Shown here piece after piece: positions 1 to 64,000 of a stretch of DNA of 64,000 nt. A model generated the notes under the pieces. The model searched no databases, was not told the origin of the DNA, and saw only the letters and a program-made list of their open reading frames with translations. Origin of the DNA: Diploscapter coronatus (lineage: Eukaryota > Nematoda > Chromadorea > Rhabditida > Rhabditidae); NCBI GenBank assembly GCA_964036155.1, contig OZ038423.1:22645249-22709248 (forward strand). Direction: 5' to 3'. A program made the position numbers and the translations under genes. Position 1 is the stretch's first letter. Each line of letters starts with the position of its first letter.

Positions 1-172
1 TGGGACCCAAGTTCAACTTACAACCCTTGTAAATTGAAAATTTATAACCCTTGTAAATCAACTTACAACTTAACTTACAGCCCTTGTAAGTCAATTTACA
101 AGATAGCTTACATGCCTTGTAAGTTAACTTACAACATAGGTTACAAGCATTGTAAGTTGAACTTGGGTCCCA
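1..172. repeat. Palindromic foldback element with perfect 23-bp terminal inverted repeats
   Basis: The first 23 bases (tgggacccaagttcaactta then caa) are the exact reverse complement of bases 150-172. The interior is made of degenerate copies of a short unit reading roughly cttgtaag/cttacaa in alternating orientation, so most of the element can fold on itself. There is no coding potential. This is the structure of a non-autonomous foldback or MITE-like repeat. The left boundary coincides with the window edge, so a flanking target duplication cannot be checked on that side. Confidence 0.75.
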
Positions 173-912
173 GCCCTGGTTTGAAATAAATTGGAACATA
201 TAGATTTTTTATCACTCTATAAAGTAATAGAATTTTTTCCTAATGCGAATCAAGTCTGGTCAAGCTTTTGTTGGTCCCCGGACAAACACGGGAAAACTCC
301 GCCTATGTCTAACTCGCTCGCTTCTGCATTGAATTGCAGTAATCGTGCAATGTACAATCACACTCGATCGCGCTTTTGCTCGTTTTTGCGCGTCAAAAGC
401 ATGTTTGCGTATGTCACCTCCCTTCCCCTTCTAAGCCAAATGTGGAACCTGAGCCTCTTTTTAACGACTGGGGACATTTTTCTCGACAACAAAACTCAGA
501 ATGTTCCGGTCGAAATCAGGTCGGACAGAGAATTGTGAACTGCAGAATATAAAAGGAGCACACATCATTTTTCGTCGTCAAGTGCGTATCTCGAAAAAGG
601 CTGCATTCCACCGCTCACAAATAACTAGTAGCGCTTATGGAACTTGGAACGCATCATGTAAACACGCTTCAAATCTGATGCAGAATTTCGTTTAGGTGTT
701 TAGGTAGAAGTGCTCCAAAAATTCTGCTCAGTTCAAACTACGCTCAAAAATAATTGATAATTTCGAAAGCCTGTCTCGATGAGTTTCATCTTAGCTTCAA
801 GTAAAGAAGGTCGTGGTTTTCCAGTTTATGCATGGCATTCGTTGACACTACTAAATCATTACAAATAAAGAAAGCTGTTTGAAGAGAATAAATGAAACAT
901 TCTTGAACTAAC
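173..912. other. Non-coding stretch, presumably USP30-like intron
   Basis: This lies downstream (minus-strand sense) of the last recognisable USP30-like exon, whose donor is at 911-912, so it is most simply intron. A TATA-like tataaaagg sits near 548. Small open frames are present on the plus strand but none has recognisable content or splice partners. The catalytic His box of the peptidase was not found here and must lie left of the window. Confidence 0.4.
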
Positions 913-3900
913 CTCATTGAGAGATCGATTTTTGTTGAAGCAGAACGGTCTCACGTCCAGCGTCTCGCCAAAGTCGACTCGTTCGTTGAGTTTGAACACG
1001 CCGCCAGGCAGAATGCCAACTCGCTCGATTCGGATGATCAGGCATTGGGGCAGCTGAAAAAATTAAACTACGCAAAGTTTCATTTTTATATTTGCAAGTT
1101 TCTAATCTTGACCGGATTCATAGATATTTTTATTCACAATGTGCCGCCGGCAAGATCCAACAAAATTATCCAACATGAACGGAAAAAATGTTGCAATTGG
1201 ATACTTTTTTCTATTAAACTAAAGCACAAAGGTTGAATCGTACTTCAGATGACCTGTACTCTATCCTTACTACCAACTGTACACTTCTTGATTACCACTC
1301 CTTGAAGTAAGTAGTAAAAAACTCGGTCTTAGCGGACTAAAGCTAATCTTCGTCTGTAAGTTCACGGGGAGTTTTTCCGCTTGTTTCAACACACGGTGTT
1401 TGGAGGCAAAAATGCGCCTCCGGCAGTGTGCACAGAGAAAGATACACACATACAAGAAATATTGCGGTAAATCTGGAGACGACTCGCAGAGAAGATACAC
1501 AGAAACGCGGAAATATCGTCGAAATTGAGGAGAGTGGAAGAGACGAACGCCGATGATGAGGCCGTGAAGTGCGCGGGACGAAAAAGAAAACTGTTTGCCT
1601 TTGAGAAGAGGGCATACGAGCACACAGACAGACAGACAACACGTCAAATGATGCACTGCACACAGTATTCAAATCCGAGAAATACCGCATTAATTCAGGA
1701 GAGCACTAAGAAGCCGTCAGAAAAAGTACAAATGGAATGAAATAGTACGATGATTAAGCGGAAAAAAGCAGATCGAAGAGAAAACGCGTGACAGCGCAAA
1801 TGAACGCATGAAGTGCTTACGGCCAATACCGAGATACTTTACGAGATGCGCATTGAGAGCTACAATAGCTGCGACAACCCGACAAGTGTAGCAATTGTAT
1901 CAGCACATGTGTTCCATATCAGCAATATGAATCGAGCGCACAAGTTACTGTCGATGAAAAATGTGATATGCATTCTACGAAGTCAGAACATTTGCATCAG
2001 CGACACTCAATCTGAGAATCATTGTAAAAGCAACAAGATTACATTCGTCGAGTTCTGGAGCATACTAAGTCAAATGTACATGGAAAATACATAAATCTAA
2101 TGACAATACAAGCCTACAACGCATCAATATCAAATTTAGGAGAAAGATGCAACGAACTTCTAGAAACGTATTCCAGCAATCTGGTGGGAAAATTTTCGCT
2201 TTACCAAAAGATAGAGGAGCCTGTTTTCTAGTTTCCATTCAATCCTACTGTAATCAAGTCCCCATGCTTATGAATCAGCCCCATATCATCAATGGAGTTA
2301 TTGTATTCTTCCATGTTAGGCTCATTTTCGACCATGTTTATTCTTGCTTATTGCTCGCTTTTTGTGCGCGAATTGCTCTACGAGAAAGCTCTCGGCGTTT
2401 TCCTGCTGTGTGTCGAAAATAGCACGCGATCGCTGTTCACGATATTTTTTCCGTTCTCTAAATTGCCTAGGCCTCATCAAATCAAGATAGTCAAATTCAA
2501 CCTAGGAAAAAATGGAGTGAATGGAAAAGTAGGCGGAGCATGCTGTAATCTAGTTTTCAGCTACCGCAATGCCGTATTGCAGTTGGGTTGGACGAGAGAG
2601 CGTGTCAATTGAGAGGAGTAGTGAAAGAGGAATGAGGAAATAGTGCAAATGAGACGACAAAAAATGTAATAGATCAACTCATGGAGTATAAAAGTGCTCG
2701 ACGGAGCATCGGATTGTACGCCCTCCGGCCTGTCTGCTCTCGCTCATCGCTCACGCACTTGGCACACTGCATTGCATTTTTGCGCATCCGTGTGAAGTAC
2801 ACAGCCTCTCATTCGGTATTTAGACCGAGCACATCGTCGTCAGTGTTCAAGCGCGGAGTTTCAACCGCACTTACGAATTTCACGATGAATCCTACCGTAA
2901 TCGTCCTTATTGTTGCATCATTCGTCATCGCAGAGGTGAGAACTATCTAATTTTATTTATTTTTTTCACAAGTTTTAAAATTTTCTGTAGTTGATAAAAT
3001 ATTTTACAAAACATTATGTCAGGATATCACTATTTTATAAATTCATTCTTCTTTATTATCTTTTCTCAAGATTACTGTAACTGGATCAATGTTCTAGAAA
3101 TCTCATTTCCAGGCTAGCGTATTGAGAGACAAGAGGCAGTGTGGTTGCGCTCCTCAACAACAACAAGCTCAATGCCAATGCCAGCCACAACAGGTACATC
3201 GACTTGATATCGCTGATATGCATCTATTCGACCCATTTTAGACTCAATCTCAGTGCTCTTGCCAGACCTCCTACCAGCCATCTCAGCAGTGCGGTTGTGC
3301 CCAACAGCAGCCTACCCCAACTCAGTCGTACCAGGTAAAGAATCGAGAAAAATAGACAAGTCTCAGAAAATTTTGGTGCTTTCTATACAAAAAAAAAACT
3401 ATTTTATTTGTTAACAACCTACCAACACTTATAAATAAAGAAGTAATTTAGGTTCAAGCCACTCAGTGCGCTCCAGCTTGCCAGCAAAGCTGCCAACAAC
3501 AGTGCGCTCCCAGCCAGTCCCAAAACTGCCAGCAGAACTGCCAATCTGACTGCACCCAGACCTGCCAGGTTCAACAGCAGCCAACACAGGCTCCTCAGCA
3601 GGATCCGTGCCAGCAGGTAGAAATCATTAACTTGATGTGCATCCTCATATAAACATCGTCATTCCAGCAATGCCAGCAACAGTGCCAAGCCCAGCCTGCA
3701 CCACAGCAGCAGAACTGCGATTCTCAATGCGCTGCTGTATGAAATTCAACAAGATTTCAAAGTAGTCAAGATCCGATTTTCAGCAGTGCATCCAGATCTC
3801 CATCCCAATCCAGCAGCAGGCACCTCAACAACAGCAGCAACAGTGCATGCCTCAGTGCCAGAACACTTGCCAGGTATTGAAAGATAATTTGTAAAAAAAA

Positions 3901-6900
3901 TTAGAGGCACGGTGGAACAGCATGAGCCCTTCATTATCTCCGAGATCGGTATTGCCGGTCTCTGGGCAAAGACGATGGTCGATCGTGGCGCACAAGTCGC
4001 GAATGAAAATAGTATAGCAAGTGAAGAGAACGCAGGCGGACAAGGAGGAAAGGGTTTGCACCTTCCTTTGCCCAGGAACCGAGGCAATACCGCTCTCAAG
4101 GATAATGGAGAGGAGACAGCGAGACAGGAAAAACAAGCACACCCTGCGAAATTATGCTAAAAATCGCTTCGAACTATCTATGGCGACTTTTGAAAACAAC
4201 GATTTTCAGAATTCTTGCGCCCAACAACAGCCCCAACAGCAGCCTCAGCAGTGCGCCAACCAGTGCCAACAGCAGTGCCAGACCGCTTGCCAGCCAGCTC
4301 CGCAGTCAACTCCTGCACCTGTGCAGCAACAGGCAAAATAATCGTTAACAAATTCAGTAAAGATGCGAAATTTTAGTGCCAGCCCCAATGCCAGCCAGCT
4401 TGTGAGCCTCAGTGCACCACCCCACAGCAGTCCTACCAAGTCCAGGCTCAGCCTCAGCCCCAGCAAGATCAATGCCAGCCTCAGTGCATGGTATTAACAT
4501 TTTATAGACGAAAATTAACTACATCTCGAGTTTCAGGACCAATGCCAGACCTCTTGCGCTCAACAGCAGCAGCCAGTTCAGCAGTGCCAGCCAGTGTGCC
4601 AAGACCAGTGCCAGGTTTGAGGATTAACTATAAGATTTCATCGAAAAATGACATCTCTGAACTTCAGCAAGCGTGCGCTCCATCTAGCGGATCTCAGCCA
4701 ATGTACAACCCATACCAGCAGCAGCCACAACAGACAACTCAGCCAGCCTATAACCCATACCAGAACCAGCAGAACTGCGACTGCCAGCAGCCTCAGGTAC
4801 GAAAATTCGTCCAGGAAAATCACCGATAATCGGAGTTTAGCAGCAGCAGCCTCAACAGTGCCAGCAGCAGTGCCAGCCAAGCTCTTCATCTGGAGCTACT
4901 CAGACCATCCAGATCGTCCTCCAATCCTCGGTCGCTCAGTCGGCTAACTGCCAGCCTCAATGCGAGTCTGCCTGCACCAACCAATGCCAGCAACAACAGC
5001 CACAGGTGAAAGCGAGAAAGGTCAACTTTCTAAGAGGGAAATTTAGGCTAACTGCCAGCCAGCTTGCCAGCAATCATGCGCCAGCAGCTGCCAACAGGCT
5101 CAGCCCCAGACCATGGCTTGTCAACCAGCCGCCGCCTCCACTGGATGCCAGTGCCAGCAGGTAAGTGATGAAAAATAAGGGCGGTCGATAAGAATTATTG
5201 TCAGGAAAAAATACTAGTATTCTTTATTTCGAACTTTTCAAGATGAAAGCCCAAAGACAATATCAAAAGTGTAGAATATACTATTTGAATTAGGCGAGTC
5301 CAAAACCGATTATAGAAGATTTGATCAAAAACCTATAACTTTTCTCGAAACCAATCTTGTCTTGAGAATTTTCTTTTAAAAAAACTATTTCAGAACTACG
5401 ACCCATGCGGTAGCAATCAGTGCTGCAAGCGAAGAAAGTAAACGGGCCGTCCGAGTTTTGAAGGCATACGAAAAATTCGACTACCACGAACTTCGACACC
5501 GAAATCTCTTCTACCTTGTTTGTAAATATATGTGATCAAACAACTATTTTTATTTCATCAACTTATTCTATCATCATTCCTACATTGTGACTCTGAAAGT
5601 ACATCTCAAGAAAATGAAGATTACTGTAGGCAAAATACAGTAGTCCGTAAAATTATTGGCAAAATTTGCCAACCGATTGCCTGTTTAGCCTATTTTATGC
5701 TGTATTATTTTGACATCAAAATTGGGTAGCGTCGGAGAAAAATCGATGATTTTTCATCAACGCTACTCGAGAATGGGTAATAAATAAATGCATTTTTGAA
5801 ATTTTTAAAGGTTTTATCCTCCATTGTAAATGAGAATTCCTCTCTCTCCCTGACGGGAAAAGGGGAGATGCGAGCCTTTCGCTGCCTTTGGTCTCTGACT
5901 CTCGCTCTCTCTTCTCTCGCTACACTATTTTGACTCGCGGCTGAGTCGTGGCTCGCAACATCGCCTGTTTTGAACGGTAGGCGACGGCTTTGTCGTTTAC
6001 AATGAACAATAGCGAGCCTAAAGCCTCAATGATTCGAAAAGCAGGACGATGAGCAGTTATTCAAATTTGACTTAAGCATAACATCATGTTATCAAAATTT
6101 CATTTTAAAATTCATTATACATATTCAGCCTTGCCAAAATATCTCGCAAGTTTCAGCAAATCTGATATCAAAATGATCGGGTCAGAAAGATGATGAGCTG
6201 CCGTTGAATCTCTACTAGTAAGACATTCACAACAATTAAAAAGGTTTCACACAAATTACATAAGAAAATGAATTCTCAAACTGTTGATTGACGTTTTAAG
6301 CCCACATGAGTTTTCAAACTCCGCTCTATCATGTTCGTTAACGAAGAAAGAAACGAGCACAGTACAAAGGCAGAACATGGAAATGAGTTGAGTGTGGCGC
6401 TACCGTATCGATTTTCCGGCTAATTTCGAAAGTTTTCAAAGATTAGCTATTCATGCATTTCTCTTCCTTTGCTCATGATTTTTAATAATTCTGTGATGTT
6501 CTAGAACATTATCTCGCCTCTGCTTTCCTTCGCCAATGAATATGATAGCGTGAGCTCCTACCAAAGTCAGTTTCTTGATTCTACACAAGTTCACCACACA
6601 TTTGTGAGCCAAGGTTCAATGAAGCTCCCGATTAGCTCATAGCATTCTTGTCAATAATTTTTGCTTTACAATTAGATATTGAAAAGATCTAACCTTGCTA
6701 AATCCATGCTTTCTGAATAGTCCTGTCGTCTGTTTCCCTTCCCTTTTGCATTTCTCACAAACCGCATCTCTAATCAATTCCATGCAGAAGTAGCGACGCA
6801 GCAGCTTCTCCAGTGAAAATGGCTGAAAAATGACTTATGTTTTAAAAATTTCAAGATTTTTCTGACCTGTCCCATAAAAGCCTTGGGAATCATCAGCGTC

Positions 6901-9079
6901 AACGCAGTGAACGATTCGAATTTTGTCGTCTGGAAATCGCGTATCTTATTTTAAAGAAAAAGATTGAAGATAAACAATGCTCCGAAAGATTGCTGGATAA
7001 AATTATCAAAATTTTAGATAGTGACAGGTTTCCTTTAGAGACATTTTGGCTACACAGACGAATTTGAAAGAAAAAGGTGTATGTTTCAGAAATGTACTGG
7101 ATTAGATGTAAATCGTGCACTCGTAAAGTGTTGCATTCTGCGTTGTGGTCTAATAAAAAAGTAGAGAAGTCTCGAATTAAATAAAGACATACCTTGTATC
7201 CACATTCCTGGAGTGAGCATCGGTATTGAGTTGAGGTGTAACCAAGACAAGGGGGTCGCAATTGTGCGTCCAAACGAATCAGGGAACAGCATCTAGAATT
7301 TTATTTTTCTTTGTTAAAAACAATAGCAATATTAAATTTACCATTCCTGTTTTGCCAGTAAAGGGTGTTTAAAAATGTTTGAGACATCATTTCAAGAAAG
7401 ATAAATATCAACACTACCTATTGAAAAGACGAAATATCCTAATTTATCTGAGACACTTTTCGAAGTCATAATCTTCGAAAACTGACCTATCGAAGACCAA
7501 CTGCTTGATTTCCTGACCACGCCGTTTCAGAATCGGCGTCAGAAGGCCGGATGACGATGCTTTAGACGTCGATGGAGACTCGGATGCGCTCGATGACGGC
7601 AAATGGAGTTCGAGAAGTGACGATGTCATCAAGCACTTCTTCAAATATTGCAACTCGTCGTCCCACGTTGTCACGAACACGTTGAACAACTCGTAGAGGT
7701 CCTGTTCGGAGCCTGAAAATAAAACAAACTACTGTATAAGTGAAATAGGATGCGAAATTTCGCAAGAAATGATAAATCTTGATTTTCTGATAAGGTTCAA
7801 TTTCACGGGAAGACTGTTTTTAGGATCAATTGATAATTGGTAAGCGTAAAGAGATACAAATTTCAAAGTTTCAACCTGATAAAGGTCTAAATTGCAATTT
7901 TTAAATTTTAATGATCGAATGAGCACGCAAATTTCGCGCTAGTTTTTGCTACATGGCCATTTTATTGGATGGCTCATCGAATTAGACCATGCGTTTTTAT
8001 GCCTAGCCACTTTGAAGAGTACTTGCTTCCTATTTTTGAGTTTCCGACAACCGCTTTTTGAACAAAAACGAAAAATGCAAGAAGGCGGAGTTTGCCGTCT
8101 CTATGAATAAGTATCAAAATTGAGTATTTTAAAATTGATTCCACCAGAATAAAGTCTAAGAAAAATCTAATTAAAAATTACCAATCGTGATATTCCATCG
8201 ATGCTGCGATAGAGCTGTGGCGATGTTGGCGGCCGACAAAGTGGCTGCCTCCGGGTTGTTCAGGCCTGAAAAAGTAAGCTCATATTTTTCAGGCAAAATA
8301 TAGGCAAATTCGATATAACGTGATTTTTTCGAGTAGTTTTTTCCAATCTTTAACAATAGCTCAAATCATCATGCCGTTTCAGGATTTCAAAATATACCTT
8401 GAATAACTTCTCGCATCGCATCCAAAAGACCGTCTTTGATGTGTTCCATCGGAAGGTTGGTCAGCCATTTGTGGATGGAGGGGGAGCTGAAAAAGTGTTG
8501 AAATTTGAAAATTACAGCATTTAAACACACACACATACCTAGCGAGTCCTTGCAAAAGCGAATTAGCGTAACAAGTGTTGCCCAAATTGTACAGTCCAGG
8601 CACACCCACTGCGGTTCGTTCTGAAAAAAAAACAGAAAATTTGATCATTTTTGAAAATGTTTCAAGAAAAATGGGTTTTTTTTCTCATGAAAAGCGCTGA
8701 TAATGATTTGGCAATCGTTTTGAATTGTCAATTTCCGAAAGTAAAGTTTAAAGAATGATTTTTCAGGAAAACTTATGGGATTTTGCAATACATTAATTCA
8801 TTTTCACAAGTCGACCTCTATATTTTGAGGTTGAAGTCGAGTAGAAATACACTGCTGCTGCGGCCGCCGCGCCACCCAAAACTGCGCTCGCCACGAGGGA
8901 CTGAAATCGACTTAATTACTCTAATTTATCTAATCAATTATAGCTAATTGTCCTAATTAACGAAAGATAGTTAGCCTTATTATGACAATGTTCAAAATCC
9001 GAACTTCAAATGACATGAACGGCTCTTCGACGACGAATCCCTGACCAGGCACATAGACGGCCGGTGAATAATTACTCAT
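913..9079 (-). CDS. USP30: USP30-like ubiquitin carboxyl-terminal hydrolase (3' end outside window)
   Basis: Minus-strand exons: 9079-9005, 8900-8816, 8620-8539, 8486-8398, 8265-8182, 7712-7487, 7292-7193, 6929-6867, 6822-6694, 1053-913; all phases join, giving about 358 residues before the edge. The second exon encodes a short hydrophobic segment rich in Gly and Ala, the place where USP30 has its mitochondrial outer-membrane anchor. The third encodes the USP Cys box (GLYNLGNTCYANSLLQGLA). Later exons carry YELF of the QQDxxELF box, two Cys-x2-Cys zinc-knuckle-like pairs and LPQCLIIRIERVGILPGG, the LPxCLxIHLQR region. By family this is a Cys peptidase removing ubiquitin, in USP30 from mitochondrial proteins. 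The His/Asp boxes lie outside the window. The ninth intron is 5.6 kb and holds an antisense gene. The start is uncertain: an exon at 9137-9202 with its own ATG may be 5' UTR or could extend the N terminus. Confidence 0.85.
1054..2686. other. Intron DNA upstream of the nested gene
   Basis: This is part of the 5.6-kb USP30-like intron and 5' flank of the nested Cys-Gln-rich gene. Several short overlapping open frames occur on both strands between 1270 and 2610, without family resemblance, consistent splice sites or repeats. I see no gene here. Confidence 0.4.
2687..2694 (+). promoter_or_regulatory. TATA box of the nested Cys-Gln-rich gene
   Basis: TATAAAAG lies 198 bp before the start codon at 2885, in a clean context after an AT-rich flank. 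The distance allows a 5' UTR of roughly 160 nt. Strong TATA boxes are common in nematode genes for abundant, stage-specific cuticle proteins, which fits the product. This assignment is by sequence only. Confidence 0.5.
2885..5441 (+). CDS. Secreted Cys/Gln-rich abu/pqn-type protein (pharyngeal cuticle type), nested in USP30-like intron
   Basis: Thirteen exons: 2885-2935, 3113-3193, 3242-3334, 3452-3616, 3668-3736, 3784-3873, 4210-4332, 4377-4490, 4537-4614, 4668-4796, 4841-5005, 5047-5160, 5394-5441, giving 439 residues. Residues 1-17 form a signal peptide (MNPTVIVLIVASFVIAEA), followed by a dibasic KR site. The rest is made of Cys-Gln modules such as CQQSCQQQC and ends in CCKRRK. This matches the C. 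elegans abu/pqn paralogue group, low-complexity proteins of the pharyngeal cuticle that were also described as induced when the unfolded-protein response is blocked. All 12 introns are phase 0 and mostly fall between Q/C modules, so exons can be gained or lost in frame. The intron 4333-4376 needs a GC donor (CAG|GCAAAA), because reading through meets stops. The intron 3874-4209 carries a foldback element. Confidence 0.85.
3931..4109. repeat. Foldback element in intron of the Cys-Gln-rich gene
   Basis: Bases 3931-3971 and 4066-4109 are imperfect reverse complements of about 40 bp (for example ggtattgccggtctctgggc against its complement), separated by about 95 bp. The element fills much of one 336-bp intron in a gene whose other introns are mostly under 120 bp. 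Apparent open frames on both strands here are by-products of the repeat. Confidence 0.6.
5442..6693. other. 3' flank of nested gene / remaining USP30-like intron
   Basis: No exon of either gene is recognisable. A CT-rich, somewhat GC-richer patch (about 5830-6010) and AT-rich sequence with an AATAAATAAA run near 5780 are the only notable features. Confidence 0.4.
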
Positions 9080-9976
9080 CTCGACCCTAATTAACGATAA
9101 TTAGCCGGTAATTAGGGGATAGTTAACGGAACTTACGAAATAAGCTGTCGAAAACGGATTGGTTATGAGTTTACCAACATGACGATCGCAGACGCGTTGC
9201 ATTTATTCGAGCTAGTTTTTTTTCCGAATTTGAATTTTCGTGGTTTTACTGAATTTTTTTCGGTGTTTATTTGCTGGATTGGTGAAAATAATATCTGGAA
9301 TCGTTCGGGAAAAGGGTGGAAACTTTGAAAATGTTAGATCTTGTTCGAAAATCAAGATGTTCGGTTTTGGGCGCTAAAATTTTGTGAAAACTCATTTCTC
9401 CAACAGTTTTTTTAAAATTTTTCGACAAAGTTTGCCCTTGCAGAGGCGAATAGTCTGTAAAACTTTTGTCTTGACAGTCCGATTCTTTTGAATTGTATTT
9501 CGACGAATTTGGCATGTATCTTATTTTAGTGCTCGTGCTCTTCATCGTCTTCGAAAGACTTGCTGATAGGGGCGAGGCGAGGTGCGTATCCGCGAAAAGC
9601 ACAATATGAAATACGTAGTACAGAGACGCAGAGGATGGGAGAGCACAGTGGTTAATCTCGCGGATACCCCTTACTCCTCCTTCTGCAAGTCTTTTGAGGG
9701 ACAGAGGAGAGTAGGTCGAATCATTTTCTCAAAGTTGAAAAATCGATCGCTTTTCCTCCGTTTCAAAACTTTTCTTGCTTTATTTTCCCAACCCTGGAAT
9801 ACTCGGATTTATTTATTTCTTTTACAGAAACTAGAATTTCTGCTAGTTTGAAGTTTAGAAAGAATGATTTTCTTCATACGCTTCAAAACTTTTCTTATTA
9901 TTTTCTCGATTTCGAAATAATTCCTAGTTTGTTCCATTTTTCAAAAATGTTCATTCTCATTTTCAGCGAGTCGGAT
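9080..9976. promoter_or_regulatory. Divergent promoter region between USP30-like gene and mrg-1
   Basis: The two genes are transcribed away from each other across about 0.9 kb. The part nearest the USP30-like gene contains a possible 5' non-coding exon (9137-9202, donor GTAAGT) with a short upstream open frame. A 111-codon minus-strand open frame at 9267-9602 has no recognisable similarity. No specific factor site can be named. Confidence 0.4.
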
Positions 9977-12900
9977 ATGGCGCCCCCAACGAAGAAGTAC
10001 CAACAGAACGACAAGGTGCTGTGCTCGCACGGCCAGTACTGGTATCTCGCCAAGATCGTCGACGTCCAGGACGAGAAATCTGATAATCCCGTCTACACCA
10101 TTCATTATCAGGTATTTTTTGAAATAGTTATTCGAGATTTTAAAGAAAAGAATGTGACAAATCACTTTATCGAACAGTTTTTCCTGATAACTTCTCACTT
10201 AAAACATATGATCATGAATACGTGGGAAATTTTTGAACATACGATGATGAGTTTCGGTCAATAATTAGCCATTCACAAAATTAGGATCAAAAACATTTTC
10301 ATAAATCAATCTGAAAAACTTAGATTTTTGAAACCTACAACTTTTGATATTAAGGGCTGGAAGAAGACGCACGACGAGAAGATTCCGCACTCGGAAACGC
10401 CCGAGCGATTCAAGGAGTACTCCGAAGATGCACTCAAGGAGGCGACCGAGCAGCAGAAACAGGGCTCCCAAGCAGCCTCCAAAAAGCGCCCCAGAAAGTC
10501 TGAGGTGAGAATTGATTTGATCACTTTTAGCTAGGCAAATGAAATTTTAAACAGACTTCTCAAAACTCGACCCCAAAAATAGCGTGTCATTTCAAGAGAG
10601 AAAGAGGTCATGTCTTCTTTATCTCTCGGAGGGATGTACTATTTTTTCTGCGGAGTCTAATTTTAAAATGATGATATTTTCAGTTTCTATAGATTTCAAA
10701 AAAGTTCCTATTTAGAAAAATTTTTTATTTTTTATTTTTTATGCTAGATTTTTGTTACGGACTTGCAATTTTTTCGGAAAATTTACAACCGCACTGCAGT
10801 TGCACTTGTTTCCTTGCAAGTCTGTTTATTATGAAATACAAAGGATAGATATTTTTGAGGAAAAAATTTTAAAATCAAAACTTTTTCTAGTTTATTTACA
10901 AATCGAACATGAAGCTTTTTTTGTTTATATTCTTCCCCAAATTTAGTTTAATTTAGCAAATTGAGGTGCGCAAGAGCGAGGGCAGTCGCGGCTCGACGCC
11001 CGAGACGGCGAACAGCAGCAGGGCCTCGGTTAGCTCCGACAAAATCAACAAGTTCAAGAAGCGCAAGAGCGACGCTGGCAAGACGACCACCCACACTCCA
11101 ATTGTCCCTACCATTGGTGAACCGGTAGGGATCTATTGACCATCTGTATATATCATCAGCTCTTTTCTTATTTCTCTTCTTTTCCTATCCACCCTCATCT
11201 CTCTATCCAATGACATATATAAGTAGCTAAATTTATTTATTTGAAGTATCAGCGCTTTTGCGTAGTAGATTATTTTTGAGTGAAAAATAGAAATTTCAGA
11301 TTTTTTTTAAACATTTATATTTTTGATAAGAATATCAACTCTAGAACGAGATCGACATCCCGCACACATTGCGGAAGATCCTAATCGACGACAACGACTG
11401 CATCAATCGGCAGTTCAAGGTCCACAAACTGCCCGTCAGATACACCGTCCAGGACATTCTCGACGAGGTTGAGTATTGTTTATTTTAATTACTGGAATTT
11501 GAATTTATTTTTTTTTCAAATTTTCCTATCAAATATTTTTGTGAAGTGAACTGAAACTCGTAATGTTGGTATGGCTCAAAACAACAGTTGCTCTATCGAT
11601 ATTGATAAGAGGCTGCTTCCCAAGCATTTTAACGAAACATAAATAATTTTTGAGTTTAGCACAATGAAAAATCAAGTTCAATTTGCAGTACGCGAAGGAC
11701 TTCGAGACTCGTGGGATCAAAAAGGAGGCTGAATCGGACATCACCGAGGGCGAATCTGTCAATGATCAGGTAGATTTTGAAGAAAATCGACTCGAGTCCA
11801 CTTTTAAGGAAATTTGAAATACCTGACTAATCTTTGGGCCTCTTACTCTTATTTCAAATGAACGAACAGTATTCAATTCAAATTTGGAATTTTCCGGAAA
11901 GCGGATTTTTATCAACAATTCAAACCTTGCCTATTAAAATTCGAAAAGGAAAATAGCTAGATGTTTAGCTGGGACATATTTCTTTTTGTGAATTGTTGAA
12001 ACTGTTATTTCAGGTGCTGATCATCTACGAGAACGGCGAGATCACTGCGTCCGCCTACAAGTTCATCCTCGGCGCAGAGGGCATCAAGGACTACTTCAAC
12101 ACTCTGCTTCCGTCAGTTTGGAAATTTTATCTTTTGAAATATGACCAACACCTACTTCCTGTAGTATTCAATGTAATACTTCTGTCAAATGTTTGCAAAT
12201 TGTGAAACGTACCGAAATTTATGATTTGAAACTTTTATTTTTTATGGATATTGATTTTTGAATTTCTAAAAGTGATTAATTGAGCAAGAAGTGTATCATC
12301 AAATCAAATTTAGAATATTGATGAGATTTTCTAATATAACCGTTTATTTTCAGCTACCAGCTGCTGTACAAGTTCGAGCGTCCCCAATACCAGGAAGTGA
12401 GCAAGGGAGCTGAGACCAAAGGACGCAAGAGTCAAGAGGGTGAGGGCGAAATTTTGACTTTTTGAATAATTCATTCTGTTATGTCATGGTTTCTGATATC
12501 GAGCTGGTAGGCTACATGTCGTTTCATTGTGATCAGCTCATCGAGTAGTGTTTCGGCTTTTGATTCTACCTGGCTCTATCCCAGCCTAATCTAGTTACAG
12601 GAGAGCGGATTAGTTTACAGGGAGAGGATGAACTACTCAAAAAAGATGAACGAATGAACTGTTTAAAAGGACAAATTTTGCAATAAGTCGATAAAAACTA
12701 TTTATTCCGTCTCTAGCAAATCTATAAGTTTTTTTTAACTGGTTGCGAGTACTTTGTTCCAAACGTTATTTCTCTCGTTCAATCTCTCCCTTATGCTATT
12801 TCTCCTTTTTTCGTTTTGGGACAAAAGTATTCGCAGCTAAAAAATAAAATTGTTAGGAATGAAGTATGAAACTTGCCAGAATTTTCGCTGAAGAAATACA

Positions 12901-13271
12901 AATTGAGAAAAAGCGGGCAAATGCAAGTAAAATGTCGAAATTTTTAGCGAAGCCGAAGCTACCCTCGGATATCTACGGCATCGTGCACCTGCTGCGTCTG
13001 TTCAGCCGTCTCGGCAGCGTCCTCAAACTCACTCCCTGGGATTCCAAAGTTCGCTCGGTAAGTTACTTTTTCAATCATAAATTCCACTAATCAGGCGAGA
13101 CGGAATTCCGGCGATTTTTGAACAATTTCGATTCCTATTTTTCAGATCATCAATGAAGTGTGTCGCGACTTCCTCGTGTTCATGGAGACGCACAAGGACA
13201 GATTCTTCGATGTCAACAAGGACTACCAGTCCACCACGAGCGAGTACCAGAAACAGGTCTGGAGTATGTGA
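9977..13271 (+). CDS. mrg-1: MRG-1 / MRG15 chromodomain protein
   Basis: Nine exons: 9977-10111, 10355-10504, 10957-11124, 11345-11467, 11689-11769, 12014-12111, 12354-12439, 12948-13057, 13146-13271, giving 358 residues, close to other MRG-1/MRG15 proteins. The N terminus is a chromo barrel (VLCSHGQYWYLAKIVD, then the HYQGWKK segment). A Lys/Ser-rich basic linker follows (KKRPRKSE, KFKKRKSD), then the MRG fold (IPHTLRKILIDDNDCI, FNTLLPYQLLYKFERPQYQE, IYGIVHLLRLFSRLGSVLK). The family reads methylated H3K36 and scaffolds histone-acetylase and demethylase complexes; C. elegans MRG-1 protects germline fate. A TTTCAG acceptor lies 10 nt before the ATG, suggesting trans-splicing. The aromatic-cage Trp in the human sequence NWDEW is replaced in KKTHDEK. 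Several introns are 200-500 bp. Confidence 0.92.
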
Positions 13272-14196
13272 GGCCGGCGAACTGAGGTCAGTTTGAAATC
13301 ACGGTTCGGGTCTATTTTCAGGAAATTTAATGAAACTGAGCTTTGGCATATCTTTTATTCGAAAGGACAAAGAAAAGTTCAACCCAAATCATGCATTTCC
13401 TGTAAAATCGATTCTTACCAAAATAATGGCTCCGAAAATGCGATAAAATATCATTGATCAGAGATGAATTGAAATTCCAATTCCAATTTTAAACATTTAT
13501 TTTCGATTCATTCTTGATCTTGATTTTTTTTCGTATTTTTGAATCGCATTTTTGGAAGTCAACTTTTCACACACGCACTGTTGGTAATGAAAAAATTAGC
13601 GATTTTTTTATTTCTAGATCGCTACTTCTTATTCTTTTCTTCTGTCTTATTCTTTGAAATCTAAAATGTGGAATGTATTTATGACGCAAAACCGTGTTTT
13701 AGATTTGACAAAAACAGCCCTTTGAAATTGTATAACATACCTGTAGCAAGTGGTTAATACTGATAAATTGTTCTTCTTTTCCTTTTCAAGACTGAAATTT
13801 TATTCATGTTTTACTATTCGAAAGCTAACGTCTTTTCCTGACATTTGAAAAGCGTGCATGATTTTTGCAGATTTCAAGATTTTGGCAAAAATGGTGCAGC
13901 TTATTTGTTCTAGCATTGATGTTCTCCTTTACAATGTACTTTTCGTTCTACCGATGTGACTATCTGATCGAAAATCGAAGAAGTTTTCTGGCTTTTTAAA
14001 ATTCTTTGATTTGTCATTAGTTTCTTGGAAGGATATTTCTCAGAAAGATAATCGCCATTTCAAAGAACTAATTATTATACACCAATCATTATTTCAAAAC
14101 TATTGAAAACTAAGAACAACGGATATTTACTTTTTAGAACCACCTAGAACGAGTACCAAATCATGTATCTTTTTCTCTTTTCTGTAGGCTTCCTGT

Positions 14197-14338
14197 ATTA
14201 TATATCGTCGGAACACCGACACTGTCTCTAAAAAACACCGTCTCTTTCTTATTTTTTCCGTTTGCCTATATTTCCTCATCCTAAAATCCGGTGTCTAATA
14301 CCAGACGGTGTCGATGTACCGACAGTGTATAATATAGC
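14197..14338. repeat. MITE-like foldback element
   Basis: Bases about 14197-14232 and 14301-14338 are inverted copies. Both read, in one orientation or the other, TATTATA, then GTCGG(A/T)ACA(C/T)CGACAC, then GTCT, with a short pyrimidine-rich centre. Length about 140 bp and no coding capacity. It resembles small non-autonomous hairpin transposons. Confidence 0.6.
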
Positions 14339-14673
14339 AAGTTCTTTTTGTAATCTCTTATTTATCGTTTTATTTATCAGCGGAAAATTTGGTAAAAATG
14401 AGAATTTATCAAAAACTTCTGCTTTTTATCCGTACTTTCCACATGGTCTCAATATTATTTTTATTTACTTTGCAACGTCATTTACTCGAATTACGGCTTG
14501 GGATGAGATTTTAGTAACTGACGTTATGATTTACGATTCTTTTTCTCGTACACCCCTACAATGATTTGTCGTTTTCCTTTTACACGAAAATCCTTGGATC
14601 ATGATATTCAATAAACGTACTGTAAGTGATCTCACGTCGCGCCTTGCGCGGTAAGGTGATATTGAAGCTTCTG

Positions 14674-14798
14674 AAAATCTAAGAAGTAAAAATAGGGAGA
14701 GAATGGATTTTAGGCCAATCTCTCTTCAAATGCTATTTCCCTCTTTTCTAACCACAGAAAATAACCGTGCACCACTTTGCACCTCAGATAAATGAACC
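14674..14798. repeat. Dispersed repeat, copy 1
   Basis: Shares a run of similar blocks with 49390-49515: AAAATCTA(A)GAAG, GAGAGAATG-ATTTTA-GCCAATCTCTC, then CTA-CCAC, AAAA, and GTGCACCAC. Order and orientation are the same in both places, 35 kb apart. No family name can be given from two copies. Confidence 0.5.
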
Positions 14799-14938
14799 AA
14801 TCAATAACATGAAAGCGAGTTTATTGGAAATGAAAAATATAGTATGGTATAAAATAACAGGTTTCACAAAATTATCAGTCTACAAAGGGAATAAATATAG
14901 TAATGGTTCGCTGGAAAAGAGGGTATTTATAAAATTTA

Positions 14939-16637
14939 CTACTCATCGGTATCATCATCCACGTTAGAGTTACCGTAGTTCACTGAAAATTAAGACTTGA
15001 TTTTTTTCCGAATACATAAACATGAAAAATATCGTCGTTTTCATTAAAACTGACGACAATATCACGTTTTCATGGTAATTTATAAATGACGAGACATATA
15101 ATTAGGGATAGATAATAGGATGAAAGTGGTGAAATGGTGTGGTAAGAGATAAGTCTCGTCTTATATTCGTCTCTTTTCATGCTTTGACATGATTTTAAAA
15201 TTGCGCTATTTTTCCCTATCACGTACTTCCAAAAGGACCATATCCGAGTCCCGCCCCAATCGTGTCGATATTCGGGTCCTCTTCCTCTTCTTCGAGGGGT
15301 TTCCCGCCGGAATGAGCAGCTACGAACATCACAGCTCGAAGAGAGCGAGCAACAGGGCGGGAAAGCTGGAATTTGAATAATTAGGGTAATTAACTGAGAA
15401 TTAATTGGAACAATTGGTTAAAATTACCTTCAAGGCACGGAGCTTCTCCCACACTTGACGAGTAGAGAGGTTAGGATCACTTACGATTCGGTGCACCTTG
15501 AATTATTCGAATAAGTTTCAGAGAATTTGGAGATTCGATGGTATAATATCAATGTGATTGTTTCATATTCCATTAACTATTTTTATAATTCCAGAAAAAT
15601 CGTTAAAATTGGCGACTTTATCGTGAGTTTTACCCTCGAAAATTGAAATCTTCAAAAAGAATGATCACCTTTTCATAGGCCTTTGGCAACTGGTCGACGA
15701 TTTTGGTGGTCTTCTTGTGCAGCGCCTCGAGATACTTCATCAACTCGCGCTCATACTTGTGGAGAGCTTTCTAAAATAAAAACTAACCATTTCAACGAGT
15801 TTTATGAACCTCGATTTTCGGTCCTTGCTTCTTGGCCCATTTGTCGAGTTGCTTGGCCATCTCCTTCCGGCTGATGTTCTTGTTGTGCACAATTCGGACG
15901 AACTCCTTACGGGCCTTAGCTGAGACGTGCCTGAATAACAACATTTGGATTGAGCAATAATTACGACAAGAATAACTGGAGCTTGAGGATGAAGTTCGAT
16001 CGACGACTTTTAAATTACTTTAATTGAATCAAATTTTGAAACAGCAAATTCGAGAAAAAAACACACTTGAGGAATTTGGGCATGGGGAACCCGTGGTGCG
16101 GTCCAACTCGATCGACATCACTCTCCCAATCGGTATTATTGTAGTCGTAATCGCTATTACCGAAGATCGTGGTTTCATTAGACATATCCAATGGTTCCTG
16201 AAACAAATAATACTGTATCTCCTGAAAATGTCGAGTTTTACCGTCTTTAGAGGATCAGTCTGGACAGTTTCGGTCTTCAGGGTCGTTACGGAATTGGCAC
16301 GAGCCTAAAATTCAGACTATAATTTAAAACTTTGGTGAAGTACAGCTTTTTGAGCAAATAGAAGACTTGGGGATCTGATTTTAAAACTTTGCCAAAAAAC
16401 TACCTGGTGCTCCTTCAACTTTTGCATAACAGCTACAGGCAAATGCGCCTGAATCTGACGGAAATCACGGACTCGACCGAGTTTAACGTTTATTGGGTCT
16501 AAAAATTGCAATTTTTCTGGAATATGATAAATAGACTCACTTCTAAAATGCTTGAAGTCGAATTTCTCGATTTTCGGAAATCCGAAACTGATGAGAACTA
16601 GGGATAAGAGAATGCCGGCTTGGAAATGAACCCACAT
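14939..16637 (-). CDS. Secreted SXP/RAL-2 family (DUF148) protein
   Basis: Nine minus-strand exons: 16637-16541, 16498-16404, 16304-16242, 16197-16067, 15930-15810, 15770-15669, 15496-15428, 15365-15227, 14982-14939, giving 286 residues. A signal peptide (ILLSLVLISFGF) opens the protein. Residues about 128-240 match the nematode-specific SXP/RAL-2 pattern: FVRIVHNKNISRKEMAKQLD, then WAKKQGPKIE, amphipathic helices (YERELMKYLEALHKKTTKIV), and VHRIVSDPNLSTRQVWEKL. Acidic N-terminal and C-terminal tails (EEEEED, DDDTDE) flank the domain. Members are secreted and immunogenic in parasitic nematodes; their biochemical role is unsettled, with cation binding shown for one. ATTTCAG lies 6 nt before the ATG, fitting trans-splicing. 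Confidence 0.8.
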
Positions 16638-17992
16638 TTTGGTCTGAAATGAATAGGTTTCAATTTTTTCGTTAAAAATCGCATGTCCAGAATATAATCC
16701 CTCGAAACTTGTAATGGAAATAAAAATAAAGGAACACTTTTTAATTTACTGAAAATGTTATATTTTAAGGCCAACTTAACGGCGCACAAATCAAATCTCG
16801 TACCTGCTAGTTTTTTCTTGGAAGTTTATATAGCTTATCTAAGAAATTTATAAATTGACCAAAAATCTACTTCGGGGTCAATATGAAATAAACAACTCTA
16901 CCAGGATTCCAAGATCAAAATAAGAGATATTGATCGTCAAAGTTTCAGAAAACGAGAATTTCACTTCGATAGTTTAGGTAAGATTATATCTCGAAACGCG
17001 ATGTGAAATTTTAGGCAGATGTTATTACTTATGAGGAGAATCTTAGGTTGAATTTGATGGGTAGGCAGATGAAAATTATACTGTTCAAAAGTTTTTCCAG
17101 TATCTTAGCAACGCTAAAATTTTATGCCAGAGATAAAAATAACGATAGAAGACGTTTTATGAATAAGCGATAGTGAACTCTTACACACCGGCATCAATAA
17201 TTCATTAAAAAAACTAGAATTATCAAAGATTCAAGGATTTGTTTTAAAGAAATCTTGAGCATATCCTCTATGTGAGGTTTGATAACGTTTGAAAACGACT
17301 AGGGTCGCGGAAAATGCGACGAAATTCCCTCGTGGGGAGGGAATTTGCGGGAAACGAAGTTATTGCGCCTGAAAGCAGCCCGTTAGACGCTCATCTTTCC
17401 CTTCTTGCAGAATCCCCAGAGCGATATTCGCCCAAATAAGTAAACGGCTAAAATTATGGAGTTAGCCCTTATTTTCAAACATTTGAAGACACAAAGCTTT
17501 GACACAATCGTCTTGTGTTTTGGCTTCGAAAAAGAGTTTCAGGCATAATGAACTTCAAAAATATTTTTTTTAAAGTAAACATTTTGAAACATCTAGAAAA
17601 TTGAGAGTCGAATCTTCAGACTCATGATCTTTGTAAAGATCTAAAATTTCACGCCAGATGGTCCGAGATCTTTGTTGAGACTTTAAAACACCGAGTTTTG
17701 CAGACTTCAACGCGTCAAAACAAGATGGATCGATGATCAACTTTCGGGGGTTCAGACAGATGAAAATAAACCTTCCGAAGAAAATTTGCAAGATCAAAGT
17801 TTTGATTTGGATTTTCGAAACAAGCACCATCACACAATTAAATTTATAATATTGTCATGAATACTCGATAAAACTACGTACTTTGACGATAGTTTCAACG
17901 AATCATATGTTTATTCCACATAAAATCAAATTATATACAGATATCATAAGTGAAAAGGCATCATTATTGTACTATCGCCTAAGCTCTGTTGA
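16638..17992. other. Intergenic region
   Basis: AT-rich DNA between two same-strand genes, with a minus-strand AATAAA (tttatt near 17909) suited to the upstream ShKT gene. An 87-codon open frame at 17570-17833 on the minus strand has no recognisable content. No RNA gene or repeat seen. Confidence 0.4.
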
Positions 17993-20521
17993 CTAATCGC
18001 ACAATTGGCATGTTGAGCCACAGAGATGCTTCCGTTCATCTAGAGAATACATTGTATTCGAACAAAATCCATCGTAAGCGTAATCCACACAGCTTAAATT
18101 TACGCTTAATTAGTTAATTAATTAAAATAGTTACCTTCTATGCCGATCTCTGCACAATGGAAGACAGTACGAGCATGTCCTAGGGCAGTAGTTGGCCATT
18201 AGATTCGAAAATTCCGAGTCTCTGCATAGGTCCTTGTAAGAAGAGCATTCAGGTGTGGTGTCTTTGCAGTTTTCTGAAATGAATTTATATCAATCGAAAG
18301 ACCACGTAGATGTTTTTTTCTTGAGACAATATGTTTTAAATTATTCTTGAAGAATTTTTCTACACTGATGCGACATTTCGGATGTTAGTTCAAATATAAC
18401 AAGTTCATTTCAGACACAATTCCCATGCAACTTTTCCTATAGATTTGATTTGAAAGAAGATCTAAATTTACCTGATCCGGTCTCCTCATCCTTGACTTCA
18501 TTGCATTTTTCACAAGTCAGCGTGCAATGCTGTGTCATTGCTTCAGCAAAGGCGGGATGGCCGCAGAGCGCTTGGAATTCTCGACAGTAAATGTAGTCGT
18601 CGAAGCATGTACCTATAATTTTAATTCCATCTTTCAATTAAGGGTAATTATCAACCTCTAATTAGCGTCTTCGAGATGGAAAATGGCGTGCTTGACTGTG
18701 GAACGACTGTAGCGTTGCCGATTATGATAGGCTTCTGAAATTTTTATTTTTGATTGGATGTTTTGTGAGTAGTTACGCGAAGGTTTTGGTTCTGAATATT
18801 TCGATTATGAACTAATAAGTTTGGGAAATACCAAAACTTATACAAAATACCTGAAGAAACCTTCTAATCGAGCAAAAATTCTAGGGTTAAAATTTTCCTA
18901 TTCGAACCTTGGTATTGAGCCACTTCTCCAACTCTTTCTTGCCAATCGTCGTGTTCTTGAGATTCTTCAGGGCGTCAATCGTGGTTGCGATCTTCTTCAA
19001 TTTCTAAAATTTCGACTCTCAGTAGAAGACAACTTCAAAGTTACCTCTTCCTCTTCAGAACTACTCGATGAAGAACTAGACTCTGGAGACGTCGTACTTC
19101 GAATTAGAAGGCTTTTGACGGACGTGATTCTCACTGTAGGCGTAGAGGCTTCAGAATACGATGATGACGATTCAATCCTGGTTTCTGGAGAGGTAGACTT
19201 CATCGAATTTCTCGACCTCGGTGGAGTAGGTGGTCTAGATCTAACAATTTGAGGCTGACTTGTAGAGTTGACAGAATTTGTCGAATTCTGGAATTGAGTA
19301 GAACTATTAGATTGAGTAGTAGGGGTGGTAATCGTAAGTGCAATGTGCTTGAATGTGGAATGAGTTTTGTTGCTTGAAGGAGAAACTGTCGAGTTCGAGG
19401 AAGCGATATTTGCTGTTTCAGTAGATGAAGTATTGACTTGAGTGGGTGGGGGCATGGGTGGATTGGTGTGTTTGATCGGACGTCCTCTGGGCATTTTAGG
19501 AGAAGAACTTTTAGGAATATCATTCTCTGAAAATTGTTGAATTTCGATTTTTGTTGTTGTAAAATCCTTCTTCTACCTGTTACATTGGGCGAAGTAGAAT
19601 TTTCATTCAATACCGGCGAAGGTGTAATGAGTCGTTTCGGATATACACATTTTCTGGCTGAAATCTTGAGTTAGTCAAAAACTTTGGAAGTTTTTGTTAC
19701 GTGTTTCCGTTTTCGGAGTTGTTGTCGTGCAAGATTTATCCTCTTCTTCGGCGACTTCTTTAGGGTCTAAAGCGAACGTAATTTTTCTCGACTTGATGAT
19801 TGTTTATTGTAAAGCGAATGGATACGAAATGTTTATTTGCTGCTTTGAAATTTACAACCAAAATTTCAAAGCATATTTAATTTATAAAATATTCCGAAAA
19901 TGTCTACCAATCGGGTTCGGTTTCGGACTCGCCCGTGGAAGCACTAATATTGAGGCTTGAATGTCCTTCTTGTGTTTGCACAAATTGCATGTGGATGCAC
20001 AAGATTTCAGCATCATTTCGCGGTGTTCTAGATTAGAATAATTAGCATAGTTATACATTTAAATCTATGCTAGTTACCTTTCTTATCGCAAAGACTCTTC
20101 ATGATTCGGCAGAAGTTGCTATTGTCATGGCAGTCGGCCGATGGTTCCATGTCACCTAGATTAGTCTAATGAAATGAAATATTCGAGACATTAATGAAGC
20201 ATTATCGCTAATAAAATTTATTGACAAATTATCTGTTGAATTTTGAAACATACAATTTTCTAAAACTAATGATAATTGATTGGCAAAACAACTCACAGCA
20301 TCTCCTCTCACTGCCTATCAGCTCACATCGACCATATCTTACGCTTCCAGGACATACGTATCCATCGGTAAACGGGTACTTTTGGCAGACTTAAAACTAT
20401 GCTCCCATAAAAATTTTTTTTTTTAAATACCCGCTCCAGGTACTCGACCATTAGTACAAAATTGCATCATCGCTTGAACATTATAGGCAAAAGTTAGGAA
20501 CAATATTGATATCCGTAACAT
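17993..20521 (-). CDS. Secreted protein with four ShKT-type domains and a Ser/Thr-rich linker
   Basis: Twelve minus-strand exons: 20521-20431, 20389-20297, 20155-20078, 20027-19908, 19766-19701, 19657-19577, 19526-19045, 19003-18908, 18734-18656, 18612-18472, 18273-18135, 18092-17993, giving 521 residues. A signal peptide (MLRISILFLTFAYNVQA) precedes a short Cys-rich segment. ShKT domain 1 starts CHDNSNFCRIMKSLC and ends CASTCNLC. One long exon then encodes about 160 residues dominated by Ser, Thr, Pro and Asn, likely O-glycosylated. Domain 2 runs CFDDYIYCREFQALC to CTLTCEKC, domain 3 CSSYKDLC to CPRTCSYC, domain 4 CVDYAYDGFC to CGSTCQLCD and the stop. ShKT folds carry three disulfides; some block potassium channels, but most nematode copies belong to secreted or cuticle proteins of unknown role. 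A TTTAG acceptor lies 5 nt before the ATG. Confidence 0.85.
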
Positions 20522-21711
20522 TATACCTAAATATGGCTGATTGGAAATTGATGTTTCGAAATAAATCGGAAGAGAATGAAAGGATTTTTGAGCGATAACC
20601 GTTCGCGTTTATTACGAATGATTCAGATTTATCGATAATAGGAAAGCTTTAACATGCATGTGCTAAATTAAATTATAACACCAGCATATAATTTTGAAAA
20701 GACAACAACTCTTCTAAAAATATATAAAAACAAATTAATTTTAGACCTATTAGCTAGGCGATCTCGAGATGTTAAATTTGGGGGCTTTATATTGGTGAAT
20801 CGCGCTGAAATCTGTGTAAATACGCCCCTATGACATGCTGTAATTGTACATAGGGCAAGAAGCGAATTTTCCAGGGAGGAGAATAGAAATTTTCAATAAC
20901 CCAGCCTATTTCACAGAACTATCCTTCATAACGAGGTCCGTGATTTTCTAGGAATCAAAATACTCCTATACAGAAACACTTTTTGCCAGACAGCGATGGT
21001 GCTCCGATACGAAAATCGCAACAGATCCAAGGGCTATTTTGAGATACTAGACAAATAGCAGGCGATTTTAAGACGTACGATAAAAATACAAACATTTATT
21101 ATTTTACGGAGAAATTTGTACAAACATTTTATTTTTTTAAAATTGAAATATCGATTTCGCAATCCATGAGTAATTCACAACAATCGTTGTTAAATCTATA
21201 TTGACTCAACATAACTTGCAACATATTTCGAAATTCATATTTTTTTGTATATTATTCTTCGAGGTAATACTCACCAATTTGGGTAATGCCTTGTTTTATA
21301 CCCTGAGATTCTGGCAATTTCATGCCGAGGCAAATTTAAATGAGGTACAAAAGCTAATCTAAAAATGACAATTTTGAGACCAAAATATTGACTATCTTTG
21401 GTACATCGGGGATAATATGCAATATATTTGGCGATTAATGAACGATGAATAAGTTAGTTAATTAAAGGTCAAACTTGATGAAACAGTATCGGTAGCCCGA
21501 CGTTTTCGAAATACCGATATTTTCCGGCAAAAATGAGTCCTGGTAATTGCGAAATCCAGGTAAAAATCGGAGAAGGAATGTTGAGAGTAGAGAAAATAGT
21601 ATTAGCCTGCGAAACTTTCAACCGATATTTAGTAAGAGCCAATACCTCTAAAGCTCAGTTTTCTTAACAGTGCTATTTCATCAAGCGCCACTCTATTTCT
21701 TATCAAATTTT
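20522..21711. other. Intergenic region
   Basis: AT-rich DNA between two minus-strand genes. I found no coding exon, RNA gene, tandem repeat or foldback. It presumably holds the 3' UTR of the transporter gene and the promoter of the ShKT gene. Confidence 0.35.
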
Positions 21712-24700
21712 CTACATGTGTATCGACTGAATAGGTTGATCGTTTCTATCGTCATTTACGACTAGATGCAGTGCGCCGTGGCTGTCGGAACTAGCGACAC
21801 TCGCCCCGTTGTCCAAATCGGAAGGTCGGTACGTCATGTAGCCGATTATCGTCGCAAGTATCGATAACAATTTGCAGACGATCGCTAAAGTTTATACTAT
21901 TTTGCGTTACTAAATCATCGAAGCGATTAATTTTAGGCTTGTTATTTTGTCAGTGGCCAATTACTTGAGACGAAGCAAATGGCAACCTTTTGATGCACGG
22001 GAATTGGCTCGTTGTTTGTTGTCGACTTTACACTATTACAATATATTCAAAGAACGAGTTGGACGACTATTTGTGAATACGCAATGCACACCTACATATT
22101 CGAATTTGTGCATCGTTTAATTTTTCACGAGAAAATTATAGCTCGATAAATAATCGATCGTGTTGCGTTTCAAAAATATCCTAGTGATGCTAGAAATCAT
22201 TCATATTTTACCGAAGTTTAGCCTACCTAAAGCAGTGATGGTCCAGCTTAATTTTGATGGATCGTAGACGAGACAACTTGTCGATTTTCCACAGGACTTT
22301 CCCCATTGCAGACATGCCGTGTCGATGACCACACCGAATAGAATTCCACCGGGAATGAAACCTGAAGGTAAAAAATCACTAATTCTTTGAAATTGGAAAA
22401 TGTTACTTTTATACTTTGCTGACAAATTTATTGAAATTTTGGAGAAAACTCTTATTCGAACTTACCCAATAACCTCAAGAACGTCCAATTGATTCCTAGC
22501 GCCAAAGTCCGTTGATCAAATGGCACAACTCTCAACATAATCTAAAACAAAATTTAGATTGGTTTACGACAAAGTGAATTCCTTACTTGCTGACTCGGAA
22601 TTCCCGCGGCGAAACTCGAGACTGTCGTGATGAAAATCGTAATCATCAAGATGTAAGTGTTGTAGCCACAATCCAACGAGCAATAACCGGAATGAACGTC
22701 TTCAGAATCTGAATCGTCTTTGACAGCGTCTAGAAACGATGAGGACAGCAAAGACGACGTGGTATTGGAGATGCATGAGCAGGAAGACCAAGAAGCGCCG
22801 TTCTGAAAGAAAATGGTCAAGGCGTGGTTATTCTTTTAAAAAGAATTCCTTCTGAAAGACATTCACACATTTCAGGGCCAAAATTATCTAGTTTGATCAA
22901 ATTTTTCAATAATTTTGGCTCTTCGAAATTTCGAGATCAGGCGAACTAATGTGTAGAGTTAGGAGACGGTAGGGAAACGTTCACTCGCTTTGCATACTTT
23001 TGCTTAGTCGTAAAGTAGTGAAAATCCAAGTTGTTATAGTTTTTTTTTTTAAAGAATATTGGTATATCTTTTAGTTAACTATACAAATTACCGAATTTTC
23101 AGTCTTGTCAGTGCATCCGGCGTAACAGGCAGAGTAGAATATCCGTCCAGTTTTCCGATCGCAAACAGGGTTCCACTCGGACGAACAATGACATTGCGAA
23201 TTGCATGGGTTTTTGATCGAAGGGGGCTGGTGAGCTTCGGGATGTAAGCTTGAAATTTCAATTCTAGATTCTCGAGTCATAGAGGTATTGTTGTTAATTT
23301 TTAAATGAAATGCCTAGTTATTTTGTTGGATACTTTGGGAGTTTCCATGGTCTTAAATAGTAGGGAAGTGAATAACCTAGCATTCGATAATATTTTGAGA
23401 ATTATGGCCCACATTTCTGTTGCATATCCCGAAATATTTCATTGTGAATCTTAAAGGATAATAAAAATCTTACTCGTCTCCATAGGGCATGTTGATCCCG
23501 ACGAAGTTTCGTTTCGGGCAATGCATTAGCAATCCAGTGATGAAGATCAGTGCTATCAAATGGCAAATCGCGATCATTTTCAGCATCCCTCCGACCTATA
23601 ATTATCACTAAATCAAAGATAATTGGGAAATTATCGCACTTGCAGCTTCAATTGTCTAATTATCGTTCCACCAATCATAACACCTGCAGCTGCAGCGAAA
23701 ATTACCACCGCTAAAAGTTTTTAATGATTTATTTAGTTTAACTAGCTAATACTACAGTGCCGTCCATGTGTCTTGGAACTTTCAGTTTTTTCGAAAAATA
23801 TTCTTCTAATGAAATTTTCAAATTTTAATTTTTTTTTCAGGTGAAAGCTATTTCTATGGGCTTCAAAACGGTGTATCGGAATTGCGCGCTATTTACACTG
23901 TAGCTGCGTAAATCTTGTAAAATTAGAATCGGATCGTCCAAGAGTCTTGGAACTTTAACATGACACTATTTAAAAGGTTTATAAATAACTTAGAAACGAA
24001 ATTATGATAATAAAAGCTGATAAAATAATAAGATTAGCTCAATAGCGAGTAGAAAACGCCTAGACTTGATGGCCTCTTTGCATCTGTTAGGCACTGAAGC
24101 CATCAGAAGATCGATCGTGCACTGGTCTGTCTTGTACCATTCCCGGGGCAGAATGGTGAACTTTTCGTCGGTATTTCGAGCTTGAATGCCCTTAACTCGC
24201 CTCTCCATATCGCTCCACAAATATTCTATCGGATTCAAGTCAGGAATTGCGAAAATCATGGAAGGACGTTCACTTTTTCGCCTTGAACCATTTCTGGACT
24301 ATGGCAGATCTGTGCTTGTGGCCATTATCCTGCTGGAATACCCATCCAGTGGGGATTTTTTTTTCTTGGAAAAGGAAGCATGTGCTTCTCCAGTATCCCC
24401 TTGTACATATTGGCGTCCATGCATTCATAAATACGGACAAGGGGACCGACGTCAGATATACTGAAACATCCCCATACAGTGACAAATCCACAACCGTGCT
24501 TGACGGTGGGCATTTGGTATTTGGGGTCGAATCTGGTACCTACCAGACGTCGAATCCACCGTTTCTTACCATTTCCAAACATATTAAACTTGAATTCGTC
24601 GTTTCAAAGAATTTTAGACCACTGCGCCGTGACCAGTCCTTATGCGACTTCGCCCAATTTTTTCGTTCGGTCAATTATTTTTTGGAGATAAACAGCTTAC

Positions 24701-27700
24701 GAACCCCAACTCTACCATTCAAACCCTCTTTACCCAGGCGACGTTTTATAGTGGTGACAGAAATTTTATCGTCAAGAATTGGGGAAATTTCGGTAAGAAT
24801 TTGGGAAGCAGTAAGACGAGAATTGGAACGAGAGGTTCTAATAATCTTTTGTTGACGTGCCTATTGATCTTGTGGGGTCCACCGGTCTTGGGATGGTTCT
24901 GTAGGGATCGGCGGTGTTGTGTGTCATCGAATCAATGAGAAACTGACTGCTTGGAGACTTGGAAATTAGCATCTGCGTCGGCGAAACTGTGTCTGGCCTT
25001 GGCGCGCTTGATGATCCTCTCTTTCAACTCGACGGTATAATATTTGCGAAAAACCATTTAAAATCGATAAAATCTACACCGATAAATAAAAAAATTAAAT
25101 AAATACGATAAAAAAATAAGATAATAACGATGAAAAGACAAAAATAGTAAAAGTTCCAAGACTCTTGGACGATCCGATTCTAATTTTACAAGATTTACGC
25201 AGCTACAGTGTAAATAGCGCGCAATTCCGATACACCGTTTTGAAGCCCATAGAAATAGCTTTCACCTGAAAAAAAAATTAAAATTTGAAAATTTCATTAG
25301 AAGAATATTTTTCGAAAAAACTGAAAGTTCCAAGACACATGGACGGCACTGTATATTGCTAGGGCATTAATGATATCGAGTTTATGATAGAATTTCATTT
25401 TCTATTAAACTTATTGAACCTCTCTATGCTAGAGAAAATGAATGACGTATTTATAAGAGATCCTTCTGGAATTAATATTCATTCGTTACATACAAACTTG
25501 TTAACTTTTTAAACTTATTCTAAATACGAACTATTCGCTTAAAACAACTTACACGATAGATAAGACGCTAAAATCGGTGAAGTACTCAATAATGTCTCCA
25601 AAATTTTCGGCATGAAAGCGGAGAATCCGTTTATGATAATTGATTCGAAAATTCCTACGAATACACAAACGATAAACGTAGGATTTTTACAAATAGCCTA
25701 AATTCTTCAATCTTTATAATTTATTCAGAAATGACCTACCCATATAATTTCTGGTAGCTTTTTCGTATCCTTCGATGATTTCTTATGCAAATCAGCGTTA
25801 ACCGCGTGGCACTAAAAGATAAATGGGCAATTATTTACGAGCTAATTAGCATAATTACCTGATTCACATCTTTCGCCCTGTGCCTTTTGGCCTCGGGTAA
25901 TTCTCTAGCGAAGGCCAGAATTGGAAAGGCAATTATTAGGGCCGCTAAGGAAGAAATCAGAAATCCAACCCACCAAGCGCCGACCCATCTTGGATCAGAC
26001 GAGCTCATTTCATATCTGGAAATCCGAGTTTTATTCAATTTTAAGACAAAAAATTGATTGTTTAAATGAAATTTCACCCAGATTCTCGTATGTATCGACT
26101 TTATTCTTATCTAATTGATAAACCTTGAAAACTACAAGATACGGAAAAGGTTCTGTGGACAAACTCGAATGTAAATATCTCATCCCGGATGATTTTGAAT
26201 CCGGTCAAATTTAATATTTTTGAAACCTCCACATTAAAATTGGCCATATATATTAGTTTCATAAGATTTCGATATATTGTGCCCGGCTTACGGTACCTTT
26301 CTAACGACGTATGCTGTCGCAAGCTTTACCAGAACAAAATTAGCATTTTAAATTAACAGGTGGGTGAAAATAGCAATTAAGAAATTGAACATTTTGCATA
26401 TTATGCACCATTGGGACAAATTGAATTCAACAGATGTTGACTTTTGTGACTATCAATGAGACATCAGCCTCTTAACAGTGATAGGAACGATGTTATGATA
26501 AAATGAAATGTTCCTGATAGTCTATTAACATCAAGCTTCAAAATGGTACCACACTTGTAATCATCATGATTGATACAATATCTGTAGTATAAAAAATCAA
26601 CCGTTACCTACAGAACTTCTTCCTCACCCCGTAGTGGGAAGTAACATTAACGATTCTTTTCCGTAAAGTCTTCTTTTTTCTTAATTTTTATTTTCAGTTC
26701 CTCAACACTTCCTTTCAGCTACCCACTTTTCCATCTCTTGCAAGAAAATGCGTGAAAGGGGGCGATGCTCTGTGGTCGAGTGGTAGTGCGTTAGACGCAA
26801 TAGCGCTGCACGAAATTAGGCCAGATGATTACAACTTATTTGCTACTCTTGATCCAAGTGTGATGAACACCGTGAGCAATGATGGTCTAATTTTGTGCCA
26901 ATTACCCCTAATTAGCTTTTCATAATTGGCCAATTGCCGATAAATGGGGCAATTGCGCTAATTATATATATTGTGTACCTATCAGGACGATCGAAATCAT
27001 CGTGCAAATTGAGGAGAAATCCTCCGACGAAAAGACCGACTACAGGACCCAGTGTCGTTAGAACTGCGTGGATCGCTAAACTAGAATAATTTAGATTTTT
27101 TCTAAACAACAATTTAAACTTTGCCCTTCGCAATGCAATTAGGATGTACGCAATAAAATTTTTTAAAAGTGCAAATTTCTAAATCAATGTACTGTCCTAA
27201 AATTGAACGTCCTATTCGTGTTCATTTTTCAAATCGAGTACAGATGAACTCAGGATTTGAATGTAATCAAATTTGCACTAAAATTCTAAATCCATTTTAC
27301 GAAAGTGCGTTTTGTGACTTACCTAAATACACTGGTGACGCCTTTTGTGACACATTTTCGTCGATAAATGTTGTGCCGATGGAAAATAATGGAGTAGAGC
27401 CGAATCCGTGTAGAGTTTGGCCCAAAATGAACATCCAAAAATATGGATTGAGCCATGAAGACATCGAAGCGGAGGTGCATTGTTTTTCATCCCTGAAAGA
27501 CACTCTCCTCTCCAATCGACGAGACCTTTGCCTGTGCGATTCGCGTCACTTGAATTTTATTGTCGTTCGCGAGTGAGGATAAAGAATGTGTGATGCGAAT
27601 CGCACAGACAAAGGTCTCGCCAATTTGGTAAGAAAATAATATTTCCAAAAAAGCAAACTATACGATATGGTAAATTGTCTGTATGAACTAGCGATCCTAG

Positions 27701-28855
27701 TGCTACATATCTCTCGATTATTCTCATACGATTTCATTCATGAACTTAAACTTGAAATATTTAAACCAGCGAACCAAGTCTAATAACGATCACTTTTTTG
27801 TGGTTTAAAAGAACTGTACGAAAAAAGATCGAAGTCTTCATCATCAGTGTCTACATGACTAAATTTTTGAAGCATAGCAGCGGATTCAAGAAATGTAAAT
27901 TCTAACCTAATTGTGCACTGTCCAAAATCGGACTCGTTATGGACATTCTCTGAGGGAATGTAAGGGGCGGCCATCCAGTGTGGCAGGGCACAGACCAGCG
28001 AGCCGACGGCCATCACGATTCCCCCCAACCCGATCCATCGACCCTTGTGTCCGCTGTTCCCCCAATGGCACACTGGGAACACGATCAGAAGCACCGCGAA
28101 GTCGTACCAACTCGATATCACTCCCGTATGAGTACTAAATTGAAGTTATTGAAAAATGATCCATTTTAGAGAGTTTTCAAAGAAACGTTCCACCATAGCA
28201 TCGTTGTATACGAGAGAGTGTAGATTGTTGTAGAAAAGAATACTTTTTCTATGGTAGTTCGTATGCAACTATGCGACTATTGCAACTACTTTCACAGGTT
28301 ATCCGTAAGTCTTTCGTTTCTATCAATAGTTTCCTTTCAAAATTATCCAAACTCTTCAGAAACCCAATTTAAGAGTCTATGACTATTTCACATTTGTTTC
28401 AGAAATTTAGGCTTCCAAGGAATCGCAATTATGTAACTGATCTGTCAGTATTGTTATTTGAAGCTATAAAGTTTGGAAATGAAATAAGTTTTAGAGGTTT
28501 CATGCTTATGAATGAGTAATTACTTGCCTAGTCATTTGAAACCGCTTCTCCAATGTTGATAGGCCCACTGGAAATATCGCGTTAACGACGAAACTCTAAA
28601 AAGTCTCTTTCGAAAGATAAAGTCCGATGAAAATGCCTGAATAAATGCGCATATACCCAAGGCTAACAATAAACATTTAGCATTATGAAATTTCTGGAGC
28701 CATCGAGGTGTGCATCTGAAACAAGTGACTTTATAAGTTACGAAAAAGGTTTAAATTTACCCCCCATAACCGCATAGTAAAGGAGCATCTTCGAGATCTA
28801 CCGACTTGAGGTTCTCATCTGAGTCTTCGAAAACGTCGACATTGTGTTTTTCCAT
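21712..28855 (-). CDS. Organic anion transporting polypeptide (OATP/SLCO family)
   Basis: Sixteen minus-strand exons: 28855-28761, 28715-28637, 28595-28528, 28134-27907, 27492-27323, 27075-26979, 26015-25859, 25811-25740, 25697-25553, 23710-23640, 23595-23474, 23248-23092, 22802-22587, 22541-22466, 22361-22227, 21884-21712, giving 686 residues, a normal OATP length. Family landmarks in order: TM1 and STLEKRF; GVISSWYDF; the TM4 region GQTLHGFGSTPLFSIGTTFI; DPRWVGAWWVGFLISSLAA; the Kazal-type extracellular loop (CHCSSEWNPVCDRKTGRIF, then CYAGC); RTLALGINWTFLRLLGFIPG in TM11. The 12-TM plasma-membrane carrier takes up amphipathic organic anions such as steroid or thyroid-hormone conjugates; the substrate here is unknown. 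ATTTCAG directly abuts the ATG (trans-splice site). Introns 2 and 3 need GC donors. The intron between 23711 and 25552 holds a dead Tc1-like element and that at 27493-27906 a foldback. Confidence 0.92.
23755..25351. mobile_element. Tc1-like transposon with about 200-bp inverted repeats (IR/DR type), inactive
   Basis: The element is 1597 bp, flanked by TA on both sides, beginning CAGTGCCGTCC and ending GGACGGCACTG. The inverted repeats run from 23755 to about 23957 and from about 25151 to 25351 and are almost identical. Within each repeat a motif of the form CGTCCAxGxGTCTTGGAACTTT occurs twice, once near the outer end (23761-23782) and once near the inner end (23935-23956), the IR/DR arrangement of paired transposase-binding sites. 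It sits inside an OATP intron, with its transposase remnant in the same direction as the host gene. Confidence 0.9.
24002..25057 (-). pseudogene. Tc1-like transposase pseudogene
   Basis: The remnant begins at an ATG on the minus strand (25057) with an N-terminal helix-turn-helix-like stretch and meets a stop after about 45 codons. Later pieces lie in different frames: a middle region with KFNMFGNGKKRW, preceded by the first catalytic Asp; VWGCFS; QQDNGHKHRSAIVQKWF with the second Asp; and PDLNPIEYLW with the catalytic Glu. Several stops and frameshifts separate these blocks, so no functional DD34E transposase can be made. Long plus-strand open frames over this region are shadows. Confidence 0.85.
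27510..27628. repeat. Foldback element in OATP intron
   Basis: Bases about 27510-27548 and 27591-27628 are inverted copies containing GAGACCTTTG(C/T)CTGTGCGATTCGC(G/A)TCA, separated by about 42 bp. It lies in an intron of the transporter gene and explains apparent open frames on both strands here. Confidence 0.65.
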
Positions 28856-31286
28856 CTGAAATTGATAGAAAAATTATAAAAATGAAGTAATTCTAAAAAT
28901 CTATCGATATAGCAAAAAATGGCTAAAATAACTCAAACGTCAATAGGTTTAATCGTTATGAATTACACTTTTTTTAAATTTTAGATACTCAAACACAACA
29001 CATATGCAAGAAATTGTGCGAAAAGATAAGTATAAAGTTAGTGCTTTTCTTTAAAATAACCACTTTCTACAACACTACTTTTAATGCTGTTAAATATCGC
29101 TTGAGACAATTTCACGTATACAAACAAATATCTTTTCCTGTTATGATTTTTGAATGTTAGAGACGCGCGACAAAACGCACCCAATTTCGATCAAACAATT
29201 CACATTTTTGACTCGAATCGGGGGCAATAAAATTTCTGTCGTAGGCATACATACAAAAATACGCAAAATAACAGGCTAAATACTATGACAAACGTAAGGC
29301 GAAATTCACTACTCGAAATCAAGTGAATCAAATATTCTCGCAAGGCAATTGTTTTCAAATCGTGAAATTGACAATTGATAAACGGAGCATGTGAATGAAG
29401 AACAATTACTTTGATATTATTACGTTGCCATTCATATTTTCGATTTTAAAAGAAAGAGATCTTAGACGAACGATGATATTCATGGATTAAAATGATTCTG
29501 AGAATTATCAAAGTAGTAAAATAAAAAATTTAAAAAACTGATAAAATGATTAAAAATTAGTGAATCAGTGATAAGAAGATATGATTGCCCTTTGGGGTAA
29601 GTTTTTCATTGCTGCGTGTGTTGCGAGAGGCGCTGGCCGGAAATAATGAATGAGACGAATTTGATGAAAGTGATAAAGAGGTGATAAAAGAGACCATATC
29701 ACTGATAAAATACCATGATAAATCGAGAGATTTAGACAGTTACGCTCGAGAAAAATGACCAAACTTGAAAAGAAAATCGAGCATTTGAAAGGCTAGACAA
29801 AGAGACTTCGGTGAAATAAAAGAGATTTACAAATGGAAGGAAGGTATTTTAAGAATGAGAAAATTGCAAATTAGCCAAGTAATCAGAGATTAGGAGGACT
29901 GTTATGGGAAAATAGCCATTTAAGGACAGAAGGATTGATCATATTTTACTGTTTTTCGAAACATAATAAAATTGAAATATCAGCAAGTTAAATTATAAAC
30001 AAACTTATTGAAGAGGTTTCGATGTGTATGATGTTTTTAGTTATAGCTGATTATTTATGCCTGCAAATTATCATTTTGCAAACAATAATAATTGATAAAT
30101 TGATTGATAGCTTCGTCAGAATAACACTACCACAAATTTTCTCTCTCGCTACACACGCTCAAGGCTACAAGTTTCATTGATAAAGTTGATGGAAATGACA
30201 AAGGTTGGGGCTATCATTATTTTTGAGAAATGATAAATGGTGGAGTAATAAATAAATCAGCGAAAACTGATATCGTTCTTCGAAGTTATCTATCGCCTGT
30301 TTTATCGACTCTGTTTCGGGCATTGAATACGTCACATGAAGATTTAAATAAAAAATATCTCAAAAAATCAAAAATTTTTATTTTGGTCAGTTGGGCAAGC
30401 TAAAAATTTATCACAGAAAAACTTTAGAATAGACAATTTTTGTATGCACTTCAAATTTATTGTAAATTCAACAATTAGTACATTGTTCAATAAAATTGCC
30501 GATAAACTTATTACGCTCATTACAAATGTTATGATATCGATAAATGATAATGAAGCAAAATGATAATAGAATAGATAAACATTTGGTAGTAGGGCGTGAA
30601 ATGAAAGGGGGAGTGGAATTATGAATGACAACAACCAGATCTATTCCCTATTGCCTTTTTGCCACAGACACTCGCACTCCACACTCTTTCGATCATTCAA
30701 TTTTCATCTATCATCTCCAGGTTTTTCACGCTATTTCATCAATAAGCACTTTCATTTTACAGCTCTGAATGGGGACATCAGTTCTGCCCTACGATAACAT
30801 AACTGCGAGAACGTTGATGAGATAATGGAAAAGTTGTAACAGTGTCAAGATATAAAGTATTTATTAAAAATAAATTACACATTTTCGCATAAATGAATAA
30901 TGAAGATCAGCTTTTAAAGGTGTAAATATTTTTAGCAAATCTATTCTTCATTATATTCAATTTGGTAAATTATTATTCGAACGCAAAACTCAAGTGAAAA
31001 CATGATTATTCCATCAAATAACATTTTTCAAACAATCACAAGTATTTTGGTGGAATTTTTAAGGCCCTAACCATCAGAATTCGGCCTTTATGTAGGTCGT
31101 CCCGAACACGTGCAAAGTTCAGTTGACGACACGCAGAAAAACTAGTTGATTTAAATAAATGACATTAGTTAAGTAGGGTAGGGAAAATTTCATTACAATG
31201 GATGGGGATTTATTCTCGATAAATATTGAAATTTTGATTACTACGCACGGTTCTGATCGATATATAAATGATAAAAAAATTGATTT
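28856..31286. other. Upstream region of the OATP gene, AT-rich intergenic
   Basis: Very AT-rich DNA with no recognisable exon. A hydrophobic 88-codon minus-strand open frame (30368-30634) has no splice partners or family features. It presumably carries the promoter of the transporter gene; no element can be named. Confidence 0.35.
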
Positions 31287-32012
31287 TTAAGAGCCATCCC
31301 ACGAATAACTGGAACAAGGGTCCGGACAATTGTAAAAGTGTCCCGGGTCCGAATAAAACCTACCGGGTGTTTCAAGTTTATCTTCCCAGTTTATTTTTTG
31401 AATAATTTTTTTATTTTTCATCCAAATTGAGTACGGTTTTTTGCATGGTACTCTCCTTACGTAATGGTTTTGTTTGGTATAACTTTCGAGTCGAAACCAA
31501 TTACCCATACTTATCAAACCACCTGTCTTTTGAAGGCTAATTTTTGACAATTCATGAGCCCTGTGGGCGTAGGACTAGACCATTTTTGATGCAGTTCGCT
31601 CCGTATGATAGTCAAATATGCCAGAATTAATTTGGTATCAAGTTTGGTAAGATACCAAACATCTTTACCTGAAATTTTACCAAAATATGCTAATCTGAGT
31701 GGTAAAACGCAGTTAAATGGTCCAGTCTTACACGCAGAGCTCGATTTATTGTCGAAAATTAGCCTTCAAAACACAGGTGGTTTCATGGGTATGGGTAATT
31801 GGTTTCGACTCGAAAGTTATACCAAACAAAACCATTACGCAAGGAGAGTACCATGTAAAAAACCGTACTCAATTTGGATGAAAAATAAAAAAGTTATTCA
31901 AAAAATAAACTGGGAGGATAAACTTGAAACACCCGGTAGGTTTTATTCGGACCCGGGACACTTTTACAATTGTCCGGACCCTTGTTCCAGTTATTCGTGG
32001 GATGGCTCTTAA
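31287..32012. repeat. 0.73-kb palindrome with matching open frames in both arms
   Basis: Arms at about 31287-31550 and 31752-32012 are nearly identical inverted copies of about 260 bp, and weaker inverted similarity extends into the spacer (31570-31600 against 31710-31735). Each arm has the same reading frame outward: 87 codons on the minus strand (31550-31287) and the last part of a 135-codon frame on the plus strand (31605-32012). Both end at the same relative stop. The shared peptide includes NWFRLESYTKQNHY, RVPCKKPYSIWMKNKK and GHFYNCPDPCSSYSWDGS. I recognise no family. It may be a duplicated, inverted gene fragment or part of a mobile element. Confidence 0.75.
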
Positions 32013-32466
32013 ATAAATAAATGGCATTATGATAGTTAGATGGGAAATTCGAAATCACGAAACACTAATAATTATATTTGAAAGTTGCATTTTCAAAACT
32101 ATCTCTATCAGAGACCGATTTATCAATCAATGGACAAAATATCAAAATCAGCAACTTATTTTGTAGGATATATTCTAGAGGATTTATAAATTTTGCACAC
32201 ATTTTTAATTATTCTTCATATGTATCAAAATTATAAAGTTTCATTGATGAATAGTTGTTACTTATTTCTTTTTTATACTGCCGGTAATATTTTATAAACA
32301 AACCTGATATGTCCATCCTAGACTCTATTTGTAGAGCACAGACTAACAGTGTATTTGCATTTGTCCACCAAACCATTATCGACCAATAAACCATCTTTTT
32401 GAAAAATTACACAACGTTTAGCGTTTTATTTAAGCTCGCTGTTTTTATGATTTTCATCAATTTATC
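32013..32466. other. Promoter-side flank of CHK-kinase-like gene
   Basis: AT-rich DNA between the palindrome and the next start codon. No exon, TATA box in convincing position, or repeat seen. Confidence 0.35.
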
Positions 32467-34463
32467 ATGGAAACCGCACCTCTAAACGATATTTTTGAGG
32501 ATATAAAATACAGTTTGGGACTTTGTCATGACATCGTTGCTGATGGTGAACTGCAGAAACTACTTCATGCTAATGTAAGAGGATGTTTTCTTGAATTTAT
32601 TTAAAATATTTTTAGGGGTTTGTCGGTGAACTATACGCTTTCGAAGGTCACTTAAGAATAGATGAAAATGTTAGGTACAAACTTGTGGCCAAGGTATGGA
32701 AAATAATTGAATTTTTAAAGGTTATATTTCAGATCATGAAAATCAACTCAAATTTCACTCCCGAAATGCAAGAAAATCTCAAGAAAGTTAGATCTTTGTC
32801 CAATTATTAAAGGCAAATTTGAATGTTAGATTCACAATCTCGAATGCGACGTGTACAAATTATTAAGGGAGCACTTTCGATCGACAAATTTGAAATTACA
32901 GGTAAACTTGTAATTTTTCAGAACAACTTAGCACAGGTATACTTAGTTTTCTTTATAATTGTTATTAATTTTGACAACTTGTATAAGTAGCTACTTTGAA
33001 CTAAATAGTATGTTGCAAAGATTCCCTAATCAAAAGATATTTCATCAAAGGTGGATACTTTTCGGTGGCTACCTTTACAAACTCTATTATTATTTTCAGA
33101 CCTATGCACTGATAAAATTCGTGGACGAAGATGATGATTCCGCATACATTGTAATGGAACATGTTGGTAATTTGGTGCCAACTAGTGTTTGTGATACTCT
33201 CACCAAGTCTGAAATGGAGCAGGTGTAAATTAAACTAAACCCAAATAATTTTTATAATTTTATTTTTAGGTTCTAGAAAATCTAGCATTATTTCACAGCA
33301 CTACTTGCGATGATGAACATTTCGGAGAGGAATTATTTTCGAATAATGTCAGTGGCATGTTTAGAGACGACGTAATCTTTTAAAATAATACATTTTAAAA
33401 TTAACAAGATATAAATCTAGCTCGTACCATTGACAATGAAACATCTCCAAAAATTAACTGAATCTCAAGAAAAGGGAGATACTTATGGAGAAGCTGCCAA
33501 AGTTCTGGTGAATCTATTGAAAGCGGGAGAGATGAGAAAGTTTAATGATAAATATGGTAATCTTGAGACTAATAAAGTTGAGAATAAGTTATTCAGGAAG
33601 AGTATTTTGTCATGGCGATACCTGGCAGTCGAACATCTTATTTGTCAACGACAACGGAACGAGAAAATTCCGAGCGTTCATTGATTTTCAGGTAAAGAAG
33701 ATAAATTTTGGTATGCTTTAAAATTTAAGAACCTTTCTGCATTTAAACCGCCATTAATCTCTAGATTATTTCTTGGCCTTAAGATCAAAATACTGTTTAA
33801 AAATGACTACATTTACAACCCAGAATTAGTTTTAACGATTATGCTTCAAAGTTAATGAAATATGGATAAAAAAAGAATATCGATAACTGAAGTAACCTGA
33901 ATAATTTGCCATTTTGCTACCCATAAAATAATATGGGAAGAGGTTTCTTCCTACCTTGTCCTATACTCTTAACTATGGGTAAGGAGTAACGGATTATTCA
34001 AATTGCCTAAATTGGGGTTGCCGTTTTGGCGTATTTATTAAATATTCTTAAATTTAGACCACACACACGGGCAACCCAGCTATAGACTTGGCTCGATTAT
34101 TTTGTGGATGTCTTACGAGGACAGATCTAAATGACCACACTGATCATTTCTTGAAATTTTACTATGAAAAATTATCAGCTATAAAGCAGCCTCAGTTTTC
34201 TCTGGAACAGGCATTAATTTATAATTTTGTATTTTGCAAATTTTTATTTTAGCTGAAAGAAGCCTATGATATCATGTATCCATTACAAGTCTATTTGCAA
34301 CTCGCAAATGCAGCGTTTCTAGGAGAAAAAGAAATGCAAAACAAAAGTGCCGAGGTTATTATTTTATTTTACTTAAATTAACTTCTTTGAGTAATTTTAG
34401 GAAAGGAAACAGTTTCTGACTAATATCAACAGTCTAGTAGATGATTTGAAGAAAGTTCTGTGA
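32467..34463 (+). CDS. CHK-kinase-like / EcKinase (DUF1679-type) protein
   Basis: Eleven exons: 32467-32574, 32616-32693, 32733-32786, 32830-32901, 33100-33222, 33270-33371, 33421-33556, 33597-33691, 34058-34210, 34253-34354, 34401-34463, giving 361 residues, about the family length. Motifs follow the aminoglycoside-phosphotransferase-like fold: a Lys-bearing N lobe (KLVAKIMKIN), hinge YIVMEHVG, catalytic loop CHGDTWQSNILF (HGDxWxxN) and metal-binding IDFQ in place of the usual DW, followed by GNPAIDLARLFCGC. Relatives are expanded in nematodes and insects; a few act as small-molecule kinases and the substrate here is unknown. The intron at 34211-34252 is 42 nt and needs a GC donor (CAG|GCATTA); reading through gives a stop. 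AATAAA occurs near 34590. No signal peptide, so probably cytosolic. Confidence 0.85.
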
Positions 34464-34689
34464 TCAATAAGATTAACCTGGTGTTAAATTTTATAGGATT
34501 ATTTTCCATTTCATAATTTACTAATTAATTGTAAAAAATCGGGTTTTATTTTTAAAAAATTCGCTTCTCTCGTAATTTTTAAGTTTTCAATAAATTTTCA
34601 TTGATTGAAAATTAGCGGATGCGCGTTCGTTCTACGCCTTATTTCGATCGCTAGTCGTTTTTCTGTCCATTTTTCTGTATCTTTAATTT

Positions 34690-35235
34690 CTCGAACGTTA
34701 TTTCGAAATTTCGCCATTTCATTCTCTCTCGAATTTCTGTCCCTCTGCGTCTTTTTCTCTCTCTAGTCTTTCTGTTCTCGAGTCTCCTATCTAACACATG
34801 TCATTTTTCTTTATGTTGAGGATGAAAGAGTCAGTAGTCTGTTTGTCGATGTCTCGTGCTTTCTTCACTTTACATACTATTTCTTCCTTTATTTTTCTTT
34901 CTCCCTTGCTACTTTTCTTTTACTTTCTATCTTTATCTTTGTACTCTCTTCACAATAATGATATTTCGCCCTTTCTCCTCCCTTTCCCAATACTATTTCT
35001 TTCTGACTCTCTTCTTCCGCGCTCTCTTTGCACAGCCCGTAGGCAGTCTCTCTGCGCTTTGTGAATCACACTGCCCCTTTCTTTCTTTCTCTCCTTTTCT
35101 TTATATCTCTTTCATTCTGTCACTCTTTCATTCTTTCTCTCCCTTCCTCTGCGTCTCTGTCCTCCCTTTCTCTAACCGCTCATGTGTGTGTGTGTGTGTT
35201 GCCTTATTTCCCCTATTTGCCCTACACCTTTCCAT
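34690..35235. repeat. Pyrimidine-rich low-complexity tract
   Basis: The plus strand is mostly C and T over about 550 bp, with irregular CTTT, TCTC and TTTC units and a (TG)8-like run near the 3' end. There is no clean period, so it is low-complexity rather than a tandem satellite. Confidence 0.7.
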
Positions 35236-37180
35236 TATTTTTCGGTAATTTGCATCAATCATTATTTTGAGAAGCATTCTATAGAATTTTATTCGAATCA
35301 TTTTTTAATTCTGAAGTTTGGAGAATGATGACAGAAGTTAGGCGATTTTTGCTTCCTAAATCTTAAAACTGGTTCCGGATAATTATATATTGTGAATCAT
35401 CACAAATTTAACTACTTTATCCTTAAGTTGACTCTAAAAATTCGAAATATCATCATTGAAAGATCATTGTTAATGACATAGCGGTTTCCAACCTTATAAA
35501 GTAAATATTGATTTTCTGATTCATTATGTTTCACCAAAATCAATAGGTTTTTTCTTCAATTTTCAATGGATGATTATTCATTTTTTGACATTGTCGCAAA
35601 GATATTCCAACTATCTGATTGATGTCTTATTTATTCATCCTCATAAATACTTGTTATCTTTGGATCTTTCTTCATCGATCCTACTTGACCTCATTGCAAG
35701 GACACTGTCGGCCACTTTATGTATGCGCTAATATACATATTGTTGGGAGTATTTGATATTTCCTGTAGTTATTGATTCTATGACAAGGCGAAACTCATTT
35801 CTTGAGAATTAATCACATTGATTTTATTCGATTTATGCGTTTCGCATAGTATTTGAATCGATTTAGTTTCTAATAATTTTATATTTGAAGAAACGAGGCC
35901 TGGATTTACTCTTGTGACGTGTAAGGAATATTTTATAACTCATAAAAAGCTTAGTTTAATCAAACTTATCATTCACAAACTCGTTATTTAACTCCATAAA
36001 ATAGGATAAATTTTTAACGCGTACACTTTGATTAATTTTTCCTAATTTTCCCCCATTCGAACAAGCAGCAATGATTACTTTTCATTTTTTTGCTTTTCTA
36101 AAATCCTGTAACTTACAGATTCGATGGCGGTATTCTGCGATATGCCTCAATTATTCATCGTCCTCATTATACATTCCGTCTGTCAATAATTATCTCACTT
36201 CTCCCCTCCTTCTCTTCTCCTCAAACCCAGAAGAGTGTCCATTTGGGAAAACGAATGTCCACTTTTGGGGCCCATGAAAATATCGATTCCGTTTCCCTCA
36301 AACACATGTCAAAGGGCGTCTCTAAGCGAGCTTTCTTTTTAATAATCCTTTGTTTTCTCGATAAAATTTCATTGTGATATTTCCCCGTTCGATTTTTATC
36401 AGTGTTCTGATGAAGTATGAGCAGTTTGAAACTCTTAGGAGTTGGATCACAAAACGCTCAAAGTCATGTACAAGGGTGATCTTCTACATTTTCTTTCGAA
36501 AAATAAGTCTACCAATTATTTAATAATAATACAGCAATCTATTTATCATATTCGGTAGAATATTCTGCGTTACTTTTTTTTCAGAAATGGATCATTTTTC
36601 AGTTCCAAAGATCAATTCCGTGACAATCCTGATTTGCTCAATTTCTCGGACTCTCGATCCATCATACTCTCATTTCCTGCGTTTTCAGCTTTTGCTGTTT
36701 CAGTTTGCCCTATTCGCTCCCAAGCTTCTCTCGGATTTCGCAATCGGTGTGACATTCCGCCTTTTTAGCCACTGGCCTTCCAAACGAGGCTTTATCCATT
36801 CTCTATTCCCCAATCTTCCATCCCTATCCCTTTCTCTTTATCTTTTCCTCTATCTCTTTAGTTCTCTAGCCACAATTCAAATCCATTTTGGACGCTAAAT
36901 TTCGGAACCCAAATTTGAAAACCGCGAATAAAACTCCTGAGATGATGTTATGTAGGTTTCATCAAAATTCATCAACCTTCATACCTTGAGAAAAAGAAAG
37001 CAATATTACGCTTGGAGTGGTCAAACATTTTTACTCGACCTATGCAGTTCTTAATTCTTAGGCTCATAAGATGCTTGTCTTTATCATGCAATATTCGTGC
37101 TGCTGCACCATTTTTCCTAGCAAATCTTTCATTCTATGAATGATTTTGTTGAATTTGAAACCTATTCGATATGCATTATC

Positions 37181-37284
37181 AGGCTATTTAGAAACCTCAA
37201 ACCATGCGAAATAGGCTGAGAGATGCCAGGGAAAACGATTCTTTTCTCACACTATTTCGCATGGCTTGAGGTTTCCAAGTTGCC
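37181..37284. repeat. Short foldback element
   Basis: Bases about 37181-37216 and 37250-37284 are inverted copies containing AAACCTCAA(A/G)CCATGCGAAATAG around a 33-bp centre. About 100 bp long, non-coding. Confidence 0.65.
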
Positions 37285-37496
37285 TATTGTCGCGTCATCA
37301 TCTTCGTTTCGCGAAACTTTATCTTTTTCATGACCACCTTTTCAGGCTGTTCGTTTCACTGTTAATCTCTCGAACAATCAGCCCTGGTTTCTGTTGCGTT
37401 TTCTCGTTTCCTCATTCAACTCTACGGGTAGAATTCTAATTCGAAAGACCGATTAACGCAGGTCCGGAAAAGGACGAATCGATAGGAACAACAATC

Positions 37497-40400
37497 ATGG
37501 AGGGTCCATCCGAGTGCAGTGTTCAGGTAGATTTATTTTTCCGGATTTTTCACAATATATTTTGTATAAATTCGAATATCATGCCATGCGAATAATATAA
37601 TTTATCTTTATTATTGATGATTTGATTTCAAAAAAATATTGAGGAAAAATGATACTATTTGTTAGGTTTAAGAAAATCGTATGACAGACTATTTTTAAGA
37701 GCTACATGGTGTGAATCTTTTTCGATTAGAAATATTATTCAATTCTTGCAAATAACGTGTCTTACGAAATTGAATGAAAACATTCCATTATAAATTCTCA
37801 TCATTTCGTAACTAGTTTGAATCAATATTGACATTCGCGTTGCGATTTGAACGAACCGTTGTTTTCTGATTCGAGCGCATTTGCAGGTGTTCTGTCGAGT
37901 GCGACCGCTGAACAAGACCGAGGAGAAAAACCAGGACCGATTCGCTCCCAAATTCCCCTCCGAGGATAGCATTTCACTAGGGGTAAGTAAATTATTTTCT
38001 TATAATTTTTGAAAAAATTAAAATGCAAGATATGCATTTAGAGTAATTATAATTTTTATTAGCTATTATCACGCTTCTAATATTATTTTCCCTAATCATT
38101 TTGCTCTTCGAAATTTTCAAAACATTCCGGTGCAATTTCCGAATTTTATTTTTCACTTCCAAAAATGCGAAAACAATATCGATTCACCGAAATTGTGGCC
38201 ATAGAGAGAGAGAAGAAAGACAGGTGTGTCATCAAGCTTTCGGATATCTAGATATTCTGCTAGATTAGGCTTCATTAATCTTCTAAATAATAAGGGAGAT
38301 TCTTGCTAGATTTGGAAAAAAGATGGTCTACAAGAATTTTCTGAACGTTCCTTAACAGATTTGTGTTCCGCGTATCCCTGGATTAAAAACTAAATTTGTT
38401 TTTCCTAATTCTTGAATAGATTCACATGTTTCTAGCTCTTTAGATCTACCCCCTTATAGCTTTCAAACTAGGGTTTCTGTAAAATAAGTGGCTGATCATT
38501 TCAGTATAAGTTTGATCAATTGGTTCAGACCTAAATTAACTTCTTAAATCTGAGAATAGATCCATATCTAGTTATCCTCCAAACCTGCCTCATATATCTC
38601 TGTTCACCAATTTATTTATCACCCTCTTTCTTCTCTCGATTGCTCCAATTCTCGCCGTCTCTCGGCTAATTGTAGCAGTAAATCCTTTCCATCTCTGATT
38701 CCTTCCTCTATCCGGAGTTCCAGTGCTATTTCGTCAATCGGCCTTTTCAAAGGGTCGCTGCGCGTTCTTGTACCCCGAAGGGCGATTCAGTCTAGAGGAG
38801 AAAATCGATATACGACATATGAGAGTTGAATTGACAAGTGCTCGGATTACTGAAATTTTGAGTTTAGAAAGAAAAATGACGGGAAATTAGTCAAAATGAA
38901 CTTTCTAAATGTAACACGTTGTAAAATATGAGATTAATTTATTCAAATAAAAAGTTAAATATAAAATTTCCATATAGACCTAAATTGGATATAATTTTTC
39001 CTTTGATAGAAGAAGAACTCGGGGTTGAGAGAAATATTATATGAAAGGGAGAGAGTGAAGAATATCGCGAATGAGTTTTGAATTGAATACGATGTTCAAG
39101 GTGAACTGTTTGATTGTTGTGCGCACACGCCTGCGTCCTTTGCTAGAATTGTGAATAGAAAAGAAGGAAAGTTTATTTTGGCTGGAAAAGGCAAATAGAG
39201 TTGAAAACGAATACATTTTTTTAAAAATTCATAAAATCGAATTCTTCAAAAATATGCAAGACCAAATAAAACTATGAAAGATGATGATAATTTCAGGGTA
39301 AAGTGTTCGTGTTCGACAAAGTTTTCAAGCCGAATACGACCCAAGAGCAGGTCTACAAGAATGCCGCCCATCACATCGTCTCGGATGTGCTGGGTGGATA
39401 CAACGGCACCATATTCGCTTATGGCCAGACAAGTTCCGGCAAGACTCACACCATGGAGGTTATTGAATCAGTTTATTCTATTGCAAACACCAACGGATCT
39501 CAAACTATTTGTTGCAAATTTACGGGAATTCATTTCTAAATTCTGCTGCAAAATAGCTTCAGACGCAAAATTACTAACTGAACAGCTTCAATATCATTGA
39601 ATTTTGAGATGATTTTTTTTTCGGAATTTACGGAAACTTAAACTTGTTGAAAATGTAATTTGTTTGAGTAAAATCACAATCAAGCTACCACCACCACATT
39701 GATTATGAATATCAAATAATATGATCAGTTAAATTATGCGACGTATCAAAATGATTCAGGGAGACCTGTCTGATTCGAATTTTCAAGGCATTATTCCTCG
39801 AATTATCGCCGATATCTTCAACCATATTTATTCGATGGACAAAGAGCTTGAGTTCCACATCAAGGTCTCCTACTTCGAAATTTACAATGAACGCATCAGG
39901 GATTTGTTGGATAGTAAGTATTTTTTCCTATAATGCATTTGTATCTTCTGATTGGATACATTTTCGATAAGAAATGTTGATAGTGGGTAAAACCACGAAA
40001 AGTTACCTAAAATCCCTCGGCTGTTGCATACAACAATAGCTTGTCCTCGGGACGGACCACTAGTCCTGTGTGGCTAGGATAGGCCGACTGTCCCATCACG
40101 GGCTGAGGGTAGCCGACTCCACTCAGTGGGAACAAGGATAAGGAAAAAAGAGTGAACACGTTTCTTGAAATTAGAAATGCAAATTGTTTTGATTTAATAA
40201 TGATCTTACTCGTTCTTGTTCAGATAAAATAAGACATGTTTCACATATTTAAAGTAATTTGAGATTTCATGAACAATAGTCCGTGGATATAATTTTAAAA
40301 AAACTACACGTATTCAAAGATCATACTTAGTGTAGCCTTACAATATTTAAAACATTGAATAGAGGGATTTATGCGATTATTTCAGTCGAGAAAGTGAATC

Positions 40401-43400
40401 TCTCGATCCACGAGGACAAGAATCGAGTGCCCTATGTGAAGGGAGCCACGGAACGGTTCGTTGGTTCTCCAGAGGAGGTTATGCAGGCGATCGAGGATGG
40501 AAAGGCCAACAGAATGGTCGCTGTTACGAGTAAGTCGGATCTAAATTCTCAAATATCTGAATCTAAAAATTTATTATAAAACTTCTGATAGTTCAGAAAA
40601 ACCACGCGAAATTGGTTACAAGGAAAGCTTCTTTCAAATGTTAAACTTTGATACATATTTGAAAGTTACGAACTTTCATACTTATGATCCAAAAGGCCAG
40701 ATAAAATAACAAATTAAATTTATTATTTTCCACGAACTTAAAACTGAAACACGTTAAATATCTGATTCTCTACAAAAGTATACACATGTAGACAAATTTC
40801 GAAACTTATCCGACAAATTCCAGACATGAACGAGCACTCGTCCCGTTCTCACTCGGTATTCCTCATCACTGTCAAGCAGGAACATTCCACATCGAAGAAG
40901 CAGCTCACTGGCAAATTGTACCTAGTCGACTTGGCTGGTTCGGAGAAAGTATTATTTTTTATCGAGTTTTCTTTCATCCTGAAATTATAGGTCTCAAAAA
41001 CCGGTGCCCAAGGTACCGTTCTGGAGGAAGCAAAGAACATTAACAAGTCGCTGACAGCACTCGGTATTGTCATCTCCGCGCTCGCTGAGGGAACGGTAAT
41101 TTTTGAAATTTTGACATCGCCATCCTAAAAATTCGATCGGATTATCAATTAAAATCCTCATTGGTGAATAGAAGTTAATGAAGCACAGAATGAGTAGCTA
41201 AGTATGAATTCCAGTAAGATTTTTAGAATTTATCATTTCCTTTGTATATGTGAGAATAAAAGTGCGATTTTAGAACTGCAATAATAACACATTAAATTTG
41301 TCGAAACATATTCTAAGTAAAATTTAGAAATCCCACGTGCCCTATCGAGACTCGAAACTTACTCGAATTCTGCAAGAATCTCTCGGAGGCAACTCTCGAA
41401 CGACTGTGATTATTTGTTGTTCTCCATCGCATTTCAACGAATCTGAAACCAAGTCGACGTTGCTTTTCGGAGCTAGGTAGGGACTTTCACATTTTTTAAA
41501 ATTAAGCTAAATTTTCAGAGCTAAGACGATCAAGAACGTCGTCGTCGTCAACGAGGAGCTCACAGCCGAGGAATGGAAACGGCGATACGAGAAGGAGAGA
41601 GACAAGGTGAATTTTTGTTGAAATATTTCAAGAAAAACACATTATCAATAAGTCACAGCTTGAGGGGTCTCCAGATCTCCAGATTTCTGAAACTTACGAT
41701 AATTCCATGAACCTGTCGATTTCTACATCGAACATTTTCAATGGAAATAAAATTAACGATGAATTCAGGTCTCGCGTCTTTCCGCTCTTCTTCAAGCGGC
41801 GCAAATGGAGTTGGGCCGATGGAGGTCGGGCGAACGCGTCGCCGAATCCGAGTGGGTCAATCTCACGGAAGGAGCTGCCATGGCTATGTCCGAGAGTGAG
41901 TATTCTTTCCTGTATCTATGGTTTAAGTACGATGATCAATATTGTATCGAAAACAGCGGCATCCGATTAAACAGCAAATAGTTTGAAACTTGTGAATTAT
42001 CAAAAACTTGTCAAACTCGCCGAATAATTAGTGCACTGAAAACGTCGCAATCTGGTATCCCGTCAAATGAGCTTTTCGAAATCCATATAATCCACACAAC
42101 TGAGCTTGATTATTCCAGTCTCCGGCGGCTCTTCGACCCCACTCATGGAGCGTTCGATGATCGCTCCGGCACCGCCGATGCTTACCTCAGTCACAGGGCC
42201 TATCACCGACGAGGAAAAGAGAAAGTACGCGCCTTTATTTGGAGTGCAACTTTATCGCACAAATATCAGTCGCAATTTTAAGTATCTTCAATAGTACAAG
42301 TTTTAGATGTAGAAATTTGATCGATGTGTCACAGCGCTTACAAAAGTGACCTAAATTGCATCCCCATTTTTACTTTACCGCGGAAATTCACCCTGAAACT
42401 TTAGGTACGAAGAGGAGCGCGTCAAGCTCTACCAACAATTGGACGAGAAAGATGACGAGATCCAGAAAGTCAGTTCGGAGCTGGAGAAACAGAAGCAACA
42501 GGTAATTTACTTAGTTGCTCCAATTAGTCGGCTTATTTGCCCCAATTAGCTTTATTTAATTGCCATAGTTTAGGTGCTCCTTCTGGACGAGGCTATTCAG
42601 CAGCTCAAGGAGAACGAAGAACAAATCCGAGAGGAGAATTCAAGGATTCTCAAGGAGGCAGAGGATAAGCAACAGGAAGGAAAGGAGGTGGAAAATGGAA
42701 TTTTCGACGGTATTTTTGGAGGATGAAAAATTTAGATGATTACCGCCCTCGAAGAAATCGCCGTGAATCTGGATCTCCGAAACGCCGAATACGAGAAGAT
42801 CAAGGTCCAACTCGAGCAGTTGCAGGTACTCGAAACGAATTTTGGAGCATTTCGATAAATTCCTAGTTTACCTAGACCGAAAGTTCCATTAGTATTAGAA
42901 ACAAAATAGTTAACTTGAGATTCAGAATTTTTTAAAACATAAAATGAAATTATGCAGGAGTATAGAATTTTCGAAATCTTACATGCACATCATTAAAAAT
43001 CATAATATACCACTTATCCTCCTCATTAAAAATTTTTTTTTGTAATAACCATCGACTTGATATTTCAGGAAGATAATCAAGCTCTGGAGGACAAGATGAA
43101 CCATGCTACCTCCACTCTGAACGCTCACTTGGAGGAGTGCGGTCCGAAGATCAAGAACTTCAAAGAGGCCATTTACAACATCGTCAGGTACAGATTCATA
43201 AGTTATTTAGCCGCAGGACTAACTCTGTATTAAGCGTGTTCTTATTCATTAACACCTAAACCAAGAGTTAGTTTATCTTGAGATCAAGCAATAAGTAATT
43301 CGATTGCAGGGAGTACAGCATCGCCGACATCCAGAATCCGAACGACCATCTGCCCGATCACGACCTCCTCAATCACATGCGAATCGGAGTCTCCAAACTC

Positions 43401-45153
43401 TTCAGCGAATCCGTCGCTGCTAAAGAGGTAGGTTATTTTAGAAAACTTTTCGTACATCAAATATTAGTCGATCATTATAGAATTTTCCTTGGAATGAAGA
43501 GGCAAAATGTTTAAACGAATCTATTATTTGACGACAATATACTAGAATTTCAAGCTAAAATGAATTACAGTCATTTTTTGCTGAATCAATATACATAAAC
43601 CATTAAGCCATATTTGTAGAGCATAAATCCTTTAACACGCAGTGATTCACCGTAATGTGATTCCAAAACATAAGCAATTATTTGAGACATAATCTAAACA
43701 TGTTATTTCAGACGAGTAGCGCTGAAGCTGCCGCGGCAGAGAACAAGTTGGCAATGGACGTGTCGAAGCTGGAAGGGCAAGATGCGGCCAAGATGAAACA
43801 GTTCCTTGTCAAGGAACAGGCCACTAGGGAAATCAAAGCTTTGTCAGGTAAATGTTGAGAAAATTTTGAAGCTTACTATTGAAAGATAGGTTTTCTTGAT
43901 AAAATAGTCTTCATATCAAGAAAGAATCTTCAAGAGAGCGAATTTTGTCAAATATGGGTGATAGCTGAAAAATCTTGAAACTTGCATAATAGAGAAAACT
44001 TGATATGATCATAATTATTTATTTCTTCAATTCTGATATCTAATTTATCTCAGAGCGCGTGAACATGGAGTTCGCCACGCTGAAGAACCTGAAATCGGAA
44101 TTCCTGCGTCTGATCCTCTCGAAGTGTCAGCCAACCGGGGCAGAGATCGACGAGGACAGCTTGTCTGGACCTGCTCAGAAGCAGCGAATCCAGTTCCTCG
44201 AGAACAACCTCGACAAACTCACAAAAGTTCACAAGCAGGTAAAATTTATGGATAGGTTTCAGGAAGTTGATTTGATGAGTTGTGGCTTCCTAATACACTG
44301 GTTCAGCGGGAATAGTCATAGTATCAAAATGAAACTGGTTATTAAAAATTCAATAATATCGATAAGATTAAGGAAATTAAAAGATAATGGTTAAAACTAG
44401 ATCTAATTCAGCGCTGATGAAAACGTGATAAAATAATCGAGAATAAAATTATGCAAAATTTCAGCTCGTCCGCGACAACGCCGACCTTCGAGTCGAGTTG
44501 CCGAAGATGGAATCTCGACTGCGAGGTCGCGAGGAGCGAATCAAACAACTCGAGGGCGCACTCAGAGAGTCCAAGGAGCGAAGTCAGGTCGAACGGAAGA
44601 AGTATCAGCAGGAGGTTTGTCAAATTTGAGTTAGAAATGAAAGAAAGCAAATTTTAGGTGGAACGCATCAAGGACGCCGTCCGTCAGAGAAATATGCGTC
44701 GTCAGAACATGCCTCAGGCAAGCAATACCTCTAATTTAATTATTTGAAAACAAATTAGCGCAAAATGGTCTTGAAATTTCGCTGCTGATCTTCTTTGAAA
44801 CATACTTTGAGCAATCTAATTGTAAATGATTGACACATCTTCGAGTGTCATATGACGAGATGGTCAGACCTAACCTTTTCAATACAAGTTCGCCTTGCTT
44901 TCACCCCCTATCTCTAACTATAGGTCTCCTCATATAGGAATTGCAAGACACAGTGAATACGCTGCTAAAATTTTCTAAGTTTTGATGATTCCAGATCGTG
45001 AAGCCGATTCGCCCCGGTCAGCCGTTCACTCCTGTGGTGGTCGCTGGCGGCGGCGGTGGCGGCTCTCCTGTCATTCGACCTGCTAACGCCGGACAAATGG
45101 GCGGTGCGTCAAATAATTCTACCCCTGAGAGTGCAGGGACCAACCTTAGCTAG
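37497..45153 (+). CDS. unc-116: Kinesin-1 heavy chain (UNC-116/KIF5)
   Basis: Twenty-one exons: 37497-37526, 37887-37982, 39297-39458, 39760-39913, 40386-40529, 40824-40948, 40991-41095, 41328-41476, 41519-41606, 41769-41895, 42119-42224, 42405-42501, 42574-42687, 42736-42825, 43069-43187, 43310-43427, 43712-43847, 44054-44238, 44465-44614, 44658-44717, 44995-45153, giving 837 residues. The N-terminal motor has the P-loop [11 protein letters not shown], switch [10 protein letters not shown] and switch II DLAGSEK; then neck, long coiled coil and the globular tail with [10 protein letters not shown], the autoinhibitory IAK-type motif. It carries vesicles and mitochondria toward microtubule plus ends. 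The intron after 44717 has a GC donor (CAG|GCAAGC), firmly supported because tail homology resumes at 44995. The frame stays open for 91 codons after the TAG stop at 45151-45153. Confidence 0.96.
40010..40145. other. GC-richer island in a kinesin intron
   Basis: Inside the 472-bp intron between 39913 and 40386, about 135 bp differ from the AT-rich surroundings and contain related short blocks such as AGGCCGACTGTCCC and TAGCCGACTCCACT. No coding frame continues from the flanking exons. It may be a repeat insertion or an unannotated structured RNA; neither can be shown here. Confidence 0.3.
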
Positions 45154-48058
45154 GATGAGGCGACGATCGGAGGCGACGAGGAGCAGCAGGAGGAATACGT
45201 ATATGAGTCCGAGTGGAAGTGGACGAGCGTCACGGCGAGGGTCTCCCCAAAGAGGGAAAGGTCCTGCTCGTGCTGCTCTTCCACTACGAATTCGGACTCG
45301 TCAACCTGCAAGGAAAGCTCCTCAGAAACGCCGCCTGATCGTCGGGAAAAGGAAAAGGAACGAGAAAATGACAGTAGCGATAAAAACGAGGATCAAATGA
45401 CCCTCTCACAAGTCATTGCACATTTGTGAAGAAAGGATTTTGAAAATTCCATGAACACATCAACAAAGAAGTTACTGAAAAATTGAAACAGTGATTTTTG
45501 GTGCGATATTTTGAAACGTAACAATTTTCAAAGTCCAACGAAAACATAAAGAATGTGCCTTCTAAGAGCAAAGACTATTTTGGGTTAACTTCTATTAGGA
45601 TTAGGATAATCACAAATATTTTCTAAAGAAACAAATTCGGGAAGCTTCCTGGCAGAACGTATTGTTCCAGAAATTTTGGCTAATGCCTTGAAGTTTTCCG
45701 AAGTAAACCAGCAAAGCCGCATAACTTCTCGGTTAAGTGTGGTGTGTTGATGGCACCTTTGTGTCACATCGCGTTAATCCATCCCGAGTTTGGTCTAACT
45801 CATTTATGTATCCGTGCATTTTCAGGTCCGCAATAAGTCGTCAACTCGGATGTGTGCATTTCTAGACGTCAACCCACTAAATCGAGTGCACTATTTCATG
45901 GGATCATCCTAGGTTTATCAAAATATTCACACATACACGTTCCGGATTTTAGTACATATAACTAATTTCCTTCAGTAATTTGGATCAATAGGGTAATTGC
46001 ATTGGATTGTCTGAGACATTGATGAAATAATCTCCTATCCCAGATCAGATTTTGTTATATTTGAACATGCAATTCCCATCCAAATTACCGCATTTCGCGT
46101 CATATTTATTTCATTGTCAATTTTCTTTGGTATTGAAAATGGTTTCTCTTGCGAATGGTAAGGATTGAGATTATATCAACCATTTTGGAACAGAATGTTG
46201 GTATTTATCACCTGAAATTGCCCACGCTAATCTATCAGTCCTTTACACATGTTAGTCGAGTTTTGCAACTCCGTTGGGAGCACAATCAATCTAATCACTT
46301 TCATCAGTTATAGAACGAAACGTCATTTGCTATTTATGCGTAATTTTGTAAATGACGTTGTAGGAAATTGGGCTTCTTGGAAAGTTCAGTTAGTTTTTAG
46401 ACGAAACTTTTGGCAAAGAAAAACTGCCAAAACTTTTCAAGAGGCAAGAAATTGTTTGGGCTTCAATAATTCTGGCACTATCGTTCTTCTCCTTTTCAAT
46501 TTTGTCACATTCTCTGTGATTCGTTACCCGCGTAATGCTAATTTCAATCGTTTTTAGTCCTATCCAAGTATTTATTTCATAATTTAAGCAGCATAACTTT
46601 CTTCTAAACTTTCTGTCTTCTAAACCGCATTTTTGCACGATTTCTAATCGCCAAATATCCAACTTTAAACTTCAATTCAAATAATCAAAATATTCGCTGT
46701 TTCAGTTATATCCTTCTGAAGTCCAAAATGTTGGGCATTTTATTTATATGTTTCAGTCGGAAACCTATCTTTCCATCCTCTAGCCACTTCTCTTACCGAA
46801 AGAGCTTTTAGAACATCTTTGTTGTTACAACTTTCTATTCCTTTTCAGCAGAAGATCATTTATTCAATATCCTTTTCACCATTCTAAACTTTAAACCGAT
46901 TCAAGTGATTTTTACGAATCTAATCTCAAAACTTGCGTATTTTCGAAATTTGATTAGGTTTGTAAAAAATTATCTTTTTTCATTTTATGTCTGGCTTTTG
47001 GGTGTGTGCTGCCTCTAATACCTTTGATTTTCCTCTAACTTTCTAAAAATCCTTCAATTTACCGTGATTTTCTGCAGCTGAAAATCCCCTTCTAACAGTG
47101 GCTTGAATTCAAAACATTTTCAATTCGTTTGTTGCAGTGTTTTGATATGATTACTGATAAATCGATAATGAGTTGGCTTGTTTGCGGTAATCATTTTCCC
47201 ATTTTGATATAACGTTGAATAAATTTTTACCCTTTGAAGTGAAATAACAATAAAGTTTGAATAATACGAATATTATGATTGCATTTTGATGATGGCAGAA
47301 TAAGTTAGCGTAATTATTTTGTGTGCAAATGTGCATCTAAAGAACAAAAGGACTAAATTCTGTAATACGTCGTGGAGTTATGGTATGTTTTATTCGAATG
47401 CACACATGGGAAATCAGCTATCCTAATTTAAAATCTATTTACTACTGCTTCAAAGAAGGCAATGGATCTATGCGAAAATCCAAATGCAGTCATAATTAAT
47501 CTCGAAACACATGCATGAAATGTTTGTGAAAATAAAACGTCGTTAGTTTTGTCCTCAAAAACTTCAAAAATGAGCGTTATACGTATTTATTTGGGTAAAT
47601 TATTCGAAACTTCAGCTACTATTGTAGACTCGCGATTTAACTTCTGACAATTAATCAACCAATTAAATCTCCATTTTATCATCAAGCCTTTTGGGTAACG
47701 ATTTGATTCGACCTATATTTGTCCGAAATATCTTCATCATGCAATTCCATATCAGTTTAGCGAACCCGAAAATCATTCATAATTCATCTTTCTATTTATT
47801 ATTGGACCACTAAAATTCATTTCCACTTTGCTATGCTTTTCTTCAAAATGACTATTTTTACAATGAGCAATATTTCAGTTACGCTGTTTTCCTGTTAAAT
47901 ACTCATTTAACGAATTGTAAATTGTAGTTCATGTTATGTTCTCAGAATAAATTATTCCTGTTACGTGGAATCAAATGAAATCATGAAACAGTTTTCAAAC
48001 TGTTGGATATTTCATTTTTCCTTGATTTCCTCTAAAAACTTATTAATTTCAGCCAAAA
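45154..48058. other. Intergenic region downstream of kinesin
   Basis: The first 275 bp remain open in the kinesin frame and also in another frame, discussed as a possible C-terminal extension. The rest to 48058 is AT-rich with isolated open frames under about 100 codons on both strands and no recognisable exons or RNA genes. Confidence 0.4.
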
Positions 48059-48456
48059 ATGACCCTTTGGAGAGCAGCTGGCATCAACTACGTGCGATTT
48101 TCGCAGATTGCCGCCCAGGTCACCAGAAAGTGTGCCAAGGTAGTTTAAAAATACATTAATTAATTTAGAAAATTATCTTCATCAAGGGTTGAAGATTTTT
48201 TAGTACTGTTTAAGTTTGAAGTTAATTTTTCCACAGGGTGTCTTTGCAATAGTCTGATGATCTTATAAGCGAAGTTCGCAATTTTTGAAACGTTTCAAGA
48301 AGTATTTGCAAATTTTCTAAAATGTGAGATTTCCAGAAAATAAAATCTTATTTTTCTAAAATAAGAAGTTTTTAGGCAAAGGACAAGAAGGTCGGCAGCT
48401 CGACGCTGAAAATCTACCCGTGGCAGGACGGAAAACTGGTCAAGAAGGAGCAGTAG
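48059..48456 (+). CDS. ATP5F1E: ATP synthase subunit epsilon, mitochondrial
   Basis: Two exons (48059-48139 and 48376-48456) encode 53 residues, the usual size. The N terminus WRAAGINYVRFSQIAAQVTR matches the WRxAGLxYxxYSxIxAxxxR signature of the subunit, and the second exon ends in KIYPWQDGKLVKKEQ. The protein is part of the F1 central stalk in the mitochondrial matrix, with gamma and delta. A TTTCAG acceptor lies 6 nt before the ATG, fitting trans-splicing, and AATAAA signals follow at about 48582 and 48624. Confidence 0.94.
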
Positions 48457-50272
48457 TCTAATTTTTCTTTAAAGTTGGCTAATCAGAAGAAATTTGAACG
48501 TTAGATGAGTCATTTCGATCGATGTTTGCTTTAAATTTTTGTAGCGTAGAGTATATGCAGATCATATTTTGTCATAGATTTTGAATAAAATTTTATTTTT
48601 TTAAATTCCTACAAAATTTGTCCAATAAAGTCAATTTTAACATAATAAGGGAAGAAGTGAAAAACAGTATTCATCGCCATCTTGGGATCAATCTTTGATC
48701 CTGAAATTATTCAATCATAACTTTTCCGGTAACTAGTAAATGACGGAGTGTCTTTTCCACACTATTTATTTTAAATTCCATCCCCTCGCTCATTTACCAA
48801 CTGCCAACTTTTCCAAATTTACAAAAAAAAAAAGTCGATAAACTCTGAATCATTTCCACTACTGAATGCCCAGGAAGGCAATAAAATGCTCGATAGCCAC
48901 CATGAAAACTCAACAGAAGAAAAAGAAATATGTGAATTGTTGAATTTTTCGTCATTCCTCAGACTTCTTCTGAGTTTGCTCGTCTGAAGGACCATATTTG
49001 GTCATCCCACTTTCTCTCGATTCTATGAGTTTTCCCTTTTTCCTTCGTATTTCTTTGCTTTTGCATCTTTGAATGTTGGAATTCGACAAAGGATCGGCTT
49101 GTATTCATTTCAGCGAATCATCACTTTCTATGCTTTCGCAAGATTCATATCAACAATCATATCTTTTTGTACAATTTTCCGAATTTCAATCTATTCTTTT
49201 TCGATTGTTTGAAGACAATATATTTTGAAAATATTCTATGAGGCATTCCCTTAAATGGTTCATGTCGAATTTTGGCAGACTTTTTCCTACTTCGCACAAC
49301 AAGTGCTCAGGTCTTTTTTTTTCATTTTTCATCTGTTTCATTATTTCACATCTGAAAAATATAGAATACTTTTTAGTATTGAAGTTCCAAAATCTAGAAG
49401 GTCAAAAATTGAGAGAGAAAGAATGATTTTAAGCCAATCTCTCCTTTCCTCGTTTTATTTCTCCATTTTTCTAGCCACTAAAAACAATTGTGCACCACCC
49501 AGATTAAGGACCAAATAATAGTAATTGCATATTATAGTCATTAGAATAGCGAAAGCTTTAGACTATCAATTTCTTCCTATGCAATTCATTCATTGACAAC
49601 TTCGTGCTTTTTGATTCTCTTGCAATTTCTGTATTTCTGCGATGCCTCAATACCAGTTTCCCCTTACTGAATTCCATCACAAAATGGGCATGTTTCACGA
49701 GCTCGTTCATCTGTTTGTGTACCCAAAAAGATGTCAACAAATCAATGACAAATGACTTGAGTAAACAAACAATAACATTGATTTTTATTGCATTTTTGGT
49801 AAATCTCTGAATTTTTACTTAAAAAGAAACTTGTTTATTTTGACGAGAATGGATTTCATTTTTCTGATCATTTGGGAATTAAGTTTGCAGTCTACAAAAG
49901 TTGTGAATGATTTTTTTTTTAATTCATCTCGAGGCGACACAAGAGTACTACTTCAAATCGATTTCCATACAGCTTTTCCACTGATGCATTTCACGAATTC
50001 TGAAAAATCAATATTCTCTAATTACTTTTTTTAATAAACTTTTCATATTTTTTAGTTTTCCTATACTCTGATCGTGATACCTTGAATGACTCTGAGTGTT
50101 TGAAGTACCTTTTCTGTCCATTTTCTGTTCAGGTCATTGTAGTATTTTCTCTTCAAGTCTCACTCTATTCATCCCCTATTTTTGTCCTTTCACCCCCAAA
50201 ATATCCATGAAATTATTTATTTTCGCCTTTCAGGAGCTATTTTTGAAGAAAAAGTACCGTAGTTAGCCAGAG
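48457..50272. other. Intergenic region
   Basis: AT-rich DNA with one copy of a dispersed repeat (49390-49515). Several open frames of 60-90 codons lie between 49238 and 50034 but have no consistent splice partners or recognisable residues. A CTTTCAG acceptor at 50226-50232 may be the trans-splice site of the next gene. Confidence 0.4.
49390..49515. repeat. Dispersed repeat, copy 2
   Basis: Similar in block order and orientation to 14674-14798, sharing AAAATCTAGAAG, the GAATGATTTTAAGCCAATCT block, TTTTCTAGCCAC and TGTGCACCAC. It lies between two genes and has no coding role. Confidence 0.5.
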
Positions 50273-51175
50273 ATGCAACAATTGAATCGGCTATTGCTAT
50301 TATTCGGATTTATATCGCTGTTCAAAAGTTTGAAAGTAAGAAATTATTTAAAAGATGATATATTGATTCAGAAAATAATTTAGGCTATGTATTACGGAGG
50401 AATGGGTCGGTTTATCTTTTGAATTATAAAACACACACACACACACACTTAATAGTCTCACTTATTCCAGAATTTCGTATGCGACACTATTATTTAAAGT
50501 TTTGAAACGTAACAAGAATTTCTATATTCAATTTATCATATAGTTTCGATTTTCGGGTCGAAATATGAGACTTTCCGACTTAAACAAGTTTATTTTCCTT
50601 ATAAACTATAAAAAAAATGTCAGGTGGCTGTACCGGAGGCGGACTTCTCGGATCGATCCTGGGCATAGCCGGAGGGAATTATGGAGGGTATGGAGGAATG
50701 ATGGGTAGATGTGGACCTGGATCGATATTTCACCATTGGGTCTGTTGCGACTACAACCCGTATGATTGCTGCGTCCAACTGGAAGTTTGGGTCGTGTAAG
50801 TTTCAGAAAATTGTACGTTCAAAAATTGACGTGATGCTCTAATGGTGCTTCCTCAGTTCGACACCCATTCTTTTACTCTAAAGATATTCATATGCCGTAT
50901 TTGAATTAGATGAAGTTCAGCTTCGTTCGAAGCTCACTATCCAGAAAACCCAATAGAACGTTCAAAATTGAGATTATAGTCTTCGTTTATAAAAATACAG
51001 TAATCTATCTACCATAATGAACGCAAAATCGGAAAGCACAAAGACGATATCTATCAAGAGGAATTATTTTAGAGTGCTGATAATATTATTCATCATCGGT
51101 GCGTGTATTTGCGTTTGTATTTGTTTGGCCGGCGGTGTCATCGCGATGCGTCGAAGAGAAGAAGTTCTAGACTAA
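50273..51175 (+). CDS. Small Gly/Cys-rich type I membrane protein, function unknown
   Basis: Four exons: 50273-50335, 50384-50405, 50624-50795, 51073-51175, giving 119 residues. A signal peptide (MQQLNRLLLLFGFISLFKS) is followed by a Gly-rich segment (GGCTGGGLLGSILG, then GGNYGGYGGMMGRCG). Next is a compact Cys motif, WVCCDYNPYDCCVQLEVW, a membrane span (VLIILFIIGACICVCICLAG) and a short basic cytosolic tail (RRREEVLD). Similar short proteins, with a Cys-Cys pair repeated just outside one membrane span, are numerous in nematodes without known function; I cannot name the family with certainty. The splice phases close exactly, supporting the model. An (AC)8 microsatellite lies in intron 2 near 50433. 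Confidence 0.7.
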
Positions 51176-51412
51176 GAATCTTCGGTTTTCAACCTTATCT
51201 GAATCTAACCTCCCTATATCACTACTTGGTATCAAGGCTTTGAAAATTATCCTCTAAAAATCGGTAATTTGGATTTATCGCGATATTCGAAAAAATACTG
51301 TAGGAAAAAGATGCTTTGCTAAAGTTTTTTCTTATATTTTTCATAACTTTTTCATATTCTGAAGTCTGGATAAATCTAAAAAAAAACTCCGAACAAATTT
51401 CTATTTATTCAA

Positions 51413-54400
51413 ATGAAAGTCATCCTCGTGCTACTCATATTCGAAGCTTTGGTATTGCTATTACTGTATCTCTGTAAATATTTTTTATTGTATTTAATAA
51501 AAAATATATTTAAAAATAAAACCGTCTGGAAAATTGAATTAAGTTGACCTAGCAAACTCACATCATCATCATGCTTTTCATTTGACTTTCTGCCGTGTGA
51601 TAGAAATCCCTCTTCCGGATGAAAATCAGCTGAGTAAAGAAAGCGAAATATGCTTGAAATCGAGAGATTTCTGCCGAAATTTTGAAAGATGGATTAAGAG
51701 AATAGACAAAAACGGACGACAATAGAGAAGGCATATCGGCAAAAATTCCATATGTTGAAGGATAGAACGGAAAAACTGTTAGTGATAGTTTTTATTCCTA
51801 GAGTTATAGAAGAGTGAAAAATTGCGCCAAATGCTGGCAAAATTTCCTAATTCGTCCTCGGAAAGATGTGGGTGAAAGTTGGCTAAAAGAGTGGATTTAT
51901 CTCGGTTGTATTTACCATTTGAAGCCATTTAATCGAGGGGAAAGTTCGGCAACAGGCGCCCACTAAGGGCTCAAGCACTATGAGGACTAACCTCAAAATT
52001 CTAATTACGATAATATTTTTCAGCTTCAAGAAGGGACGAGGTAATTTAATCAGTGATATGATAAAAAAAAAATGCTGCTTTACCATCGAGATTTTGTCAT
52101 TTGGTTAGTTGAAAGTAGTATGATAAAGAAGCGTTTCGAAGCTTCTTTATCATAACTTGCATGCCTTGAAAATTCAAAATAGTCTTTCAAGCTATGTTTC
52201 GTCATTTTTCACAGTAAATTGATCATTATTCATACTCGCCACTCCCTGTTTAGCGTTTGCAATATAATATTTCGAAATTACAGTATCTTCCCAACAATCT
52301 CTCTGTCCGCCAGGATTATTTCAATTGACTAACTCCAATGGTCAAACCGCGACGTGTACTCCACAGGTGAACTCCTGACTCCTTTACATAAAATTACAAG
52401 GTTGTAATTGCTCCCCTCACCCAAGAAAGAGTATCAGATGAATAGGGAAGTTTTATCGATCCTTCATAACAAATGTTGCGATGCTATGATAAAGCTAAAT
52501 TATCACAAAGCTTCAATTAAAGTGTGAGATTCAGATTCCCTGCACCTGCGAACAGATTAAACCAGGTTCACTTTGCCAGTACTCGTCCTCAGTTAGCTCC
52601 TACATTTGCTGTGCAGCTACCGCGAATCGTAAGAATTTTCAATCGTTTTGAAAAAAAACCAATTTTTGCAGAATGCGGCAACAACTCACCGCTCGTATCA
52701 GCGAACGGACAATTTATGAGTTGTAACGTCGGCAGCAACACTTGTGGAAATGGATACACTTGCATGCAAGGAATCTGTTGTTCGAATGGGATTTCAGGTG
52801 AGAATATTACGAGGAAATTATAATTTATCATAACTTTATATCAAGATTGGGGTTGTATAAGGTTTGAGAATTTTTAAAATATTTACTAGCTATAATATTA
52901 TACTTGTTGGGATTGGTGTTTGATGTACGCGTGAGTTCGTTAGAAAGCCCTTTATTGGATAAATCACAATAAGAATGCTAAAAAGGAACAACGGAGATAA
53001 ATCGTGGTGCTTTATATACTGGCAGGTCATGCCACGGAAGGGGATGATAAGATGCATTCTAGAAGCGCCAGGTAAGGCTTAATTGTCAAAGACAGGGATG
53101 TCATAAACCTGTCAAGTCTGGGGCCTACTTGGGATCAATTTTTTGAGATCATAAATGTAAAGATCGCATAGACTGCGATACTTCTAATATTGTGACCTTG
53201 CGATAAATTCAGTCTGTTATTTCTAGAAACCTAGAATTTTTATATGCAAATAAGGGTAGGTTGAAAGAATTGCATTTGTCTTTAATTTTTTATATTTCCA
53301 GTCGACGAAATTTTAACACTTATCATTTCCCTGTATCAATTTTCATTAAATTCCCCTGCCAAATGCGAATCATGAAAATTGTCGAATGCGCGCTTGACGG
53401 GCTGTGCAAATATTCGCCATAAAAAGCTATTCATTAGCCAGCTAGAAAATGACTGGCATTCAGCGAAGCTCCGTGGACATGAAAATTATTGTTAGTTTTG
53501 CGGGAGTTGAAAGAATGAAGTTTGCAGAACAAGTCTGGTACCGAAGCCTAATTGCTAAGAATAAGATGTTGTTGAAATTCTCAATTAGAAGGGAATTAGT
53601 CATCGATGATATCGTAGCGTCATGGCACTTTAGAATGAATCGCTTTGAAAAATCCAGAATAACATTACACAAACTTTTTTTTCTTTATCTGATAGGTGCG
53701 AAGTGGTGCACGACTATTTTATAATTCATTCTCACTCGATATTAGACCTGCCAGATTCCAGGCTCTTCAATATGAAGTCAATTTCAGCCGCATGCGGAGG
53801 CGGAAACAGCAATGGCACAAATCAGCAATGTCTTACTGGACAGGTGATGGTGAATGGAGTCTGCCAGTATCAGGCAAAAGTCGGCAGTCACTGTCAGCAA
53901 GGCACGACTCAGTGCGTTCAAGGCGCTACTTGCATGGTAACTTTTCAATTCAAGGTCGTCAAAACGAGGTGAATTAAGCCATTAATGGTGAGAACTTTTT
54001 AGGTCAAATTTTGATATTCATATGAAATTTTTTGAAACACAACTTGATTTTTGTCAGATTATTTGGGTAGGATTTTATTAGGTACCAGAGACTTATGAAT
54101 AGACGGAGATGAAGATTCCTAACTTCGTTTGAATTTCTCTGATATTTGCCTAGATGTATAAATTTAGTGTGAATGATACAAAGTTTCCAGAACAGCATTT
54201 GTCAATGCACCGGCAATACCATTGAGAGCAACGGTCAGTGCGTGCAAAATAACGGGGTTTCATGTGCAGTTGGAACGGTGAGACAATCCCCAAGAACCCA
54301 TAAATGAATACTTTCGCCAGGTTTCTTCTAACGGAATGTGCTATCCACTATCGCCACCCGGAAAAAGCTGTACTTCGTCGATCCAATGCTTGGATTCCTC

Positions 54401-57400
54401 GACCTGCAACGGAAACACATGCCAGTGCCCGTCGAATACGTTAGCTTGTTGATTCATTTTTGTGAATTTTAAGAAAGGAAGATTCGGGAAAAATTATTGA
54501 AAGTATCAAAGCTGTTCATTGGAACAATTTTAAAGCATATCCATTTGAAGTGTAGAGTTGCTATTCTATCTTGAAGACTCCATTCAATGAGATATTTTAA
54601 CACCTAGCGACGGTAGGCGGATCAAAAATTTGCATAAATTCAATATCGTTCGAACTATTTTGAAGCCTATTCTCCTCCGCGAATTAAATATTTCAGAAAT
54701 GTGGTGTACGGATACTGTCTCCCATATACTGGAGGCCCCTGCCAACAAGCTCAGACACTCATCAACAATCAGTGCCAATACTTTTCGGTTGTGGGAGAGC
54801 CCTGCATCGCCAACCAACAGTGCGTCGGTGGGTCGACTTGCCAAACGAATACGTGCCGATGTCCACAAGGGTAGGCTTCGAGATTTTGGTTGTCTTGATT
54901 TGAATTACTCACTAGTCGATAAAAATTTCATAGATGTACAAATTTAAAAAAAAAAAAATCATAAATTGATAGGTTCCGCTTAAAATTGCAAACCATCTTG
55001 ATAATGTTGAGAGAAAACACAATTCAACTTTACTAGTTTTATTAGGTTATTTTTGAAAAAAAAAGATATAATCCAACCCTAATGAATTTCGTTATTTTCG
55101 AAAAACTAACCACACCATGATGATCAGCGTGAAAGACTGAACAAATGTTGTGAAAATCATCCCCACTTGCAAGCTCCTGTTCCGACTGACCTTGGCCTTG
55201 CTGATATTCACTCTTAATGGAGAGCAGTATTTTAGCTTTGCGGCACTGTACGGCTACTGCGTGTCGCAAAATGGGGGTGGCGGTAATGGCAATTGTAACT
55301 CGAATCAAGTCTACTACAACGGACAATGCTACACCAAAGTCGGACTCGGCTATGCTTGCAACGCGAATGTACCTGGAATGTGCACGAATAACGGAATTTG
55401 CACTGGAGGTGGGATAATCCGGTTTTTTAAGGGGAGTGCGTTCTTTTAGGTTTTTGTCAATGTCCAAATGGCTACTATTATCAGTACAGTTCTCAATGGT
55501 GCATACCCAATGGAAGTACGAATCCTTGCCCACAAAATCAGGTTAATTTTTCAAAGTTGTTATGGATTTAGAAATATTCTGCATATCGATGAAAGTTTGC
55601 CTTTGTATTCTAATGACTCCTTACTCTACCAATAATTCTCAATCAGCCGCTATTGCATGAAGGTGCAAGGCTATCACCTTGATATATTAGCATTTTTCAG
55701 ATCTGGACGGGCTCTCAATGTACATGTCCTCAGAATCAAGTGATAGTCAATGGCCAGTGCATGAACACAGTGCCATTCGGAGGAAGCTGCATGAATACTC
55801 AGCAATGTCAGAGCGGGATACAATGCATCAATGGTATTATGAAGAATGAGTTACTTTCATTAATGATGAAAAAAATTAAGGAGCCTGCAACTGTCCTTCC
55901 GGCACGAACTTCAATGGACAAACTTGTGTGAATAACGGTGGTGGAGGCACGAATTGCGCTTCATATCAAGTCCTTGTCAACAATCAATGCCTGATGCGTG
56001 TATCCATCGGACAGCAATGCCAAAACCAAATGCAATGCATACGTAAGGGATCTACCAAATTCATATCTCAAAGATTCAATTTCAGAGAACGCTCAATGCA
56101 ACAGTGTTTGTCAGTGTACGTCACCATCCTCATATAATGGACAGTCCTGTACTCAAACTCCAATTACTTGCAATAGCAATTCTGTGTAATTCGAGTGTTT
56201 CTACAGAGACTGTTTAAATGGTTTAAATTCAGCTATGTTCAAAGCATGAATCAGTGCATGCAACTCTCTCAGCTCAATCAATTCTGCAATGCCAACGAAC
56301 AATGTATGGGATTCTCGCAGTGTGTCGGAGGGACTTGTCAATGCACGAATGGAGCACAAAATAACCAAGGAGTTTGCGTCAACTCCAACGGTGGTGGAGG
56401 CACGAGTTGTGCGTCCTACCAAGTCCTTGTTAACAATCAATGTCTGATGCGTGTATCCATCGGACAGCAATGCCAGAATCAGATGCAATGCATTCGTATG
56501 GCTTCATTCAGAAGAATGATGCTTATTTTGAGCTTCAGAGAACGCTCAATGCAACAGTGTTTGTCAGTGTACGTCACCATCCTCATATAATGGACAATCC
56601 TGCACTCAAACTCCAATTACTTGCAACAGCAATTCTGTGTAATTCAAGAGTTTCTCCAGTCATGATTGAAATAATTTAAATTCAGCTACGTTCAAAGCAT
56701 GAATCAGTGCATGCAACTCTCTCAGCTCAATCAATTCTGCAATGCCAACGAACAATGCATGGGATTCTCGCAGTGTGTCGGAGGAACATGTCAGTGCACC
56801 AATGGAGCCCAAAATAACCAAGGAGTTTGCGTCAACTCCAACGGTGGTGGAGGCACGAGTTGCGCGTCCTACCAAGTCCTTGTTAACAATCAATGTCTGA
56901 TGCGTGTATCCATCGGACAGCAATGCCAGAATCAGATGCAATGCATTCGTATGGCTTCATTCAGAAGAATGATGCTTATTTTGAGCTTCAGAGAACGCTC
57001 AATGCAACAGTGTTTGTCAGTGTACGTCACCATCCTCATATAATGGACAATCCTGCACTCAAACTCCAATCACTTGTAACAGCAATTCTGTGTAATTCAA
57101 TAGCTTCTAGAAATCGCTAAAATAATTTGAATTCAGCTATGTCCAGAACATGAATCAATGCATGCAGCTATCTCAGCTCAATCAATTCTGCAATGCCAAC
57201 GAACAATGCATGGGATTCTCGCAGTGTGTCGGAGGGACTTGTCAGTGCACGAATGGAGCACAAAATAACCAAGGAGTTTGCGTCAACTCTAACGGCGGTG
57301 GAGGCACGAATTGCGCGTCCTACCAAGTCCTTGTCAACAATCAATGCATGACGAAAGTATCAATCGGTCAACAATGCCAGAATCAGATGCAGTGCCCACG

Positions 57401-58792
57401 TAAGTATTTCAATAAATTCTCTGCCTATCATAATGAATCCTAGAAAACGCTCAATGCAACGGCGTCTGTCAGTGTACGTCACCATCCTCATATAATGGAC
57501 AATCCTGCACTCAAACTCCAATTACTTGCAATAGCAATTCTGTGTAATTCAAGAGTTTCTCCAGTCATGATTGAAATAATTTAAATTCAGCTACGTTCAA
57601 AGCATGAATCAGTGCATGCAGCTATCTCAGCTCAATCAATTCTGTAGCGTTAACGAACAATGCATGGGATTTTCGCAGTGTGTTGGAGGAACATGTCAGT
57701 GTACGAATGGAGCACAAAACAATCAAGGAACTTGTACTTCGCAGTCAGGTAGCACTGAATTACTTATACTGTACGATTTTGAGTATTGTTCGCAGTTGAG
57801 TGTTAGTAAAGCGAAACGATCGAATAACGAACAACAGCATGATACAAAAGCAAATTTATTGATTGAAAGCAGAAAAAGGAAAACACTCATGTCAGCGATT
57901 CCTGAGAAATCGGAGTAAAGAATGGGGAAAACGATAGAGAAAATTTTGAAGAGGGTAAAAGAACAAATCTGCAACATATCTTACGAAATGCAGAAACGTG
58001 CGCGTGGTCGATCGCACATATAACATCACTTCCAGAGTTTTGTCATAAGTTACAAGTTTTGCCGTGCAAAATTAAAGGAATAATGGTTTGATAATTGTGC
58101 ACAGTGCGAATCTTTAGCAGAATTTCTAATTTCAGGGACCAACCCGAACCCAAGTCAGCAATACCAATGCCCGTCAGGAACGCTGGTTCAGCAAAATAAC
58201 AACGCTATTTTCTGCGGTATAGGACAATCAACATGTCCTTCTGGTATTGACGAAGCTCAATCTTCATATCAGCCATAAACCACCATTTCCAGGCTCTGTC
58301 TGCTTCTTCCTTCAACAACAGTCTGTATCAGTGTGCTGTCTGAACCAAAATGGAGGATCAAACAACCAAATTCCGCAGAATGGTAAAAAATAAAGAGTCA
58401 TTTAAACTCATTCGGAACTTCTGAATACGATTATGGAATATCAACCTCATTCATACCTCGAATTTTGCGTAACTTATTTGATTCCTTCTTATCGCTTAGT
58501 TAAGCACGATCAACATTTTATCAATGAAATTTTTCACCATCTAAAGATTTTAGTATTTTATTCCCAGAAGAATAGAAAACACCAGACATCAATAAATATC
58601 AAATTATCATTTGAAATTCTGAAACGCATTTAATTTTCAGCGGTCTGCTCTACATCCGGCAACGTTCCAGTAATGAACAACGGATCCCCGCAGAGCTGCT
58701 TCTCTGGTTGCCCCGCAAATGCGCGATGTGAAGCGACACCTACAGCCACAAACACGTTCATCTGCTGCCAGAGCAACAATTCTGGAAAATAA
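51413..58792 (+). CDS. Large secreted Lustrin/EB-module Cys-rich protein with amplified exon pairs
   Basis: Exons: 51413-51473, 52284-52366, 52535-52628, 52672-52797, 53788-53936, 54191-54277, 54321-54439, 54697-54870, 55236-55408, 55450-55541, 55701-55833, 55881-56042, 56086-56185, 56233-56495, 56539-56638, 56686-56948, 56992-57091, 57137-57399, 57444-57543, 57591-57748, 58136-58243, 58293-58382, 58641-58792; phases close throughout, giving about 1049 residues. A hydrophobic leader (MKVILVLLIFEALVLLLLYL) precedes Cys-rich modules. Lustrin-type repeats occur near both ends (CMQGICCS, then CCQSN at the C terminus). EB modules fill the middle, of the form GxxCxxNxQCxxxSxCxxGxCxC. The protein is probably extracellular or cuticular. 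The first exon is less certain: its intron is 0.8 kb and an AATAAA cluster near 51495 could belong to the gene before. The tandem exon pairs are listed separately. Confidence 0.8.
52119..52154. repeat. Perfect 14-bp hairpin
   Basis: TATGATAAAGAAGC at 52119-52132 and its exact complement at 52141-52154 flank an 8-nt loop, inside the first intron of the EB-module gene. It has no T-run after it and is not a terminator-type signal in a eukaryote; its role is unknown. Confidence 0.5.
56233..57748 (+). repeat. Tandem amplification of a two-exon EB unit (period about 452 bp)
   Basis: Successive units start at 56233, 56686, 57137 and 57591 (spacing 453, 451, 454). Each full unit is a 263-nt exon (phase 2 to phase 1) and a 100-nt exon (phase 1 to phase 2), so units insert without shifting the frame. 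Exons 55881-56042 and 56086-56185 form a more diverged partial copy, and the last unit keeps only the first part of the large exon. The intron 56496-56538 is repeated unchanged at 56949-56991, and the intron 56639-56685 recurs at 57544-57590. This shows very recent duplication or gene conversion. Confidence 0.9.
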
Positions 58793-59106
58793 TTACTTGA
58801 GTTTTAGAGTATTCAAGTTGAGGAAGATCGAAGCGATTTAGTTGAATTTCAATTTAAGCTTCAACCCTGCTTAACTCACTGCAATTATATTGTTTGTAAA
58901 GTACCCATAGTCCAGGAGATGTGCAACTGCACCAGGTCAAATAAACTTATTTTTAATTTGTATGAATCGATGTTGGTCAAAATATCGGAGATTAATGATG
59001 TGAAACCACTTTTCTCAGCTCCACTTGCTCAAGACACTGACTATCTTGTCATGATCATTCTTCAATATTCCTTGCTTTTGATTTTTTTTTTTTTAAATTA
59101 CCCGCT
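58793..59106. other. Short intergenic gap
   Basis: Contains an AATAAA for the EB-module gene (about 58938) and a poly-T run just before the next start codon. No exon encoding a ligand-binding domain for the following channel-like gene was found. Confidence 0.4.
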
Positions 59107-60403
59107 ATGAAGGTTCTTCATCAGTCAAATGGGAAGCGTTATCTGAAGTTCACTGCCAAGGTAAAGCTGATCTAGCGGCAAGTATTCAATAACGATTTAG
59201 GAAAGATTGGTTGCATCTGCATATTTTACAATGAATATTCTCCTCATGGTCGCATCCTTCATGACTCTTCCTGCTGGATTCAGCGATGAATCGAAAGTCT
59301 ACGGCGTTAAAATCCTCATAATGAATGCATTTGTGGCCGTATACTCCGTCATCATCTATATCAATGAGCTGTAGGAATACTGATTATAGTGAAGCTTTTA
59401 CGTAGTAGAAGTTAGAGTTTATATGCACTGTCAAACTGAAGGGCGATTCTATTAGTAGGTCTAATACATTATACTGTGAATTAATCTGACAGCCATGAGT
59501 TTAATTTAAAGAAACGCAGAAGAGTCGACAGCTTGGATTTTTTTTTGCGAACTCTCGCGACCTAGCGAAATAATGTGTAAAAACAAGAAAGAAAGGCTCG
59601 TAGAAAAAGACACCGGCTTTTTTCTTTTCTTCTCTTGCTTTCTCATACTATTTCTTAGAAAACCCGGTGTCTTTTTCTATGAGCCGAAAGAAATCCCTTT
59701 TAGCCTCTACTCTCTCTTATCCCTAATACGTACTATTTCGTTGGCCCGCGAAATCGCAAAAAATCCAAATAACCCAAAAATAGCAACTTGTAAAGTTAGT
59801 TTGTAAAAGTGAGAGAGCTTTTCCCATAATTCCCAACTTTCTAACGACTATTTGGTCAAGTTTCTAAATTGTGAAGTTTTCAAATATCCCCGTTTTAGGC
59901 CATTCACATCCTTTTACATCGAAATCGGACGTCTGAACTGTCTCATCTTCGCGACTCTGTATTTCGCCGACACACCCACGCAGATGATGAATTTGTTCAT
60001 CATGGCGATGATCTCAGCTCTCATGTACGTTACCAATTTGCTCTTTAACATCAGATATCAGCTTAATTTCTCGATTCTCGATGAATGGAGAGAGTAAGAA
60101 AAATATCCTTCTAATTTCGTTCGATCTCTCCCTCAAGTTGTGTCGACTTTATGTGAACAAATTAATGTTGTAATGAGATTCTGCATGTGAATAAATAATC
60201 ATCGAAAATCGATTTCGCAATTGTCTTAATAAGTATGGATAGGTGTAAATCGTCTTTTATGGCTTGGATTCCAAATAGGAAGCGCTGTTCATTATCTCTG
60301 CATCCCGGGATTTGGAATGAAACGGGGTCAGTCGGGCAGCGAAGAGGCTGACGTCGACATCCCTTATCTCAGCAGATATCCCACTGATATCCGTTGCGAG
60401 TAA
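59107..60403 (+). CDS. Cys-loop ligand-gated channel-like transmembrane domain without extracellular domain
   Basis: Exons 59107-59160, 59201-59370 and 59899-60093 join in phase; a fourth begins at 60279 (stop at 60351) or at 60283 (stop at 60403, used for the end given), depending on which AG is chosen. The product shows three hydrophobic segments in channel order: YFTMNILLMVASFMTLPAGF (TM1-like), VYGVKILIMNAFVAVYSVII (TM2-like), ELPFTS, then CLIFATLYFADTPTQMMNLF (TM3-like). The LP before TM2 and the LPxTS before TM3 are typical of the pentameric channel superfamily. No ligand-binding domain or Cys loop is encoded upstream. It may be a truncated gene copy or a divergent membrane protein. A foldback lies in the intron 59371-59898. 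The assignment is tentative. Confidence 0.45.
59594..59687. repeat. Foldback element in intron of the channel-like gene
   Basis: AAGGCTCGTAGAAAAAGACA followed by CCGG at 59594-59616 is the near-exact inverse of 59663-59687, around a pyrimidine-rich centre. About 95 bp and non-coding. Its AGACACCGG core resembles GACACCG-type sequence in the 14197-14338 element. Confidence 0.65.
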
Positions 60404-61253
60404 AGAATCTAGAATCCCGCCTGTTTTTCCCTTATCAATTCCAATTACAGCCCACTAGAGAATAATTTCGATTTCGTTGGAAAATTTTGAATCGATATTG
60501 GAAAATCATAATTTCTAGTTACGGATAGTAATTAATTAGGTAGATTGGTGACTTATTTGGCTTAGAATGACAATCAAAGAAGGTTTGTAATAGAGCCACT
60601 ATATCGTAATCGATCATTCCTGACACAATGCTGAATTATCTAGTTTCTAAATCGGTTCCAGAAAATCTCAACTTATTCATCATAAAATTTATTCTATTAG
60701 TTTAGTTATACCTATGGTATACAAAATATCGAAATCGATAGCTACCTAAAATGCTCATAATAAAATGTTACACAATAAGTCAGGAATATTATTGTCAGGT
60801 TTATTCCTTTTTCTTCTTTCTAGTAAATTTATATTGTCTTGTGTTACTATTACGCATATTTCCCATTCTTCCTTTATTCATTATTCTTCTTTCTCGCTCG
60901 CGTAATTTCGTCAACCTCACAATGTTCCACTCTTCAAACCATTCATCATTCTCATTCACTTTTTCCCTACTGTTTTCTTTCTTTTTATATTGCTTTTAGA
61001 ACGTTTACAATTAACAACAATGAATTATACGTTATCGTTGGGCTTGGCACCAGCCCCAAACCAATAATCAGAGTCAAGTCATTCTAATATCTGAGGATTT
61101 TCTTGATCTGCATAACTTTTTTCGACATTTATTCGACTATTCCGATTTTATTTTCAATATTGATCAAATCCGCTCCGACAGGGTGTCGTGTTTGAAAATT
61201 CAAATTTCAAATTCATTCGAGTTTCCATGAAACATAGTTAGCTTTCAGATTTC
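60404..61253. other. Intergenic region
   Basis: AT-rich with a pyrimidine-rich stretch at about 60790-61000 that gives spurious open frames. A TTTCAG acceptor at 61243-61248 precedes the EF-hand start codon. Confidence 0.4.
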
Positions 61254-63967
61254 ATGCGACAATTATTCGATTCATTGAAGTTTATTTTATTGGTATTTTG
61301 CGTCAATGCAAACGTAGTTGAAAAGCGTAATATTCAAACGCCTCATGCAGGTAGGTTGCAAATTTTCTGGAAAATCGCATTGATTGATTAAAGTATGGTC
61401 AGCATATGCATCGTGAAAAATAATTATATTAGGTGATCCAAGAAAAATTCTTGAATGTCGCAAATTAGCATGCATGCTATTCTTTACTCTTTCTAGTCGT
61501 AGATTGAAAATAGCATCAAAGTTAGAGAATGCTAATGTTCAAATTCCAAGTGCTTATTGGATAACAGTATGAAAAGTAATTCCAGTTCTACCCCCCGTAC
61601 CTGAAGTCACACCTCCTCACCCCAATAATCCAGTAACTCATCCACGACCTCGACCTCCATCATTCTTGCCTCCAGTCGAAAAATCGGTCGACTTGAATTC
61701 CGACGGCAAACTGAGCCTATCTGAGATCCAATACGCCGCATTTGTGCACCACGGACTTTCGGGAACTGTCGTCGAGAGAATGTTCAGCGAGGTAATTGTG
61801 ATAAATATGACATTTTCTCATTTTTTGAATCGAGGCAAAGCCGCTGATAATTTGAAAATTTTCAGAATGTAATTCCAAAATTTTGAAACCTATCAATTTT
61901 AATCTAGCCACTCTAAACAATTCATTGATTTCAGACCGATAAAGACCACAATGGTTACTTGGATAGTTTGGAATTTGATTCGCTTCGAGTGAAAATTCTG
62001 GAAAGAGCTGAAAATGCTGCGCTACGATATTTGAAGGTTCATTTTCTCTAAAAATCAAGGGAATTTTTATTTTGCTAGAATGTCGATACCGATGGAGATA
62101 AATTATTGTCGTTGACTGAAGCTCAAAAATACATGCTCAAGGAGTACGGCATCGGTGAGGAATTTTACAACTATTTTATGTTCATTTAGGACTTTTTGGA
62201 AGACAGCAACTGTAACCACGAAATCAAACACTTCTCAAGGCAATTATAGTTCACTCGTTCTGAAACATAAAATATTTGCAGAAATGCAGTTTCTCAATCA
62301 AAAACCTTGCGTTTAGGCTCAAGAGATGTTGAGAGAATTTGGCTCTTGGTTGTGCCTGACACGAAGATCAAAATGGATGCAGCGCAATTCAGTAAGCTTC
62401 GACGACGAATCAGAGGAATGACGATCCGACTGGCAAGACAGATGATGAAGGTATCTTTAGCGTAAAGATTCTAGAAGTACGAGACAAGCATCAATCTAAT
62501 TGACGACGGAAAAATACATTAATACATTATGGAACAATTATTCATTAGTTAGATTGATGAGTATCTTACTTCTCCTAAACATTTACCTACCATGAAGTCG
62601 TGAAGTAAAACTTACTTTGTCCTGAATTTCCAGACAGTCGACCTGAATGGTGACGGCCATATTGCGATCGATGAAGCGCAAGCAATCGCTTTTGAGCAGG
62701 AAGGTATTGGAGCTGGTAGGTTTCAGGATTTCCTATGGATTTTATGAAGATCAAGTTATTTATTGCCATATGGAAATGATTATCTAAAGAGTAAAAGTAC
62801 TTAACTTCAGGCGACATCGCCCAAATGCTGATGTCCGTCGATGATAACAACGACGGCGAGCTGAATGCGCCTGAATTTGCCGACTTCGAGAGGATCGTTA
62901 GAGCTAGAGCGGTGGAAACGAGCCAGAAGGCATTGAAGGTTAATTTTTCAAAATATCATCAATAAACTATGGAAGAGTTCGCCAAAATATTCATGCCATT
63001 CACCTAATTTTTAGTCGGACTAAAATTTGCTCAGATCTTATAACAAAAATTAATTTGGCGACTGAAACATTCAATAATTCGATTACCCTCTTCCAGGTAG
63101 TAGATTCGGATAACAGTGGCACTCTAACGATGGATGAAGCGAAGAAAATCGCGTTTGAACATTACGGATTCGATGAGAAGGTGAAATTTTAAAAATCTTG
63201 CATTTTTTTTTAATTTGGAAAAAATTCAGATCCTCGGACCATTTTTCGGTCAGGCCGATGAAAATGAGGATGGTCAGTTGGATTACGTTGAGTTCGCCGG
63301 GTTCAGATCGGTGATTCGGGCGAAAGCAGTCAGTCTGGCGATCGAGGTTTTGAAGGTTTGATTTTAATCAATAAATTTAAACAAAAAATCAGGCTGTGTA
63401 TGAACTAGATGATTATCAGTATAATTTTCTTCACTAATCAATTTTTATACATACCGCTCTTAAATCTCTCAGAAAGTTTTAATGAAAACTCGATTTAAGT
63501 TATGAGCAAAAATGCATAAGATTTTTTCTGCAAGATAAAGATCGTCAGTAAAAATGAATTATGCACCATTTCTTCATAACTATATGGAAAAATTTGATAC
63601 TTCATCTAATTTTGCATTGGAATCCAGCAAAAACGAACGGAAATGATCTATCTATTTCCAATTTTAGTCATTGAATTTTTAGAAACATACAAAGTTTTGT
63701 GATTGGGCATCAAAATATGAAATCTTTAGCAAATCGACTACGACAACGATGGATTCATCAACCTTGAGGAAGCTGCGGATAAAACGAAACGGGAAGACGA
63801 TATGGACCCTACTGAGACCGCAATGCTCTTCAATATTGCTGATCAGGTTAACTGGCCCAGTTGTCTAATTATTCCACTTAATTGCCCTCAATTAATTTTC
63901 AATAACTTCAGAACAAGAGCGGGAAACTCGATAAAGTCGAATTAGCCGACTTCCTAAGGCTTGTCAG
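61254..63967 (+). CDS. Secreted multi-EF-hand calcium-binding protein (3' end outside window)
   Basis: Eleven exons within the window: 61254-61350, 61586-61791, 61935-62036, 62079-62154, 62317-62450, 62634-62715, 62811-62938, 63097-63180, 63230-63355, 63730-63846, 63912-63967 (donor at the edge). A signal peptide (FILLVFCVNA) and a Pro-rich linker come first. EF-hand loops then follow: DLNSDGKLSLSE, DKDHNGYLDSLE, DTDGDKLLSLTE, a degenerate one (PDTKIKMDAAQ), DLNGDGHIAIDE, DDNNDGELNAPE, DSDNSGTLTMDE, DENEDGQLDYVE, DYDNDGFINLEE and DQNKSGKLDKVE. Most exons carry one EF-hand, consistent with module duplication. A lumenal or extracellular calcium buffer or sensor is likely, as in the CREC or calumenin style, though no ER-retention signal can be checked. 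TTTCAG lies 5 nt before the ATG. Confidence 0.85.
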
Positions 63968-64000
63968 GTTAAGTGCTATTAAATTCGCCACGGATCATTT

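Follow-up and report, generated by a model that had tools for sequence, protein, structure and literature searches.

The window, by which we mean the whole stretch of 64,000 nucleotides of Diploscapter coronatus DNA that was analysed, carries a Cys-Gln-rich gene, an MRG-type chromodomain gene, an OATP gene, a CHK-kinase-like gene (DUF1679) and a kinesin-1 heavy chain gene, and a USP30-like gene lies just beyond it. A first-pass annotation had placed five GC-AG introns in four of these genes (Table 1). All five are present: on direct reading, each begins with GC and ends with AG. The three introns that it had described as short, at 41 to 44 nt and with CAG/GCA donors (4333, 28596 and 34211; introns are named here by their first coordinate), also have the lengths and donors given. 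The assembly comprises 169.7 Mb in three contigs, two of them long (87.7 and 82.0 Mb). D. pachys and D. coronatus are parthenogenetic with a single chromosome pair (PMC9071541), and we take the two long contigs, referred to as C1 and C2, as the two haplotypes; the third, whose size by subtraction is 13.4 kb, is probably mitochondrial.

Table 1. Introns and donor sites discussed in the text (the slash in a donor marks the end of the exon)
Feature	Position	Strand	Length (nt)	Donor	Donor on other haplotype	Evidence or remark
GC-AG intron, Cys-Gln-rich gene	4333..4376	+	44	CAG/GCAAAA	CAG/GTAAAA	direct reading
GC-AG intron, OATP gene	28596..28636	-	41	CAG/GCATTT	GC	direct reading, Pfam, relatives' proteins
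GC-AG intron, OATP gene	28135..28527	-	393	TAG/GCAAGT	GC	direct reading, Pfam, relatives' proteins
GC-AG intron, CHK-kinase-like (DUF1679) gene	34211..34252	+	42	CAG/GCATTA	CAG/GTATTA	direct reading, Pfam
GC-AG intron, kinesin-1 heavy chain gene	44718..44994	+	277	CAG/GCAAGC	CAG/GCGAGC	direct reading, kinesin alignments
Intron, MRG-type chromodomain gene	10112..10354	+		GT	CAG/GCATTT	
GC intron, USP30-like gene just beyond the window				GAT/GCTAGT	GC	USP30 alignment spans junction
L032				GC	GC	intragenic duplicate has GT at the corresponding exon end; 3-nt alignment gap there
L026				GC	GC	a weak GT, in frame, lies 6 nt downstream

The first-pass annotation had further argued that none of the five could use a GT donor, reading through leading to a stop or a loss of homology and splicing at AG/GC restoring frame and family sequence. 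This effect of splicing was seen for the OATP pair by Pfam, for the kinesin intron by alignment, and for the CHK-like intron by both a stop and a domain. The spliced OATP piece (157 aa) matched the Pfam OATP family at 4.2e-28, and the stop-terminated read-through version (92 aa) had no Pfam match at E up to 1. Across both OATP junctions, the proteins of four relatives (C. tropicalis, C. auriculariae, Necator and Ancylostoma) align gap-free, reading GICAFIQSFVVNAIFPVGLSTLE(R/K)RFKMTSTHTG; by eye, the gene has 15 introns, 13 of them GT and 2 GC. The 64-aa kinesin piece had no Pfam match. The kinesin junction segment aligns to the PDB Kinesin-1 heavy chain at 2.7e-44, and four of five other nematode kinesins read the conserved segment across the junction, Mesorhabditis having the variant PQIVKTIRPGQ. 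Reading through intron 34211 of the CHK-like gene meets an in-frame TAG, and its junction lies inside a Pfam DUF1679 domain, matched at 7.7e-16 across it. A by-eye search for in-frame GT alternatives to 28596, 28135, 34211 and 44718 found none that fits. Given homology and this search, we regard it as a firm prediction that at these four introns only the GC splice preserves the frame and the conserved protein. The claim was too strong for 4333, because a weak in-frame GT donor (CCT/GTGCAG) lies 12 nt upstream and the protein, being Gln-rich, offers no test by homology. The site was picked by a gene finder that included decoy donors, in which forbidding the GC donor costs 2.7 score units, and it is probably a GC-AG intron.

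Published gene models of D. pachys are incomplete at the corresponding places. The kinesin model WR25_09100 is identical to the window kinesin at 114 of 116 positions in the shared tail, with both mismatches in its last three residues, and it runs into the intron, ending upstream of the exon that bears GC donor 44718. The OATP model WR25_17769 jumps GYGG/THTGV and is without two exons that are joined here by GC-AG introns and that are present in all four aligned relatives. WR25_09100 also lacks part of the motor domain, and WR25_17769 also lacks a segment whose introns are GT in this genome, so GC donors are not the sole cause of the gaps. The models lack the kinesin C-terminal IVKPIRPGQ and a conserved OATP N-terminal segment, probably owing to GC donors, and a re-annotation of D. 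pachys that permits such donors would be worthwhile.

The share of GC donors was estimated over 304 kb with a semi-Markov gene finder that set all 16 donor dinucleotides against one another and gave every one other than GT a prior of 0.01. With both haplotypes counted, it called 339 introns: 324 GT, 8 GC (6 distinct loci), 4 AT, and one each of CA, AA and CG. One haplotype of an 84 kb locus gave 106 introns (101 GT, 3 GC, 2 AT), and 14 other 10-kb stretches gave 137 (132 GT, 2 GC, 3 others). In this set, which was not chosen for GC, 5 of 238 GT and GC introns were GC, or 2.1% (interval 0.7-4.8%), with P 0.015 against a share of 0.6% and P 0.044 against 0.8%; three of the five came from the 84 kb locus. 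When the prior was set to 0.001, the 14 stretches retained 1 GC intron, and at 0.03 they had 2 amid more decoys. One of the two GC introns from these stretches is L026, where a weak GT could serve instead (Table 1). An initial gene finder, with training on long ORFs or order-4 statistics, was abandoned because it converged on a Gln-rich repeat gene, and its successors fail to call AT-rich genes, OATP and CHK among them. Adding the OATP gene (15 introns, 2 GC) and three CHK introns (1 GC) by hand gives 8 of ~256, a figure biased upward because these genes entered via their GC introns. The ~130 modelled introns of the first-pass annotation were not reproduced, the gene finder calling 77 in the window and missing OATP and the 3' end of CHK. 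Five of 130 has a binomial P of 0.0012 against 0.6%, for a window picked because of that count. The earlier estimate of near 4 percent is therefore not established, whereas its statement that such introns are well under 1 percent in C. elegans agrees with the published 2,429 GC-AG introns, or 0.6% (PMC5906903). A share of about 2-3%, several times that of C. elegans, is supported but not proven.

These figures leave room for a reading in which the introns are real but GC-AG stands at its usual 0.6-1% across the genome, and the window is a chance cluster noticed for being one. Outside the 84 kb locus, 2 of 134 introns were GC, which fits 0.6% (P 0.19), the OATP and CHK genes were counted because they contain GC introns, and in Heterorhabditis a published share of 8.9% fell to 0.79% after re-annotation (PMC5906903). 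Against it stand the 5 of 238, even with three from one locus, and a genome-wide count in one strong context. The pattern MAGGCAAGTN{22,36}WTTYCAG had 27 matches in the genome against 6 for a reversed control, and its GT form had 77 against 22. The GC share of the excess over control is thus ~28% (15-42% by resampling) in this one short-intron context, a value counted in this genome alone, and it is not to be taken as the overall share because GT itself is rare in that context (MAG/GTAAGT in 1 of 233 local GT introns). A stricter pattern gave 2 GC matches (one allelic pair; control 0) and 9 GT matches (control 1). By reading, nine GC loci were collinear on both contigs, and a similarity script placed 8 of 16 distinct groups so. 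The script also returned 17 GC/GT rows above threshold, of which one was accepted by position, C2:64038234 (GC) and C1:68518365 (GT).

Comparison of the haplotypes bears on the same question. The two differ by 5.1% over 72,767 aligned bases in the 84 kb compared. Of the donors in Table 1 that belong to the five window introns, those of 4333 and 34211 are GT on the other haplotype, and those of 28596, 28135 and 44718 are GC there as well. At 10112 the other haplotype has the GC, and the spliced protein of that haplotype has Pfam MRG and chromodomain-like matches. Within the 84 kb, three loci (4333, 34211 and 10112) thus pair GT on one haplotype with GC on the other, a difference that may have arisen in either direction. 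Among 93 gap-free donor-acceptor pairs, 85 were GT/GT, 4 GC/GC, 3 GC/GT and 1 AT/AT, and the acceptor AG differed in none of the 92 pairs whose donors are GT or GC on each haplotype. Four gapped introns were left out of this count by the script, and the MRG intron, likewise gapped, was added by hand. One of the dropped introns has GT on C1 and AT on C2, where the C2 model has a different donor, and in another GT on C2 faces GC on C1, its acceptor being unaligned. Site 12446 (GCGAAA on C2, GTGAAA on C1) was first counted as GC/GT and then rejected, the GC allele having by eye an in-frame GT 6 nt upstream.

Three hand-added introns had been selected for GC, and their exclusion leaves 2 GT/GC differences in ~90, the number seen without the hand-picked CHK intron. 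Differences of the T-to-C type amount to 4.3% within introns and 3.2% in all noncoding sequence, so an unconstrained +2 position would be expected to give ~3.9 or ~2.9 GT/GC differences in 90, respectively; the 2 observed have P 0.25 against 4.3%. A steady GC share of 3% expects 0.44 (P 0.07 for seeing 2), so a near-neutral reading of +2 is not forced. A steady share of 0.8%, however, expects 0.12 (P 0.006), and the differences exceed it. We accordingly judge a chance cluster at the usual share to be rather unlikely.

The same comparison limits a second alternative, that some GC sites are decayed donors at which a nearby GT is used, or that the allele is non-functional and the other haplotype suffices. 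The weak GT upstream of 4333 and the in-frame GT beside the GC allele of 12446 would fit it, but at the three window sites and three others with GC on both haplotypes a GT copy is absent, and the OATP protein is conserved around its GC donors; decay at some of the sites is distinctly unlikely. A role of GC donors in regulated or alternative splicing, maintained by selection, is told for C. elegans let-2 in PMC2490688, where GC is also enriched in alternatively spliced genes. Such a role is very improbable here, for even though GC stands on both haplotypes at three window donors, L026, L032 and the USP30-like gene, one haplotype has GT at three loci, and the segments that meet at the OATP and kinesin introns are found in aligned relatives.

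The donors themselves suggest how C at +2 may be tolerated. Nine GC introns were used for donor statistics, seven of them rated robust. Their exon sides match CAG at a mean of 2.4 of 3 positions, against 1.7 of 3 for 233 GT donors (P 0.008; P 0.019 with the seven robust introns alone), in keeping with the strong exon side pointed out in the first-pass annotation. On the intron side, the strength of GC and GT donors did not differ significantly (P 0.14). The shortness of the GC introns, by contrast with their stated lengths, did not hold up as a special trait, as 4 of 9 GC and 67 of 233 GT introns are at most 60 nt long (P 0.24). As a separate observation on the GT donors, full MAG/GTAAGT sites fall below the position-by-position product, with one seen where 5.1 are expected (P 0.036).

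Variants at the 5' end of U1, which the first-pass annotation had raised for inspection, do occur, though none of those scored alters the base facing +2. Scoring 42 of 2,364 candidates gave 37 U1 hits, of which 27 begin AAACUUACCUGG and 10 are variants; none of the 37 scored hits has a G facing donor +2, and all keep the A. On these 37 scored hits, a change of U1 at that base therefore does not explain GC use, and recognition must tolerate an A-C mismatch. LUC7 proteins are another possible cause of GC tolerance. Their domain (PF03194) matched at two collinear loci per haplotype, with weaker matches besides, which allows no judgement of loss or gain; a literature search on the idea turned up no paper, and LUC7 was set aside as a candidate.

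Our preferred reading, which we consider probable, is that the window introns are ordinary major-spliceosome introns with C at donor +2, their elevated share reflecting a tolerated mismatch, exon-side pairing and weak selection. A CAG/G exon side would carry the pairing with U1 and so permit C at +2, a step that is supported but not proven. In an asexual lineage, selection against T-to-C change at +2 may be weak, and those GT donors whose exon side is good could drift to GC on either chromosome copy. The lineage-wide shift in donor tolerance suggested by the first-pass annotation would carry this reading beyond the single nematode genome analysed. The stronger proposition, that in this asexual animal +2 is nearly free between T and C, with GC donors accumulating independently on each copy under an unchanged U1, is a tentative one that we hold to be doubtful; if true, a near-universal rule of splicing would be seen relaxing at present, and in a way that could be dated.

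Raised GC-AG shares are known from cyst nematodes and their kin, where they range from 2.4 to 3.6% (3.46% in Globodera rostochiensis, 3.53% in G. pallida and 2.36% in Rotylenchulus reniformis) and, according to the same source, are apparently confined to Heteroderidae, which are plant parasites (PMC4901422). As in Diploscapter, elevated GC donors were overlooked there by automatic annotation, and GC is partly conserved between close genomes. The Diploscapter analysed here, however, is free-living, parthenogenetic and of clade V, and some of its donors, CAG/GCATTT and CAG/GCATTA among them, differ from the cyst nematode consensus CAGG[T/C]AAGT (PMC4901422). C. elegans has GC-AG introns with this type of donor and the usual AG acceptors, but they are rarer and reportedly not conserved in C. 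briggsae (5 of 26; PMC2490688). Mammals likewise switch between GT and GC at orthologous donors, and the authors consider neutral fixation plausible where the context is strong; among eight vertebrate species, 656 of 123,530 sites (0.5%) are variable (PMC2490688), against 2 or 3 of ~90 between the haplotypes here. The earlier clade V claim of abundant GC-AG introns, the 8.9% of H. bacteriophora, was a gene-prediction artefact (PMC5906903), whereas each window intron here was checked by homology or allele. Our literature search found no paper combining Diploscapter and GC-AG introns, and the one Diploscapter genome paper whose text was searched, that of D. coronatus (PMC5483258), does not mention GC-AG.

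Diploscapter would thus be a further nematode lineage with a raised GC-AG share, of the kind known from cyst nematodes. If the share holds, it would provide a clade V case of the rise in GC-AG introns, with phased haplotypes that catch the switching between GT and GC in progress.

The full MAG|GTAAGT consensus is scarce among the donors of this genome, being found in only 1 of the 233 local GT introns, as opposed to the 5.1 that would be expected from base frequencies. In the MRG-type chromodomain gene, the other haplotype carries tandem GT donors that are 6 nt apart and both in-frame, and the window haplotype reads GT first and then GC at the same place. A tandem alternative donor may therefore have been lost from this gene through the GT/GC change.

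A dispersed repeat lies within the GC-AG intron of the kinesin-1 heavy chain gene, and 38 of the 40 genome matches listed for it fall outside this gene and its allele. Transposase-like pieces within an intron of the OATP gene are presumably of the Tc1/mariner type. Elsewhere in the window, a Cys-rich gene holds almost identical coding units at a spacing of ~453 nt. The Cys-Gln-rich gene sits, on the opposite strand, between a USP-like N-terminal half and a USP30-like C-terminal half, and these two halves perhaps form a single long gene with a nested gene.

Locations of the features described
Feature	Location	Strand
MRG gene tandem donors	window 12435-12450	
Dispersed repeat, kinesin GC-AG intron	window 44850-44944	
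Transposase-like pieces, OATP gene intron	window 24002-25057	minus
Cys-rich gene, repeated units	window 56246-57805	
USP-like protease, N-terminal half	window 7444-9079	minus
USP30-like C-terminal half	just outside window, upstream	minus
Small cluster of divergent U1-like genes (L057-L061)	C1:33560995-33563004 and C2:31565593-31566759	

The divergent U1-like genes at loci L057-L061 are in part paired between C1 and C2, the two long contigs taken as haplotypes, and the 5' ends among them include AAACTTACATGG, AAACTTACTTGG, and AAACTAACCTTG. Such variant 5' ends would alter pairing with the exon side of the donor or with its +3 position.
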